Positions 1 through 64,000 of a DNA stretch of 64,000 nt are shown here, one piece after another (the first letter of the stretch is position 1; each line of letters begins with the position of its first letter). Position numbers and translations under genes: made by a program. Below the pieces are notes generated by a model. The model was not told where the DNA came from. It saw nothing but the letters and a program-made list of their open reading frames with translations, and did not search any database. The DNA is taken from the NCBI GenBank assembly GCA_018061265.1, contig JAGOUM010000002.1, positions 49,781 to 113,780 on the forward strand, read 5' to 3'. The DNA comes from Rhodoferax sp. (lineage in GTDB: Bacteria > Pseudomonadota > Gammaproteobacteria > Burkholderiales > Burkholderiaceae_C).

Positions 1-2
1 TG

Positions 3-344
3 GAGGAAGGTGGTTCACTGACCATCATTGCCACCGCGCTGGTCGATACCGGAAGCCGCATGGACGAGGTGATCTTTGAAGAATTCAAGGGTACCGGCAA
101 CAGTGAGATCCACCTTGATCGCCGGCTGTACGAAAAACGCGTGTTCCCGTCGATCCAGCTGAACCGCAGCGGGACGCGCCGCGAAGAACTGCTGCTGCAA
201 CCGGAAATCCTGCAAAAAACCCGGATTCTGCGGCAGTTCCTCTACAACATGGACGAGATCGAGTCCATGGAAATGGTGTTGAAGCAAATGAAGGCTACCA
301 AGACCAACAGTGAGTTCTTCGAACTGATGCGACGCGGCGGTTAA
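3..344 (+). CDS. rho: Transcription termination factor Rho, C-terminal part (5' end outside window)
   Basis: Only the last ~113 codons are present; the frame is open from the left edge. Rho is the hexameric RNA-dependent ATPase that ends transcription of untranslated RNA. The visible part is the end of the RecA-like motor domain: it begins [22 protein letters not shown], continues with the conserved EFKGTGN and LDRRL segments, then [20 protein letters not shown], and ends with the helical tail [14 protein letters not shown]. These are near-invariant in the family. The stop is followed by about 100 bp before rpmE2 on the same strand, a common neighbour in this group. Identity is certain; nothing can be said about the RNA-binding N-terminus. 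Confidence 0.97.
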
Positions 345-445
345 TCTATAATCTTACGTTTTTCGCGCAAAGTACGACTGGCTTTTAATTGCACTGTGGT
401 TGGTGCAAGGGCCGACGCGGCTGGCGCAACTGAAAGTGAACCCAT

Positions 446-703
446 ATGAAAAAAGGCATCCATCCCAACTACCGTGAAATCTGTTTTCAGGACTTGTCCA
501 ACGGTTTCAAGTTTGTCACCCGTTCCTGTGCTTCAACCAAGGAAATGATCAAAATGGAAGACGGGCGCGATCTGCCTCTCTACAAGCTTGACACGTCAAG
601 TGAGTCACATCCGTTTTATACCGGTACACAAAAATCGGTGGACAACATGGGCGGGCGCGTCGAGAAATTCCGCAATCGCTTTGGCAAGACAGCAGCCAAG
701 TAA
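446..703 (+). CDS. rpmE2: 50S ribosomal protein L31, type B (zinc-independent)
   Basis: An 85-residue protein opening [14 protein letters not shown], with the family-typical [10 protein letters not shown] segment near residue 52-61 and a basic C-terminus. L31 sits at the 50S central protuberance and bridges to the small subunit. Type A L31 binds zinc through a CxxC pair; here the two cysteines (residues 13 and 28) are isolated and the CPFYTG signature is HPFYTG, so this is the C-minus, zinc-independent type B form. Such paralogues often replace the zinc form in zinc limitation, but no Zur-like operator was recognised upstream. A clear terminator follows immediately. Confidence 0.93.
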
Positions 704-730
704 ACACTTGACCACCGCTTTGCCGCAGTA

Positions 731-760
731 GGCAGCCCGGCTTCGCCGCGCTGCCTTTTT
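731..760 (+). terminator. Rho-independent terminator after rpmE2
   Basis: Stem GGCAGC (731-736) pairs with GCTGCC (750-755), loop of 13 nt, followed directly by a run of five T (756-760). It lies 27 bp after the rpmE2 stop and 20 bp before the next ATG, so it should insulate rpmE2 from the membrane-protein gene. Confidence 0.8.
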
Positions 761-780
761 CTTTGCCCCAAAATGGCACC

Positions 781-2493
781 ATGCCGCCCCACTCTGTGAA
801 CCAGCCCAACCCAGCCATCGTTGCACAAGTTGCAGTCAAGCGTTTGCCACGCCTGGCACTATGGTTGTTCTGTCTGGCCTACATACTGGCCGGTTTTGTC
901 GGTCGGGTGCCCTGGAAAAACGCAGATATCAGCAGCTTTGGCTACATGTTGACACTTGCCGTTGGCAACTCGGACTGGTGGCAGCCGATGCTGGGTGGGC
1001 TGTTGCCCGAGGTGCCCGCTCTTCTTCCTTATTGGCTTGGCGCGTGGGCGATCACGCTTTCACCTGATGGCTTGTCCGCTGATCTGGCGGCCCGGGTACC
1101 CTTCATGCTGCTGTTGGCACTCGCGTTGATCGCCACCTGGTACGGAACCTACTATCTGGCACGAAGTCCCCTGGCGCAACCAGTGGCTTTTGCCTTTGGC
1201 GGCGAGGCCGAACCCACAGACTACGCCCGGGCATTGGCCGACGCCGGGCTATTGGCCATGATGGCGTGCCTGGGCCTGGCGCAGCTGGCACATGAAACCA
1301 CGCCTGCCCTGGCACAGCTGTGCTTTACGGCCCTGCTGTTTTATGCGGCTGCGGCATTACCGTACCGTCCGTTGATCCCGGGCCTGGCGGCTGCAGGCGG
1401 CCTACTTGGCCTGACTCTTTCGGGTGCCCCGACTGTGGCTTTGCTGTTGGGTCTGGGAAGCGCATTGATTTACCTGCGGGAATCACCTCTTGGAGACGTG
1501 ACGCAAAAACACCGCCAACTGCGCGCCACCGGTATGGCAGGCATGACGTTGCTGTGTGCTTTGCTGGCGTTTGAGCTGAATTTGTGGCGCTGGAGCCTGG
1601 AATTACCAATGTGGTCCCAAGGCGATTGGCCCCGACTGGGTCGATTGTTTTTGTGGTTTACCTGGCCGGCCTGGCCACTGGCCTGCTGGACCGTCTGGCG
1701 CTGGCGGCACCAATTGCGCAGCGCTCGACTGAACAGCCGCCATCTCTGGATTCCTTTATGGTTTGTCGGTGTTGCGAGTGCAACAACGCTGGTCACCAGC
1801 GCGGCCGACCGCGCATTGCTGCTGGCCCTGCCCGCCCTGGCCACCTTGGCGGCGTTTGCCCTGCCAACGCTGAGCCGCAGCATGGGGGCGTTGATTGACT
1901 GGTTCACACTGATCTTTTTCAGTGGCTGCGCCATCGTGATCTGGGTGGTGTGGCTGTCCATGCAGACCGGTATTCCGGCAAAGCCGGCTCTCAATGTGGC
2001 ACGACTGGCACCCGCGTTTGTTCACAGCTTCTCACCAATAACCTTTGTCATAGCATTAATAGCTACTGCTGCATGGGCTTGGCTGGTTTTTTGGCGAACA
2101 GGCAGACACCGTGCCGCGCTATGGAAAAGTGTGGTCTTACCGGCTGGTGGGGCGGCACTGTGCTGGCTGTTGTTGATGACGCTATGGTTGCCATTGCTGG
2201 ATTTTGCGCGTAGCTACGTTCCTCTGGTGGCACAAACCACTGCCCTGATGCCACAAAGACCAGCGTGTGTCTCGACCCTGGGCTTGAGCCGGGGTCAGAT
2301 TGCTGCCTACACCTACCATGGTGAACTGTCTCTCAAACCAGTCATTGATGTTGCCGAGTGCAACTGGCTATTGGGAGACTCTGCGGTGCTGAACTACCTG
2401 TCGCAAACCACTGACAACTGGGAGTTTCGCGGTGCCGTGCGGCACCGCGGTGACCCCAAAGAAAAGCTCCTTCTGTACCAACGCCAGGATTAG
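781..2493 (+). CDS. Polytopic membrane protein, GT-C glycosyltransferase-like
   Basis: A 570-residue protein with about ten or more hydrophobic segments, the first near residues 20-40, and a C-terminal periplasmic-like tail after residue ~480. The order of elements resembles the ArnT/PMT-type GT-C fold: a first loop with acidic residues, a PEVPALLPYWLGAWAI stretch like the PPLYYWL region, and an AARVPFM segment like the aRLps motif. The usual Asp/Glu pair after the first helix is not clear, so catalytic activity is uncertain. A TTG at 763 could extend it by six codons but it would overlap the rpmE2 terminator's T-run; ATG 781 is chosen. One copy of the short dispersed repeat falls at codons ~424-433. 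Confidence 0.6.
   Translation: MPPHSVNQPNPAIVAQVAVKRLPRLALWLFCLAYILAGFVGRVPWKNADISSFGYMLTLAVGNSDWWQPMLGGLLPEVPALLPYWLGAWAITLSPDGLSADLAARVPFMLLLALALIATWYGTYYLARSPLAQPVAFAFGGEAEPTDYARALADAGLLAMMACLGLAQLAHETTPALAQLCFTALLFYAAAALPYRPLIPGLAAAGGLLGLTLSGAPTVALLLGLGSALIYLRESPLGDVTQKHRQLRATGMAGMTLLCALLAFELNLWRWSLELPMWSQGDWPRLGRLFLWFTWPAWPLACWTVWRWRHQLRSARLNSRHLWIPLWFVGVASATTLVTSAADRALLLALPALATLAAFALPTLSRSMGALIDWFTLIFFSGCAIVIWVVWLSMQTGIPAKPALNVARLAPAFVHSFSPITFVIALIATAAWAWLVFWRTGRHRAALWKSVVLPAGGAALCWLLLMTLWLPLLDFARSYVPLVAQTTALMPQRPACVSTLGLSRGQIAAYTYHGELSLKPVIDVAECNWLLGDSAVLNYLSQTTDNWEFRGAVRHRGDPKEKLLLYQRQD
2051..2079 (-). repeat. Dispersed AGCSC-N18-nnGCTA repeat, copy 1
   Basis: On the minus strand AGCCC, 18 bp, then ATGCTA followed by TGAC. 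It is antisense to its host gene (the GT-C-like protein) and encodes I-A-x7-A there. Surrounding sequence is markedly more AT-rich than the gene. Confidence 0.6.
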
Positions 2494-2504
2494 GCTGCTT
2501 TGGT

Positions 2505-3374
2505 TCAGGACACGACCACATTCTCAAACCTGGCATACAAAACGTCGCTCCAGGACTCAACCTCGGCCGCACCGATTTGCAGGAACGCCATACATTCCTC
2601 CCCATGGCTGCGCCACTCGCGCTGTTCTTTGATCCCCTCATGCTCGGCCACCAGATGATCGGCGATGGCGGCGATGGCGACAAGTTGCCTCACATTCAAG
2701 GCCAACGCCGGATCAGTAAGTACCGTGAAATCATGGTGTAACCGAACCGCGTAGGCGATCATGGGTGGTAAACGCCAGGTTTTCGCAACGATAGCTCCCA
2801 CCACGGCATGATCGGTCCGATGGGCTGCGTTCTCGGTTTGCGTGAAGCTGCGGTCCTGCCGTGCCATCGCTTCGGCCAGCGTTCCCCGATACCCCCTGAG
2901 TCCCTGCAACATGACCGGAATCCCCACGTGCAAAAACAGTCCGCTGGTCCTGGCCACCTCGACATCGACACCGTACATCTGCGCGGCAACATGTGCCATG
3001 GCAAGTGACCGGCGGTTGGACGACTCCCAAAAATGCTCGATCAGGGTTGGGTCAAGCGCTATGGCGTTGCGCAGCAAAAAGCCCGTCAATACGGTCGCGG
3101 TTGGACGCACACCCAGCATGGCGACCGCCTGCCCCACCGAATTGACCGGTTGCCGTCGGGCGTACAGTGAACTGTTGGCAATACGGATCAGCGCGGCTGC
3201 CATCGCCACATCATTGCCTGCGATTTCAGCAACCACCAATGGATCAGGATCAGGCTGACCGAGCTCCTGTTGCAACTGAACCAGCAATTGAGGGCAAGGC
3301 GGAATGACAATGTCCTTGACCGGGCCAAAATCACGTGCAGCGTCAAGTTCGCGGTTGATCTCTTGGGACTTCAT
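2505..3374 (-). CDS. HDOD domain protein (stand-alone)
   Basis: A 289-residue single-domain protein. The HDOD fold covers about residues 20-225: PxxP-like start (IPPCPQLL), an LIRIANSS helix, SVGQAVAMLG, and the core FLHVGIPVML where the HD dyad of true HD phosphohydrolases is replaced by His-Val. HDOD proteins are therefore non-enzymatic scaffolds or regulators, often tied to c-di-GMP or two-component signalling. Start taken at the ATG giving MKSQEINRELD; an upstream ATG would add 25 residues (MKYCRKRQ...) unlike the family. Converges with the preceding membrane-protein gene (11 bp apart). Two further HDOD proteins lie within 16 kb. Confidence 0.85.
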   Translation of the reverse strand: MKSQEINRELDAARDFGPVKDIVIPPCPQLLVQLQQELGQPDPDPLVVAEIAGNDVAMAAALIRIANSSLYARRQPVNSVGQAVAMLGVRPTATVLTGFLLRNAIALDPTLIEHFWESSNRRSLAMAHVAAQMYGVDVEVARTSGLFLHVGIPVMLQGLRGYRGTLAEAMARQDRSFTQTENAAHRTDHAVVGAIVAKTWRLPPMIAYAVRLHHDFTVLTDPALALNVRQLVAIAAIADHLVAEHEGIKEQREWRSHGEECMAFLQIGAAEVESWSDVLYARFENVVVS

Positions 3375-3589
3375 GCAAATGTCTTTCAGGTCTGCCCGCA
3401 CTGCCAACCAGCACGATGGGCGAGGCTGCCGCTTGCGGCAATATTTCACCCGACCTCTGTCCGTACATTGGACACTGCGAGTGTTTCAAAGACCTGAGTA
3501 TGCCCGAGAAGACGGCCGAAAAACGAACATCGTTGTGCAAGGTGGCCTCTCACCTGCCCAAGCGCAGATGCCCATTTGCGGGTGAAGCA

Positions 3590-4549
3590 TCAGCCTTGCA
3601 TTGGAACCAGAAAATCCCGACTGATGCAGGCACCAAGATCATTGACGCGGTCCAAGAACTGCGTCAAGTAGGCGTGCAAACCCGTTGCCAGGATTTCATC
3701 AATCCGGCCATATTGCAGTTCAGCACGTAATTTGCCGGCACGACGATGTGTTTCTCCCGACTGATCATTGGCCACCATGCGCAGGTTGCCCACCACTTCG
3801 TTCAGGCTGGCGTGCAGGCTTCGTGGCATATCCTGACGCAATATCAGCAGTTCCGCCACACGCTCAGGTCGGATCACATCACGGTACACCTTACGGTAGA
3901 CCTCGAATCCACTGACGCTGCGCAATATGGCGCTCCAATGGTAAAAGTCGTACTCTTGGTCCTTTTCGTTGGCAGCACCATAAAAGTCACTCTCAACCGC
4001 GTGAAACTTCACATCGACGAGCCTTGCCGTATTGTCAGCACGCTCAAGGAAGGTGCCCAATCGCATGAAGTGCAAGGCCTCATCCATCAGCATGGTGCCC
4101 ACCGTCACCCCACGCGACAAATGTGACCGGAATTTGACCCACTCAAAAAACTGCGCCGGGTCCTGCTCAAACTCGCCATTCTTGATCATGCGCTTGACTT
4201 CCAGCCAGGTCTGGTTCTGTGTTTCCCAGACTTCTGTGGTCAAGGTTCCACGTACGGCGCGTGCATTCTCCCGAGCAGCCCCGAGGCACGAGAGGATGGA
4301 GGATGGGTTGCTCTCGTCCTTCACCATGAAATCCATGACCTCCTTGGCACGGATGTCTCCATGTTTCTCGCGGTAGCTTGGCATCAGTTCACTGATGCTC
4401 AACAAGCCTTGCCAGCCAGCCAATGCGACCGCGTCAGACTGGGGCAACAGCGAAGTCTGATAGTTGACGTCAAGCAGGCGGGCAGTGTTTTCGGCTCGCT
4501 CGGTGTAACGGTTCATCCAGAAGAGGTGATCGGCGGTTCTTGACAACAT
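3590..4549 (-). CDS. Alpha-E domain protein (DUF403)
   Basis: A 319-residue, almost all-helical protein starting MLSRTADHLFWMNRYTERAEN, the signature opening of the alpha-E family, with the second repeat of the signature (FLERADNTARLVDVKFH) near residue 170. The family is rich in conserved Glu and usually partners a circularly permuted ATP-grasp protein in a proposed ribosome-independent peptide modification system. Here that partner is the next gene upstream (48 bp apart, same strand), so the two form an operon. The transglutaminase-like protein and proteasome-like hydrolase often found with them are not adjacent. Biochemical function is not established. Confidence 0.9.
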   Translation of the reverse strand: MLSRTADHLFWMNRYTERAENTARLLDVNYQTSLLPQSDAVALAGWQGLLSISELMPSYREKHGDIRAKEVMDFMVKDESNPSSILSCLGAARENARAVRGTLTTEVWETQNQTWLEVKRMIKNGEFEQDPAQFFEWVKFRSHLSRGVTVGTMLMDEALHFMRLGTFLERADNTARLVDVKFHAVESDFYGAANEKDQEYDFYHWSAILRSVSGFEVYRKVYRDVIRPERVAELLILRQDMPRSLHASLNEVVGNLRMVANDQSGETHRRAGKLRAELQYGRIDEILATGLHAYLTQFLDRVNDLGACISRDFLVPMQG

Positions 4550-4597
4550 ACGCGCTTTCGGTTTTCAGATCAGTCAACAAGGAGGAGGCTCAGCAAC

Positions 4598-6112
4598 TCA
4601 GGCAAGCTGTTGTTGCGTTTGGCGCGATGAGGTCAGAACCTCACTCGGCGTGGAATCATCTTCAAGAATCCAGGTATCTTTGGTGCCACCACCCTGCGAG
4701 GAGTTCACCACCAACGAACCGTCTTTGAGCGCAACACGGGTCAAACCACCTGGCACCATCTGCACCGTCTTGGCAGACAACACATACGGGCGCAAATCGA
4801 TGTGCCGTGGTGCGATCCCGCTTTCCACAAAGGTCGGACAGCTCGACAAACTCAAGGTCGGCTGGGCGATGTAGCCACCCGGATTGGCCAGCAATGCCTT
4901 TCTGAAGTCTTCAATCTCCGCAGCGGTAGCGGCAGGCCCGACCAGCATGCCATACCCGCCAGCACCATGCACCTCTTTGACCACCAGGTCTTTCAGGTTG
5001 GCCAGCGTGTAAGCCAGGTCATCTTTTTTCCGACACATAAAAGTGGGCACATTGTTCAGAATCGGCTTTTCACCAAGATAAAACTCGATCATCTTCGGCA
5101 CGTAGGGATAAATCGACTTGTCATCGGCAATTCCAGTACCAACGGCGTTGCTGATGGTCACGTTACCGGCACGATAGGCATCCATCAGGCCGGCACAACC
5201 CAGGGTTGACGTCGGCCGAAACACCGTCGGATCAAGAAAGTCATCGTCCACACGCCGGTAAATCACGTCCACCCGCTTGGGTCCACGCGTGGTGCGCATG
5301 TAGACAAAGTTGTCCTTCACCATCAAATCCTGACCCTCGACCAGTTCAACGCCCATTTGCTGCGCCAAAAAAGCGTGCTCAAAGTAAGCGCTGTTGTACA
5401 TGCCCGGGGTCAGCACCACCACGGTTGGCTCGGCAGTGGTGGCCGGGCTGCTGGCACGCAGGGTTTCAAGCAAGAGGTCGGGATAGTGAGCGATCGGTGC
5501 CACCCGGTGGGCAGAAAAAAGGTCCGGGAACAGCCGCATCATCATCTTGCGGTCTTCCAGCATATAGCTGACCCCGCTGGGCACGCGCAGGTTGTCTTCG
5601 AGTACGTAGTACTCACCGTCGCCGGCGGCATTTGGCGCACGGACGATATCAATACCCGAAATGTTTGAATAAATCTGGTTGGGCACCGCCACACCCACCA
5701 TCTCAGGTCGAAACTGGGCGTTGTGCTCGATTTGCTCTCGGGGCACGATCCCCGCCTTGAGGATGTCCTGGTCGTGATAGATATCGTGGATAAATCGATT
5801 CAGCGCCGTCACACGCTGTGTCAGCCCACGTTCCATGCTGGCCCACTCAGCCGCCGGGATGATTCGCGGGATCAAGTCAAATGGAATCAGCCGCTCGGTG
5901 CCAGCACCCTCCTCGTCCTTCTCGCCATAGACTGCAAAAGTGATGCCCACCCGGCGAAAGATCATTTCTGCTTCTTCGCGCCGCTTGGCCATCATGTCAC
6001 CGGGTTGTCGGGCCAACCATTCGTCATAGATCCGGTAATGATCCCGAATCTGCGCACCCTTGCTGAAAAACTCATAGGGCAGGCGGGTGTACATCTCGTC
6101 AAATTTCTGCAT
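4598..6112 (-). CDS. Circularly permuted type 2 ATP-grasp protein (DUF404/DUF407)
   Basis: A 504-residue cytoplasmic enzyme of the ATP-grasp superfamily, expected to ligate an acid to an amine at the cost of ATP. Visible signatures are NRFIHDIYHDQ (~90), YYVLEDNLRVPSGVSYML (~178), the VVKEVHGAGGYGMLVGP lysine/glycine loop (~380) and the C-terminal HIDLRPYVL followed by GGGTKDTWILED. The start is ATG 6112 (MQKFDEMY): AGGAGA sits about 9 bp upstream, whereas an ATG ten codons earlier has no ribosome site. First gene of a two-gene operon with the alpha-E protein. Confidence 0.9.
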   Translation of the reverse strand: MQKFDEMYTRLPYEFFSKGAQIRDHYRIYDEWLARQPGDMMAKRREEAEMIFRRVGITFAVYGEKDEEGAGTERLIPFDLIPRIIPAAEWASMERGLTQRVTALNRFIHDIYHDQDILKAGIVPREQIEHNAQFRPEMVGVAVPNQIYSNISGIDIVRAPNAAGDGEYYVLEDNLRVPSGVSYMLEDRKMMMRLFPDLFSAHRVAPIAHYPDLLLETLRASSPATTAEPTVVVLTPGMYNSAYFEHAFLAQQMGVELVEGQDLMVKDNFVYMRTTRGPKRVDVIYRRVDDDFLDPTVFRPTSTLGCAGLMDAYRAGNVTISNAVGTGIADDKSIYPYVPKMIEFYLGEKPILNNVPTFMCRKKDDLAYTLANLKDLVVKEVHGAGGYGMLVGPAATAAEIEDFRKALLANPGGYIAQPTLSLSSCPTFVESGIAPRHIDLRPYVLSAKTVQMVPGGLTRVALKDGSLVVNSSQGGGTKDTWILEDDSTPSEVLTSSRQTQQQLA

Positions 6113-6261
6113 GGATCGATTCTCCTGCACCAAGCTTAGCAAGTTTCAGGCCCATCACGACAAAAATTGTGTCAACCGTATCAGTGGACCCGTGCCAATA
6201 TGCGCCGCATCGGCCCTCACAAAAAAAACTCATCGGACTTGAATCAGGTCAACCCAATGCA

Positions 6262-8664
6262 CTAATTTGGTACCTTATGCTGCCAGTAGTGCGGAGCGAC
6301 CTCTCGTTGACACCGGATAGACGGATCTGCACCAGAGCGCCACATCACTGCACCACAATGAGGCGTATCCAGCACCAGAATACTCCGCTCCTGGTAACGC
6401 AACATCACCGTCGCGTCCGGATGCCCGAATCGGTTGCGATAGCCGGATTGCACAACCGCTACCCGCGGTTGGACTGCCTCCAGAAACTCCACGCTGCTTG
6501 AAGTCTTGCTTCCGTGATGAGGCACCACCAGCAAATCAGCCGCCAAGACGGCGGTATCGACCAGGTGACGCTCTTGTTCAACCTCGATGTCTCCGGTCAA
6601 CAAAGCCGATGACTCGCCGGTTGAGACATGCAAGACACAACTTGTGGCATTGGCGCTGCGGGACCTTGGTTTGTCGTCGGCAAATGGGTGCAAAACACGA
6701 AAAACCACGCCGTCCCACTGCCAGTGCATTCCGGCCTCACACCGCTGTCCTGTTTTTAACTCGGTTTCGAATGAACTCAACAGTGCCGTTTGTGGTTGCA
6801 TTGCCAACAATGCCAGGGCACCACCGGTATGGTCACTGTCCCGGTGGCTAAGCACCAGCAGATCCAGGCGTTCGCCCAAAGCCCGCAATAATGGCACCAG
6901 CACACGTTGACCTGCGTCACTATCCTGACCATAGCGTGGCCCGGCGTCAAACATCAAGCTATGCTGGGCGGTTCGCACCAGAACAGCGCTGCCCTGCCCC
7001 ACATCCGCGGCCAAAACCTCAAACGTGCCGTTCAATGGTCGGGGCACCTGCCAGAACACCACCGGCAGCAACAATGGCACGCCCAACCATCGAATCGAGG
7101 CGGGCAGGCGCATCGCCACCGTGATGCCACCAAGAAAAGCCGCAAGTGCAGCCCATGTCGGTGCCTGGGATACCGACCAAAGCGCCCAGGGCATGGAGGC
7201 CATCCAGCGCAAAACGGCCATCATCCATCCCCCAGTCCAGGCCGCAAACTCCCACAGACCTGGCACGACCACGCCCAACATCGCCATGGGTGTCAATAGC
7301 AGAGTCACCCAGGGTATTGCCAATGCGTTGGCCGGAATACCGATCAGCGACACCTGCCCAAAGAGCAGCAGCGACAATGGTGCCAGCGCCAGAGTGATCA
7401 CCCATTGCTCCCTGAAAAAAGCAATAACCCGGCTGCCAGCCACCTTGTGTCCCGGTTTTTCAGAATCTGTTTCAGCGGCAAACAAGATACCAACGGCGAC
7501 AAAACTCAGCCAAAAGCCGGCCTGCAGAATGGCCCAAGGGTCCAGCATGACCACTGCCACACAAGCCAACAACCAGACCAGTGGCCAGGGCCAGCGGACG
7601 CCACTGAGCCGCAGCAGGCCGACACAGGTCAACATCAGTACGGTGCGCTGTGCCGGCACACCGAAACCACTGAACAAGGCATACAACAATGCCAGCAAGA
7701 TGCCGCCCAGAAGCGCGGCGCTGGCAGCAGGCAGTCGCAAGCACAGTGCGCCTGATCGCCGCCACAGCCACCCCACCACCCGAGCCGCCAGCCAGGCGAA
7801 CATGGTGATGTGCAAACCTGAAATACTAAGCAAGTGGGCCACGCCGGTGGCACGAAACACACTCCAGTCCTCCCGGTCGATGGCCTTTTGGTCACCCACC
7901 AACAGCGCAGCGATCAGCCCGCTGGATGCCGGATCGGCAAGCCGGTCTTCGATCTGTTGACGCACCTGTTCACGCCAGCGCGCCATCATGTAGCCGGACG
8001 CAGGTGCCAAGCGGGTCGGCATCGGATCTTTGGCACCGTTTCTCACATACCCCGTGGCCTGAACGCCTTGCTCCCATTGCCAGAGTTCGTAGTCAAATCC
8101 GTGCGGATTGACGCTGCCGTGCACCGCCTTAATTCTTGCATTGAAGCGCCAGCGCTCCCCCGCCCGGGGCAGGGGTGTCTGGCCAGCGGGCAAAACGCCG
8201 TCCGCGACATACCACGCCAGGTCGATCAAACCAGGGATCGCCACTGGCCTGCTGTCAACAACGGCACTCTCTGCTGCAAAGCGGAAGCGTTGGCCCAACG
8301 CAAAAGGCTGTGCCATGTCGGCCACTATGCCAGTCAGCGTCAGGTCATGCCCTTCCAGCACAGGGGCCAGGGTACGACTGACAAAAAAGCTCGCGCGCAA
8401 GCCGGTCAAAGCAAATGCAAACAGGGTAAAAATTATCACCCTGCAGAGTTTTTGACCGCCGTCCAGGCACAACAGTTTATTATTTTTAATAGCAGTAAAC
8501 ACATACAGGATAAGCGCAAGAGGCAACAATTGAGCATAAACGAGTAGCGGCCATAAAGTCACTTGCTGCAATTGCAATGCCGTCCCCAGCAAAATCCCCC
8601 CCAACATGGGGGCGAGCCAAGCCGACTGCTGACTTCTTGCGTGGCTGGCATTGGGTTTGAACAT
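6262..8664 (-). CDS. comEC: DNA internalisation competence protein ComEC/Rec2
   Basis: An 800-residue inner-membrane channel protein for uptake of single-stranded DNA in natural transformation. Order of domains: N-terminal helices and DUF4131-like soluble part (to ~220), the Competence transmembrane core (from ~230, containing GVAHLLSISGLHITMFAW), and a C-terminal metallo-beta-lactamase-like domain (from ~545) with VLAADVGQGSAVLV and LSHRDSDHTGG, the metal-ligand motif, proposed to degrade the non-transported strand. Length is normal for the family. Stands alone without other competence genes. Near residue 50-65 a short AT-rich stretch (TAIKNNKLLC) carries a dispersed-repeat copy. Confidence 0.95.
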   Translation of the reverse strand: MFKPNASHARSQQSAWLAPMLGGILLGTALQLQQVTLWPLLVYAQLLPLALILYVFTAIKNNKLLCLDGGQKLCRVIIFTLFAFALTGLRASFFVSRTLAPVLEGHDLTLTGIVADMAQPFALGQRFRFAAESAVVDSRPVAIPGLIDLAWYVADGVLPAGQTPLPRAGERWRFNARIKAVHGSVNPHGFDYELWQWEQGVQATGYVRNGAKDPMPTRLAPASGYMMARWREQVRQQIEDRLADPASSGLIAALLVGDQKAIDREDWSVFRATGVAHLLSISGLHITMFAWLAARVVGWLWRRSGALCLRLPAASAALLGGILLALLYALFSGFGVPAQRTVLMLTCVGLLRLSGVRWPWPLVWLLACVAVVMLDPWAILQAGFWLSFVAVGILFAAETDSEKPGHKVAGSRVIAFFREQWVITLALAPLSLLLFGQVSLIGIPANALAIPWVTLLLTPMAMLGVVVPGLWEFAAWTGGWMMAVLRWMASMPWALWSVSQAPTWAALAAFLGGITVAMRLPASIRWLGVPLLLPVVFWQVPRPLNGTFEVLAADVGQGSAVLVRTAQHSLMFDAGPRYGQDSDAGQRVLVPLLRALGERLDLLVLSHRDSDHTGGALALLAMQPQTALLSSFETELKTGQRCEAGMHWQWDGVVFRVLHPFADDKPRSRSANATSCVLHVSTGESSALLTGDIEVEQERHLVDTAVLAADLLVVPHHGSKTSSSVEFLEAVQPRVAVVQSGYRNRFGHPDATVMLRYQERSILVLDTPHCGAVMWRSGADPSIRCQREVAPHYWQHKVPN
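8490..8518 (-). repeat. Dispersed AGCSC-N18-nnGCTA repeat, copy 2
   Basis: Minus strand TGCGC, 18 bp, CTGCTA, then TTAAAAATAATAAAC. Sense to comEC and read as A-x7-A-I. Shares the TTATYC start of the spacer with the copy in hpnE. Confidence 0.6.
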
Positions 8665-8780
8665 GGCAGCATGCTAACGACATCGACCAATACAAGCACC
8701 ACTTTGATGTAGCGCAAATCTTGCGGTGACAACTTGTTTACCATGAACCATTTGGTACACAAAAGACAGGAATTGAAGTC

Positions 8781-11678
8781 ATGTCAGATCAATTCAGCCG
8801 TTGGCAGCGATTGGGATTAGGTGCCAAACTGGCATTAAGCAACCTGTTGCTGGTCGCAACAGTCATGACCCTGGGCGTACTTGCCATCACTTACGCGGTC
8901 TCTCAAACCATGCAGTTGCGCGCCACGCAGGAAGTCAGCGACAAGACCAGCATGCTGGTTGAACTGATCGCCAGCAGCGAACAGGACCTGAATCGCCGGA
9001 CCAAGGCCTTGTCCAGCGCGTTTGTGGGCAGCCTCGCGGGGACGTTTGAATTGGCCCCCAATCTGGTTGATGTCAAGGGTCGCGCCACACCCACGCTCCG
9101 CCTCGACGGCAAGGTTTTGAACTTGGACTTTGCACCGGTTGACCGCTTCACCGCCATGACCGGAGCAGTGGCCACCCTATTTGTGAGGTCTGGTGACGAT
9201 TTTGTGCGAATTTCAACCTCACTCAAGAACGGCCAAGGTGAACGTGCCATTGGAACACTGCTGGATCGAGCACACCCTGGTTACCAGGCTGTCGCAGCAG
9301 GCAACAGTTTTATCGGCTTGGCGACCTTGTTCGGCCGCCAGTACATGACGCATTACGATCCGATTCGCGATGCGCGGGGCAATGTGATTGGTCTGAGCTT
9401 TGTTGGACTGGATTTTTCTGACGACCTGAGCGCGTTGAAGTCCACGATTCGCGGGTTGAAGGTCGGCCAGACCGGTTATTTCTACGTCGTTGACGCGCAC
9501 CCAGGTGAACGGCTGGGCCAACTGCTGGTGCACCCCAATGCCGAGGGCAGCAATCTGCTGACGGCAAAAGACGCCAATGGACGCGAGTTTGTGCGCGAGA
9601 TACTGCAGCAGAAAACCGGAAGTCTGCGTTACAGCTGGGTCGAATCCGGTGATGCAGCCGCCATCCCCCGGGAGAAACTTGTGGCCTTTGCTCATCTGAA
9701 AAACTGGGACTGGGTGCTGGTCGGGGGCACCTACATGGATGAATACACCACCGAAGTTCCATTGTTGCGCAACACATTTGCTGCGGCGGCGCTGGTGACC
9801 ATCGTTTTGATTACGGGTGTATGGTTGCTGATGATTCGCAACATGGTGGTGCGTCCGCTGACCGTGGTCAGTGAGGCGGCTGACAAGATTGCGGCTGGCG
9901 ACCTGAGCACCCGCTTGCATGCAGAGCAACTTGACGAGATTGGCCACCTGACCATGGCCATGGGCAAGATGCAAAGTGTGCTGGGCCAGTTCCGGCAGGC
10001 ACAGGCCGACATGGCCGACGCGCACGATGCCGGCACCATCGACCACCGCATGCCCGCTGGCACATTGGCAGGCATCTATGGCACGATGGCGCAAAGCATC
10101 AATGCTTTGGTCCAGTCCCACATTGATCTCAAGAACCGCATCGTGGATGTGGTCACAGGTTACGCTGAGGGTAAGCTGGATGTGGCGATAGAACGCCTGC
10201 CGGGTCAAAAGGCACGCATCAGTGAAGCGGTTGACAAGGTCCAAATGACCCTGCGTCAAGCCAGCACAGCTGCCCGTTACAACGCCCGCGTCAAGGCGGC
10301 GCTGGACAATGTGAGCGTTCCGGTTCGCATTGCGAACGACGAAGGCACAGTGATTTACATCAATTACGCCCTGCAAGCCGTGCTGCGGCAAAACGCTGCG
10401 GCGTTTCGCGCGACTGTACCGGGATTTGACCCTGACCGTGTGATGGGTGCCAGCATCGGGATGTTCTATGCCAACCCCAAGGAAGCCGTAGAAAAGCTGC
10501 ATCGGCTGACAACTGTGGCGCATTCCAGAATGGAACTAGGCGGACGTATTTACGATGTCACCACCACACCAGTCATCACCCCGGAAGGTGCGCGCCTGGG
10601 TACGGTCGGACAATGGCAGGATGTGACCGATCAGATGGCCTCAGAGGACGAAATTGGTGTCGTTGTGGAGGCCGCCGCACAAGGCGACTTCAGCCAGCGC
10701 CTGAGTTTGCAAGGCAAGGGCGGATTTTTTGCCACGTTGTCAACGGGCATGAACAAATTGCTCGATACCAGCGAGGAGGCCATCGGTGATGTCGCCCAGG
10801 CGCTGGCTGAGTTCGCCCGTGGCAACCTGAACTACCGCATCACTCACGTTTACGACGGGATTTTCGGCAAAGTCCGCGAGAGCACCAACCTGACCGCGGA
10901 AAACCTGACACGGGTGATTGACGAAGTCCGAGAGGCTGCCAACTCATTGAGTGATGCCGCGCTTCAGGTCAGCACGACGGCACAAACCCTATCGCTTGCG
11001 GCCAGCGAACAGGCAGCCAGCGTCGAGCAGTCCACCACCCGTATCAATGTCATGTCCAGCAGTATTGGCCAGAACAGTGAAAACGCCCAAATCACCGACG
11101 GTATGGCCACCAAAACCAGCAAGGAAGCGGCCGACGGCGGCAATGCGGTAAGTCAAACTGTTGCTGCGATGAAGCAAATCGCCGCCAAGATTGGCATTGT
11201 GGATGACATCGCCTATCAGACCAATCTGCTGGCGCTCAACGCAGCAATCGAGGCCGCGCGTGCCGGGGAACACGGAAAAGGCTTTGCGGTTGTCGCGGCA
11301 GAAGTCCGAAAACTGGCCGAACGTAGCCAGGAAGCCGCCAAGGAGATCGGTGAACTGGCTGCCAACAGCGTTCACACTGCCGAACGCGCCGGGCACCTGC
11401 TCGACCAGATCGTGCCCAGCATCCAGAAGACGTCGCAGCTGGTGCAGGAAATTGCCTCCACATCAAGCGAACAAAGCCATTCCATCACACAAATTGGCAG
11501 CAGCATGGGGCAACTCTCACGGGCAACCCAGAAGAACGCAAGCGCATCCGAGGAATTGGCTGCGACCAGCGAGGAACTCTCGGCCCAGGCCGAACAACTG
11601 CAGCAATCCGTCGCTTTTTTTCACACGGATGGACCGGGAACTGTCATTGCCAAGGCAGATCAAGCAAGGCTAAGGTAG
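8781..11678 (+). CDS. Methyl-accepting chemotaxis protein with Cache, HAMP-like repeats and PAS
   Basis: A 965-residue chemoreceptor. Transmembrane helix 1 is ~15-43; a periplasmic Cache_3-Cache_2-type sensor follows (~60-330, with [30 protein letters not shown]); helix 2 is ~335-356; then HAMP (to ~410), a second HAMP-like block (GTIDHRMP... ~420-490), a PAS-like domain (~505-615), another HAMP-like block (~625-710) and the signalling coiled coil (~715-950). The hairpin tip [20 protein letters not shown] lies at ~808-835, the CheW/CheA contact. No C-terminal CheR-binding pentapeptide is seen. Its end overlaps by 9 bp the end of the convergent GGDEF-EAL gene. The ligand is unknown. Confidence 0.93.
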
Positions 11679-14600
11679 CAAACTCTCGAACCGCTTGAGT
11701 AATTCGTCACGCATTTGCCGTAACTGTGGCAACTGCTGCAGCGCGGCATGCGACTGCTGATGCTGATGCATCTGGCAAAGCTGACTGCCAAAATCATGAA
11801 TGGCCTGGTGCAGGCGAATCAGGTCTTTCACCGCTTGCGAGTCCGGGCACTGGAGCCGTGCCTTGCCTTCAAGCCAAAGGCCGACGTTGCATTGAGCGGG
11901 ATCCATTTGTGCCCGATTCTCGGCGTTGCCCTGCAGATATGCCTCCAGCAACAACACCCAGGCACGATGCTCGGCACTGGCAAAGAGCAAAGGCATGTCC
12001 TGACGCGATACCACTTCCACATTGCGCCAAAGCGGGTCACCCTGCCATAGGTTGACCCAGCCAGGCATGTCGCTGGCCGGCATTGGCCTGGCAATGCCAT
12101 ACCCTTGCGCCAATTCACAACCCAATCGAAGCAACATCAGACCATGCTCGGCCGTCTCCACACCCTCAGCGATCACCTGACGGTGGAACGAGGCTGACAT
12201 GTCCAGCACACCGACCAAAATCGACAAATCGTCCGGATCATCCAGCATGTCGCGCACAAAACTGCGGTCAATCTTCAGTTGTGCAACTGGCAAACGTTTC
12301 AGGTAAGTCAGCGACGAATAGCCGGTTCCGAAGTCATCCAGTGAAAAATAGACGCCGATCGTGCGGCATTGCGCCATGATGGCAGTCACACGCGCCATGT
12401 CCTCCAGCGCACTGGTCTCCAGCACCTCGATCATCAGGTCAGCCGGTGTGACCAGCGGATAACGCGCCAGACTAACACGAAGGTGATCAACAAAACCTGA
12501 CTGCTGCAGCTGGCGTGCACCCACGTTGACGCTCACGGGTATGTGCAGGCCGATCGACCGCCAGGCGCTGACCTGTGCCAAGGCACTGTCAATCACCCAG
12601 CAGCCAACATCCACCGCCAGCGGTTGATCTTCCGTCAAGGGCAGAAACTCGGCGGGTGCCAGCAGACCTCGGTCGGGATGCAGCCACCGGATCAATGCCT
12701 CGGCACCAACCACTGCGCCGCTGCGCATGTTGACCTTGGGTTGGTAGTACAGCACAAACTCACCGCGCTCCAGTGCTTGGCGCATGCGCTGCAAGCTTTC
12801 GAACTGCCCACGCAAACTGTGGTCATGCTCAGCGTCGAAGAAGTGATAACGATTTTTTCCTGCCTGTTTCGCTTGGTACATGGCCTGGTCTGCCTGACGC
12901 AACAATTGCTCGGCATCCACGTCCTGGCTCTGTGGATAGGTTGTCACCCCGATGCTGACCGAAATGCGCAACTCCCGCCCCAGCAATGTAACCGGACTAT
13001 CGACTGCGGCCAACAGGCGTCGCAACAAGGTCACTCCATCGGGTGGGCCCTGTGCCCCCAGCATCACCGCGACAAACTCGTCACCTCCCAGTCGCGCCAG
13101 GGTATCACCCTCACGCAGGGCTTGTTTCATGCGCGCAGCCAGCACCAAAAGCAACTGGTCACCCACCTCATGGCCATAGCTGTCATTGACAAACTTGAAA
13201 CCATCCAGGTCGAGGTAAGCCACCGCCAGTTGTTCACCTCTGCGACTGACCTGCAACATACCCTGGCGCAAGCGGTCGGCAAACAAGACCCGGTTCGGCA
13301 AGCCCGTCAAGGCGTCAAAGTGCGCCATCCGTTCAAGTTGTTGCTGATGCTGCCGCACTGTGGTCACGTCCATGTAAAGCATGACGAAACCACCCTGCGG
13401 CAAAGGTGTACCCAGCACTTCGACTGACTGGCCACTGGCCAACACCCGCTCAAACCGGTGTGGTGTCGCTTGCCGAACCTGCTGCAAGCGGTCCTGTACC
13501 GTTTGTGCCACGTCGACAGGACCGAAGTCCCCGCGGTCGGCAATGAAGTGCAGGACATCATCAAACCGCAAACCAGTCTGGGACATCAGGTGGTCAGGCA
13601 GTGCCATCATGCTTTGGTAGCGTGCACTAAACGCGGTGATCCGCATCGCCGAGTCCACCACCAACACCCCCCCAGGGAAATTTTCGATAATGGCTGACAG
13701 TTGATCATTCTGGCTTTGCAACCGGGCTTCAATCACGCTGAGGGCCGCGACTTGCTGGCTTAATGCCTGGGCACGGGCATCCAGTTCATTCTGGTTACCG
13801 AGCAAGGTTTCTCGCATGCTGGCCTGGCTGCTGGCCAGTTCGGCAATTTCCTGCACATTGCTGCTCATCTGCAGAGTATGCTGAAAGTCAAGGGAACCAA
13901 TACGTTGACTGGCCTGCGCCAATGCTTCCAATGGGCGGGACAGGCGCAAAGTGCCGACCCTGATCATCCACAATGTCAGCATCACCACCACCAGCAACGC
14001 CAGCCCCAGGGCCAGCGCCACAGGTTGCCAGGCAGGCACAAAATCTGCCCGCGGCGCCAACACCATCACCCACAGACGTTGGTCGCCCAACTGGTATGGG
14101 CGCACGCTGAGCAACCAAGCGGTGTCACCGGTCAGGTAAGACATCACTTCGGCCTGTTTTCTGTTCTGCGCGCGCCAGTGCGCCAGACCGTCGGTGACGG
14201 GTGCCAGACCAAGGTCTGCCACTGGCTTCAACGTCCCCTTGAGCCACTCAGACTGCCTGGCAGGGTCCAGAGGTGCGGGCAGAGCCAACACCTTTTCGTC
14301 GTCGGTGACCACCAACGCGAGGCCATTCATCCCGACGCTGGCACCCATGGTGACCCTGGACAGGTCGCGCAACTTCAGATCAAACCCGAGTACAAAGTCC
14401 TGACCATCCTGCAAACGCAGGCGCCTTGATGCGGTGATGCCCGGATCACCCGTGGTAAAAAAAGTGTAAGGCGCACTCCAGAACACACTGCCCGGTACCG
14501 GCTGTGACATCGCCCCCTCGAACCAGGGTCGTCGCCGCGGGTCGTAGGTCTGTTCGGACCAACTGCGACTGACAACACCGTCGGCACCCTGCTCGATCAG

Positions 14601-15038
14601 CCAGTGTTTGTTTAAACCCCACTTCGGAATGTCGGTCATACGATTGCGCCACTGATTGCGGTCCTGCTTGAGTAGCAGCCAGCCTTGGCCCGTCGAGTTG
14701 CCCGCGACCACCGACGTCAGTTGACTGATCTCCTGCAGGATTGGCTTGAACTGCGCATTGAACACATCTGGCGAATCAAGCGCTGGAGCGCGACCGGCCA
14801 GCCACGCCTCGCTCATCATCAACATGCGAACGGGTGGCTGAAAAGTCATGTTCAAACCAGTATCGACCTGCATGCTGGCGGCATCAAACTGGGCACGGGA
14901 GATCTGGTTGGCCATTGGCAACATACCGAATGCAATAAAGCAGATCGACACCATGAGTGCCGTGCCCACCATCAGTGCCAACGCGCGACGCTGAATCAAT
15001 TGCCTCAGTGGCTGCAGAGTATTCAATTTGCCTGCCAT
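11670..15038 (-). CDS. dCache-HAMP-PAS-GGDEF-EAL protein with C-terminal CZB zinc-binding domain
   Basis: A 1122-residue membrane-bound c-di-GMP enzyme. Helices near 20-45 and 340-362 flank a periplasmic double-Cache-like sensor; HAMP (~365-415) and PAS (~455-565) follow. GGDEF is intact at 651-655 and EAL at 780-782, with [10 protein letters not shown] and LKIDRSF present, so both cyclase and phosphodiesterase activity are possible. The last ~100 residues form a CZB domain: H1024 (HRAW), C1050 (CNVGLWL), H1077 and H1081 (HQAIH) are the four expected zinc ligands. CZB domains sense zinc or hypochlorite-type oxidants in chemoreceptors and in DgcZ. Starts 2 bp after an HDOD gene, itself 2 bp after tex. 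Confidence 0.92.
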
Positions 15039-15040
15039 GT

Positions 15041-15874
15041 TCAGCCAATGGGTTCCAGCAGCGCCCGACCGGGCACCTGGGCCGACCAGTCGATGGGATC
15101 CTGCTGCAGCACCATATCAATGTCCAGGCCAAGCACTTCGGCCACGACACCCGGAAATGTTACGGTCATCATGTTTTGTGTAAATCCCGCCTGACGCGCC
15201 CTGGAGCGCCAGGCAGCCAGGTGCACCACGCCTGCCAGCGGTTCGTAGGCATCGTTGTCGAACGGGGCCGTCAGATACTGCAGGGCGTCCGCGATGGCCT
15301 GCGGGAAATGCCATTGCTGCGCCAGCCAGGCGCTGGCCTGGGTGTAACAAAAACCAAAAGCCTGTCGCTCAAGGCGCTCGCGTTTGAGCTCGAGGGGCCC
15401 CACCTCAGCATCAAGTGCCACTGCCTGCGGCAGGGCTGCACGCATCGCTAAAGTCCCTACGCCGTGCATTAACCCGGCGGTGTAGGCGGCTTGCTGGTTC
15501 TGCCGCACCAAGCCCGCCAGTGAGCGAGCGACCTTGGCGCAGTCACGGCTGTAGGCCCAGAATTGTGTCATTGACAGCCCGCAGACCAGGCGCGGCGTGG
15601 TAAAGCCTGCTGCAGAGGTCACCATGGCCTGCACCTGCCCCAGCCGCAAGATGGCCAATGCCTCACTGACACAATGGACCTGTCCACTCAAATTGAAGAA
15701 CGCCGCATTGGCCGCCTGCAGCACCCGGGTGGTCAAAGCCGGGTCGGTGTTGATGAACTGCACCACCCGTCGCAAGTCCGGCTGCGGGCGCGACAACTCC
15801 GCCAGCAACAGTGCCACCACGCGGGGTGCGCTGGGAATGACAAAACGTGGCGACAGAACTTCAGCCAGTTGCAT
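15041..15874 (-). CDS. HDOD domain protein
   Basis: A 277-residue stand-alone HDOD protein. Family landmarks are LSPRFVIPSAPRVVALLL at the start, VVQFINTDPALTTRVLQAANAAFF, SEALAILRLGQVQAMV, and GLMHGVGTLAM where the catalytic HD pair is lost (His-Gly). It sits 2 bp downstream of tex and 2 bp upstream of the GGDEF-EAL-CZB gene on the same strand, so the three are almost certainly one transcript. The tight pairing suggests it works with the c-di-GMP enzyme, but there is no direct evidence. It differs from the other two HDOD proteins in the window in sequence and in its degenerate HD site. Confidence 0.85.
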   Translation of the reverse strand: MQLAEVLSPRFVIPSAPRVVALLLAELSRPQPDLRRVVQFINTDPALTTRVLQAANAAFFNLSGQVHCVSEALAILRLGQVQAMVTSAAGFTTPRLVCGLSMTQFWAYSRDCAKVARSLAGLVRQNQQAAYTAGLMHGVGTLAMRAALPQAVALDAEVGPLELKRERLERQAFGFCYTQASAWLAQQWHFPQAIADALQYLTAPFDNDAYEPLAGVVHLAAWRSRARQAGFTQNMMTVTFPGVVAEVLGLDIDMVLQQDPIDWSAQVPGRALLEPIG

Positions 15875-15876
15875 AC

Positions 15877-18324
15877 TTATTGACCAAGCCCCTTCAGTTT
15901 GGCGAAAGCACTCGACATAGCCGTGGATTGTGGCGCATGTCCGCGTTGGCGTTGGCCTTGGACGCCACGTTGTTGCATTGAGACACTTTGAAATCGGTTA
16001 TCTCCGACCTTCTGCTCCTGTGGCGATTGGCCCAGCTTCATGGTCAATGCAATGCGCTTACGTGCCACATCCACCTCCACCACCTGCACTTTGACAATAT
16101 CGCCGGCTTTCACCACCTCACGCGCATCCTTGATAAACCTGTGCGCCAGCTGACTCACATGAACCAGGCCATCCTGATGCACACCGAGGTCAACAAACGC
16201 CCCAAAAGCGGCAACGTTACTGATCGTGCCTTCCAGCACCATACCCTCTTTCAGATCATGGATGTCGTTGACACCCTCATTAAAGCGAGCGACCCTGAAA
16301 TTCGGGCGCGGGTCACGACCGGGCTTCTCCAACTCCGCCAAAATGTCCTGGACGGTGATCACACCGAACTCTTGATTGGCGAACAGCTCTGGCCGTAACG
16401 CTTGAAGCACATCGGCCCGACCCATCAGCGCAGCCACCGGTCTGTCGGTACTGGCCATGATGGCGTGCACAACCGGATAGGTCTCGGGGTGAACACCGGT
16501 CATATCCAAGGGGTTGTCACCGTCTCGAATTCTCAAAAAACCAGCGCTTTGCTCAAAAGTTTTGGCGCCAAGTCCCGACACCTGCAACAACTGGGCACGG
16601 TTGACAAAGGCACCATTGGCCTCACGCCAGCGAACCACCGCCCGTGCAACGCCACCAGACAGCCCGGAAACCCTTGACAACAAGGGCACACTTGCCGTGT
16701 TGAGGTCAACCCCAACGGCGTTAACACAGTCCTCCACCACAGCGTCGAGCGCCCGGGCCAGATCGGACTGATTCACGTCATGCTGGTATTGCCCGACACC
16801 GATGGACTTAGGATCAATTTTGACCAATTCGGCCAGCGGGTCCTGCAAGCGCCGCGCGATGCTTGCGGCACCACGCAGACTCACATCGACATCGGGCATT
16901 TCCTGACTGGCAAACTCACTGGCCGAATACACTGACGCCCCAGCCTCACTGACAACTACCTTTTCAATAGCATTAAAACCTTTATTACATTGCGCTAGGG
17001 CCGAATTTCCCAATAATTTGAGCAACTCCCCAGCGAGGCGGTCGGTTTCCCGGCTGGCGGTGCCATTCCCTATAGCAATCAGGTTGACACCATGACGCAA
17101 ACATAAATGACGAAGAGTTTGCAGCGCACCATCCCAGTCGCGGCGCGGTTCATGCGGGTAAACCGTCGTCGTGTCAACCAATTTACCGGTGGTATCGACC
17201 ACTGCAACTTTCACGCCGGTACGAATTCCCGGGTCCAGACCCAGTACGACGCGTGGCCCGGCGGGTGCTGCAAGCAAAAGATCTCGTAGATTGTCGGCAA
17301 ACACCTTGATGGCCACCGCCTCCGCGGCATCACGCAGCCGAGCAAAAAGTTCACGTTCGGTGGACAGACTCAGTTTGACGCGCCAGGTCCAGGCCACACA
17401 TTTGCGGATCAAATCATCCGCTGGCCGGTGCTGATGCTGCCAGCCCAGCTGGACTGCAATCCGGCCTTCAGCCAAACTGTTGGCGTGATGACTTCGTTTT
17501 CCTACGGAGTCGGGTGATTCTTCTGACGGCGCTAAGGGCTGTTTTCCGGAGGTGCCCTGCGCACCGAGAACAAGCGATTCTGGCAGCACCAGGCGCACCT
17601 CAAGAATCTCCTGTCCACGTCCCCTGAATACAGCCAACGCCCGATGCGAAGGCACGCGGCAGATCGGCTCCTGATAGTCGAAATAATCTCGAAACTTGGC
17701 GACCTCGACCTGCTGTGGGTCCTTGCCTTCTAACAGGCGGCTGCTGAACAAACCTTCGGCCCATATCCACTCGCGCAGTTCCCGAACCAGGTTGGCGTCC
17801 TCCGCCCAGCGTTCGCTGAGGACGTCTCGAACACCATCGAGTACCGATTGCACCGAGGTGAAATCGTCCCCCGAATCATTTTTTTCCAATTTGACATAAG
17901 CCTGCGCCGCCACAGCCGGGTCCTTGGATGGGTCATTCATGATCGCATGGGCCAGGGGTTCGAGTCCCGCTTCACGCGCGATCTGCCCCTTGGTTCGCCG
18001 CTTTGCCTTGTAGGGCAGATACAAATCTTCAAGTTCCTGCTTGGTCGATGCCGCCATCAACGCCGCGCGCAACGCAGAATGCATCTTGCCTTGCTCTTCA
18101 ATGCTGGCAATCACGCTTGTGCGTCGCTGCTGCAGTTCGCGCAAATAGCCCAAACGTGACTCGAGCGCACGCAACTGGATATCGTCAAGCCCACCAGTGG
18201 CTTCTTTGCGGTATCGGGCGATGAAGGGCACGGTCGCACCCCCGTCCAGAAGTTCGATAGCGGCGCTGACCTGTGGAGCATTGACGCCAAGTTCGCGGGT
18301 GATCTGTTGAATGAGGAGTTGCAT
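15877..18324 (-). CDS. tex: Tex family RNA-binding transcription accessory protein
   Basis: An 815-residue protein (E. coli YhgF/Tex is about 773). Domains in order: helical Tex N-domain (1-190), YqgF/RNase H-like fold (VVLGLDPGIRTGVKVAVVD), the strongly conserved VVVSEAGASVYSASE and VDVSLRGAASIARRLQDPLAELVKIDPKSIGVGQYQHDV blocks, HhH pair (LNTASVPLLSRVSGL), and a C-terminal S1 domain (GMVLEGTISNVAAFGAFVD). Start set at the ATG giving MQLLIQQITRELGV; an upstream ATG adds 37 non-conserved residues. About 26 extra residues lie before the WTWR region (bases 17476-17570), and a dispersed-repeat copy lies before VVVSEAG. First gene of an apparent operon with an HDOD and a GGDEF-EAL gene. Confidence 0.95.
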   Translation of the reverse strand: MQLLIQQITRELGVNAPQVSAAIELLDGGATVPFIARYRKEATGGLDDIQLRALESRLGYLRELQQRRTSVIASIEEQGKMHSALRAALMAASTKQELEDLYLPYKAKRRTKGQIAREAGLEPLAHAIMNDPSKDPAVAAQAYVKLEKNDSGDDFTSVQSVLDGVRDVLSERWAEDANLVRELREWIWAEGLFSSRLLEGKDPQQVEVAKFRDYFDYQEPICRVPSHRALAVFRGRGQEILEVRLVLPESLVLGAQGTSGKQPLAPSEESPDSVGKRSHHANSLAEGRIAVQLGWQHQHRPADDLIRKCVAWTWRVKLSLSTERELFARLRDAAEAVAIKVFADNLRDLLLAAPAGPRVVLGLDPGIRTGVKVAVVDTTGKLVDTTTVYPHEPRRDWDGALQTLRHLCLRHGVNLIAIGNGTASRETDRLAGELLKLLGNSALAQCNKGFNAIEKVVVSEAGASVYSASEFASQEMPDVDVSLRGAASIARRLQDPLAELVKIDPKSIGVGQYQHDVNQSDLARALDAVVEDCVNAVGVDLNTASVPLLSRVSGLSGGVARAVVRWREANGAFVNRAQLLQVSGLGAKTFEQSAGFLRIRDGDNPLDMTGVHPETYPVVHAIMASTDRPVAALMGRADVLQALRPELFANQEFGVITVQDILAELEKPGRDPRPNFRVARFNEGVNDIHDLKEGMVLEGTISNVAAFGAFVDLGVHQDGLVHVSQLAHRFIKDAREVVKAGDIVKVQVVEVDVARKRIALTMKLGQSPQEQKVGDNRFQSVSMQQRGVQGQRQRGHAPQSTAMSSAFAKLKGLGQ
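16968..16996 (-). repeat. Dispersed AGCSC-N18-nnGCTA repeat, copy 3
   Basis: Minus strand AGCGC, 18 bp, ATGCTA, then TTGAAAA. Sense to tex, read as A-x7-A-I just before the VVVSEAGASVYSAS block, at a point where Tex proteins vary in length. Confidence 0.6.
17476..17570 (-). other. In-frame insertion within tex
   Basis: Between the conserved FRGRG...EVRL and PADD...WTWR segments, this Tex has roughly 26 more residues than E. coli YhgF as I recall it. The extra part (GTSGKQPLAPSEESPDSVGK followed by RSHHANS) is polar and Ser/Pro-rich. Its DNA contains a small inverted repeat, GGTGC-CCTGC-GCACC (plus-strand orientation). It does not match the nnGCTA repeat family. No second copy was seen in this window. 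Confidence 0.5.
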
Positions 18325-18664
18325 GGATCTGCAGTGGACCCGCCAACCTGATGGCGGCATATTGACAAAGCGCAGGAGTGTGCCACAGCCTTCGTCGGGC
18401 ACGTCGAATGGGCCAGGCCAAAGACTCAAAGCCACCTGGTCGGGTTTCTTGATCCGGATCGGCAGACTATCGATAGCAAGTTTTTGACATCTGGCATGAC
18501 GAATTTGCCGATCTATAGAACCGCTCTAGCTATGAATTCAACACATCGCCGCCAGAAGTCGCTATGCTTTGCTGTTATATTGAAGGCGTTGGAATCAATG
18601 CATCCAAGTTGAGGTGCACAAGGCCGCTTAGATTGTCTACAAAACTGCCACATCAGAACCGCTT
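18325..18664. other. Divergent intergenic region between tex and the HDOD-histidine kinase
   Basis: 340 bp without a convincing gene. It is AT-rich in 18460-18600 and must hold the promoters of both divergent operons. A TATATT hexamer at 18576-18581 is a possible -10 for the kinase operon but I could not pair it with a convincing -35. GATAGC and TAGCTAT words at 18470-18535 resemble the dispersed repeat but lack its 18-bp spacing. Confidence 0.4.
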
Positions 18665-20779
18665 GTGAATTCACATCCATCTGAAGACATCCGAAACCGC
18701 CTGCTGGTGGCGCGTTTGCCTACCATGCCTCAAGTGCTGCTTAAATTGCTGGCGCTGTGCCAGGCCGATGAAGCTGGCATGGCTGAGTTAGCGGCACTGA
18801 TCAGCGGTGACGCCGGGTTGACCGATCGAATGATGCGAGTGGCCAACAGCGCTGCCTTCCACCGCAGTGGCCGAAAGGTTGACCTGCTGCATGCACTCAA
18901 CGTGTTAGGTGCCGATCTGGTGAAAACACTGGTGATCAGCGAATCGGTTTTCCAGACATTTACCGGGTTTACCCATGCTGCAAGTGCAGACCTGAGGGGC
19001 TTCTGGAAACACTCGCTCACCGCCGCAGTTGTTGCCAAGGAGGCGGCCAAAGCAGTTAACTACCCGCAGGTGGAGGAGGCCTATCTGGCTGGCCTTTTGC
19101 ATGATGTGGGCCGCCTTGCATTGCTGGCAGCTGCGCCAGAGATGTATCACTTCAACTTCCACGCACCGGATGGTGACGATTTGTGCACGGTCGAGCAGCG
19201 CACCCTGCAAATTTCTCATGCCGAGGCCGGTGCCTGGCTGATAGAGCGATGGCAGATGGACTCATTCATCGCCGATGCCGTGCTTTACCATCATGAGAGT
19301 GCTGCTCGGCTGGCTTCGACGCATCAACTTGTCCGACTGGTGCATATCGCACACTTGCTCAGTGACCAGCCACCCGGCACGCCTCTGACAGCCAACCTTG
19401 GCGGGCTTTGCAACATTCCAGACAGCCAAATACAGGCGATTTACGATCAGGCAGACGACCAAGTCATGGCAACGGCCAAACAAATGGGCATTGACCTCAA
19501 TGGCGCAGATACCATGGCACCTCCTGCGGCAGTGCCGCCCCCCGCCCCTGCTGTCAACCGTGCGCAACTTCAGTTGCAAAACGAAATCCGCCATCGCACC
19601 CTGATCGCAGAATTGGCTCAGGCGCTGGCGCGTCAGCAAAATGAGACGCAGCGTCTTGAGTGCATTCTTCATCAGGCCGGTGCGCTTTTGAACCTGAATG
19701 ATGCAGCCATATTCTTGGCGCAAGCCAACTCCAAAATGCTGACCGGTGTTGTTGCCGGGGCACAACGCCAGCGACTTGTCGGCTTTGCTCTTTCGCTTCC
19801 CGGCACTGGCATGGCTGAAGCCGTCTTGCAACGAAGACCGATTGTCCTCAACATGCAACAAGAACTGCCCAGTCTGGCTGAGAATCAGATTTTGCGCGCT
19901 TTCGGATCGGATAGCCTGCTATGTATTCCAATGTTTGCGGGCTCGCGATGCCTGGGCATGCTGATCTCGGGCATTGAAGCATGGCGTGAGTCAGAGCTCA
20001 AGCAGCAGGAAAAATTTTTAATGGCATTTTGCAGCCAGGCGGCGCGAAGTCTGGACACCGCAGCGACCGAACGCGTGGAACTGGATCGGCGCCTTGACCA
20101 GCTTCGGCAGGAGCATCTGCAAAACTCACGCAAAGTCGCACACGAGGCCAACAACCCATTGACCATCATCAAAAGCTACCTCGGAGTGGTTGATGATAAG
20201 TTGGCCCGCCACGAACCAGTTGCCGACGAACTGACGATTCTTACCGAAGAAATTGATCGGGTCGGCAACATCATCAAGGAGTTCGCTGGCACAAGTGTTC
20301 CGGCAGCGAACGCCGTTGTCAATCTGAACCGGGTTGTCAGTGACATCGTCAGGTTGTTTCGGGACAGCCGGTTTCTTCCATCCTCAGTGCAGGTTACCGC
20401 GCGTGTCACCGATCAACCCTGTGAAATCAATGGCAACAGGGACACTGTCAAACAAATTTTGGTCAACCTGATCAAGAACTCGGTCGAGGCAATGCCCCGG
20501 GGGGGACAAATTGAGGTGATGAATCACGGAAAGGTCTTGCACGACAGTCGGGAGTATTTCAAGCTGCAGATCAAGGATACCGGGCCAGGCTTGCCTGACG
20601 ATGTTTTGGCCGGTTTGTTTTCGCCGGTACGCAGCCGCAAGTCGGGTGAAAATCGTGGTCTGGGTCTGAGTATCGTCCATGGTCTTGTCACCAAGCTTGG
20701 TGGACGGATCACCTGCAGTAGCTCACCGAAGGGAACCAGTTTTGAAATTCAGTTGCCCACCAGGATGACGCCGCGCTGA
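18665..20779 (+). CDS. Soluble HDOD-GAF-histidine kinase hybrid
   Basis: A 704-residue protein without membrane segments or signal peptide. An HDOD domain (~10-215) keeps an intact LLHDVGR, unlike the other two HDOD proteins here. A linker and short coiled segment lead to a GAF-like domain (~330-470), then a histidine-kinase core: H493 in KVAHEANNPLTIIKSYL, N-box QILVNLIKNSVEAM, G1 DTGPGLPDDV and G2 GLGLSIVHGL. All catalytic elements look intact. GTG start (18665), no strong ribosome site. The next gene, 22 bp downstream, is a response regulator, so this is a two-component pair in which the input is HDOD/GAF and the output is c-di-GMP turnover. Confidence 0.9.
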   Translation: MNSHPSEDIRNRLLVARLPTMPQVLLKLLALCQADEAGMAELAALISGDAGLTDRMMRVANSAAFHRSGRKVDLLHALNVLGADLVKTLVISESVFQTFTGFTHAASADLRGFWKHSLTAAVVAKEAAKAVNYPQVEEAYLAGLLHDVGRLALLAAAPEMYHFNFHAPDGDDLCTVEQRTLQISHAEAGAWLIERWQMDSFIADAVLYHHESAARLASTHQLVRLVHIAHLLSDQPPGTPLTANLGGLCNIPDSQIQAIYDQADDQVMATAKQMGIDLNGADTMAPPAAVPPPAPAVNRAQLQLQNEIRHRTLIAELAQALARQQNETQRLECILHQAGALLNLNDAAIFLAQANSKMLTGVVAGAQRQRLVGFALSLPGTGMAEAVLQRRPIVLNMQQELPSLAENQILRAFGSDSLLCIPMFAGSRCLGMLISGIEAWRESELKQQEKFLMAFCSQAARSLDTAATERVELDRRLDQLRQEHLQNSRKVAHEANNPLTIIKSYLGVVDDKLARHEPVADELTILTEEIDRVGNIIKEFAGTSVPAANAVVNLNRVVSDIVRLFRDSRFLPSSVQVTARVTDQPCEINGNRDTVKQILVNLIKNSVEAMPRGGQIEVMNHGKVLHDSREYFKLQIKDTGPGLPDDVLAGLFSPVRSRKSGENRGLGLSIVHGLVTKLGGRITCSSSPKGTSFEIQLPTRMTPR

Positions 20780-20801
20780 CGCTGGCCGATCGCTGCAGAA
20801 C

Positions 20802-22979
20802 ATGACTCCAGTCAGTACAACGCTTGCCGCCGCAGCCTTGCCGAGCGCTCCATTTCAGTTGTTGCTGATTGATGATGAGCCGCGGATTCTCAACAGTCTT
20901 TGTGAACTGCTCAAAAATCGGGGATTTGTCCTCTCCAAAGCCGCGAATGGTAACGAAGCGGTGCGAAAACTCAGCCAGCAGCGGTATGACCTGGTGATCC
21001 TGGATCTACGCCTGCCTGATATCAGCGGACATGAAGTCATGGATTTCATGGCCGCGCGGCAAATGGACGCCAATGTCATCATTACCAGCGGTGACGCCGG
21101 AATCGACGCCGCCATTGGCGCGCTCAAACGAGGTGCCTACGATTACCTGAGGAAGCCCTATTCACGCGAGGAACTTCTCAAGGCAGTTCACAACGCCTTG
21201 CATCAGCGGCGCCTTGCGGCAGAAAACCGTCAGATTGCGGCGCAATTGGAGTACTCGGAGCGCCACTACCGATTTCTGGTCGACAGTTCGCCTGACATCA
21301 TTTTCACGCTCAGTGCCGACGGTGTGATCACGTTCGTGAACCATCGTGTTGAGCCACTGCTTGGTTTCAAATGCGAAGAACTCGTCGACCGGCACTACAG
21401 CGCTCTGGTCCACGAGATTGACATGGAGCGCGCCAATTTTGTGTTTGGCGATATCAAGCGTGACCACCAGTGGTCACGCAATATCGAACTTCGCCTCAAA
21501 TCGAACCGGGTCGAGGACGAACCCCGTACATTCATCGTGGAGTTGGCGACAGTTCCGTCGAATAACCAGCAAAAAATACCATCGTCCATTCCTGCGAACA
21601 CCGCATCATCAGGTGTCTACGGCGTTGCCCGCGACATTACTGAAAACAAACGTGCCGATGAGCTGATCGCGTACCAGGCCTACCACGATATTCTGACCAA
21701 CCTACCCAATCGACTGCTGTTCAAGGATCGGCTTAATCTTGCGCTGCTGCAGGCCAAGCGGAAAAAAGGCATCCTCGCCGTTCTGTTCGTTGACCTTGAC
21801 CGATTCAAGGTCGTCAATGATTCGTTGGGGCACCCGATTGGTGATGAACTGCTGCAACAGGCAGCGATCAGGCTTCGTGATTGCCTGCACCATGGTGACA
21901 CTCTGTCACGTTTTGGTGGCGATGAATTTACCGTGGGGCTGCCTGAACTGGAGCAGCCCGAGGATGCCAGTCGCATGGCGCAGAAACTCTTGCAAAGCCT
22001 GCGTCAACCCTTCGTGCTGGGCGGCCACGCCCTGCATATTTCGGCCAGCATTGGTGTGGCGGTGTTTCCGGATGATGGTGATTGCATCGACGAGCTGATC
22101 CGCAAAGCGGACCTGGCGATGCACAGTATCAAGGCCAAAGGCCGCAATGGCCACGCGTTTTTTAACGTCGACATGCAGGATTTGTCATCGGAGCGGATTA
22201 CTCTGGAGCACGATTTGCATCTGGCATTGAGCCAGGGCGAACTGGAGATGTATTACCAGCCGCAGGTTGACGTGGCCTCTGGCAAAGTCATCGGGGTCGA
22301 GGCACTAATGCGCTGGAACCACCCTCGGCGCGGTTTTTTGGGTGCCGGCACATTCCTGCCATTTGCCGAGGACAGCGGCTTCATCATCCAGCTCAGTGAC
22401 TGGATGCTGGAAGCAACCTGCCGCGACTTGTTGGCGTGGAACACTTTGGGCGGGGAGCCAGTCTACCTGTCCATCAACCTGTCCCCACACTACCTTGAGC
22501 GTGGCGATTTCTTTGAAAAACTCAAAAGCACACTCGACCACTACGGTATTTCTGCGGAGCAGATCGAGGTTGAGGTGACCGAGAACATCTGTATCCGCAA
22601 TCCGCTGACCGCCATCGAGCAACTCAACAAGCTCTGTCAGCTTGGGGTGCGGGTAGCCATTGATGACTTCGGAACCGGCTATTCCTCATTGTCGTATTTG
22701 CACCGTTTCCCGATTCATATTCTGAAAATCGACCGCTCTTTCGTCATTCCAATTGAAGACGACGGGCTGCAGTTTCCGGTCGTTCTGGCGATCATTTCGA
22801 TCGCCAAGGGCCTGGGGCTCAAACTGGTTGCCGAAGGCGTTGAAACCGAGGTGCAAAAACGCTACCTTGAACAAGCCGGGTGCGCAACATTTCAAGGCTA
22901 CTATTTTCATCGCCCGATGTCACATCTGGCGTTGATGGACCTCTTGCGCACAGAAAAAGAGCACTTAAACAAGACTTGA
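20802..22979 (+). CDS. Response regulator with REC-PAS-GGDEF-EAL domains
   Basis: A 725-residue cytoplasmic protein. REC (~17-130) has the phosphoacceptor D68 in DLVILDLRLPDISG and the conserved Lys in YLRKPYS; PAS follows (~150-285, YRFLVDSSPDIIFTLSADG), then GGDEF at 372-376 (RFGGDEF) and EAL at 500-502, with [13 protein letters not shown] and LKIDRSF. Both output motifs are intact, so it could make and/or break c-di-GMP. It lies 22 bp after the HDOD-GAF-histidine kinase and is the obvious partner: phosphorylation of D68 would set the output. The end converges with the elaA-type gene, 19 bp away. Confidence 0.93.
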   Translation: MTPVSTTLAAAALPSAPFQLLLIDDEPRILNSLCELLKNRGFVLSKAANGNEAVRKLSQQRYDLVILDLRLPDISGHEVMDFMAARQMDANVIITSGDAGIDAAIGALKRGAYDYLRKPYSREELLKAVHNALHQRRLAAENRQIAAQLEYSERHYRFLVDSSPDIIFTLSADGVITFVNHRVEPLLGFKCEELVDRHYSALVHEIDMERANFVFGDIKRDHQWSRNIELRLKSNRVEDEPRTFIVELATVPSNNQQKIPSSIPANTASSGVYGVARDITENKRADELIAYQAYHDILTNLPNRLLFKDRLNLALLQAKRKKGILAVLFVDLDRFKVVNDSLGHPIGDELLQQAAIRLRDCLHHGDTLSRFGGDEFTVGLPELEQPEDASRMAQKLLQSLRQPFVLGGHALHISASIGVAVFPDDGDCIDELIRKADLAMHSIKAKGRNGHAFFNVDMQDLSSERITLEHDLHLALSQGELEMYYQPQVDVASGKVIGVEALMRWNHPRRGFLGAGTFLPFAEDSGFIIQLSDWMLEATCRDLLAWNTLGGEPVYLSINLSPHYLERGDFFEKLKSTLDHYGISAEQIEVEVTENICIRNPLTAIEQLNKLCQLGVRVAIDDFGTGYSSLSYLHRFPIHILKIDRSFVIPIEDDGLQFPVVLAIISIAKGLGLKLVAEGVETEVQKRYLEQAGCATFQGYYFHRPMSHLALMDLLRTEKEHLNKT

Positions 22980-22998
22980 TCAGGTGCAACGCGCCCGG

Positions 22999-23493
22999 CT
23001 ACCCAGCGCGAACCATCTCCAAGTGTTCGATGCCATCTTCCATGTAGGGTTTGCCGGCATCTTCAAACCCGTGCTGGGCATAAAAACCTGCCAATTGCAT
23101 CTGTGCACCAATGCGAATTGGCTGTGGGCCCCACAACTGGCTGATGGCGGTAATGGCCTGGTCAATCAACTGGTGGCCCAAACCGCCGCCACGCACACTC
23201 TGTCGCGTCAAGACCCGGCCAAAACTGGCCTCGGAAAACTTGACTCCGGCACCGAAGCAGCGTGCATAGGCCCGCAACTCCCCCTGTTGCACACCCAACA
23301 GGTGCATGGCCAGGGCGTCCGAGCCATCCATATCATGGAAGATACATTTTTGCTCCACCACAAATACCTCACTGCGCAAGCGCAGCACCTCGTACAACTC
23401 AAAGACTCTCAGATCTTCAAAGGCCAGCAAACGCCAGACCATGGCGTCGGCGCTGCGTGTGTGGTTGCCGATGTTCCACAAATGAAATGTCAT
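22999..23493 (-). CDS. elaA: ElaA-type GNAT N-acetyltransferase
   Basis: A 164-residue acetyltransferase of the ElaA group. Family motifs are ELYEVLRLRSEVFVVEQ near residue 30, GRVLTRQSVRGGGLGHQL (acetyl-CoA binding loop) near 95, and the C-terminal YMEDGIEHLEM. Substrate is unknown for the family. The ATG at 23493 is preferred over one 14 codons upstream because GGAG lies about 9 bp before it. Single gene, convergent with the response regulator. Confidence 0.87.
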   Translation of the reverse strand: MTFHLWNIGNHTRSADAMVWRLLAFEDLRVFELYEVLRLRSEVFVVEQKCIFHDMDGSDALAMHLLGVQQGELRAYARCFGAGVKFSEASFGRVLTRQSVRGGGLGHQLIDQAITAISQLWGPQPIRIGAQMQLAGFYAQHGFEDAGKPYMEDGIEHLEMVRAG

Positions 23494-23699
23494 ATCGATT
23501 ACTCCGGTAGCAGGGTGCACTATACCCTGCGTCAAGCGGAAAATTGACGTTATATTTGTAGCATTAACTATATGTCAAATATGGGCTTAAGACCAATTTC
23601 TCAATATTTTTGCGCTGATTTGACTGACAAGCCCCCCCCTTGTGGCGATGCAATGCCCAGCGCGGAACTGCCTTCAACATGGCCATCGTGGCAGGTGCC

Positions 23700-24800
23700 T
23701 CAGGCAGTGGCTGACTGCAGGGCAAGGTCCACCTGCTGCAACGATCCCACCTGCCCGGTTTCATACAAGAAAATGCCGGTGCTGCGGACCAGCCCCAGAC
23801 TCTGGTTCGTCGCGCCATTGACTGAGAAAGGACTTGCCACCCGCCCCAAATACAGCGCGCCGACTCCACTTTGCGCCAGCGAACGCAGGCGGTCCCGCCC
23901 CTCTTCATCTTTCTGCCACACCTGCAAATCGCGATAAACCGCATCGTTCTCGTCGATCCACTGATTACCATCGAGATCGTACTGCGCCAAGTCAGCAAAG
24001 CCGTCACCACTTTGCACACCAAAGAGTTCTGTGCCATCGTTGACCTGGCCGTCACCATTCCTGTCCAGCGTCAGAAAGCCACTGCCACCACTCACAAAGG
24101 CAATTTGTTCCTGCGATCCGTCGGCATCCAGGTCAAAGGTGAAACCCATGTCCGACAGTTCAGCACCAGCCCCATTGAAGTTGATCACCAGCGGGTCCTT
24201 GAGCACCGCGTCGCCAGCACGCACCGAAATCCGGCTTTCTTCGGTGTAACTGCGGCTCATCGCAAGCTGCAACGAGAAGTTGATGGTTTTTCCATCGGCA
24301 GTCTGCACCACACCTTGTGCGCTGACCGTGGTGGACTCGGTTTCGACCACGACCTCGTGACTGTCGAACTCAAGCCCCCAGCCATCGCGTGGTTCAGGCC
24401 GCTGGGCCACAGCTTCTGCTGACCCGGCCAAAACGGGCGACGGCGCAGCACCCGCCTGCAGTTCGCGAGCGTCAAAAACATGGACAGCCCTCCCAGTCAA
24501 GGCCAGCACAATATCCATCAATAGACGCAGACGCGGATCGATCGGCGTTTCGTCGCGGCCTGCTGCCACCGCCTCAGTGTGTGCCGTCGGGGCAGGCGCT
24601 CTGGCGTGTGCCGCCATTTGGATAGACGCGGCGGGTGACAAACCCAGAACCACACCGCTGTCAGGGCCCCGGGGCCGCTCGCGCCCCTCAAAGTCCGGGC
24701 GTCGATCGCCAACCCAGGTCCGCAGTTTGGTTTCTGAGCTGCGATACAGCGCGCTGGTGTGCTGGCTGTGCAGAGCAATGTTGGATTGGCTGATCTTCAT
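23700..24800 (-). CDS. Asp-rich protein with EF-hand-like calcium motifs, function unknown
   Basis: A 366-residue protein without signal peptide or membrane segment. Residues 1-140 are low-complexity and polar. The C-terminal half carries three acidic loops of DxDxDG type: D222-L-D-A-D-G, D246-R-N-G-D-G and D275-L-D-G-N, resembling EF-hand or dockerin-type calcium loops. This GSGFLTLDRNGDG...ELFG...GDGFADL arrangement recurs in many proteobacterial hypothetical proteins and in large secreted adhesins and toxins. Flanking genes are unrelated. Function not assigned; calcium binding is inferred from the loops only. Confidence 0.7.
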   Translation of the reverse strand: MKISQSNIALHSQHTSALYRSSETKLRTWVGDRRPDFEGRERPRGPDSGVVLGLSPAASIQMAAHARAPAPTAHTEAVAAGRDETPIDPRLRLLMDIVLALTGRAVHVFDARELQAGAAPSPVLAGSAEAVAQRPEPRDGWGLEFDSHEVVVETESTTVSAQGVVQTADGKTINFSLQLAMSRSYTEESRISVRAGDAVLKDPLVINFNGAGAELSDMGFTFDLDADGSQEQIAFVSGGSGFLTLDRNGDGQVNDGTELFGVQSGDGFADLAQYDLDGNQWIDENDAVYRDLQVWQKDEEGRDRLRSLAQSGVGALYLGRVASPFSVNGATNQSLGLVRSTGIFLYETGQVGSLQQVDLALQSATA

Positions 24801-24902
24801 TCCTGTCTTTCGACCAACATGAACCGGAATTCAGCCTCTTTTCAAGCTTTATTTTTACCAACTGCTGCCGACCCCCACCCTCAACGTGTATGGAGGCGGC
24901 GT

Positions 24903-25814
24903 TCAGGCGACTCCATGTGCCTTGAACCAGGCCAATGCACGCGTGAAACCGTCTTCTGCCGGTTCCTTGCGATAGCTGGGACGGTAATCCGCATGAAATG
25001 CATGTGGCGCGTCCTTGTACACCACAAACTCAGAAGCCTTGGCAGCCGCATTGCCCTTGGCACCGGCCTCTGCCAACGCATCCTTCATCTGGTTGACCGT
25101 GGTCAACGGAATGCCCCCGTCCTGGCCACCGTACAAACCCAGCACCGGAGCCTTCAGCTGAGCCGCCAGATCCAGCGGATGTTTGGGTGTCAGTTCGGAG
25201 GCTGTGCCGACCAGACGCCCATACCACGCCACCCCCGCCTTGACGTTCTTGCTTTGCTGGGCATACAGCCAGGTGATGCGCCCACCCCAACAAAAACCGG
25301 TGATGGCAACTTTTTTGGTGTTGCCACCGTTTTCACCAGCCCATTGGATGGCGGCATCGAGGTCACCCATGACCTGCGCATCCGGCACCTTGGAAACCAC
25401 CTCAGCCACCAGCTTGGCCATCTGTGAATAACTCGCCGGATCACCTTGACGCGCATACAACTCCGGCGCAATGGCAAGGTAGCCAGCTTTTGCGAAGCGG
25501 CGGCAGGTGTCAGCAATGTACTCATGCACACCAAAGATCTCCTGGATCACCAGCACCACCGGCAGGTTCTTTTTCCCTTCAGGCATGGCAAAGAAGAAAG
25601 GCACTGAAAAACCCGCCACGTCATAGATGGCCTCACCGGTGCGCAGGCCCTCGGACGAGGTTTTGATGGCGGTCTGCGCCATGATGGGCATGGCGGTGGC
25701 CGCATACCCCACACCCAGCGCAACTTTCAGGGCGGTACGACGGCTCGCGCCGGCTTCGGTGGACACACCTGGCAGCAACGCTGAAACATCTTGTGTCTGG
25801 TCTTTGGTGAGCAT
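24903..25814 (-). CDS. Dienelactone hydrolase family protein with Tat-type signal
   Basis: A 303-residue alpha/beta hydrolase. The N-terminus has SRRTALKVALGVGYAATAM (residues ~25-43), a twin-arginine signal for folded export, ending near PIMAQ. The catalytic triad of the family is visible: Cys in GFCWGG, Asp in GGQDGG and His in APHAFHADY. Dienelactone hydrolases open lactones in aromatic breakdown, but many exported relatives have unknown substrates. AGGAG lies 8 bp before ATG 25814. It is divergent from the bkd operon with 229 bp between. Confidence 0.9.
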   Translation of the reverse strand: MLTKDQTQDVSALLPGVSTEAGASRRTALKVALGVGYAATAMPIMAQTAIKTSSEGLRTGEAIYDVAGFSVPFFFAMPEGKKNLPVVLVIQEIFGVHEYIADTCRRFAKAGYLAIAPELYARQGDPASYSQMAKLVAEVVSKVPDAQVMGDLDAAIQWAGENGGNTKKVAITGFCWGGRITWLYAQQSKNVKAGVAWYGRLVGTASELTPKHPLDLAAQLKAPVLGLYGGQDGGIPLTTVNQMKDALAEAGAKGNAAAKASEFVVYKDAPHAFHADYRPSYRKEPAEDGFTRALAWFKAHGVA

Positions 25815-25941
25815 TCGGGTCTCCTTTTGATAAAAGTCAAGAGCTTATCGACAGGCGGTACCCGAGTTTTCCATGGGGATATGTTGCCGTGGCGAAATCC
25901 GCTATGCTCTGCGCCGCATGCCTTGCCAGCGGTGATCCTGA

Positions 25942-28310
<2,369 letters not shown>

Positions 28311-28313
28311 ATC

Positions 28314-29579
28314 ATGGCCATTCAGATTATCAAGATGCCCGACATCGGCGAAGGCATTGCCGAGGTTGAACTGGTCGCCTGGCGCGTGGCTGTCGGGGAA
28401 CGCGTGGTGGAGGACCAGATCCTGGCCGATGTCATGACCGACAAGGCCACTGTGGAAATTCCGTCGCATGTGAACGGTATTGTGCTGGCGCTGGGAGGTG
28501 CCGTCGGTCAGGTCATGGCAGTGGGCTCAGAGATCATCCGCATAGAAACAGGTGCCGACGAAAACCCATCCACGTCTTGCCCTCCCGCTGCCAATGTTGC
28601 CGTTGCAGCCGATTCCGCAGCGACCGACATCAAGCCAATCGTCCCGTTGCCGGATATCCCCCCCCAAGCTGAGGCATTGCCACAGGCCGCTTTCAACGCG
28701 CCAGTTCAACACGCACTGGCCGCTCCAGCCGTTCGCCAACGTGCGCAGACGCTTGGAATTAACTTGCGGGCCGTGGCGGGTACCGGGCCGTCTGGGCGCA
28801 TCACCCACGCTGATCTGGATGCCCAACTGGCAAAGCGGACCGTTGACCAGTCGACCCGCCCGTCGCTGGCTGACCAAGCGGCTGATGAGCAACAAATTGC
28901 CGTGATCGGGCTGCGGCGCAAAATTGCGCAGAAGATGCAGGAGTCCAAGCGCCACATACCGCACTTCACCTACGTTGAAGAAATTGATGTCACAGAGCTC
29001 GAGTCCCTGCGCGCTGAACTCAACGCCGAACACGGACCAAGCCGTGGACGCCTGACGATGCTGCCTTTTTTGATCCGGGCGCTGGTTCTGGCCGTCCGGG
29101 ACCACCCCGAAGTTAACGCCCGCTACGACGATGAGGCAGCGGTGATCACCCGGTTCAAGTCAGTTCACCTGGGACTGGCAACACAGACCCCGAGTGGCCT
29201 GATGGTGCCAGTGCTGCGGGATGTGCAATTGCTCGATGTCTGGTCATGCGCCGCCGAGGTGGTGCGCCTGGCCGACGCCACACGCAACGGCAAAGCCGGA
29301 CGCGACGAACTGGTTGGCTCCACCATTACCTTGACCAGTCTTGGCGCTTTGGGAGGCATTGTCAGCACGCCAGTCATCAATTACCCCGAGGTGGCCATTG
29401 TCGGCACCAATCGTGTGGTGGAACGCCCTGTAATCATTGACGGTGCGATGGTGGCACGCAAAATGATGAACCTGTCGTCGTCGTTTGATCACCGGGTTGT
29501 TGACGGCATGAATGCAGCGCAGTTCATTCAGTGTATACGCCGCCTGCTGGAACACCCAGGCATGCTGTTTGTGCGCTAA
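28314..29579 (+). CDS. bkdB: Branched-chain 2-oxoacid dehydrogenase E2 (dihydrolipoyl acyltransferase)
   Basis: A 421-residue core of the complex. One lipoyl domain (~3-78) has the lipoylation site K44 in MTDKATVEIPS; a Pro/Ala linker leads to the E3/E1-binding domain (~139-175, APAVRQRAQTLGINLRAVAG), then the acyltransferase domain (~195-421) with the catalytic H393 and D397 in DHRVVDGMNAAQF. GGAGG lies 10 bp before the start and the gap to E1 beta is 3 bp. The operon ends here: no dihydrolipoamide dehydrogenase (E3) follows, so E3 must come from another locus such as the pyruvate or oxoglutarate complexes. Confidence 0.94.
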   Translation: MAIQIIKMPDIGEGIAEVELVAWRVAVGERVVEDQILADVMTDKATVEIPSHVNGIVLALGGAVGQVMAVGSEIIRIETGADENPSTSCPPAANVAVAADSAATDIKPIVPLPDIPPQAEALPQAAFNAPVQHALAAPAVRQRAQTLGINLRAVAGTGPSGRITHADLDAQLAKRTVDQSTRPSLADQAADEQQIAVIGLRRKIAQKMQESKRHIPHFTYVEEIDVTELESLRAELNAEHGPSRGRLTMLPFLIRALVLAVRDHPEVNARYDDEAAVITRFKSVHLGLATQTPSGLMVPVLRDVQLLDVWSCAAEVVRLADATRNGKAGRDELVGSTITLTSLGALGGIVSTPVINYPEVAIVGTNRVVERPVIIDGAMVARKMMNLSSSFDHRVVDGMNAAQFIQCIRRLLEHPGMLFVR

Positions 29580-29594
29580 ACACCCGAGGTTCAC

Positions 29595-30266
29595 TCAGTG
29601 AAAATTCAGCACCACCATGGGCAGCGCCCTGACACCAGGCTGTCGGGACAAAAAATCTCGCAGCGCATCGAGCAACTTGGCTTTGCATAGTGCCCGCACA
29701 GTATCCTCTCGGGCTACAGTGAGGCCATGGCTTTGGGCCGTGGAGCTGAATTTTTGACTGGCCGCAGTAAAAACCGCCGCTTCGTTGGCCACGACACCCG
29801 CCAGCGATAGATCGTGTGAAGCGGATTTGACCAGCGGCGGGGACTTCAGTACCGGCAGTCCGGTTTTTATGGTGATTCCAGTCCCATCCTGGTTCAACTC
29901 AAAACTCTCGGGCTTGAGGTCAATCGCCAGAGAAAACTCCACCTGGTACTTGCCAATCAGCATGACCTCCGACTTGATCTTGTCTTTTTCTGGCAGCAGC
30001 CGATCGACCTGTACATAGTCACGCACCACCGTGACTCCCAGGGACTTGGCCTGCTCCGACAGATACAGCTTGGCCGGCGCCAGGTACTCTGAATACTTGG
30101 AAAAGCCCAGCAGCTTGGCTTTGACGGACTCAAGCTCAGTGGTCATCTTCAGCATCTGATCATTGGCAATCTGCCGTTCCTCGTAACGCTGAAACTGCAT
30201 GAAGACAAATACAGCGGCCGCGCTGACAACACAACCCGCAAGCGCCAGAATTGTCATGTTCTCCAC
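29595..30266 (-). CDS. Membrane-anchored protein, DUF4230-like
   Basis: A 223-residue protein with one N-terminal transmembrane helix (~4-22, ILALAGCVVSAAAVFVFM) and a soluble part, presumably periplasmic. The alternation KYQVEFSLAIDLKPESFEL...GTGITIKTGLPVLKSPPL resembles the DUF4230 family; function unknown. Start: a perfect AAGGAGG lies 8 nt before a GTG (30266); the GTG six codons upstream would be inside or before that site, and the next ATG is 17 nt from it, so GTG 30266 is chosen. Stands alone, tail to tail with bkdB. Confidence 0.65.
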   Translation of the reverse strand: MENMTILALAGCVVSAAAVFVFMQFQRYEERQIANDQMLKMTTELESVKAKLLGFSKYSEYLAPAKLYLSEQAKSLGVTVVRDYVQVDRLLPEKDKIKSEVMLIGKYQVEFSLAIDLKPESFELNQDGTGITIKTGLPVLKSPPLVKSASHDLSLAGVVANEAAVFTAASQKFSSTAQSHGLTVAREDTVRALCKAKLLDALRDFLSRQPGVRALPMVVLNFH

Positions 30267-30343
30267 ACTCAAGACCTCCTTCACATCAAATTTAGCAATC
30301 CAGTCGCACCACCCGGGCTTGACTCGCAGCGAACGGCATTTCC

Positions 30344-33220
30344 TTAATGTGCCTTATCCCAATTGGGCCCAAAACCCACTTCTGCCAGCAATGGCACCCG
30401 CAAATGCGCCACACCTGCCATGAGTTTGGGCACTTCATGGCGAACCCAGCCCAGCTCTGGCTCGGGCACCTCGAACACCAGTTCGTCGTGCACCTGCATG
30501 ATCATCCGGGTTGCCAACTTCTCCTGATCGATCACCTGCTGAACCTTGACCATGCTGAGCTTGATCAAGTCTGCCGCGGTGCCCTGCATCGGAGCATTGA
30601 TGGCAGCACGTTCTGCGCCTGCCCGGCGTGGGCCATTGGGTGAATTGATCTCGGGCAAATAAAGCCGCCGCCCAAACACGGTTTCGACATAGCCTTGCGC
30701 CTTGGCAATGCTGCGGGTCTGGTCCATGTAGTGCTTGACGCCAGGGTACCGCTCAAAATACCGGGCAATGTAGTTTTTGGCTGCGGTGTTGTCGATGCCC
30801 AGCGCCCGAGCCAACCCGTAGGCACTCATGCCGTAAATCAGGCCGAAGTTGATCACTTTGGCGTAGCGGCGCTGCTCGTTGGACACCTGCGACGTATCGA
30901 CCGCAAAGATCTCGGCGGCGGTGGCGCGGTGCACGTCCATGCCATCATGAAACGCCAGCAACAGGGCCGCGTCACCGCTGAGGTGCGCCATGATGCGCAA
31001 CTCGACCTGGCTGTAGTCGGCACTGGCAATCAGCCGCCCCGCTGGAGCCACAAACGCCTCACGCACCCTTCGGCCCTCAGGAGTGCGGATCGGAATGTTC
31101 TGCAGGTTCGGATCGTTGCTGGAGAGTCGACCGGTAACTGCCACCGCCTGTGCGTAATGGGTATGCACCCTGCCAGTTGCAGGCAGGGCCAATGCGGCAA
31201 GTTTGTCGGTGTAGGTCCCCTTGAGCTTGGACAAGCTGCGGTGTTCCAGGATTTTGGCTGGCAGCGGGTAGTCCTCGGCAAGTTTTTCCAGCACCTCCTC
31301 GTCGGTGCTGGGCGCGCCGGTTGCCGTCTTCTTGACAACGGGCAAACCCAACTGGGTGAAGAAGATGTCTCCAATTTGCTTGGGGCTGCTGAGATTGAAG
31401 GGCTGACCCGCCAGGTCATGGGCTTCTTTCTCCAGTTGCAGGATGCGCTGACCCAGGCTATGGCTTTGCGCAGCCAGCGTTGGCGCGTCGATCAGTACCC
31501 CGTTTCTCTCAATCCGGTAAAGCGCTTCACTACTGGCGATTTCCAGCTCGTAGATAAAACGCAGTTTGGCATCAGCCTGCAGTTGAGGCCAGAGCACATG
31601 GTGCACCTCCAGGGTCATGTCCGAATCTTCACACGAGTACTGCGATGCCCGTTCAATGTCTACCTGATCAAAGCAGATCTGGTTGACCCCCTTGCCACAC
31701 AGATCCTCAAAGCTGAGTCCGGCGCGTCCGAGGTGGCGCTGGGCCAGACTGGCCAGCCCGTGTGGCTTGTGAACCTCGAGCACATAACTTTGCAACATGG
31801 TGTCATGGACATACGCCTGCACCTCAATGCCGTGGTTGGCAAAAACATGCCGGTCATACTTGACGTGCTGCCCCAACTTCGGGCGGGTCTTGTCCTCCAA
31901 CCAGGGGCGAAGCCGGGCCAAAACCTGGTCCAATGGCAACTGCTCGGGTGCATCAGGGTATGCATGGGCCAGCGGGATGTAGGCCGCCTCGCCTGGCCTG
32001 ACGCTGAAGCTAATGCCCACAATGCGGGCAACCATCTCGTCCAGCGACGTAGTTTCGGTATCGATGGCAACCAGATCAGCGCTGAGGATACGTGCCATCC
32101 ATTCATCAAATGCCTGCCATGTCAGCACCGTGTCATAGGCCCTCGGTGCGGCCATCGGGCTGCCAGAAACCGTGTCGGCTGCGTCCGATTCACCGCCATC
32201 ATCAAACAGATCCCGCTCCCTTGACAACACAAGAGATGCCGCGGCCCCAGATCCAGGCCGCCGACCTGGGTCTGCAGCAATACCATCAATTGCCGCCTCA
32301 GTGGCACCACCAGCCAACGCTGACCCAGCAGCGCCAACCAGTGCTCGGGCCAGGCCTTTGAAGCCGAATTTTTCATAAAAACCGGCGAGAGCGCCCGTGT
32401 CCATTGACTCGACAGCTATATCATCCATAGCTGGAAAATGGGGTAGCCATTCACCCAGTTCACAATCGGTCTTGATCGTGACCAATGCACGGCCGGTTGG
32501 CAACCAGTCCAGTGAATTGCGCAAATGCTCGCCAACCGCACCTTTGATGCTGGCCGCCTGCGCGACGATGGCGTCCAGCGAGCCGTACTCGTTCAACCAT
32601 TTGGCGGCAGTTTTTGGCCCAACTTTGGGTACTCCCGGCACGTTGTCCACGGTATCTCCCACCAAGGTCTGGTAGTCCCGCATCAGGTGCGGCGGAACGC
32701 CAAATTCGGTTGTCACGCCCGCCACGTCGCGACGCTTGCCGTTCATGGTGTCAATGATGGTGACGTTGGCATTCACAAGTTGCGCCAGGTCCTTGTCACC
32801 GCTGCTGACAATTACATCCATGCCCAACGCTGCACCGGCGGCAGCCAGAGTGCCAATCACATCATCGGCCTCGACGCCGGGCACATCCAGCACTTTCCAG
32901 CCCATCAGACGAACCACCTCATGAATCGGTTCGATCTGGCGTCGCAAATCATCGGGCATGGGCGAACGATTGGCTTTGTACTCGGAATAAATTGCATCCC
33001 GAAAATTCGGCCCCTTGGCATCAAACACACATGCGGCGTACTGTGCAGGCACCTCCTTGCGCAGACTCTGCAGCATATTGATCATCCCGCGAATGGCGCC
33101 TGTGGGCATGCTGCCGGGGTCGCCGGGTACCGACCGAAGATCCGGCATGGCATGGAATGCCCGGTACAGGTAGCTGGAGCCGTCCACCAGCAGCAGCGAT
33201 AATTTTGGGACTGTGTTCAT
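30344..33220 (-). CDS. polA: DNA polymerase I
   Basis: A 958-residue polymerase for repair and Okazaki-fragment maturation. The 5' nuclease domain (1-~290) opens with LLLVDGSSYLYRAFHAMPDL; a low-complexity Ala/Gly linker (~300-365) is longer than in E. coli; the 3'-5' exonuclease domain keeps its acidic residues (DTETTS), so proofreading should be active; the polymerase domain has motif A (ASADYSQVELRIMAHL), motif B (RRYAKVINFGLIYGMSAYGL) and motif C (QVHDELVFEV). Start at ATG 33220 (MNTVPKLS); an ATG seven codons earlier is possible. A dispersed-repeat copy lies near residue 270-277. Divergent from thrB. Confidence 0.97.
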   Translation of the reverse strand: MNTVPKLSLLLVDGSSYLYRAFHAMPDLRSVPGDPGSMPTGAIRGMINMLQSLRKEVPAQYAACVFDAKGPNFRDAIYSEYKANRSPMPDDLRRQIEPIHEVVRLMGWKVLDVPGVEADDVIGTLAAAGAALGMDVIVSSGDKDLAQLVNANVTIIDTMNGKRRDVAGVTTEFGVPPHLMRDYQTLVGDTVDNVPGVPKVGPKTAAKWLNEYGSLDAIVAQAASIKGAVGEHLRNSLDWLPTGRALVTIKTDCELGEWLPHFPAMDDIAVESMDTGALAGFYEKFGFKGLARALVGAAGSALAGGATEAAIDGIAADPGRRPGSGAAASLVLSRERDLFDDGGESDAADTVSGSPMAAPRAYDTVLTWQAFDEWMARILSADLVAIDTETTSLDEMVARIVGISFSVRPGEAAYIPLAHAYPDAPEQLPLDQVLARLRPWLEDKTRPKLGQHVKYDRHVFANHGIEVQAYVHDTMLQSYVLEVHKPHGLASLAQRHLGRAGLSFEDLCGKGVNQICFDQVDIERASQYSCEDSDMTLEVHHVLWPQLQADAKLRFIYELEIASSEALYRIERNGVLIDAPTLAAQSHSLGQRILQLEKEAHDLAGQPFNLSSPKQIGDIFFTQLGLPVVKKTATGAPSTDEEVLEKLAEDYPLPAKILEHRSLSKLKGTYTDKLAALALPATGRVHTHYAQAVAVTGRLSSNDPNLQNIPIRTPEGRRVREAFVAPAGRLIASADYSQVELRIMAHLSGDAALLLAFHDGMDVHRATAAEIFAVDTSQVSNEQRRYAKVINFGLIYGMSAYGLARALGIDNTAAKNYIARYFERYPGVKHYMDQTRSIAKAQGYVETVFGRRLYLPEINSPNGPRRAGAERAAINAPMQGTAADLIKLSMVKVQQVIDQEKLATRMIMQVHDELVFEVPEPELGWVRHEVPKLMAGVAHLRVPLLAEVGFGPNWDKAH
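32390..32418 (+). repeat. Dispersed AGCSC-N18-nnGCTA repeat, copy 4
   Basis: AGCGC, 18 bp, CAGCTA, then a 7-bp inverted repeat CAGCTAT/ATAGCTG spaced by 7 bp. Antisense to polA, where it is read as I-A-x7-A just before GFYEKFGFKG. Confidence 0.6.
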
Positions 33221-33377
33221 ATTGACATTTTGCCTGTGCATTCAGGTAACGCGTCGGCTTCCTTACAATCCGCCGATGCTTTTTTGCCCGCTCCATTTTT
33301 GCCTGTTGGTGGCTCCTGACGCCACGGCTGGTCCTGCCGTCACGCTGGCTCGTGCCGTTGCCACGGTGCCCTGATTC

Positions 33378-34373
33378 ATGGCTGTTTACACCGAAGTCTC
33401 CAATAAAGAGGCTCGTTCCCTGTTGCGTGCATTAAATCTGGGCGAACTCAGCCAAATGCAAGCCTGCACCGGTGGCATTGAAAACACCAACTACTTTGTC
33501 ACATGCCAAGATGACGGGGTGACGCGCGACTATGTGTTGACGCTGTTTGAACGCCTGTCTGCCGAGCAATTGCCGTTTTACTTGCAACTAATGAAACATT
33601 TTGCCCACCACGGCCTTGCCGTGCCAGAACCTCAAGCTGATTCAAAAGGCATGCTGGTACTCGAGGTAAAGAACAAGCCGGCTGCGGTGGTTACCCGACT
33701 GCGTGGCCAGAGCGTGCGACAACCCACCGCCGAGCATTGCGCGCAGATGGGGGCAACCTTGGCGCGACTACACTTGGCGGGTCAGAGCTTTCCATTGCAA
33801 CAACCCCACCTGCGTGGGCTGGCATGGTGGAACGACACCGTGCCGCAGGTGCTACCTTTTCTTAACGCCAGCCAGGCCACACTGATGACCGCAGAGTTGG
33901 CGCTGCAAAATCACATAGCAGCCTCGAGCCGTTACAACGCGCTGCCACGTGGCCCCATCCATGCCGATCTTTTTCTGGACAACGTCTTGTTTGCCGATCT
34001 GGACGGTGAACCCGTCCTCAGCGGCATTTTTGACTTTTACTTCGCCGGGGTTGACACTTGGCTCTTTGATATGGCCGTTTGCCTGAATGTTTGGTGTATT
34101 GACCCTTTAGCGCATGCCCATAAACCCTTGTTAGCTAGATCTTTTATAGCTTCTTACAACACCGTCAGACGCCTTGAGGACAGCGAGCGCGCCTTGCTGC
34201 CCGCGATGCTGCGAGCCGCGGCATTGCGCTTCTGGATCTCCCGGCTGTGGGACCATTTCCTGCCCCGCCAAGCCAGTGTTCTTGAGGCCCATGATCCCGG
34301 CCATTTTGAACGCGTTCTGCGGATGCGAGCCGCCGAGCCGCTGGACTATTTTGCGCTGGCGGGTCTGTCATGA
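33378..34373 (+). CDS. thrB: Homoserine kinase (ThrB, aminoglycoside-phosphotransferase fold)
   Basis: A 331-residue enzyme phosphorylating homoserine in threonine synthesis. Unlike the GHMP-fold ThrB of enterics, this is the APH-fold type: MAVYTEVSNKEARSLLRALNLG at the start, GGIENTNYFV nucleotide loop, and the catalytic IHADLFLDNVLF with FDFYFAG as metal-binding Asp motif. No other threonine genes adjoin. Its stop overlaps the start of the next membrane-protein gene by 4 bp. A TACAAT hexamer about 110 bp upstream could serve as -10. Near residue 243-255 a repeat copy contributes LAHAHKPLLAR. Confidence 0.95.
   Translation: MAVYTEVSNKEARSLLRALNLGELSQMQACTGGIENTNYFVTCQDDGVTRDYVLTLFERLSAEQLPFYLQLMKHFAHHGLAVPEPQADSKGMLVLEVKNKPAAVVTRLRGQSVRQPTAEHCAQMGATLARLHLAGQSFPLQQPHLRGLAWWNDTVPQVLPFLNASQATLMTAELALQNHIAASSRYNALPRGPIHADLFLDNVLFADLDGEPVLSGIFDFYFAGVDTWLFDMAVCLNVWCIDPLAHAHKPLLARSFIASYNTVRRLEDSERALLPAMLRAAALRFWISRLWDHFLPRQASVLEAHDPGHFERVLRMRAAEPLDYFALAGLS
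34109..34137 (+). repeat. Dispersed AGCSC-N18-nnGCTA repeat, copy 5
   Basis: AGCGC, 18 bp, TAGCTA, then GATCTTTTATAGC. Sense to thrB, read as A-x7-A in a variable loop after the FDMAVCLNVWC segment. The local stretch is clearly AT-rich. Confidence 0.65.
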
Positions 34374-35140
34374 AACTGCGACTCGTGCCGGCTCGTCAGG
34401 GCGCGTCCTGGGTCAGGCTCGGTGTGCGCACTTTTTTCAGGCAACCGTTGGCGCTCGCCGGGTTGCTGTTCATGTTCATGGCGCTGATGTCTGTGGCAGG
34501 CATGGTGCCGCTGATCGGTCTGCCCATTGCCATGACCTTGTTGCCAGCCTGTACGCTGGGCTTGATGGCAGCCTCTCGTGAAGCGACACAAGGACGATTT
34601 CCGATGCCCTTGATCCTGCTGACTGCCTTTCGCTCCGGTGCGCCGACCTTGCGCGCCATGCTGACCCTGGGTGCACTCTATGCGCTCGGCTTTGTCGCTG
34701 TGATGGGCTTGTCCTATTTGGTCGACGGTGGTGGTTTTGCCGGCATGTACCTGGGTGGTCAGGCACCCACCAGTGAGATGCTGGGTTCGGCCGAGTTTCA
34801 GGCCGCCATGTGGGTGTTCATCGGCTTGCATCTGCCGCTGTCGCTGCTGTTCTGGCATGCACCCGCCCTGGTGTATTGGCACAAACTGTCACCTGCCAAA
34901 AGCATGTTTTTCAGCATCGTTGCGTGTTTTCGCAACTTCTGGGCTTATACCCTGTTTGCCGGGCTGTGGATGGGCATCATGGTACTGGTTGTGTTGCTGG
35001 TGACCGCGCTGTCGAGTCTGTCCGGCAGTCCGGGGTTGGCTGCTTCACTGATGCTGCCAGCGCTGCTCCTGGTGGCTTCGATGTTCTTTACCTCGCTGTA
35101 CTTCACCTACCTTGACTGTTTCGAGCCTGAGGGCAAGTGA
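34370..35140 (+). CDS. BPSS1780-family membrane protein
   Basis: A 256-residue inner-membrane protein with about six hydrophobic segments; opening RLVPARQGASWVRLGVRTFFRQPLALAGLLF is typical of the BPSS1780 family of betaproteobacteria. A non-membrane loop around residues 120-145 is Gly-rich. Function is unknown. The ATG overlaps the thrB stop (ATGA), so the two are translationally coupled, as is frequent in related genomes. Confidence 0.85.
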   Translation: MKLRLVPARQGASWVRLGVRTFFRQPLALAGLLFMFMALMSVAGMVPLIGLPIAMTLLPACTLGLMAASREATQGRFPMPLILLTAFRSGAPTLRAMLTLGALYALGFVAVMGLSYLVDGGGFAGMYLGGQAPTSEMLGSAEFQAAMWVFIGLHLPLSLLFWHAPALVYWHKLSPAKSMFFSIVACFRNFWAYTLFAGLWMGIMVLVVLLVTALSSLSGSPGLAASLMLPALLLVASMFFTSLYFTYLDCFEPEGK

Positions 35141-35330
35141 AAGGCCAGCGTGCCTGCGCCAGGCGCTCAGTGTTGCCAATGCCGCGAATTCATTGCTGGA
35201 AGTGGTGAAAAAACCGGTCAAAGCCCGGTATTGAACTTGTTTTGAACGCAAAGAACCGTTGATAATGAGAGCGTCGGTCGCTCTGAAGGCAACCGCTTCA
35301 GACCACTCAACCATGAACAAGGGGGCTATC

Positions 35331-36011
35331 TTGATTCCCAGATCCATGCGGATTTTGCTTATCGGTGTTGGTGCCACGCTGCTTGCAGCCTGCACAACAT
35401 CGCCAATACCTGTGTCAGAGAACTTTCCTTTGACGGTCCAGCCCAAGGTCCGCTCGGCAGGGCACTGGAACCTGCTGTCGCGTGATGTGGTGACACAAAC
35501 ACTCGACATGCTGAGCAAGGTTGGCACCACTGCTCACCTGTATGTGGCTTTGCCCCCCAACGCCAGCGAATTCGACCGCGCGTTTCGGGAGTTCCTGATC
35601 ACCGAACTGGTCAAGTCCGGCCGCATCGTCATGCAGCGACCGGACAACGCCATCGAAGTCAGCTACCAGACCCAGGTGGTGCGCCATCAGAGCTACCGCC
35701 AGCACTTTATTCCCGGTGGTTTTACCATGCTGACCGCCGGCCTTTACGCGCTGTACGGCCTGCGGCTTGAGCATGTGGACGCCAAAGCCATTGGTGGTCT
35801 GGGCGTGGCGGCAGTTGCCGACACCGTGGCGAGCATCAATTCCGGCGGGCCGACGCACACCGAGTTGATCTTGACGACAACAGTCGCTACAGGTGGACGT
35901 TACCTGACCCGTAAGACCGATATTTATTACGTTGAAGAAGAGGACGCCACGCTGTTTGCTGCCCTGCAGCCAGTGAAGACTCCCCGTCTCGTCAAGGTGG
36001 TGGGCCCATGA
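35331..36011 (+). CDS. Outer-membrane-type lipoprotein of unknown function
   Basis: A 226-residue lipoprotein with signal MIPRSMRILLIGVGATLLAAC and lipidated C21. The mature part has no recognised domain; a hydrophobic Gly-rich region (FIPGGFTMLTAGLYALYGL) is in the middle. Start: AAGGGGG lies about 6 nt before TTG 35331, while the in-frame ATG 35313 precedes that site and ATG 35346 lacks one; TTG is the best guess. The end overlaps the FlgO-like gene by 4 bp, so the two lipoproteins form an operon and probably act together at the outer membrane. Confidence 0.65.
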   Translation: MIPRSMRILLIGVGATLLAACTTSPIPVSENFPLTVQPKVRSAGHWNLLSRDVVTQTLDMLSKVGTTAHLYVALPPNASEFDRAFREFLITELVKSGRIVMQRPDNAIEVSYQTQVVRHQSYRQHFIPGGFTMLTAGLYALYGLRLEHVDAKAIGGLGVAAVADTVASINSGGPTHTELILTTTVATGGRYLTRKTDIYYVEEEDATLFAALQPVKTPRLVKVVGP

Positions 36012-36565
36012 AGTTGAATCTGATCCTCTATGCGGCGAGCTTGGCCGTGCTGGCCGGTTGCAACACCACCACGGTCCAGCGCGCTGAGACCACTTATGAA
36101 GAAGCGGCGGCCAACAAGTTTGTGGTAGCCAACCGTGATGCCATCAACCGTCTGGTTTCTGGTTTCGACTTGGCTCCCCTGGGCGACACCCCGGTACTGG
36201 TGGCCACCATTGTCAACGTCAATGACATGCGCCGTTCCGCTCCGCTGGGTCGAACGCTGTCTGAGCAATACGCCACACACATGGTGAACGCCGGCTTCAA
36301 TGTCAAGGAAATGAAGTTGCGCGGTGATGTCTTCGTCAAGGAAGAAACCGGGGAGTTGCTGCTTTCACGCGAGATCAAGGAAATCGCGCAAAGCCACCAT
36401 GCCAGTTTTGTGCTGGTTGGCACCTACTCCGTTGCCGCCAGCGTGACTTACGTCAGCCTGAAATTTGTCCGCACTGAAGATAGCCGTATCGTGCGTGGTT
36501 ATGACTACGCACTCCCCAACGACAAGGACATCAACAAAATGCTGCAGGTGACAGCGGCGAAGTAG
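36008..36565 (+). CDS. FlgO-family outer membrane lipoprotein
   Basis: A 185-residue protein with lipoprotein signal MKLNLILYAASLAVLAGC (C18). The FlgO-like domain follows: VLVATIVNVNDMRRSAPLGRTLSEQ, a helix, then the EIAQSHHASFVLVGTYSV strand motif. FlgO proteins were named for a role in the Vibrio flagellar basal body region, but the domain also occurs in non-flagellar lipoproteins; no flagellar gene is nearby. Coupled by ATGA overlap to the preceding lipoprotein gene. Confidence 0.8.
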   Translation: MKLNLILYAASLAVLAGCNTTTVQRAETTYEEAAANKFVVANRDAINRLVSGFDLAPLGDTPVLVATIVNVNDMRRSAPLGRTLSEQYATHMVNAGFNVKEMKLRGDVFVKEETGELLLSREIKEIAQSHHASFVLVGTYSVAASVTYVSLKFVRTEDSRIVRGYDYALPNDKDINKMLQVTAAK

Positions 36566-36620
36566 TTTGTGCGACCCACCGGCACAGGGCGGACTGGTGG
36601 GGCAAAACGCCAACTGAGAT

Positions 36621-37064
36621 ATGAAGTCTGAATCCGAGCTGTTCTGGCAGCAGTTCAATGGCAATCTCAAGGGAATGTTGCGCTGGGAGCAACTCGATGC
36701 ACTGTGGCAACAGGTGCGCGGGCAACCCGACGGGTGGTATGTAGCGCAACTCGGGCAGGACGTTCCCGACGCCCCACTTGACGAGGCCGGGTTATTGCGC
36801 TTTGTTGACGAAGCAGATGTTTTGCTGCGTCGGGAACACCAGCTCAACTATTGCGGCATTGTGTTTGCCGACAATCCGTCGCAACCCGGTTTCATCAAAA
36901 TCTTCGATCCACACAACCTGGGCTCGGCCTGCAGTCACAGCAGCACACCGATCATGCCTTTGTGGGTGCTGTGTCGCACACGCCCGGAACGCCTGAATAC
37001 CCCGGCACCCCAACCCAGCTCCCGTAGCAACTGGTGGTCCCGCCTGTTTGCCAAACACAGCTGA
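36621..37064 (+). CDS. Conserved hypothetical protein
   Basis: A 147-residue soluble acidic protein, not recognised. Visible features: Trp-rich N-terminus (FWQQF, RWEQLDALWQQV), a central YCGIVFADNP strand and FIKIFDPHNLG, then a conserved-looking CSHSS and a Pro/Ser-rich tail ending WWSRLFAKHS. No signal peptide or membrane helix. Codon use is like that of the neighbours. It is 55 bp downstream of the FlgO-like gene on the same strand and may share its transcript. Confidence 0.7.
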   Translation: MKSESELFWQQFNGNLKGMLRWEQLDALWQQVRGQPDGWYVAQLGQDVPDAPLDEAGLLRFVDEADVLLRREHQLNYCGIVFADNPSQPGFIKIFDPHNLGSACSHSSTPIMPLWVLCRTRPERLNTPAPQPSSRSNWWSRLFAKHS

Positions 37065-37155
37065 TGCTGCGTTAAATAAAGCAGTCAACGCCTACAGATA
37101 TTGGGCTGAAGGCGCAAATTAAGGCAATTTTTCTGCACGGCTACGCCGACCAGGC

Positions 37156-39105
37156 TCAGCCCTGCGCCAAGAGATCAGCCACCTGTCCACGCAAAGACTC
37201 GGGCGTCACCACATGGCCAGGCACTGGTGCCCCCACATTGAGTCCAACGCGGCTCAACACGCCCCGGCGAAACGGCCGCACCATCGCCCCACCCTGCTCG
37301 ATGCGGCTAAAAAATGAGCCCCAGAGCTTGGTGAGTGCCATGGGAATGACGGGCACTTCCAGCCCCATGGCACTGGTGCGCTGCAAGATCTTGACGATGC
37401 CGCCCTTGAACTCCTGCAGCGTGCCGTCACGCGTCAAGCCACCTTCCGGAAAAATGCACAACAGTTCCCCGTCTTTGAGCACCGCAGCAGCCGCATCAAA
37501 CGCGGCCTCGTAGGTACGCGGGTCTTCGCCACGAGGGGCAATAGGTATCGCCTTGGCCAAGCGGAACAACCAGCCCAGCACTGGCACCTGAAAGATGCGG
37601 TGATCCATGATGAAGTAGATGGGGCGCGGGCTGGCGGCCATCAGCAGCACCGCGTCGACAAAACTTACATGGTTACACACCAGCACCGCCGCACCGGCAG
37701 ACGGCAAATGCTCGTCCCCCCGAATTCGAAAGCGGTACACCAGCCTGGACAACACCCATGCCACAAAACGCAACAGGTACTCCGGCACCACCAGGAAGAT
37801 GTAAAACGCCACCACGGCGTTGGCAATCCCGGTCAGCAGGAAGATTTGCGGTATGGTGAATCCGCTCTTGAGCAACACGCCGGCAATCAGCGCACTGGCA
37901 ATCATGAACAGGGCGTTGAGGATGTTGTTGGCCGCGATGATGCGTGCCCGATGGGTGGGCTGGCTGCGAATCTGGATCAGTGCGTACATCGGCACGCTGT
38001 ACAAACCGGCAAACAGGCTGAGCAAGGTCAGATCAAGCATCACCCGCCAGTGCTGCGCCTGGCTGACGAAAAGCGCCACGCCCATGCTGGACGCCTCGGG
38101 TAGGCTGCGCAGGGCAAAGTACAGATCAATGGAAAACACGCTCATGCCGATCGCACCGAGCGGCACCAGTCCAATCTCGACATGGCGCTTGCTGAGGACC
38201 TCACACATCAAGGACCCGGCCCCGATCCCGACGGAAAACAGCACCAGCAGAAACGATGCCACCTGCTCATTGCCGTGCAACACTTCTTTGGCGAGGCTGG
38301 GGAACTGGCTCAAAAAAACCGCGCCAAAAAACCACATCCAGCTGATGCCCAACAGCGAACGAAATACGGCGAGCTGCTGATGGGCCAGCGCCAGATTACG
38401 CCAGGTCTCGCTCACCGGGTTCCAATTGATGCGCAGGCTGGGGTCGGTTGCCGGTGAGGCAGGAATGGCCTGCGCCGCAAGACGACCGAGCACCGCTACC
38501 AGCACACAACCCAGAGCCACATTGCGAGCGCCCACCTCAGGCATGGCCACCAGCAGGCCACCTGCGACCTGCCCCAAAAGGATCGCGACAAAGGTGCCCA
38601 TCTCGACCATGCCGTTTCCGCCGGTGATCTCGCGCTCGCTCAGGACCTGCGGCAAATAGGCAAACTTGACCGGGCCAAACAGCGTCGAATGCAGACCCAT
38701 CAGGAAAGTGCAGGTCAGCAGCACCGGCACGCTGGTCTGAACAAAGCCCCAGGCCGCCAGCAGCATGATGGCAATTTCGAGATTCTTCACAAATCGGATC
38801 ATCACCGTCTTGTCGTACTTGTCGGTCAGCTGGCCGCTGGTCGCCGAAAACAGCAGAAACGGCAGGATGAACAGCGCCCCGATCACCAGGCCGGCCAGGG
38901 TCGGCGGTAACCATTCGACGCTGAGCTGGTAGGTCACCATCACCGTGAAGGCAAACTTGAACAGGTTGTCGTTGGCGGCACCGGCAAACTGGGTCCAGAA
39001 AAACGGCGCAAAACGGCGTTGCCCCAGCAGGGCAAACTGGTTGGGATGGGCCTCAGCCGCGTGAGAGCCGGTCGCGGAATTTTTTTGGCTGTCTGAGTTC
39101 TGCAT
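37156..39105 (-). CDS. MFS lysophospholipid transporter fused to PlsC acyltransferase
   Basis: A 649-residue fusion. Residues ~25-425 are a 12-helix LplT-like major facilitator (FAPFFWTQFAGAANDNLFKF, SGQLTDKYDK); residues ~440-649 are a PlsC domain with CNHVSFVDAVLL (the H-x4-D pair) and FPEGGLTRDG. It should flip lysophospholipids inward and re-acylate them. Many relatives (Aas type) add a third acyl-ACP synthetase domain; here the protein ends after PlsC. Start set at the ATG giving MQNSDSQKN; no strong ribosome site is seen and an ATG 20 codons earlier exists. Divergent from an HTH regulator. Confidence 0.88.
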   Translation of the reverse strand: MQNSDSQKNSATGSHAAEAHPNQFALLGQRRFAPFFWTQFAGAANDNLFKFAFTVMVTYQLSVEWLPPTLAGLVIGALFILPFLLFSATSGQLTDKYDKTVMIRFVKNLEIAIMLLAAWGFVQTSVPVLLTCTFLMGLHSTLFGPVKFAYLPQVLSEREITGGNGMVEMGTFVAILLGQVAGGLLVAMPEVGARNVALGCVLVAVLGRLAAQAIPASPATDPSLRINWNPVSETWRNLALAHQQLAVFRSLLGISWMWFFGAVFLSQFPSLAKEVLHGNEQVASFLLVLFSVGIGAGSLMCEVLSKRHVEIGLVPLGAIGMSVFSIDLYFALRSLPEASSMGVALFVSQAQHWRVMLDLTLLSLFAGLYSVPMYALIQIRSQPTHRARIIAANNILNALFMIASALIAGVLLKSGFTIPQIFLLTGIANAVVAFYIFLVVPEYLLRFVAWVLSRLVYRFRIRGDEHLPSAGAAVLVCNHVSFVDAVLLMAASPRPIYFIMDHRIFQVPVLGWLFRLAKAIPIAPRGEDPRTYEAAFDAAAAVLKDGELLCIFPEGGLTRDGTLQEFKGGIVKILQRTSAMGLEVPVIPMALTKLWGSFFSRIEQGGAMVRPFRRGVLSRVGLNVGAPVPGHVVTPESLRGQVADLLAQG

Positions 39106-39388
39106 GGTTTCTGAACGAAAGTTGGTGACAACAAAGCAGGGTTCAGGTCCGACCCAGGACCACACCGGTGAATTTGACCGATCGCTGATTGTGCATGAGC
39201 TTTGGCACGGGCCAGCCCCCCGTCGGCGCCAATCGCCGCTCTTGCTCGAATCGTGTCGCAGATCTCATGGCAAATTCCTCAACGTTGGGATCGAATCGAC
39301 CCAGTGTGGCGCAAAAGGCAGCGAAGACCCGCTCCTTTTTAAGACTTGTCTCATAATTTAATGACTTAAGTATCACCAATTAATACCC

Positions 39389-40120
39389 ATGAGCACAACC
39401 GCTGACTTGCTTGTTGCCTTGAAACACGAACTCAAGGCCGCCCACATGACCTACGCCGATCTGGCTAAGAGCCTGGGCCTAGCACAAAGCAGTGTCAAGC
39501 GGATGTTGGCGCGCGGCGACATGCCACTGTCGCGCATCGATGCCATCTGTCGCGCCCTGAAGCTGGATTTTGCCGATTTGGCGAGGCAGGTTGCAGACAA
39601 CCAGGCGCTTCTGGCCGAACTCACCCAGGAGCAGGAACGCGCAGTGGTTGCCGACAAAAAACTTTTGCTGATGGCCATCTGTGTGCTCAGCCAATGGACG
39701 CTGGAACAGGTCACCTCGACCTACCGTCTGACTGAAGCACAGTGTGTTGGGCTGCTGGCCCAGCTGGATCGCCTTGGCATCATCGAGTTGCGCCCGCTCA
39801 ACCGCTACCGGCTGAAGCTGGCCAAGACCTTCCGCTGGCGACCCCACGGCCCAGTGATGCAGTATTTCCGGGAGAACGCGGTACTGGACTACTTCTCTGG
39901 CGGATTCAACGCACCAGGTGAAGGTCTTCTGTTGGTGCATGGTTCCGTCAGCCGCAGCCTGGCCCCGGTTTTTATGGAACGTATGCAGCGGGTGGCGCAG
40001 GATTTTGCACAAGCCCATCTGGCTGACCAGAAGATCGACAGCAAAGACCGGGAAGGTTACACCCTGTTGCTAGCCATGCGCAGTTGGGAGTTCGAGGCGT
40101 TCGCCATGCTGCGCCGCTGA
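39389..40120 (+). CDS. Cro/CI-type helix-turn-helix regulator
   Basis: A 243-residue regulator. Residues ~8-63 form an XRE HTH (YADLAKSLGLAQSSVKRML, recognition helix SSVKRML). The rest, ~65-243, is a larger helical/ligand region without a named domain; ALAQLDRLGIIELRPLNRYRLKL-like sequence suggests a second winged-helix. It lies between two PlsC-domain genes, divergent from the LplT-PlsC fusion (283 bp between) and 86 bp before a stand-alone PlsC, so control of phospholipid acylation is a fair guess. A CATAAT near 39352 may be its -10. Confidence 0.8.
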   Translation: MSTTADLLVALKHELKAAHMTYADLAKSLGLAQSSVKRMLARGDMPLSRIDAICRALKLDFADLARQVADNQALLAELTQEQERAVVADKKLLLMAICVLSQWTLEQVTSTYRLTEAQCVGLLAQLDRLGIIELRPLNRYRLKLAKTFRWRPHGPVMQYFRENAVLDYFSGGFNAPGEGLLLVHGSVSRSLAPVFMERMQRVAQDFAQAHLADQKIDSKDREGYTLLLAMRSWEFEAFAMLRR

Positions 40121-40206
40121 CCTCGAATGCCACAGTTGGCTTGGCTACACTTGGCGCCCTGCCACCCAATGTGAGCTTTGTCTGCTCCGACTCGCGCTGT
40201 TTTGCC

Positions 40207-40956
40207 ATGACCAGATCCCTGATTGCCTTTGTCCGGTTGATCCGGCTGGTGTTCCATGTGCTGTCTGGCCTGTGGCTGGTGGCCTTGCACTTTCCCAGCC
40301 AATCATCAGCGCAAAAATCTGCACAAATTAAGGCATGGGCGCAATCCCTGCTTCAATTGATTGCTATTGATGTTGAAGTAAGAGGCGTGTCGCCACAGCA
40401 AGGTCCGATGCTGCTGGTGGCCAACCATATCTCCTGGCTGGACATTGTGTTGCTGCTGGCAACCAGCCCCTGCCGCTTTGTCGCCAAATCCGAAATCGCC
40501 GCTTGGCCACTTCTGGGCCAATTGACCCGCGCCGCTGGCACCTTGTTTATCGCCCGGGATTCGCCGCGCGACGCGTTACGCGTGGTGCATCACATGGCAC
40601 AGGAACTTCAAGCTGGTGCCCTTCTGGCAGTGTTTCCCGAAGGCACCACCAGCAATGGATTGCAATTGTTGCCGTTTCATGCCAACCTGTTGCAGGCCGC
40701 CATTTCGGCGCATGCGCCAGTGCAACCCGTTGCACTCAGGTTTGTCGACACACACAGCGGCAAACCCAGCTTGGCACCGTGTTACATCGACGATGACAGC
40801 TTGCTGGATTCGGTGTGGCGCACACTGCGCGCCCCGGGCTTGCGCGCCAGCGTGCAGTTTGGCGAGGTGCAAACAGCTGACGGCCGCGACCGTCGGGCCT
40901 GGGCAGCGGACCTGCGCCATACCATTGGTCAAACCCTGGGATACCCGCCCGATTGA
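40207..40956 (+). CDS. 1-acyl-sn-glycerol-3-phosphate acyltransferase family protein (PlsC-like)
   Basis: A 249-residue membrane-associated acyltransferase. An N-terminal hydrophobic helix (~7-27) anchors it; catalytic motif I is NHISWLDI (H-x4-D) and motif III FPEGTTS. It acylates a lysophospholipid-type substrate; it could equally be an OlsA/ornithine-lipid type enzyme. ATG 40207 is chosen because the frame upstream (from 40084) overlaps the HTH gene and is not conserved in character. A repeat copy spans codons ~45-54. Convergent with uvrD, 4 bp apart. Confidence 0.85.
   Translation: MTRSLIAFVRLIRLVFHVLSGLWLVALHFPSQSSAQKSAQIKAWAQSLLQLIAIDVEVRGVSPQQGPMLLVANHISWLDIVLLLATSPCRFVAKSEIAAWPLLGQLTRAAGTLFIARDSPRDALRVVHHMAQELQAGALLAVFPEGTTSNGLQLLPFHANLLQAAISAHAPVQPVALRFVDTHSGKPSLAPCYIDDDSLLDSVWRTLRAPGLRASVQFGEVQTADGRDRRAWAADLRHTIGQTLGYPPD
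40338..40366 (+). repeat. Dispersed AGCSC-N18-nnGCTA repeat, copy 6
   Basis: GGCGC, 18 bp, TTGCTA, then TTGATGTTGAAG. Sense to the plsC-like gene, read as A-x7-A-I between the membrane anchor and the catalytic domain. Confidence 0.55.
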
Positions 40957-40960
40957 TTTC

Positions 40961-43408
40961 TCAGGGCAGCGGTGTGAGTTTGGCCACGCTGAGCGCCAGC
41001 CATTTCAGGCCATGGCGCGGAAAATTGATCTGCGCCCGGGCGTCGTCACCACTGCCCTCCAGGCTGAGCACCGTGCCTTCACCAAACTTGGCATGAAAAA
41101 GCCTTTGGCCCACTTTGAAGCCGTGCCCAGCTGGCTCGGAGCGGGCGACCGGTGCTGGCCCCGAGTAGCGTGAGAAATCTGCACCAAATTGGCCTCTGGT
41201 GCTTGATGCATAGTTGTTTTCAGCTTCACTAAATGCAGCAAACTTACCACCCCTGCGCACGCTGTTATTGGCGAACCCAGCCTGTTTCGGCGTGATCCAT
41301 TTCAAGGCTTCGTCGGGCAACTCCTCCAAAAAACGGCTGCGCAGGTTGTAGCGTGTCTGACCGTGCAACATGCGGGTTTGTGAGTGGCTGAGGTACAGGC
41401 GCTGGCGCGCCCGGGTGATGGCGACGTACATCAGGCGGCGCTCCTCTTCCAGGCCCGCCTGGTCCGACATGGAATTCTCGTGCGGGAACAAGCCCTCTTC
41501 GAGCCCGCTGATAAAGACCGCGTCGAATTCCAGCCCTTTGCTGGCGTGGACGGTCATCAGCTGAACGGCGTCCTGCCCGGCCTGTGCCTGGTTGTCACCG
41601 GCTTCAAGTGCTGCGTGGGTCAGGAAGGCAGCCAGGGGTGACAGGGTTTCGCCCGAATCAACATCGGGTGCGGGTGTATCCAGCATGGGCTGGTTCAAAT
41701 CCAGACCCTGCGAAGCCGGGGACTGGGTCAGTGGCTGGCCCAGTTCATCCACGGGCAGCGCCACCGCGTCTTTGCCAAAGCCCTCCAGGGTGACAAAACT
41801 CTCGGCCGCGTTGACCAGTTCTTCAAGGTTCTCAACCCGGTCAGCGCCCTCCCGATCGGCCTTGTAATGGGTGATCAGGCCGCTGTGCTCCAGCGTGGCG
41901 GCAATAATGTCACGCAGGCTCATGTCCAAGGTTCGCTCGCGCAGCACATCAATGCCGGCCAGAAAAGCGCCAATGTTGCTTCCCGCTTTACCACCCAGAC
42001 CACTGACGGCATCGCTCAGGGCGCAACCAGTGGCACGCGCCTGGTCCTGTAGCTGCTCCAGGCTGCGGGCTCCGATACCACGCGGCGGGAAGTTGACCAC
42101 GCGCAGGAAACTGGTGTCGTCACGCGGGTTCTCCAGCAAGCGCAGGTAGGCCAGCGCATGCTTGATTTCGGCACGCTCAAAAAAGCGCAGGCCACCATAA
42201 ACTTTGTACGGTATGCCCGCATTGAACAATGCGGTCTCGATCACGCGGCTTTGGGCATTGCTGCGGTAGAGCGCAGCCACCTCTTTGCGCGCCATGCCAC
42301 CTTGCACCAACTGCTGCATCTCGTCGACCATCCACTGCGCCTCAGAGAAATCGCTGCTGGCTTCCAGCACCCGCACCGGCTCGCCCGGCCCTTGGGCAGT
42401 GCGCAGGCTCTTGCCTAGACGGCTGCGGTTATGGCTGATCAAGGCATTGGCGCTGTCCAGGATATTGCTGCCGCTGCGGTAGTTTTCTTCGAGCTTGATT
42501 TGATGCTGAACCTCAAACTCGCGCACAAAATCTGCCATGTTGCCAACGCGTGCGCCACGAAAGGCATAGATGCTCTGGTCGTCGTCACCGACTGCCAACA
42601 CGCAGCCGGTCGACTGGAAAGCACCTTCAACGCCGCTGTGTGCCCCGGTGCCCGCGAGCATCTTGATCCAGGCGTATTGCAACTTGTTGGTGTCCTGAAA
42701 CTCGTCGATCAGGATTTGACGGAATCGGCGCTGGTAATGCTCACGAATGGGGTCGTTGTCACGCAGCAGTTCATAGCTGCGCAACATCAGCTCGCCAAAG
42801 TCCACCACACCTTCGCGCTGGCATTGTTCTTCGTAAAGCTGGTAGATCTCGACTTTTTTACGGGTCTCCGGGTCTTTGGCCACGACCGCCGCAGGGCGCA
42901 GTCCGTCTTCTTTGCAGCCGCTGATAAACCATTGAACCTGTTTGGGTGGCCAGCGCTCGTCGTCAATGCCAAACTGCTTGTACAGCCGCTTGATGGACGA
43001 CAACTGGTCCTGGGTGTCGAGAATCTGAAACGACTGCGGCAGACCCGCCAGCTTGTAATGCGCGCGCAACAGCCGGTTGCACAAGCCGTGAAAAGTGCCA
43101 ATCCACATGCCGCGCACGTTCACGGGCAACATGGATGACAGGCGCGTCATCATCTCCTTGGCGGCCTTGTTGGTGAAGGTGACCGCCAAAATCCCTGCGG
43201 GTGATACCAGCCCGGACTGAAGCAACCAGGCAATTCGGGTAGTGAGCACCCGGGTCTTGCCCGAGCCGGCTCCCGCAAGTATCAGCGCATGCTCGGCAGG
43301 CAGCGTGACGGCCGCGAGTTGCTCGGAGTTGAGGTGGTTAAGCAGCGCGCTGCCGGACGGCAGCGGACCCACTTCTGACGAGCCAATAGGGGACATGGTA
43401 GAAAGCAT
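40961..43408 (-). CDS. uvrD: UvrD/PcrA-type DNA helicase II
   Basis: An 815-residue superfamily 1A helicase for nucleotide-excision and mismatch repair. Motifs: Walker A GAGSGKT (~46-52), TFTNKAA, DEFQDTN (II), GDDDQSIYAFRGA (III), LEENYRSG (IV), TVHASKGLEFDAVFI (V) and VAITRARQRL (VI). The C-terminal HAKFGEGTVLSLEG module is the Tudor-like RNA-polymerase-contact domain of PcrA/UvrD. ATG 43408 is used; an ATG five codons in (MSPIGSSE) is also possible and neither has a clear ribosome site. Divergent from a secreted-protein gene, 23 bp apart. Confidence 0.95.
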   Translation of the reverse strand: MLSTMSPIGSSEVGPLPSGSALLNHLNSEQLAAVTLPAEHALILAGAGSGKTRVLTTRIAWLLQSGLVSPAGILAVTFTNKAAKEMMTRLSSMLPVNVRGMWIGTFHGLCNRLLRAHYKLAGLPQSFQILDTQDQLSSIKRLYKQFGIDDERWPPKQVQWFISGCKEDGLRPAAVVAKDPETRKKVEIYQLYEEQCQREGVVDFGELMLRSYELLRDNDPIREHYQRRFRQILIDEFQDTNKLQYAWIKMLAGTGAHSGVEGAFQSTGCVLAVGDDDQSIYAFRGARVGNMADFVREFEVQHQIKLEENYRSGSNILDSANALISHNRSRLGKSLRTAQGPGEPVRVLEASSDFSEAQWMVDEMQQLVQGGMARKEVAALYRSNAQSRVIETALFNAGIPYKVYGGLRFFERAEIKHALAYLRLLENPRDDTSFLRVVNFPPRGIGARSLEQLQDQARATGCALSDAVSGLGGKAGSNIGAFLAGIDVLRERTLDMSLRDIIAATLEHSGLITHYKADREGADRVENLEELVNAAESFVTLEGFGKDAVALPVDELGQPLTQSPASQGLDLNQPMLDTPAPDVDSGETLSPLAAFLTHAALEAGDNQAQAGQDAVQLMTVHASKGLEFDAVFISGLEEGLFPHENSMSDQAGLEEERRLMYVAITRARQRLYLSHSQTRMLHGQTRYNLRSRFLEELPDEALKWITPKQAGFANNSVRRGGKFAAFSEAENNYASSTRGQFGADFSRYSGPAPVARSEPAGHGFKVGQRLFHAKFGEGTVLSLEGSGDDARAQINFPRHGLKWLALSVAKLTPLP

Positions 43409-43431
43409 GGCCCATTGTAGAAAGGCCGTTC

Positions 43432-44187
43432 ATGTGTCATCGTTTGAAGAAGCCCAGTACCGCCAGTCGGAACACGATTGACCGCCTCAAGTCAGGTGCC
43501 GTGGCTGCACTACTGATTGTGGGGACCACCGGGACAGCCTGGGGTCAATTTTTGTGCAGCAGCGACAACCAGGTCGCACCCGCAGCCCTGGCTGAGCGAT
43601 TTATCAGCGCCGACTGTGCGTTTTGCTGGCGGCAGCCTGTGCCCGTGCCAAAGTCTGCCTCAGGGCTGACGCTGGACTGGATCGTGCCGGGCGCACTAGG
43701 CGACGAAGCCCCACTTTCGACGGCAGCCAACCGGGACGCGCTGGTCCGCCTGGAATCTCTGGATCTGGCCGCGCCACAGACCCAACGCCTGGTCCATCAG
43801 GTGGTGGACTTGCCGCCTGAAATCAGCTTGCGCGTTGCGCATGGTTTGGTGCTTGGTGGCTATGTCGGGGCGTCCATTTCACTGAGCTTCGTCAAAACAA
43901 CCCAAACCAAACTGCCCTTGCACGCCTGGCTGGTGCTGGTTGAACACCTTCCAGCCGGAACCGAAGGCAGTCCCACGCCAAGAATTCTCGCAAGAAACAT
44001 GCTCCAGCCCATATGGAACATTGATAGTTCGCTACAAAATAATGTTGTTTACCAGGAAACTGAAATGCGGCCGATGAATATCCCTGCTGGCACCAACACC
44101 GCCAACATCGGGGTCGTAGGCTGGGTATCAGACCATACTGGCAAGATTCTGGTTGCCGCCCAATCCGCCTGCTCGCCAGATCAATAA
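43432..44187 (+). CDS. Secreted protein of unknown function with CxxC motif
   Basis: A 251-residue protein with a Sec-type signal (basic start, hydrophobic AVAALLIVGTTGTAWG near residues 23-38). After cleavage the mature part starts near QFLCSSDN. FISADCAFCWRQP (~58-70) holds a CxxC pair, which could be a redox or disulphide site; a thioredoxin-like reading is possible but the rest of the fold was not recognised. AAAGG precedes ATG 43432 by 7 nt. Divergent from uvrD. A dispersed-repeat copy lies near residues 192-200. Confidence 0.7.
   Translation: MCHRLKKPSTASRNTIDRLKSGAVAALLIVGTTGTAWGQFLCSSDNQVAPAALAERFISADCAFCWRQPVPVPKSASGLTLDWIVPGALGDEAPLSTAANRDALVRLESLDLAAPQTQRLVHQVVDLPPEISLRVAHGLVLGGYVGASISLSFVKTTQTKLPLHAWLVLVEHLPAGTEGSPTPRILARNMLQPIWNIDSSLQNNVVYQETEMRPMNIPAGTNTANIGVVGWVSDHTGKILVAAQSACSPDQ
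44006..44034 (+). repeat. Dispersed AGCSC-N18-nnGCTA repeat, copy 7
   Basis: AGCCC, 18 bp, TCGCTA, then CAAAATAATG. In the secreted-protein gene, sense, but read in a different codon phase from the other copies; the weakest of the nine. Confidence 0.45.
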
Positions 44188-44270
44188 GGCATATCAGCGT
44201 TTAAGCCGGTTTGTCAGCATTTGGCACGGCCGAGTCGGATCAGCGGGCTTCAAGCCCGTTAGAATCAAGC

Positions 44271-44303
44271 ACCGGGCCCAAGCATTTTGGCCCGGTAGTT
44301 TTT
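44271..44303 (+). terminator. Strong hairpin with T-run upstream of guaC
   Basis: ACCGGGCC (44271-44278) pairs perfectly with GGCCCGGT (44289-44296), loop of 10, followed by AG and five T. A second hairpin, CGGGC-TTCAA-GCCCG, lies just before it (44244-44258), and TTAGAAT (44259-44265) sits between the two. It may end the secreted-protein transcript (84 bp after its stop) or act as an attenuator in the guaC leader, 97 bp before the start. Confidence 0.75.
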
Positions 44304-44399
44304 CTGGCTGGCGTCAATCACTGGTGCCACTGATCTGCCGGACCCAATCCAAGCGCCCACCTGTTCAACAACAGTATTCTTTGGAGCTTGGAGAAATTT

Positions 44400-45377
44400 A
44401 TGGAAATTTTTGACTATGACAACATTTTGTTGTTGCCACGAAAATGTCGGGTGGACAGTCGCTCGGAATGTGACGCGGGGGTCGACTTCGGACCCAAGCG
44501 GTTTCGGATCCCGGTTGTACCCGCCAACATGAAAACTGTGGTGAGTGAGTCCATCTGTATCTGGTTGGCGCAAAACGGCTATTTCTATGTCATGCACCGC
44601 TTTGACCTTGACAACGTCGCGTTTGTTCGCGACATGACCGAGCGTGGCCTTTATGCGTCAATTTCGCTGGGTGTCAAAAAGCCGGACTATGAAACGGTGG
44701 ATCGCCTGGTGGCGCTGGGACTCACTCCCCAATACGTCACGATCGACATTGCCCATGGCCATGCCGACAGCGTAAAAAACATGATTGCCTACCTGCGCGA
44801 AAAGATCCCGACCACCTTCATCATTGCTGGCAACGTGGCCACACCCGAAGCGGTGATTGATCTTGAAAACTGGGGTGCTGACGCGACCAAGGTGGGTATC
44901 GGCCCGGGGAAAGTGTGTATCACCAAACTCAAGACCGGTTTTGGCACCGGGGGTTGGCAACTAAGCGCACTAAAGTGGTGTGCACGGGTGGCGACAAAAC
45001 CCATCATCGCCGATGGTGGCATACGCGACCATGGCGACATTGCCAAAAGTATCCGTTTTGGCGCCACCATGGTCATGATTGGCTCCTTGTTTGCAGGTCA
45101 TCAGGAAAGCCCGGGGCAAACGGTCGAGGTGGATGGCAAACTTTACAAGGAATACTATGGCTCGGCCAGCGATTTCAACAAAGGTGAATACAAACACGTT
45201 GAAGGCAAACGCATCCTCGAGCCCATCAAGGGCAAACTGGCTGACACACTGATTGAAATGGAACAAGATGTACAAAGCTCCATCAGCTACTCAGGTGGCA
45301 GAAAACTGATGGACATCCGCAAGGTGAATTACGTGACACTGGGTGGTGACAACGCGGGTGAGCACCTGCTGATGTAG
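44400..45377 (+). CDS. guaC: GMP reductase
   Basis: A 325-residue TIM-barrel enzyme converting GMP to IMP with NADPH, balancing purine nucleotides. It resembles the Firmicute-type Gua[17 protein letters not shown], catalytic C173 in [55 protein letters not shown] and the C-terminal [11 protein letters not shown]...[16 protein letters not shown]. No CBS domains, so it is not IMP dehydrogenase. A TTG four codons earlier is inside the GGAG ribosome site, which is 7 nt before ATG 44400, so ATG is the start. Confidence 0.93.
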
Positions 45378-45394
45378 ATCCGCGGCTATCCAAC

Positions 45395-45415
45395 GCTGCC
45401 GCAACAGGTGCGGCG
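45395..45415. terminator. Possible hairpin terminator between convergent guaC and glycosylphosphotransferase gene
   Basis: GCCGCA (45398-45403) pairs with TGCGGC (45409-45414) around a 5-nt loop in the 39-bp gap between the two convergent stops. The T-run after it is only three bases, so efficiency is doubtful. Confidence 0.35.
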
Positions 45416-45416
45416 T

Positions 45417-46784
45417 TTAGTAGACGTTCTTGTTGAGCAGGCTGGCGAAAGGTGTGATCAATATGATCCGGATGTCCAGCCAGATTGACCAGTTTTCCAG
45501 ATAGTACAGGTCATGCTGAATCCGCTGTTCCATCTTCTCCAAAGTATCCGTCTCACCACGAAACCCACACACCTGCGCCCAGCCGGTGATGCCGGGCTTG
45601 ACCTTGTGGCGCAATGCATATTTGGGTATCAGCACCTTGTACTGTTGGTTATGCTGGAGCGCGTGCGGACGAGGCCCCACCACCGACATATGACCCTGCA
45701 ACACATTGATAAACTGGGGTAACTCATCCAGACTGGTTCGGCGCAGGAAGCGACCCAGCGCCGTGACCCGAGGGTCGTGCCGCTGGGCTTGTGTCACCGC
45801 GCCATCAGACTCCTGATGAACCATCATCGAGCGAAACTTGTACACCCAGATTTCCTCATCATTCCATCCATGCCGCTTTTGCTTGAACAGCACCGGGCCA
45901 GATGAGGTCAACTTGATGGCAAGGGCAATCAACAGCATTAATGGGCTCAACAGAATCAGAGCAAGCGTGGCCACGGTGTAGTCAAGAGTCGCCTTGATCA
46001 ACTGGCGGTTGCCAAAAATTGGCGAAACCGAAATATCGATCATCGGAATACCCACCGTCACACTCATGCCATGATTCAGAATCTGGTACATCATCAAGTC
46101 AGGTAGCAAACGGATGTTGGCAATGGAGTTTCGCAGCGAATACATCACCTCATCGAGCTGATTCTGATCAGTCAGACTTAAACTGATCCAGACTTCATCG
46201 GGCTTGAGCCGGGCATTCAGTTCCTCGAGGTCGATACCGTCACCTTGGACCACGGTTGCCACAATGTCATAACCACTCCAAGTCGCGCGCTCAATACGCT
46301 CCCTCACCGCTTGAAGCATGTCGGTGTCGCCGTACAGCACAACGGTCTTGTGGTTGTACCCGGCACTCCGCATTCTGGCCATCACCAGGAATGCGGCGAC
46401 GCGCCCGGTCCACAGCAACAAACCGGAGACACCCAGCCAGGTTACCAGCCATATTCGGGAAAACGATTCTGCGCTCTTGGTCATGGCCAACAGGACAATC
46501 AACAACATCCAGGCAATCAGCCAACCAAAAGTCACCCGACCCAGCATCGCGCCCAATGAGCCACCAGCCCACAAGTGGTACACCTTGCCAAAGACCAGAC
46601 CCGAAAACAGCGACATGATCACGATCAGGAACAGGTCAACGGATCGGAGATCAGCGATACCTTCCGGACCAAAATGCCGGATCTGATAGGCGATCCAGCC
46701 ACCGGCAAAGACGGCCAGCAAATCCAGCAGTTGCACCATCGTTGCAGGCGTTGATGCGCCAGAGCGAACCGCAAATTTGCTCAT
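45417..46784 (-). CDS. Undecaprenyl-phosphate glycosylphosphotransferase (WcaJ/WbaP type)
   Basis: A 455-residue membrane enzyme moving a sugar-1-phosphate, usually glucose or galactose, onto undecaprenyl phosphate to begin exopolysaccharide repeat units. N-terminal half: four helices (~15-125) and a CoA-binding-like domain (~140-260); a further helix at ~283-305; then the catalytic Bac_transf domain with KFRSM, DPRVTALGRFLRRTSLDELPQ, SVVGPRP and KPGITGWAQV, and the C-terminal DLYYLENWSIWLDIRIIL. Stands alone here without polymerase, flippase or glycosyltransferase genes. Confidence 0.92.
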   Translation of the reverse strand: MSKFAVRSGASTPATMVQLLDLLAVFAGGWIAYQIRHFGPEGIADLRSVDLFLIVIMSLFSGLVFGKVYHLWAGGSLGAMLGRVTFGWLIAWMLLIVLLAMTKSAESFSRIWLVTWLGVSGLLLWTGRVAAFLVMARMRSAGYNHKTVVLYGDTDMLQAVRERIERATWSGYDIVATVVQGDGIDLEELNARLKPDEVWISLSLTDQNQLDEVMYSLRNSIANIRLLPDLMMYQILNHGMSVTVGIPMIDISVSPIFGNRQLIKATLDYTVATLALILLSPLMLLIALAIKLTSSGPVLFKQKRHGWNDEEIWVYKFRSMMVHQESDGAVTQAQRHDPRVTALGRFLRRTSLDELPQFINVLQGHMSVVGPRPHALQHNQQYKVLIPKYALRHKVKPGITGWAQVCGFRGETDTLEKMEQRIQHDLYYLENWSIWLDIRIILITPFASLLNKNVY

Positions 46785-46991
46785 GGATGACGATTCATTG
46801 GGTCAACCGACCGCCAACGACTGTGGAAACGATGCATTATGAAAATTTCTTCAAGTCCGATTGAACGCGCATCAGCTAAAGACAGGTAGCTCTCATTGAT
46901 GGTTCACACCCTATCACACACCTGACAGGTTGTGCATTCTCTCAGGATTATTGTTCAACATCATGTCAAATTTCTGTTTTTGAAACACAGG

Positions 46992-47025
46992 GTCGGCAGG
47001 CTCAAGAAAGCCGCGGCACGCCGAC
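46992..47025. other. Nested inverted repeat downstream of cti
   Basis: GTCGGC (46992-46997) and GCCGAC (47020-47025) enclose a second short stem GGCT/AGCC (46999-47012), giving a branched hairpin 30 bp after the cti stop on the minus strand. There is no T-run, so it is not a standard terminator; it could protect the mRNA end. The rest of the 270-bp gap 46785-47054 shows nothing else. Confidence 0.4.
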
Positions 47026-47054
47026 AAACAATGGGTGAAAAGCGCTCATGTGCC

Positions 47055-49433
47055 CTAGCGGTTCTCAAACCGGGCCAGATCCAGCAGGGCAGCGTCCTCA
47101 GGTGCCCAACGTTGGTATGCAGTCATCAATGCATCACTGGCGAACCAAAAGTCAGGATCGGTACGGCGGATGGCAAAGCGGTCAGCAAATGCGCGGTAGT
47201 CCGACTCTGACCTCAAACTCGCAATGGCCTGAACCAACGCGGATAACTGATCTGCATTGACTTGCAACAAGGCATTGGGATAGGCACCGATAAAACCATT
47301 TGCCACAGTCAACGTGTTTTCGTCAGGAACCAAGGTTGAACTCTCCCGGAAAAGGGTGCTCACGTTCTGATGCGCTGTGTTGCGCAGCAGACTCACGTAC
47401 CGGGCGTTTGCAGCGGCACCCTCGGCCCGTGGTTCGGCCTCAATCCGAAGTACGCTGACTTCAGGCAGCCACTGCAATGATCGACCACGCACCTTTGCCA
47501 AATCAGAAAGCGCCTGACCAATCTGGGCAGATGCTTCGGTTTTGGCGTTGATTTCATGGCGCATATCCAATACCGGCAAAAGCCGCCGTCTAAGAAGTGC
47601 AAAGAGGTGTTGCTGCGATGCGGTGCCGGGCGGGTACTTGATGCCACTTTCAGCGTCAAAGCGGTAGATACCCCCGAGAACCCGACTTTTCACCTCGTCA
47701 CTTGCGCCACGGTACCAACTGTCCCGCACGGCGCTCCGATCAGCCTTGGGCAATAACATCAAGAAGTGTGACTCGCCCTCCATGCGCAAAAAGTCCATCG
47801 CCAGACGCGTCTGCAATTGATGCGCGGTATTGCCATACACATCGAACCCGGCAGCCAGCAGATAAAAGATGCGCTCCAGCAAAGGGTAACCAATAACCCA
47901 AGCGGTCTTGGGCGGCTCTCCGATGAGCCCACGTTCGACGGTTGCACTGTCAAAGTGACGAAATATCGTCAGTGCTGCGTTGGGGTTGTGCTGGTCGCCG
48001 TCCCACACGAAGTTGATGTTGATCGGAGCGCGCCCGGCACCAAAAACTTTATCCATGTGCCGGGTCTTTGCGGCCAAAATCCTGTCTTCTGCGGCGGCGA
48101 TGGCTCGCCAGGCGAAAACGCTGGCGTTGCTGCCTTCAGATGCCGGCATCCTCAATTCCTCGGCCTCTCGGGCGACCAATTGGGATGCGTCATCATTGGC
48201 ACCCAGGTCAGGGTCAACAAAAAACACCCAGAACCGGTCATTGATCACATCAAGTGCCGTTTGTCCCCGACAAACCGGACCCTTGATGAAATTACTGACA
48301 AAATAGCCCGCATCGTCCAGCAAGAAACGGTAGCGCGAGCGCAGTGGAATCGCCGCAAAGGTTTTGAAGGTGTTGGCGGCGACCTCAGCGTCGTAACCGG
48401 GCAGAGTATCCACGTCAAAAGGAACTTCATGAAACCACTGGCGCCACCGCGCCATACGTGCTGGGCTTAGCACATAGGGCATGTAGGTCTTGGCCAGTAG
48501 TGTTTCGCGATCTCGCACCAGCCTGTAAAAAGGCCGCTCATTCCCAGGATGGTCAAACGGTCGGCGCGTGGCAATCAGATGCACCGGTTTGCCTGGCGGA
48601 GTAGTACTGCGAACCAACCGGAACACATGCCCCTGCCCATCATTCTCAAATTTCAAATGCCCCAGGAACAGGTGTTCAAAAAGATAGCGTGCAACCAATT
48701 GGTGCTTGCGCGATGGGCTGTTCAGCAGTTGTTCCCACGCCGCGACTTGTTGCAACACCTTGGTGGGCAGTTCGGGTACCGTGTCGTCGGGTGAACCGGC
48801 CTGCAACCACTGCCTGATGACCTCCGACTCGTGAGCTTTCAGACCCGGAAAACCGTAGGGCATACCAGCCAGTGGTTGATTGACGGCATGTGCATCGAAC
48901 TCATCCAGTTGCGGACAGGTATTGGCACGGCTCAAGGAAAAATCGAATTTCGCCTCAGACAGCACGGGCGTGGTCGGGAGTGGGTTGTTTTGTTTTAGCG
49001 TCAGGCTACGCCACAGCACACTTGCCACCACTTGGTTTTCCGCTGTTTCATCGCGTTCGTTAAGAACCGACCCAAAGCCCAGACGGCGCCACTGTGAGGC
49101 TTGTTGTGCATCAATGCCAAGTCGGGTCAATGGCGCCTGATGGACACGCAAATCTCCATAAACACTCGCTTTGGTCAGCCCACGAGCAATCCCTTGCCAA
49201 CTGCCAAGATTGAGCTGGCATGGGGCGTCATAACACCCATGGCAAACAACACACCGTTTGTCAAATATCGGCTTGACGTCGCGGGTGTAACTCGGGGCGT
49301 TGGCCTCAGGTGGCCTAGGCGAGTCATAACGTGTTGGCTCGGCCAAACCGAAGCGACTATCCAAGGTGTCAGAGACCAGCGTGGCGCAACCAGCCACCAC
49401 ACTGAGCAACAACACTAGAGCGGGCAGACGCAT
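47055..49433 (-). CDS. cti: Fatty acid cis/trans isomerase
   Basis: A 792-residue periplasmic haem protein that turns cis unsaturated membrane fatty acids into trans ones, a fast response to solvents and heat. The signal MRLPALVLLLSVVAGC carries a lipobox with C16, so it may be a lipoprotein; a c-type haem site CVVCH (C61, C64, H65) follows, as in known Cti. Long conserved central region includes RFLLDDAGYFVSNFIKGPVCRG and INFVWDGDQHNPNAALTIFRHFDSA. The reading frame is open further upstream but that would run through the tRNA-Leu gene; ATG 49433 is the first start giving a signal peptide. Confidence 0.93.
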   Translation of the reverse strand: MRLPALVLLLSVVAGCATLVSDTLDSRFGLAEPTRYDSPRPPEANAPSYTRDVKPIFDKRCVVCHGCYDAPCQLNLGSWQGIARGLTKASVYGDLRVHQAPLTRLGIDAQQASQWRRLGFGSVLNERDETAENQVVASVLWRSLTLKQNNPLPTTPVLSEAKFDFSLSRANTCPQLDEFDAHAVNQPLAGMPYGFPGLKAHESEVIRQWLQAGSPDDTVPELPTKVLQQVAAWEQLLNSPSRKHQLVARYLFEHLFLGHLKFENDGQGHVFRLVRSTTPPGKPVHLIATRRPFDHPGNERPFYRLVRDRETLLAKTYMPYVLSPARMARWRQWFHEVPFDVDTLPGYDAEVAANTFKTFAAIPLRSRYRFLLDDAGYFVSNFIKGPVCRGQTALDVINDRFWVFFVDPDLGANDDASQLVAREAEELRMPASEGSNASVFAWRAIAAAEDRILAAKTRHMDKVFGAGRAPININFVWDGDQHNPNAALTIFRHFDSATVERGLIGEPPKTAWVIGYPLLERIFYLLAAGFDVYGNTAHQLQTRLAMDFLRMEGESHFLMLLPKADRSAVRDSWYRGASDEVKSRVLGGIYRFDAESGIKYPPGTASQQHLFALLRRRLLPVLDMRHEINAKTEASAQIGQALSDLAKVRGRSLQWLPEVSVLRIEAEPRAEGAAANARYVSLLRNTAHQNVSTLFRESSTLVPDENTLTVANGFIGAYPNALLQVNADQLSALVQAIASLRSESDYRAFADRFAIRRTDPDFWFASDALMTAYQRWAPEDAALLDLARFENR

Positions 49434-49489
49434 AAACCGTACTACATCCTTGGCATCGCAATACGACAGAGACTTGACACAAAAATGGC

Positions 49490-49582
49490 TGGTGCCCGAG
49501 ACCGGAATCGAACCGGTACGCCCGTTATTCACGAAGCGGCGGATTTTAAGTCCGATGTGTCTACCTATTTCACCACTCGGGC
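49490..49582 (-). tRNA. tRNA-Leu (anticodon TAA)
   Basis: Acceptor GCCCGAG pairs with CTCGGGC; discriminator A and encoded CCA (49490-49492). Anticodon loop CTTAAAA gives TAA; a long variable arm (CGTGAATAACG region) marks a class II tRNA; T-arm GGTTCGATTCC is present. Last tRNA of the four-tRNA minus-strand cluster. Confidence 0.97.
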
Positions 49583-49601
49583 ACAGTGTGTATTGTGAAA
49601 C

Positions 49602-49635
49602 AAAAAAACCTCCGCGAGACCGGATCCGCAGGAGG
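49602..49635 (-). terminator. Terminator after tRNA-Cys
   Basis: On the minus strand CCTCCTGCG pairs with CGCGGAGG (one bulged base), loop of 10, followed by seven T (49602-49608). It separates tRNA-Cys from tRNA-Leu. Confidence 0.75.
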
Positions 49636-49659
49636 TTTGACACAAGACACAGCTGAGAC

Positions 49660-49733
49660 TGGAGGCGCGACCCAGAGTCGAACTGGGCTAGACGGATTTG
49701 CAATCCGTTGCATAACCGATTTGCTATCGCGCC
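49660..49733 (-). tRNA. tRNA-Cys (anticodon GCA)
   Basis: Acceptor GGCGCGA/TCGCGCC with the U73 discriminator typical of tRNA-Cys, encoded CCA (49660-49662), anticodon loop TTGCAAA (GCA), T-arm GTTCGACTC. Class I, 74 nt including CCA. Confidence 0.97.
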
Positions 49734-49742
49734 AAACTCATC

Positions 49743-49770
49743 ACAAAAAAGGGAAGCACACGCTTCCCTT
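49743..49770 (-). terminator. Terminator after the first tRNA-Gly
   Basis: Minus strand GGGAAGC-GTGT-GCTTCCC, a perfect 7-bp stem, followed by six T. It ends the tRNA-Gly transcript, so tRNA-Cys must have its own promoter or depend on read-through. Confidence 0.8.
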
Positions 49771-49779
49771 TCTGAGAAC

Positions 49780-49855
49780 TGGAGCGGGAAAAGAGTCTCG
49801 AACTCTCGACCTCAACCTTGGCAAGGTTGCGCTCTACCAACTGAGCTATTCCCGC
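49780..49855 (-). tRNA. tRNA-Gly (anticodon GCC), copy 1
   Basis: Acceptor GCGGGAA/TTCCCGC, D-arm AGCTCAGTTGGTAGAGC, anticodon loop TTGCCAA (GCC), T-arm GTTCGAGAC, encoded CCA (49780-49782). Identical to the copy 36 bp upstream on the same strand. Confidence 0.97.
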
Positions 49856-49891
49856 ATTAGTGCAAAAAAAAATCGCACCAAAAAAACCATT

Positions 49892-49967
49892 TGGAGCGGG
49901 AAAAGAGTCTCGAACTCTCGACCTCAACCTTGGCAAGGTTGCGCTCTACCAACTGAGCTATTCCCGC
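49892..49967 (-). tRNA. tRNA-Gly (anticodon GCC), copy 2
   Basis: Identical in every base to copy 1, including the encoded CCA (49892-49894) and the ATT just upstream of the 5' end. First gene of the tandem; a TATAAT lies 14 bp before it. Confidence 0.97.
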
Positions 49968-49980
49968 ATTCAAGCCCAAG

Positions 49981-49986
49981 ATTATA
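49981..49986 (-). promoter_or_regulatory. -10 element of the tRNA-Gly promoter
   Basis: Perfect TATAAT on the minus strand, 14-19 bp before the mature 5' end of tRNA-Gly copy 2, the expected distance for a tRNA transcript. No good TTGACA-like -35 was found at 16-18 bp. Confidence 0.6.
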
Positions 49987-50030
49987 GCGTGATTTAATCC
50001 TCGATTGCCTCAGGGTGACACAAATCGCGC

Positions 50031-52472
50031 TCAGTGTTTGACGGAATCCGTCACTGCAGAACTTGCCACGGTCACCTCGGCAACTGCCACAGCCACAGGC
50101 TCATCTTCCGCCAGTGGCGTTGGCATTTGCACCAGGGCGATTTCCAGTACTTTGTCGATCCAGCGTACCGGGACAATCTCGAGGCCATTCTTGACGTTTT
50201 CCGGGATCTCCTGCAAGTCCTTTGCGTTATCTTCAGGAATCAGCACGGTCTTGATGTCACCACGCAGTGCTGCCAGAAGTTTCTCTTTCAGACCACCAAT
50301 GGCGGTCACTTCGCCACGCAAGGTGATTTCGCCTGTCATCGCCACATCACAACGCACCGGAATACCCGTCATCGCAGAAACAAAGGCAGTAGTCATCGCC
50401 ACGCCAGCACTCGGACCGTCCTTGGGCGTTGCCCCATCGGGCACATGGATATGGATATCACGTTTCTCAAAAAACTCATCCTTGATGCCCAGTCGATGTG
50501 AACGGCTTCGCACCACTGTTCGTGCCGCTTCAACTGACTCCTTCATCACGTCGCCCAACGAGCCGGTACGGGTAATGACACCTTTGCCGGGCATCATGGC
50601 TGCCTCAATGGTCAGTAGGTCTCCGCCCACCTCGGTCCATGCAAGACCAACCACCTGACCGACCTGATTCTTCTTCTCTGCACGTCCAAAGTCGTACTTG
50701 CGAACGCCTAAGTAATCATTCAGGTTTTCCGCGTTCACCACCACTTGAGGCTTCATTTTCTTGAGCTGAAGTCCCTTGACCACCTTGCGGCAAATTTTTG
50801 AGATTTCGCGCTCTAACGAACGCACGCCAGCTTCACGGGTGTAGTAGCGCACAATGCCCCGCACTGCGTCCTCCGTGACCGCCAACTCCTCAACTTTGAC
50901 CCCGTTGTTCTTGAGCTGCTTGGGCAACAGGTATTTAAGTGCAATATTGGTTTTTTCGTCCTCGGTGTACCCTGAGAGCCGGATCACCTCCATCCGGTCC
51001 AATAAGGCCGGCGGAATATTCATCGAGTTCGACGTGGCCACAAACATCACGTCACTCAAGTCAAAATCAACCTCGACATAGTGATCACCAAACTTGTGGT
51101 TCTGTTCAGGGTCAAGCACCTCAAGCAAGGCACTTGACGGATCGCCACGGAAGTCGGTACCCAATTTGTCGATTTCATCCAGCAGGAACAAGGGGTTACG
51201 GGTGCCGACCTTGCTCAGGCTTTGCAACACCTTGCCCGGCATGGCCCCGATGTAGGTCCGGCGATGGCCGCGGATCTCGGCCTCGTCCCGCATGCCACCC
51301 AGCGCCATACGCACATACTTGCGGCCGGTCGCCTTGGCCACAGACTGGCCAAGCGAGGTTTTTCCAACCCCGGGGGGACCCACCAAGCACAGGATCGGTG
51401 CCTTGACTTTGTCCACACGTTGTTGAACCGCAAGGTACTCAAGGATTCGGTCCTTGACCTTGTCAAGACCATAGTGGTCTTCATTAAGGACCTTTTCAGC
51501 GTGCGTCAGGTTGTGTTTGATTTTGGTCTTGGACGCCCAAGGCAGACCAGTCAGTACATCGATGTAGTTCCGCACCACCGTGGCTTCGGCCGACATGGGC
51601 GACATCAGCTTGAGTTTTTTTAACTCGCCTTCGGCCTTTTTCAGCGCCTCTTTCGGCATCTTCGCGGACTTGATCTTTTTTTCTATCTCTTCAATATCGG
51701 CACCGTCTTCACCTTCACCCAGTTCCTTTTGAATTGCTTTGACCTGTTCGTTCAGATAAAAATCACGCTGGTTTTTCTCCATCTGCCGCTTCACACGACC
51801 CCGGATTTTTTTGTCGACATTGAGAATATCAACCTCGCGTTCGATCTGTTCAAACAGGTTTTCCAGACGCTCCTTGACACCGGACAGTTCCAGCACTGCC
51901 TGTTTGCTGTCGAGCTTTAACGGCAAGTGCGCCGCGATGGTATCGGCCAGTCGCCCCGAATCGTCAATGCTGGAGATCGAGGTAAGGATCTCTGGCGGGA
52001 TCTTCTTGTTCAGTTTGACGTACTGGTCAAACTGCTGCATCACGGCGCGGCGCAGCGCCTCGACTTCACTGGCCTTGCCTCGCGGCTTGGTCTCCGGCTC
52101 GACGACCACGGCCATTGGCGTGATACCCGCTGTGAAATGCAATTCACCATCAACAATGGTGTCAACCTGCGCACGCTGCTGGCCTTCAACCAGAACTTTG
52201 ACCGTGCCATCAGGCAACTTGAGCATTTGCAGGATGGTTGAAATACACCCTACCGCAAACATATCGGTGACCAAGGGGTCATCTTTGGCAGCTGCTTTCT
52301 GTGCCACCAGCATGATGCGCCGATCCGAAGCCATGGCAGCTTCGAGGGCCTTGATACTCTTGGGGCGACCAACAAAAAGTGGAATCACCATGTGTGGAAA
52401 AACAACCACATCACGCAAGGGCAACAATGGCAGATCGATGGGAGTAGCAGGCAAAGGGGTATGACCCGACAT
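50031..52472 (-). CDS. lon: ATP-dependent protease Lon
   Basis: An 813-residue AAA+ serine protease degrading misfolded and regulatory proteins. N-terminal substrate domain (1-~300) opens LPLLPLRDVVVFPHMVIPLFVGRPKS; AAA module has Walker A GPPGVGKTSL and Walker B LFLLDEIDKL; the C-terminal protease domain has the catalytic Ser in DGPSAGVAM and the Lys in GLKEKLLAA (Ser-Lys dyad). AAGGA lies 7 nt before the start. It follows clpX with 120 bp between, and that gap has its own heat-shock promoter-like sequence, so lon can be expressed apart from clpPX. Confidence 0.97.
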   Translation of the reverse strand: MSGHTPLPATPIDLPLLPLRDVVVFPHMVIPLFVGRPKSIKALEAAMASDRRIMLVAQKAAAKDDPLVTDMFAVGCISTILQMLKLPDGTVKVLVEGQQRAQVDTIVDGELHFTAGITPMAVVVEPETKPRGKASEVEALRRAVMQQFDQYVKLNKKIPPEILTSISSIDDSGRLADTIAAHLPLKLDSKQAVLELSGVKERLENLFEQIEREVDILNVDKKIRGRVKRQMEKNQRDFYLNEQVKAIQKELGEGEDGADIEEIEKKIKSAKMPKEALKKAEGELKKLKLMSPMSAEATVVRNYIDVLTGLPWASKTKIKHNLTHAEKVLNEDHYGLDKVKDRILEYLAVQQRVDKVKAPILCLVGPPGVGKTSLGQSVAKATGRKYVRMALGGMRDEAEIRGHRRTYIGAMPGKVLQSLSKVGTRNPLFLLDEIDKLGTDFRGDPSSALLEVLDPEQNHKFGDHYVEVDFDLSDVMFVATSNSMNIPPALLDRMEVIRLSGYTEDEKTNIALKYLLPKQLKNNGVKVEELAVTEDAVRGIVRYYTREAGVRSLEREISKICRKVVKGLQLKKMKPQVVVNAENLNDYLGVRKYDFGRAEKKNQVGQVVGLAWTEVGGDLLTIEAAMMPGKGVITRTGSLGDVMKESVEAARTVVRSRSHRLGIKDEFFEKRDIHIHVPDGATPKDGPSAGVAMTTAFVSAMTGIPVRCDVAMTGEITLRGEVTAIGGLKEKLLAALRGDIKTVLIPEDNAKDLQEIPENVKNGLEIVPVRWIDKVLEIALVQMPTPLAEDEPVAVAVAEVTVASSAVTDSVKH

Positions 52473-52496
52473 ATAGCGTCCTTAAATACCTGAGGG

Positions 52497-52524
52497 AAGT
52501 GGAGCAAACGGGCCACTTTTCAAG
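52497..52524 (-). promoter_or_regulatory. Candidate sigma-32 (RpoH) promoter of lon
   Basis: On the minus strand CTTGAAA (52524-52518), a perfect match to the heat-shock -35 consensus, is 13 bp from CTCCACTT (52504-52497), six of eight matches to CCCCATNT. The transcript start would be near 52490, about 18 nt before the lon ATG. The -35 lies in a perfect hairpin GCCACTT-GAA-AAGTGGC (52512-52528). Confidence 0.65.
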
Positions 52525-52540
52525 TGGCAACCCATTATGA

Positions 52541-52580
52541 ATAAAAAACAAAAACTCTGAGGAGCCTAAAACCGCCTCCA
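52541..52580 (-). terminator. Possible terminator after clpX
   Basis: Minus strand GGAG...CTCC with an 11-nt loop, then TCAGAG and two T-runs (five and six T). The stem is short, so this is a weak call; it would end clpPX transcripts before lon. Confidence 0.4.
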
Positions 52581-52592
52581 AAGCCCGTTACA

Positions 52593-53855
<1,263 letters not shown>

Positions 53856-53860
53856 GAGAA

Positions 53861-54481
53861 CTACACCCTTTTTGAAATAACCTGGTCGATAAGACCGTAG
53901 TCCTTGCACTCCTGCGCTGACATGTAGTAGTCACGCTCGGTGTCACGCTCAATGCGCTCCAGCGGTTGACCGGTGCAGTCGGCGAGAATTTTGTTGAGTT
54001 GCTCCCGCGTTTTGAGGATTTCGCGCGCCTGGATCTCGATCTCAGTGGCTTGCCCTTGGCTGCCACCCGACGGCTGATGAATCATGATCTTGGAGTTCGG
54101 CAGCGAAAACCGCTTGCCCTTGGCACCCGCTGCGAGCAAAAATGCACCCATGCTGGCGGCCATTCCGATACACAGCGTGGACACCTGTGGCTTGATGAAA
54201 TTCATGGTGTCAAAAATGGCCATGCCCGCACTGACAGAGCCACCCGGTGAGTTGATGTAAAAGGAAATGTCCTTGTCGGGATTCTCGCTTTCCAGAAACA
54301 GCAGTTGCGCCACCACCAGATTGGCGACCTGATCATTCACCGGACCCACCATAAAGATGACGCGCTCCTTGAGCAGGCGCGAGTAGATGTCATACGAGCG
54401 CTCGCCGCGACCCGACTGCTCGATCACCATGGGCACCATGCCCAAACCTTGAATATCCATTGCACCCCTGGGATGGTTCAT
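53861..54481 (-). CDS. clpP: ATP-dependent Clp protease proteolytic subunit ClpP
   Basis: A 206-residue serine protease subunit of the 14-mer chamber. The catalytic triad is visible: Ser in GMAASMGAF, His in IMIHQPSGG and Asp in [10 protein letters not shown]. The oxyanion strand [16 protein letters not shown] is intact. The ATG at 54481 (MNHPRGAMD) is chosen because AGGAG lies 6 nt upstream; an ATG eight codons earlier would place that site inside the gene. First gene of clpPX, isolated from tig by a terminator. Confidence 0.97.
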
Positions 54482-54530
54482 ATTGACTCCTAAAAACTCC
54501 GACAAATGTAGCGAAAAACCTCAACCCTTA

Positions 54531-54555
54531 AGAAAAAAGGGCCTGTGAACCAGGC
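54531..54555 (-). terminator. Terminator after tig
   Basis: Minus strand GCCTG-GTTCA-CAGGC (54555-54541) followed by CC and six T (54538-54533). It lies 51 bp after the tig stop and 50 bp before the clpP start, so clpPX needs its own promoter within or before this gap. Confidence 0.7.
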
Positions 54556-54605
54556 AACCATGCCCTGGCACAAGCCCCACCGGGTGAGATTTGCCGTCAA
54601 AACGC

Positions 54606-55916
54606 TTAATTTTGCGCCATCAACTCATCAAATCCGATGGCTTTTTCGGTCACCTGGGCCTTGGACATCACGAAGTTGGTGACATTGTTCTCCAGCACAA
54701 TGGCCTCCACCTCAGCCAGGCGCTTGTTGTCGCCAAAATACCAGCGCTGTACTTCAGCAGGCTTTTCGTAGCTCGCGGCAAGCTCTTCAACATGCGCCTT
54801 GATCTGGTCCATGGTGGCTTGCAGGTTGTTGGCCCGTACCAGCTCGGCAACCACCAGACCCAGACGGACACGGCGCTCAGCCTGGGGCCGGAAGACGTCG
54901 TCAGGAATCTCCACCTTGTCGGCATCCTTGATGCCGCGCTGCTTCAGGTCAGCGCGCGCCGCCTCAAGCAAACGGTCCATTTCGGCGCGAACACTGGCAT
55001 TGGGCAAATCCAGCTCGGCCTTGGCAACCAACGCATCCATCACTGCGGTCTTGTTTCGCGCGAGCAGGCGGAATTTGACTTCACGCTCCAGGTTCTTTTT
55101 GATGTCGGCATGCAAGCCATCGACCGAAGCATCCGCAATGCCGAGTGACTTGGCCAACGCCTCATTGACCTCGGGCAGATGCGCCGCCTCGATCTTCTTG
55201 ACCGTCACCATGAAGTCCGCCGTTTTGCCTGCCACTTCCTTGCCGTGGTAGTCGGCTGGAAATACCAGTGGGAAGGTCTTGCTTTCTCCGAGCTTCAGGC
55301 CACGAGTGGCTTCTTCAAACTCCTTGAGCATCTGACCGTCACCCAGGATAAACTGAAAATCATCGGCCTTGCCACCCGCAAACGGCTCACCGTCAATCTT
55401 GCCTTCAAAGTCAACCACCACGCGGTCCGTCTCTTGCGCAGGGGCATCATGCGGACGCAGCGAAAAAGTGCGACGCTGTTTGCGCAGGATTTCGATGGTC
55501 TTTTCAATCGCCGCATCCGACACCTCGGTAGTCAGCTTTTCAACCTCGGCGGTCGCCAGATCACCAATCTTGACTTCGGGGAACACTTCAAACACGGCCT
55601 CAAAAGCCATCTCGCCTTCCGCGGCACCGTCTTTCTCATTGATCTTGGGCTGCCCGGCAACCCGCAGCTTTGCCTCGTTGGCCGCGGTGTAAAACGCCTC
55701 GCCAACCTTGTCATTCATCACCTCGTACTGGACCGAGTAGCCATAGCGCTGTGCGACAACGTTCATTGGAACCTTGCCCGGACGGAAACCATCCATCTTG
55801 ACGGTGCGCGCAAGCTTCTTCAGGCGGGCTGTCACTTCGGACTGGATGGAGCCTACAGGCAGACTCAGCGTCATCTTGCGCTCTAATTTTTCAAGGGTTT
55901 CAACTGCGATGGCCAT
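54606..55916 (-). CDS. tig: Trigger factor
   Basis: A 436-residue ribosome-bound chaperone and prolyl isomerase. The N-terminal ribosome-binding domain holds GFRPGKVP near residue 44; the FKBP-type isomerase domain is ~155-245 (DRVVVDFEGKIDGEPFAGG, FILGDGQMLKEFEEA); the C-terminal chaperone arms follow. GGAG is 8 nt before ATG 55916. The start lies only 23 bp after the CCA end of a tRNA-Leu gene on the same strand with no terminator between, so tig mRNA probably comes from a tRNA-mRNA precursor. Confidence 0.97.
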   Translation of the reverse strand: MAIAVETLEKLERKMTLSLPVGSIQSEVTARLKKLARTVKMDGFRPGKVPMNVVAQRYGYSVQYEVMNDKVGEAFYTAANEAKLRVAGQPKINEKDGAAEGEMAFEAVFEVFPEVKIGDLATAEVEKLTTEVSDAAIEKTIEILRKQRRTFSLRPHDAPAQETDRVVVDFEGKIDGEPFAGGKADDFQFILGDGQMLKEFEEATRGLKLGESKTFPLVFPADYHGKEVAGKTADFMVTVKKIEAAHLPEVNEALAKSLGIADASVDGLHADIKKNLEREVKFRLLARNKTAVMDALVAKAELDLPNASVRAEMDRLLEAARADLKQRGIKDADKVEIPDDVFRPQAERRVRLGLVVAELVRANNLQATMDQIKAHVEELAASYEKPAEVQRWYFGDNKRLAEVEAIVLENNVTNFVMSKAQVTEKAIGFDELMAQN

Positions 55917-55939
55917 AAATTCATCTCCAAAAATAGGTG

Positions 55940-56026
55940 TGGTGCGCGGGGGGGGACTCGAACCCCCACACTGTTGCCAGCGTCAGGACCTAAACCTGGT
56001 GCGTCTACCAATTTCGCCACCCGCGC
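55940..56026 (-). tRNA. tRNA-Leu (anticodon TAG)
   Basis: Acceptor GCGCGGG/CCCGCGC, discriminator A, encoded CCA (55940-55942). Anticodon loop GTTTAGG gives TAG; long variable arm (TGGCAACA region) of class II; T-arm GGTTCGAGTCC. Ends 23 bp before tig, same strand. Confidence 0.97.
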
Positions 56027-56058
56027 AAAAATAAAGGGGGTGGCAAAAAACCACCCCT
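56027..56058 (-). terminator. Terminator of the RND efflux operon
   Basis: Minus strand AGGGGTGG-TTTTTTG-CCACCCCCT, then TTATTTTT directly before the tRNA-Leu 5' end. It is 93 bp after the permease stop and would keep efflux transcripts out of the tRNA/tig unit. Confidence 0.65.
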
Positions 56059-56150
56059 GAAAATTGGTTAGCCACACATTTTAACCCGTTGACACACCAA
56101 ATTTGGACGACTCCGTCACCAAAGTGTCATGGGTCAGAGTGGGGTTGCGA

Positions 56151-59100
56151 TCACTTTGTCTGTGCCGTCACCCGAAACCAGGCCGCGTACATGGCGGGCA
56201 GCGCCAGCAGCGTCAAGACGGTTGCCACAATCAGCCCGCCCATGATGGCCACCGCCATTGGTCCCCAGAACACCGAGCGGCTCAGTGGAATCATCGCCAG
56301 CACGGCGGCCGCCGCGGTCAGCACAATCGGGCGCAAGCGGCGCACCGCCGACTCGACGATGGCTTCCCACGCCGGCACACCGCGCGCCCGGTCCTGCTCG
56401 ATCTGGTCGATCAGAATCACCGAGTTGCGCTGAATCATGCCCATCAGCGCAATCACCCCCAGGAGCGCCACAAAGCCAAACGGCCGGTTCAATAACAGAA
56501 GAGCCCCGGCCACACCGGCTATGCCCAGCGGACCGGTCAGAAACACCAGCATGGCGCGGCTGAAACTGTGCAATTGCAGCATCAGCAGCGTGAAGGTGAT
56601 GAACAGCATCACCGGCACCCCGGCGACGATGGACGCTGAGCCCTTGGAGCTTTCGGCCACAGCGCCAGCCACCTCGATGCGGTACTGGCCCGCACTGCCC
56701 TGCGCCCATTTGCCCTCTAGTGCGCGCAATTCGGGCAGCAACTGGTTGGTCACCGTGGCGCCTTGCAGGCCCTCGGCAATGTCACTTTGCACGGTAATGG
56801 CGTAGTCACGCCCCTCGCGCCACATCACGCCAGGTTCCCAGGTAAACACCGGGCGGGCAATCTGAGTGAGCGGCACCGATTTGCCCGAGGCGGTGGGCAG
56901 GTAGGCATTGGCGATATCCGTAATGGCGTTGCGCTCATCAAGCGGCTGGCGCAGCACGATGTCGATGAGTCTGTCGCCTTCGCGGTACTGGCCCACGGTG
57001 GCGCCACTCAGAATGGTTTTGGACGCCTGTGCGATGGACTGGCTTGACACGCCCAGCGCTCGCGCCTTGGTCTGGTCCACCTCCAGGCGCATCACCTTGA
57101 TTGACTCGTTCCAGTTGTCATTCACACCCCGGGTGTTGGGGCTGGCGCGCATCACCGCCTTGACCTCGTCGGCGTGCTGGCGCAGCAACAATGGGTCTGA
57201 GCCCACCACCCGAAACTGCACCGGGTAGGGTACCGGTGGACCATTGGCCAGCAGCGTGGTACGGCCGCGCACCTCAGGGAACTCCTGCGCCAGCACGGCG
57301 GGCAGGCTGCGCCGTAGCACCTCACGCGTTGGCAAATCTTTGGGCACCACAATCAGTTGCGACACATTGGTCTGCGGAAAAATCTGCTCCAGCGGCAAAT
57401 AAAACCGTGGCACACCCGAGCCGACCCACTGCGTGACCGAGAGCACGCCGGGCTCGGCCATCAGGCGCGCTTCGACCCGCTTGGCGACCTCCTCGGTGGC
57501 GGCAAACGAAGTGCCCTCGCCCGACCACAAGTCCACCAGAATCTCTGGCCGGCTCGAATCCGCGAAGAACTGTTGCTGCACCCGCCCCATGCCGGCAATA
57601 CCCAGGCCAAAAAGCGCCAGCGTCACGCCAATGGTGATCCAGCGATGCCGCACACAGGCGTTTACCGCGCGGCGAAACGCCCGGTAAAACGGCGTGTCGT
57701 ACATGTCGTGCTCATGGTCAGCGGCGCCGCCCTGCTCGGTGTGGGCCACCACATGCGGCGGCACCTTGAGCAGCCGCACACCCAGGTAGGGCACAAAGTA
57801 CACCGACACAATCCAGCTCAAAACCAGCGCAATCACCGTCACGGCAAAAATCGCAAAGGTGTATTCACCGGTCATCGACTTGGCAATGCCAATGGGCAAA
57901 AAGCCCGCGGCGGTGATCAACGTGCCGGTGAGCATCGGCATGGCAGTGATTTCATACGCAAAGGTGGCGGCGCGTACCTTGTCAAACCCTTCTTCCATCT
58001 TGCGCACCATCATCTCCACCGCGATGATGGCGTCGTCCACCAGCAGGCCCAGCGCAATGATCAGCGAACCCAGCGAGATCTTGTGCAGCCCGATGCCCCA
58101 GTAGTTCATCGCCAAAAAAGTCATCGCCATCACCAGCGGAATCGTGATGCCCACCACCAACCCCGGGCGAATATCAAGCGTCCAGCGCCGGTGCCAGGGG
58201 TGGGTACCCTCGCGTTTGTGCAGCCCCAGGCTGAGAAAACTGACCGCCAGCACAATCGCCACGGCCTCAATCAGCACACGCACAAACTCGTTGACCGAGG
58301 TCACCACCGACTTGGGCTGATCCTGCACCTGCGCCAGCGTCACACCCAGAGGCAAGCCCTGCTCAATCTTCGTGGCCGCCGCCTTGAGCGACTTGCCCAA
58401 CGCAATGATGTCGCCGCCCTTGGTCATCGACACCCCCAGCGCAACCACCTCTTCGCCCTGAAAACGCACCTTGACGGTGGGTGGGTCAACATAATCGCGT
58501 TTGATCTCGGCAATGTCGCCCAGCCGTAGCTGGCGGTCCGCGCCGCGAATCGGCAGCGCGCGCAGGTCTTCGACCGAGTTGAACTGCCCGGCCACACGCA
58601 CCTGCACCACGTCTTGCGGGGTTTGCACCGTACCGGCGGCCTCCACGGCGTTTTGGCCACTGAGCTGCGCCAACACCGCGTTCATGTCCAACCCAAGCTG
58701 GGCCAGGCGCTTTTGCGAGATTTCGATGAATATTTTTTCGGGTTGGTCGCCAAACAGTTCCACCTTGGCGACATCGGGCACGCGCAGCAGTTGCTGGCGC
58801 ACGTCGTCAGCAAAGGTCTTCACCTCGGCGTAGCTGAAACCAGGCGCTTGCAACGCGTAGATCACGCCATAAACATCGCCAAAGTCGTCGTTGAAAAACG
58901 GCCCCACCACCCCTTGGGGCAATGTGCCCCGCATGTCGCCAATCTTTTTGCGCGTCTGGTACCACACGTTGGCCACTTCAGCACCCCGGGCATAGTCCTT
59001 GATCTGAAAGATGATTTGTGACTCGCCTGGCTTGGAATAGCTGCGAATCTTGTCGGCATACGGCACTTCTTGCAGCGTGCGCTCGAGCTTGTCGGTCACC

Positions 59101-59318
59101 TGCTCGGCCATTTGCTGTGCGCTGGCACCCGGCCAGTAGGCGCGCACCACCATGGCACGAAAGGTAAACGGCGGGTCTTCGTCTTGCCCGAGCTGAAAGT
59201 AGCTGGTGGCGCCCAGCAGCATCAGCACCACCATCAAAAACCGCGTCAGCGGCGCATGTTCAAGCGCCCAACGCGACAGGTTAAACCCCTTTTCGGGGTG
59301 CAAATGGGTTTCAGACAT
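56151..59318 (-). CDS. RND efflux transporter permease
   Basis: A 1055-residue AcrB-superfamily proton-driven exporter with 12 helices and two large periplasmic loops. Opening FNLSRWALEHAPLTRFLMVVLMLLGATSYFQLGQDEDPPF and the helix-4 motif GLLVDDAIIAVEMM (Asp-Asp proton relay) are typical. Substrate cannot be told; the sequence is of the less-studied drug-type branch, not CusA-like (no metal-binding Met cluster noticed). AAGGGG lies 8 nt before the ATG and overlaps the end of the adaptor gene 12 bp upstream. No outer-membrane channel gene is present, so it must borrow a TolC-like protein. Confidence 0.95.
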   Translation of the reverse strand: MSETHLHPEKGFNLSRWALEHAPLTRFLMVVLMLLGATSYFQLGQDEDPPFTFRAMVVRAYWPGASAQQMAEQVTDKLERTLQEVPYADKIRSYSKPGESQIIFQIKDYARGAEVANVWYQTRKKIGDMRGTLPQGVVGPFFNDDFGDVYGVIYALQAPGFSYAEVKTFADDVRQQLLRVPDVAKVELFGDQPEKIFIEISQKRLAQLGLDMNAVLAQLSGQNAVEAAGTVQTPQDVVQVRVAGQFNSVEDLRALPIRGADRQLRLGDIAEIKRDYVDPPTVKVRFQGEEVVALGVSMTKGGDIIALGKSLKAAATKIEQGLPLGVTLAQVQDQPKSVVTSVNEFVRVLIEAVAIVLAVSFLSLGLHKREGTHPWHRRWTLDIRPGLVVGITIPLVMAMTFLAMNYWGIGLHKISLGSLIIALGLLVDDAIIAVEMMVRKMEEGFDKVRAATFAYEITAMPMLTGTLITAAGFLPIGIAKSMTGEYTFAIFAVTVIALVLSWIVSVYFVPYLGVRLLKVPPHVVAHTEQGGAADHEHDMYDTPFYRAFRRAVNACVRHRWITIGVTLALFGLGIAGMGRVQQQFFADSSRPEILVDLWSGEGTSFAATEEVAKRVEARLMAEPGVLSVTQWVGSGVPRFYLPLEQIFPQTNVSQLIVVPKDLPTREVLRRSLPAVLAQEFPEVRGRTTLLANGPPVPYPVQFRVVGSDPLLLRQHADEVKAVMRASPNTRGVNDNWNESIKVMRLEVDQTKARALGVSSQSIAQASKTILSGATVGQYREGDRLIDIVLRQPLDERNAITDIANAYLPTASGKSVPLTQIARPVFTWEPGVMWREGRDYAITVQSDIAEGLQGATVTNQLLPELRALEGKWAQGSAGQYRIEVAGAVAESSKGSASIVAGVPVMLFITFTLLMLQLHSFSRAMLVFLTGPLGIAGVAGALLLLNRPFGFVALLGVIALMGMIQRNSVILIDQIEQDRARGVPAWEAIVESAVRRLRPIVLTAAAAVLAMIPLSRSVFWGPMAVAIMGGLIVATVLTLLALPAMYAAWFRVTAQTK

Positions 59319-59330
59319 GACCCGAACCCC

Positions 59331-60515
59331 TTACTTGGCCACTGCCGCAGGGGCAGCTGAGCTTGCCTGAACTGCTACTGGGAAACTAGCTGTCTGCGCT
59401 TGACTGCTAAGCGCTGGAGGCATTTTTTCCTTATAAAGTGTGACTTTCTGCCCGGGCGACAACACATGCACGCCCGCCGTCACCACCTGCATACCGGGCT
59501 GCAAGCCGGCCGTGATCACCACCGCGTTGCCATCGGCCGTGGCGACCTGCACGGGTTGCAGCTTCACGGTCATGCTGGCCACATCAAGCACCCAGACCGC
59601 TGTGCCCTGGCCCTCTTGGCGCAAGGCACTGGTGGGCAGTTTGATCACTTGGGTACCGGCGTGTTGCAGCACCGCGGGCAACACCGCTACCGTACTACCC
59701 AAGGGCCAGTCGGTGCCGGGCGGCAGCGCCACCTTGACGGCGAAGGTGCGCGTCACGGGGTCGGCACTGGCGGCCACCTCACGCACCTGGGCGTTCACCG
59801 TGCTGTTGCTGGACCAGCTGCGCACCAGCGCCGCGTTGCCGACGCGCAAGGCACCCACTTTGTCTTCGGGTACGGCAAACACCGCGTCGCGGGCGCCGTC
59901 CTGCGCCAGTTGCAATACCGGTGTGCCGGCAGCAAGCACCTGACCCGGCTCGGCCAGAATAGCGGTGACCACACCGGAGGCGTCCGCGCTCAGCGTGGCG
60001 TAGCCGCTCTGGTTGCCTTGGGCCGCTGCCTGCGCCTGCGCCGCTTGCAGTTGCGCCTGCGCCGCCTTGAGTGTTGTGTCGCGCCGCTCCAATTCGGCGC
60101 CGCTGATAAAGTTTTGCGCCTTGAGCGACTCATAGCGTTTGAAGTCCGCAGCCGCCAGATCGCGGTTGGTCTGGGCCGCAGCCACTTGGGCGCGGGCCGC
60201 GTCCGCCGCCAGTTTGAGGTCTTGCGCGTCCAGCCGTGCCAGCACCTGACCCGCGCGCACGCGCTGACCCAATTCGGCCGGGCGCTCGATCAGTTTGCCA
60301 CCCACCCTGAAACCCAGCCGCGACTCCACCCTTGCCCGCACCTCCGCGGCATACTCCAGCCCGGCCTGCGCCGACTGCAAGCCCACCGTGGTGACCTTCA
60401 CCGAGCGAATCGGCTCGGTGGGCGCGGGCGGCTTGGAGCACGCCACCAGCAGACAGGCAGCCGCTATAGTCAGACCCAAGCCGGCGCGCGGGGTGCGGGA
60501 AAACAAAACATTCAT
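59331..60515 (-). CDS. RND efflux periplasmic adaptor (membrane fusion) lipoprotein
   Basis: A 394-residue adaptor linking the permease to an outer-membrane channel. A lipoprotein signal ends at C26 (LLVAC); then a barrel-sandwich half (RVESRLGFRVGGKLIERPAELGQRVRAGQVLARLD), an alpha-hairpin rich in Ala/Gln (~105-170), the second lipoyl half (DASGVVTAILAEPGQVLAAGTPVLQL) and beta-barrel/membrane-proximal domains. ATG 60515 gives a proper signal; the frame upstream (to 60698) overlaps the divergent hpnC. First gene of the operon, under a candidate TetR-type operator. Confidence 0.94.
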   Translation of the reverse strand: MNVLFSRTPRAGLGLTIAAACLLVACSKPPAPTEPIRSVKVTTVGLQSAQAGLEYAAEVRARVESRLGFRVGGKLIERPAELGQRVRAGQVLARLDAQDLKLAADAARAQVAAAQTNRDLAAADFKRYESLKAQNFISGAELERRDTTLKAAQAQLQAAQAQAAAQGNQSGYATLSADASGVVTAILAEPGQVLAAGTPVLQLAQDGARDAVFAVPEDKVGALRVGNAALVRSWSSNSTVNAQVREVAASADPVTRTFAVKVALPPGTDWPLGSTVAVLPAVLQHAGTQVIKLPTSALRQEGQGTAVWVLDVASMTVKLQPVQVATADGNAVVITAGLQPGMQVVTAGVHVLSPGQKVTLYKEKMPPALSSQAQTASFPVAVQASSAAPAAVAK

Positions 60516-60545
60516 GGCAACATTTCCGAGAGTTTTTTCAGTTAC

Positions 60546-60559
60546 TGACCGAATGGTTA
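60546..60559. promoter_or_regulatory. Candidate TetR-type operator between adaptor gene and hpnC
   Basis: TGACC-GAAT-GGTTA, an imperfect palindrome (4 of 5 arm positions; 5 of 7 when extended), 31-44 bp upstream of the adaptor ATG and 17 bp before the hpnC TTG. The spacing and half-site resemble operators of TetR-family efflux repressors. No regulator gene is adjacent. Confidence 0.4.
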
Positions 60560-60575
60560 TTAATTTTAGAGCCAA

Positions 60576-61517
60576 TTGGCCGGCTGTCAATCGAGCAGCC
60601 GGGTTGCGGCTGCGTTGACTGTTGTTCCTGTGCCAACCCTGCCCCCTGCCCCACGGCCTGCACCACCCGAACCCGTTGCGGTGGCGCCGGTTACCCACTA
60701 CGAAAACTTTCCGGTGGCCTCATGGCTGTGCCCGCCGCATCTGCGCCCGGCCATCGCGGCGATTTACCATTTCGCCCGCACCGCCGACGACCTGACAGAT
60801 GAAGGCACAGCCGACGCCACCGCGCGCCTGGCCGACCTCGCAGCCTACCGGGCCGAGCTGCTGGCCGAGGCCAGTTCTCCGAGCCGGGCTGAGGGACGAT
60901 GGTCCCAAGTATTTACACCCTTGTGCCACATCATCCGGACACACCACTTGCCACTGAATTTGCTGACCGACCTGCTGGACGCCTTTGAGCAGGATGTGCG
61001 CTACACCGCGCAGCAGCGCCGTTATGCCGATGACGCAGAATTGCTGGACTACTGCAAACGCTCGGCCAATCCGATCGGCCGATTACTTCTGCACCTGTAT
61101 GGCATCGACGATGCGCGCAGCCTTGCCCGCAGCGACGCCATTTGCACAGCCTTGCAACTGATCAACTTCTGGCAGGACGTATCGGTGGACCTGGCGCGCG
61201 GGCGCTGGTACCCCAGTGTGCAGGCGATGGCCCACCACGGGGTGCTCGATGCCGATCTGCAGCCTCAAAGCCAGGCCAGATCTGCATCCAGGCTGATAGC
61301 TGCTTACGCCCGTGCAGCAAGGGCTGGGATGCAAAATGGTGCTGAATTGGTGCATCACATCCCAGGACGCGCTGGTTGGGAATTGAGGCTGGTGGTGCAA
61401 GGCGGCTTGCGCGTACTGGACAAGATCGAGGCGCTTGGTTTTGCCACCTGGCGCACGCGCCCCAAGTTAACGGCTTTGGACGCGCCATGGATCATCTGGC
61501 GAAGTTTATGGATGTAG
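60576..61517 (+). CDS. hpnC: Squalene biosynthesis protein HpnC (hydroxysqualene synthase)
   Basis: A prenyl-synthase-fold enzyme (313 residues from the first TTG) that turns presqualene diphosphate into hydroxysqualene. Domain begins at HYENFPVASWLCPPHLRPAIAAIYHFARTADDLTDE, with the first Asp-rich motif DDLTDE, and the second at NFWQDVSVDLARGRWY. The Pro-rich first ~38 residues lie before the conserved part, and no ATG occurs there: TTG 60576, TTG 60615 or GTG 60630 are all possible starts. A dispersed-repeat copy sits at LIAAYARAARAG. First gene of hpnC-hpnD-hpnE, divergent from the RND operon. Confidence 0.92.
   Translation: MAGCQSSSRVAAALTVVPVPTLPPAPRPAPPEPVAVAPVTHYENFPVASWLCPPHLRPAIAAIYHFARTADDLTDEGTADATARLADLAAYRAELLAEASSPSRAEGRWSQVFTPLCHIIRTHHLPLNLLTDLLDAFEQDVRYTAQQRRYADDAELLDYCKRSANPIGRLLLHLYGIDDARSLARSDAICTALQLINFWQDVSVDLARGRWYPSVQAMAHHGVLDADLQPQSQARSASRLIAAYARAARAGMQNGAELVHHIPGRAGWELRLVVQGGLRVLDKIEALGFATWRTRPKLTALDAPWIIWRSLWM
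61297..61325 (-). repeat. Dispersed AGCSC-N18-nnGCTA repeat, copy 8
   Basis: Minus strand AGCCC, 18 bp, CAGCTA, then TCAGCC. Antisense to hpnC and read as I-A-x7-A in the helix before the conserved GRAGWELRLVVQGG. Confidence 0.55.
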
Positions 61518-61573
61518 ACCCTGCGGCTTGTCGGCCCTGCTGATTAAACTCGGACCACAGCTGCATCCAACCC

Positions 61574-62413
61574 ATGACGCCCCAAGACTATGTTTCGCAA
61601 AAAGCCGCTGCCTCAGGCAGCAGTTTTTACTACGCGTTTCTGTTCTTGCCTGCACCCAAACGCGCCGCAATCACCGCGTTTTACGCCTTTTGCCGGGAGG
61701 TGGATGACGTGGTCGACGAGGCCACCGACCCCGGTGTCGCCGCCACCAAGCTGGCCTGGTGGCAAACCGAAGTGGCCCAAGCCTTTGCCGGGCGCCCCAG
61801 TCACCCGGTGATGCAGGCTTTGGCGCCGATCGCTGCGGGTTTTGGCATCACGCAACAGCACTTGCAAGCCGTGATCGAAGGGTGCCAGATGGACCTCAAC
61901 CAGACCCGATATCTCGATTACCCCAGCTTGCAGCGTTACTGCCACCTGGTGGCCGGCGTGGTGGGCGAAGTGGCGGCACAGATTTTTGGCCAGACCCAGC
62001 CGCAAACCACCGCTTATGCCCACAAGTTGGGGCAGGCGTTGCAGCTGACCAACATCATCCGCGATGTGGGTGAAGACGCGATGCGTGGGCGCATCTATTT
62101 GCCGATGAGTGACCTGAAGCAGTTTGGCGTGACCGCGCAGGACATCCTGTCGCGCCAGTACTCCGAGCGCTTTACGGCGCTGATGCAGTTTCAGACGCAA
62201 CGGGCCCAGGACTTGTACCAGCAGGCGCTGGCCCTGCTGCCGGGCACCGACCGGCGGGCGCAAAAACCTGGCTTGATGATGGCCAGCATTTACCGCGCGC
62301 TGCTGAGGGAAATCGAACGTGACCAGTTCCAGGTACTTCACCAGCGCATCAGCCTGACACCCCTGCGCAAGTTCTGGCTGGCCTGGAAAGTGCAGGCGCT
62401 GGGTCGTCTTTGA
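61574..62413 (+). CDS. hpnD: Presqualene diphosphate synthase HpnD
   Basis: A 279-residue enzyme condensing two farnesyl diphosphates to presqualene diphosphate. DxxxD motifs are D44-D48 (REVDDVVDE) and D164-D168 (IIRDVGED); GSSFYYAFLFLP and GRIYLP are family landmarks. It follows hpnC by 56 bp on the same strand, and hpnE follows by 19 bp, so the three supply squalene for hopanoids or for carotenoid-like lipids. No squalene-hopene cyclase is in the window. Confidence 0.95.
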   Translation: MTPQDYVSQKAAASGSSFYYAFLFLPAPKRAAITAFYAFCREVDDVVDEATDPGVAATKLAWWQTEVAQAFAGRPSHPVMQALAPIAAGFGITQQHLQAVIEGCQMDLNQTRYLDYPSLQRYCHLVAGVVGEVAAQIFGQTQPQTTAYAHKLGQALQLTNIIRDVGEDAMRGRIYLPMSDLKQFGVTAQDILSRQYSERFTALMQFQTQRAQDLYQQALALLPGTDRRAQKPGLMMASIYRALLREIERDQFQVLHQRISLTPLRKFWLAWKVQALGRL

Positions 62414-62432
62414 TCATCAGGGCCACGCTCAA

Positions 62433-63779
62433 ATGGCAGGTTCGGGTCTGAATATTGCCATCATTGGCGCTGGTTGGGCCGGCCTGGCTGCGGCGGTGCG
62501 CGCCACCGAAGAGGGACACAACGCCACTGTTTTTGAAGCCTCCAACACGCTTGGTGGAAGGGCCAGAGCACTGATGGTCACCCTGCCAGATGGACGTGAG
62601 CTGGCGCTTGACAACGGGCAGCACATTCTGATTGGTGCCTACCATGCCACACGGCAACTGCTGCGTACCGTTGGTGTTCAAGCTGAAACCGCACTGCTGG
62701 ATCTGCCCATGGCACTGCAGTTTGCCGACGGCGATGGGCTGCGTTTTACCGATTGGCCGACACCACTGGACGCACTCGGTGGCATCCTGCTGGCTCGGGG
62801 CTGGACATGGTCCGACAAGGTTTCCCTGCTGAGTCAGGCGGTCCGTTGGCGGCTTAAGGGTTTTCAATGCCCACCGGCTCTGACCGTGGACCACCTTTGC
62901 CGTGCACTGACTCCCCGGGTGCGCCAGGAATTGATCGAGCCGCTCTGTGTCTCGGCTTTAAATACTCCAGCGCAACAAGCCAGTGGCACGGTGTTTCTGC
63001 GGGTTTTGCGTGATGCCATGTTTGGTGCGCGCGGTGGCTCGCACCTGCTGCTACCCATGACCGATCTCAGCAGTTTGTTCCCGGACGCAGCAGCCAGTTG
63101 GTTGCAGCAACACGGCAGCCTTGTGCGGCGCAACGCCAGAGTTGAGGGTTGGCATCGCGACGGTAAACACTGGCTGCTCGAGGTGCGCGACCAACACCAC
63201 CCGATGGCATCCCGACGCTTCGACACCCTGGTACTGGCAACTTCTGCATCCAATGCGGCTCAAGCGCTTATTCAGCATGCAAACATAGCTATAAACGCTA
63301 TATCAAACAATTGCCTTGAGTGGGCTAGAACAGCGCAATCACTGCGTTTTGAGGCCATTGCCACCGTGTACGCCTACCACCCCCATGCCACTTTGCCACA
63401 ACCGATGCTGGCACTGCACAGCGATGCCGTTTGTCCGGCTCAGTTTGTATTTGACCGAGGCCGGCTGTGCGGCCCCAAGGGTCTGCTGGCCTTTGTGGTG
63501 AGTGCTGCCCGTGGTGACAAGGCCGACCTGCAACAGCAGGTGCTAGCCCAGGCCCACCAGCAGTTCGGGCTTGATCTACAGGCTGTTCAGACCATTGTGG
63601 AAAAGCGCGCCACATTTGCCTGTACACCTCAGTTGAAGCGTCCGCCCGCCGCCATTGCGCCAGGATTGTTCGCCTGCGGAGACTACATTGACGGACCTTA
63701 TCCGGCCACGCTGGAGGGCGCGGTGCTCAGTGGCCAGGCGGTCATCCGAACGATCCTGAGCCACCAGAATCCGGCGTGA
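62433..63779 (+). CDS. hpnE: Hydroxysqualene dehydroxylase HpnE
   Basis: A 448-residue FAD-dependent amine-oxidase-fold protein making squalene from hydroxysqualene. The Rossmann motif is GAGWAGLAAAVRATEEGHNATVFEA (~11) followed by the LGGRAR motif; the C-terminal FAD contact is GLFACGDYIDGPYPATLEGAVLSGQAVI. Third gene of hpnCDE. The stretch QALIQHANIAINAISNNCLEW (~277-297) is AT-rich and carries a repeat copy in a region where relatives vary. The stop directly abuts the stop of the convergent YidB gene. Confidence 0.94.
   Translation: MAGSGLNIAIIGAGWAGLAAAVRATEEGHNATVFEASNTLGGRARALMVTLPDGRELALDNGQHILIGAYHATRQLLRTVGVQAETALLDLPMALQFADGDGLRFTDWPTPLDALGGILLARGWTWSDKVSLLSQAVRWRLKGFQCPPALTVDHLCRALTPRVRQELIEPLCVSALNTPAQQASGTVFLRVLRDAMFGARGGSHLLLPMTDLSSLFPDAAASWLQQHGSLVRRNARVEGWHRDGKHWLLEVRDQHHPMASRRFDTLVLATSASNAAQALIQHANIAINAISNNCLEWARTAQSLRFEAIATVYAYHPHATLPQPMLALHSDAVCPAQFVFDRGRLCGPKGLLAFVVSAARGDKADLQQQVLAQAHQQFGLDLQAVQTIVEKRATFACTPQLKRPPAAIAPGLFACGDYIDGPYPATLEGAVLSGQAVIRTILSHQNPA
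63263..63291 (+). repeat. Dispersed AGCSC-N18-nnGCTA repeat, copy 9
   Basis: AGCGC, 18 bp, TAGCTA, then TAAACGCTATATC. Sense to hpnE, read as A-x7-A-I. With copy 5 it is the best match to the family consensus. Confidence 0.65.
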
Positions 63780-64000
63780 TCAGGCGTTTTTGTTGAGCAA
63801 TCCACCCAACATGCCCATCAGATCGCCGGCATTGCCCAGACCACCCGCTGGCGCGCTGCCGTTGGGTGTCAGCTTGTCAATCAAACCCGGCAACATGGCA
63901 GACAGTTGACCGCTCAGCTGTGAAGGATCGATCCCTAACTGACTGGCCGCTTTGCCCACCACATCCTGGCCCAGCACGCCAGACAACTGGTCGGCGGAGA
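63780..64000 (-). CDS. YidB-family protein (DUF937), C-terminal part
   Basis: The 5' end lies beyond the right edge; about 72 codons are visible and the frame is open to the edge. The sequence (LSGVLGQDVVGKAASQLGID, QLSAMLPGLIDKLTPNGSAP, then a Gly/Leu-rich tail MGMLGGLLNKNA) matches the C-terminus of YidB-like proteins, small helical cytoplasmic proteins of unknown function. Convergent with hpnE with no gap. Confidence 0.8.
   Translation of the reverse strand, partial: SADQLSGVLGQDVVGKAASQLGIDPSQLSGQLSAMLPGLIDKLTPNGSAPAGGLGNAGDLMGMLGGLLNKNA

Follow-up and report, generated by a model that had tools for sequence, protein, structure and literature searches.

Copies of the motif in the window

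The window, a 64-kb stretch of a Rhodoferax sp. contig, carried comEC, tex, thrB, a PlsC-like acyltransferase gene, an RND adaptor gene, hpnC and hpnE among its genes. A sequence-only reading had placed nine copies of a dispersed repeat within its coding sequences. A search of the window with GCSC-N20-GCTA, which is the motif of that reading minus its first base, gave 13 matches, all nine sites among them, against a mean of 3.1 and a largest count of 8 in 100 dinucleotide shuffles. With the Tex, HpnE and ThrB copies left out of training (the window copies at 8490, 40338 and 59387 could enter it), a profile found 12 window sites at E<0.005. Eight of the nine earlier sites were among these 12, while the ninth (2051, minus strand) was weak. 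Four sites were absent from the earlier list (marked as new below), and two of the 13 bare-motif matches, at 19894 and 39440, had no profile support. The profile of G121, a genome of another species, recovered 7 of the 12 sites at E<0.01. The sites are listed with their scores from the leave-out profile and the G121 profile, in that order.

2037-2081, minus strand: weak earlier site in the open reading frame (ORF) 763-2493 (plus); 8.6 bits (E 0.11) and 7.3 bits
8476-8540, minus strand: copy near the 5' end of comEC (6262-8664, minus; TIGR00361); 26.6 bits (eligible for training) and 13.1 bits
16953-17020, minus strand: copy in tex (15877-18435, minus), sense, frame 0; 25.4 bits and only 5.7 bits
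23551-23603, minus strand: copy in an intergenic stretch, new; 14.2 and 8.7 bits
32365-32425, plus strand: copy in ORF 30344-33241 (minus; polA by the earlier naming), antisense; 13.0 and 12.4 bits
34085-34152, plus strand: copy in thrB (33378-34373, plus); 19.4 and 12.7 bits
37066-37130, minus strand: copy between convergent genes, new; 15.2 and 8.1 bits
40313-40380, plus strand: copy in the PlsC-like acyltransferase gene (40207-40956, plus); 22.9 bits (eligible for training) and only 4.7 bits
41173-41230, plus strand: copy in an 815-aa ORF (40961-43408, minus), antisense, new; 12.9 and 15.7 bits
43983-44040, plus strand: copy in a 251-aa ORF (43432-44187, plus) without a Pfam match; 16.0 and 3.9 bits
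59370-59437, minus strand: copy at the 3' end of the RND adaptor gene (59331-60698, minus), new; 30.4 bits (eligible for training) and 21.0 bits
61280-61349, minus strand: copy in hpnC (60681-61517, plus; TIGR03464), antisense; 19.1 and 15.0 bits
63238-63305, plus strand: copy in hpnE (62433-63779, plus), sense, frame 0; 28.1 and 27.2 bits

By eye, the hpnE site also bore the motif in G121 and in four more genomes.

Size, abundance and distribution of the motif

The genome-wide scan with controls that the sequence-only reading had proposed, run with the pattern extended to GCTAT, gave 317 matches (154+163) against 31 (19+12) for the reversed pattern. The repeat was therefore real, with a copy number well above the controls. 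Its full unit spanned about 67 bp (AT tracts, GCSC, GCTAT, AT tracts) rather than the 29 bp first given, and the AT-rich flanks noted at that time were borne out. Information in the logos extended from about -24 to +42 around GCSC; the logos were anchored on GCSC and GCTAT, so that the invariance of those two was imposed, and the remaining positions were degenerate. The AT tracts left of the core lay about one helical turn apart.

Profile matches numbered 56-91 sites per ~400 kb in four genomes and none in the reversed sequence, which extrapolates from these samples to roughly 560-830 copies per genome; motif density was about 1 per 4-8 kb. Both strands thus carried hundreds of copies, many more than chance predicts, as with the uptake sequences USS and DUS. 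The counts showed no strand bias, and a strand switch in G099 was rejected, as minus-strand copies were present in its sequence. Regular spacing was also rejected, the distances being near Poisson (CV 0.85, KS p 0.21).

The strict form of the motif was found in 51 of 150 Comamonadaceae genomes, 33 of which had at least 10 copies, against 5 matches for the reversed control across all 150. In 195 genomes of other families, 6 matches were obtained against 18 for the reversed pattern, which is not above the control. Restriction to the family was well supported, and the presence of such repeats in Comamonadaceae, suggested earlier, was borne out. The consensus appeared to vary by lineage. In tests of orthologous copies from three genomes, the profile of their own genome fitted best in all 7, although the anchor of one of them, RAYT G000, was displaced by one base. 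In a four-genome dialect test the own profile was best in 7 of 10 cases and that of another genome in 3.

No description of the motif was found in the literature searched, except possibly that of the Beta-proteobacterial repeat element (BRE), the nearest published repeat. As described in PMC3110155, BRE is likewise a small dispersed repeat of Polaromonas, Delftia, Rhodoferax, Acidovorax and Verminephrobacter, with some copies wholly within coding sequence. By that description, on which alone the two were compared, BRE differs in being ~90 bp long, 69% GC in Bordetella and sometimes tandem, with at most 29 copies.

Placement in genes and changes at the host sites

Across three genomes, 74 of 195 matches lay wholly within coding sequence and 121 did not. 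Among the extragenic matches, convergent gaps were preferred over divergent ones. Loops and linkers were frequent host positions, in keeping with the variable-loop placement suggested earlier. The claim of a shared phase also held for most copies, with mostly one phase per orientation: of 36 sense copies, 30 had GCSC at the start of a codon, and one common phase accounted for 18 of 24 antisense copies (14 of the 74 in-gene matches could not be anchored and were left out). By inspection, the consensus in the other sense frames runs into TAG or TGA, so stop avoidance alone could produce the phase bias. At third codon positions, the consensus match was 0.636 in coding sense copies and 0.651 in non-coding copies.

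The repeat had been taken for a small non-autonomous inserted element, with alignment of orthologues proposed as a check. When five host genes were compared with orthologues, a clean gain of ~22 codons fitted none of them. The length was unchanged in ThrB (against 30 orthologues) and at the motif site of the PNP-like gene, and motif carriers were one codon longer in ETF-alpha. The two other changes were larger but variable. Tex carriers had 42 residues between the anchors, compared with 30-36 in 66 of 89 other readable loci, and HpnE carriers had 58-61 residues where non-carriers varied from 47 to 73, so that the net change in HpnE is uncertain. In a set of 112 site sequences, which lacked 9 of the 26 from ETF-alpha and a small number of others because the anchors missed them, 20 of 21 called carriers scored 8.4-36.5 bits with the better of two models (L055 only 2.6 bits), while the remaining 91 scored at most 4.0 bits with the same models.

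Codon use in Tex was compared with carriers defined by carrier length alone and duplicates removed. Within the footprint, GC at third positions of native codons was 54/114 and 42/114 for the 19 distinct sequences of 42 residues; for the 80 shorter sequences the values were 401/480 and 407/480. P-values for codons overstate independence here, since the Tex carriers are related. Outside the footprint, third-position GC was equal in both length groups; it was lower inside than outside in 19 of 19 of the 42-residue sequences and in 38 of 80 of the shorter ones. The outcome was the same when carriers were defined by GCTAT-N-[GC]AA, a rule that by itself determines two of the third positions in the right-hand block. 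The flanking host residues of Tex were retained and their codons were AT-recoded. These comparisons of sequences make it look as though the motif was often written into genes by recoding and not by clean insertion, and they did not support the inserted element proposed earlier.

An old mobile repeat (MITE or RPE-like) that was inserted in genes, with its flanks later lost or adapted, is accordingly quite improbable. The greater length of Tex carriers relative to most non-carriers would suit such a repeat, as would the frequent use of loops and linkers and the different repeat that occupies the same Tex loop in L136 and L183. Against it stand the unchanged lengths at the ThrB and PNP-like sites, the single codon in ETF-alpha, the native Tex residues retained and recoded, and the finding of no clean unit insertion in the five host genes. 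Rickettsia palindromic elements resemble the motif in lying within the reading frames of many genes. Those elements are insertions of a whole unit, and no whole-unit insertion of the motif was seen at the five sites compared here.

Candidate readers of the motif

No consistent stem covariation was found, pooled or per genome; the pooled tests of 20 pairs gave p 0.046-1. Single-genome pair tests gave p<0.0125 in 4 of 60, slightly above expectation, which would leave room for a weak structural constraint. When three consensus sequences were folded as single-strand DNA, the stability was no more than mild (z -0.65 to -1.84), and an Rfam search at gathering thresholds returned tRNAs only. An RNA or hairpin function was rejected on these results. 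The absence of consistent covariation, the recoding and the lineage consensus fit in-place selection for a signal in double-stranded DNA. Because copies in genes often look recoded and not cleanly inserted, the motif resembles a DNA signal spread over the whole genome more than a mobile element. That it is some kind of in-place DNA signal is probable, although the longer Tex carriers, which allow partial insertion, count against this.

It is unlikely that the copies belong to a REP-type element, now mostly fossil, which the RAYT (Y1_Tnp) gene of the family produced or spread. The motif shares with REP/BIME and RAYT (NF047646) systems its high copy number, palindromic-looking consensus, 3'-side bias and, in several carriers, a copy beside RAYT. 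In a survey of 41 RAYT loci, 21 of them in genomes with at least 10 strict copies, a copy (E<1e-4) began at the RAYT stop codon in G035, G099, G120 and G121; weaker copies lay there in G072 and G138, and in G010 one lay shortly before the start of the gene. The gene, mostly single-copy, was present in 142 of 150 family genomes, and its NF047646 match reached 77.7 bits, just under the cut-off of 80. RAYT was, however, equally common in non-carriers and was rejected on its distribution as the gene that separates them from carriers. Its own flanks bear other motifs (GGGGTCAGATTCCAATTA, TGTCCCYAATTA), and the RAYT of G136 lacked, by eye, the HxH and tyrosine residues although that genome has 80 strict copies. 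The motif also showed no consistent stem covariation and no clean insertion at the five host genes, which sets it apart from REP systems. A RAYT lying between two inverted copies, the REP arrangement in PMC2817692, was not seen in the 41 loci, where copies stood on one side only, mainly 3'.

A site for another chromosomal DNA-binding factor (a nucleoid protein, gyrase, or a segregation or repair factor), selected in place, is somewhat unlikely, and it would draw on all the evidence of in-place selection at the DNA level. The helical spacing of the AT tracts left of the core agrees with it, as does the 3'-side and convergent bias, which is also seen in REP/BIME and gyrase sites of other bacteria. 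No candidate factor was found, and the near-random spacing and the lack of strand bias speak against it.

The preferred reading, a tentative one, is that the motif is a putative uptake signal for natural transformation, like USS and DUS. The ~67-bp double-stranded signal would be read as base sequence, perhaps with AT-tract shape, and not as a hairpin. Substitution would create it in place, at times together with a slight change in length, and DNA-level selection or drive would then retain it. DNA bearing it would be preferentially bound and taken up, and recombination of imported DNA into the chromosome would spread the motif to homologous sites, each lineage having its own dialect.

USS (Pasteurellaceae) and DUS (Neisseriaceae) are similar in having many copies on both strands, in coding and intergenic DNA, and apparently in their lineage dialects (PMC3630211), and USS has a core with AT tracts, for which evolution by point mutation is described (PMC7811141). 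Within the family, transformation is reported to be sequence-selective in Verminephrobacter eiseniae, and Acidovorax temperans was transformed by DNA of its own species only (PMC4212676); the transformation account in that source names no signal sequence. The motif may be the signal behind this selectivity in Comamonadaceae, and so a third independently evolved uptake lineage with a bipartite signal of ~67 bp and species-separating dialects.

Several findings count against an uptake signal. The motif, known from sequence alone, is far longer, more degenerate and sparser than the USS and DUS cores of ~9-12 bp, and many DUS of Neisseria are described as coming from recombination and not from point mutation (PMC2397512). 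The three of ten copies fitting the dialect of another genome and the RAYT-adjacent copies in several carriers are counted likewise. ComEC was over the cut-off in 138 of 150 family genomes and, being near universal, was rejected as a gene discriminating carriers; the carrier G042, listed as 100% complete, had a ComEC match of only 6.5e-4, and both points weigh against uptake.

If the motif is an uptake signal, it would explain, in a way open to testing, why transformation in Acidovorax stops at the species border and why that of Verminephrobacter is selective, and it would be a third case for studying how uptake signals originate. At its extrapolated copy number, and present in core genes of a fifth to a third of the sampled family genomes, the motif would constrain the evolution of genomes and proteins to a large extent, a constraint that the literature searched does not record except possibly under BRE.

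BLAST found the motif in 0 of 50,697 phage records and 4 of 72,556 plasmid records, a near-absence that is weak evidence because in four carriers, over ~400 kb, the same BLAST recovered only 12, 0, 1 and 1 sites. Counting against the preferred reading, a strict pattern did occur in viral contigs, in 13 stretches on 12 of 2.9 million.

Extent, abundance and distribution of the motif

Scanning of the window gave 13 matches to the bare motif GCSC-N20-GCTA against 3.1 expected, and 12 window sites scored E<0.005 with a leave-out profile, among them 8 of the nine sites of the earlier sequence-only reading; 2 of the 13 bare-motif matches had no support from the leave-out model. The genome-wide scan which that reading had put forward as a check returned 317 GCSC-N20-GCTAT matches in the own genome (GCA_018061265.1) against 31 with the reversed pattern, placing the copies above the control. 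A logo of 46 matches from 422.8 kb of this genome put the motif at about 67 bp in place of the 29-bp core first described, with AT tracts occupying -24 to -19 and -13 to -10, then the GCSC core, GCTAT and an AT-rich stretch to about +42. Iterated profiles found 56 distinct sites in these 422.8 kb and, in 400 kb each of three further genomes, 62 (G099), 67 (G121) and 91 (G120; 149 raw matches, 74 of these anchorable), while the reversed controls of all four scans gave zero matches. The window also contained a cluster of four tRNA genes (49493-49967, minus strand).

The strict pattern was present in 51 of 150 Comamonadaceae genomes, about equally on both strands, in line with the similar short repeats that the sequence-only reading had suggested for this family. 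At least 10 strict copies were counted from the table in 33 of the 150, and the reversed strict pattern occurred 5 times in total over the same genomes. Outside the family (195 genomes of a 200-genome order sample) there were 6 strict matches, one each, against 18 reversed. Among 80 named Tex loci, 41 profile matches were spread over 14 loci, including Rhodoferax, Polaromonas, Acidovorax, Comamonas, Extensimonas and Xylophilus, and the reversed sequence of the 80 loci gave no profile match. The closest named relative of the window Tex among the matches listed was a Rhodoferax MAG Tex (76% identical). Two records titled Akkermansia muciniphila (L159) and Methylobacillus (L175) had Tex 69% and 63% identical to that of the window, and L159, at least, looks mislabelled.

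The motif consensus was palindromic in appearance. Base-pair covariation was not consistent in 169 anchored copies from three genomes, with pooled permutation p values of 0.046 to 1 across 20 proposed base pairs; 4 of 60 single-genome pair tests gave p 0.003-0.0125, slightly above expectation, several columns being too invariant to test. A weak structural constraint is possible. The motif centre varied by lineage, GCCCA...TGGGC-like in G099 and GCGCTT...AAGCGC in G121 and G120. Orthologous copies fitted the profile of their own genome best in 7/7 cases among three genomes (one misanchored by a base) and in 7/10 among four genomes, with the misanchored copy dropped and four added.

Position of copies and comparison of host genes

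Three genomes contained 195 matches at 185 distinct sites, and 74 of the 195 were wholly coding by a simple codon-usage caller of our own. Phase was assignable in 60 in-gene copies, of which 30/36 sense and 18/24 antisense copies shared a single phase per orientation, as the sequence-only reading had noticed. Matches not wholly coding and with called genes on both sides lay in convergent (32), tandem (77) and divergent (10) gaps, for which the available lengths were 17.3, 96.8 and 29.0 kb, respectively, so that convergent gaps were favoured. Own-genome hosts included tex, hpnE, thrB, dprA, ispD, ETF-alpha, the PDH E2 and E3 linkers and cheB. At one locus (L043:9834-13504) the PDH E3 and E2 genes adjoin, with one copy in each interdomain linker.

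Tex carriers had 42 residues between anchors, and the 89 other readable loci had 30-36 (66 loci), 41 (ten) or other lengths up to 71. HpnE had 58-61 residues in six carriers called by eye and 47 to 73 in the others, one being unreadable, so its net length change in carriers is uncertain. ThrB had the same length as in the window in 30/30 orthologues, the PNP-like protein was unchanged in 6/6 full orthologues, and ETF-alpha had 57 residues in the two species of the genus, 56 in 23 others and 55 in one. Judged from these length comparisons with relatives, insertion of a whole unit would fit none of the five host genes, contrary to the small inserted element proposed earlier.

Site sequences were scored with two profiles, one made without the own copies at the five host genes and one from G121 stretches without its copies there; nine ETF-alpha sequences, the own copy among them, were missed by the anchor pattern. 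By the better profile, 20 of 21 sites called carriers scored 8.4-36.5 bits and the other (L055) 2.6, and the remaining 91 of 112 scored at most 4.0 bits. G121 ThrB was partly motif-like by eye and obtained no score from either profile. Two loci (L136 and L183) had another repeat-like insert, of the GTTCGCCCTGAGC...TCGAAGGG type, in the Tex loop where carriers have the motif. The Tex residues flanking the added piece (LIKxxxK, IEKVV) look native, since most non-carriers have similar ones.

For the Tex codon test, carriers were defined by the 42-residue length alone with duplicates removed, giving 19 distinct sequences, including L175, which is not carrier-like in appearance. Third-position GC of the two footprint blocks was 54/114 and 42/114 in these, compared with 401/480 and 407/480 for 80 shorter sequences (p = 1.6e-14 and 1.4e-23, values that overstate independence, the sequences being related). 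Outside the footprint the values were alike (0.88, 0.84, 0.80 vs 0.86, 0.86, 0.81), and GC was lower inside than outside in 19/19 vs 38/80. The match of sense coding copies to their own genome's consensus at third codon positions was 0.636, and that of non-coding copies at the same alignment positions was 0.651, both sets being profile-found and subject to detection bias.

Possible function and relation to known repeats

The motif resembles the uptake signals USS and DUS in that it has many copies, lies on either strand, combines a core with AT tracts and shows a 3'-side bias, and apparently also in changing in place and forming dialects. The available text of PMC4212676 reports natural transformation of Verminephrobacter eiseniae and two Acidovorax species, with A. 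temperans transformable by own-species DNA only and V. eiseniae uptake withstanding excess foreign DNA. On this resemblance and these reports in Comamonadaceae, we propose with modest confidence that the motif may be an uptake signal for natural transformation; a site for a chromosomal protein would leave the same traces. ComEC was uninformative on function, and one carrier (G042) seems to be without it. Viral contigs gave 13 strict-pattern matches; by an insensitive search, phage records had no motif match and 4 plasmid records had one.

The closest published repeat is the Beta-proteobacterial repeat element (BRE), for which the portion of PMC3110155 available reports at most 29 copies, some within coding sequence, and describes GC-rich, partly tandem copies in Bordetella; the comparison with our motif was by description only. 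Some Comamonadaceae BRE entries may be this motif, and apart from these no description of it was found in our literature searches.

Of the 150 family genomes, 142 had a Y1 transposase (RAYT) gene, in most as a single copy, whether or not they carried the motif. A strong motif copy began at the RAYT stop codon in 4 of 41 loci examined, with weaker copies in others; such copies were often followed by TGTCCC, and in G047, G134, G034 and G007 this TGTCCC motif came no more than a few bases after the stop. The association is real, at one locus, and the orthologous copies behind RAYT may represent a single event. Flank motifs of the RAYT gene itself were unlike the element. In one RAYT (L251, genome G136) the frame was open, and the HxH motif and catalytic tyrosine were absent by eye, which suggests a non-transposase role or decay. 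Genome G015 had twenty Y1_Tnp matches, several identically scored, and the other genomes searched had none to three.
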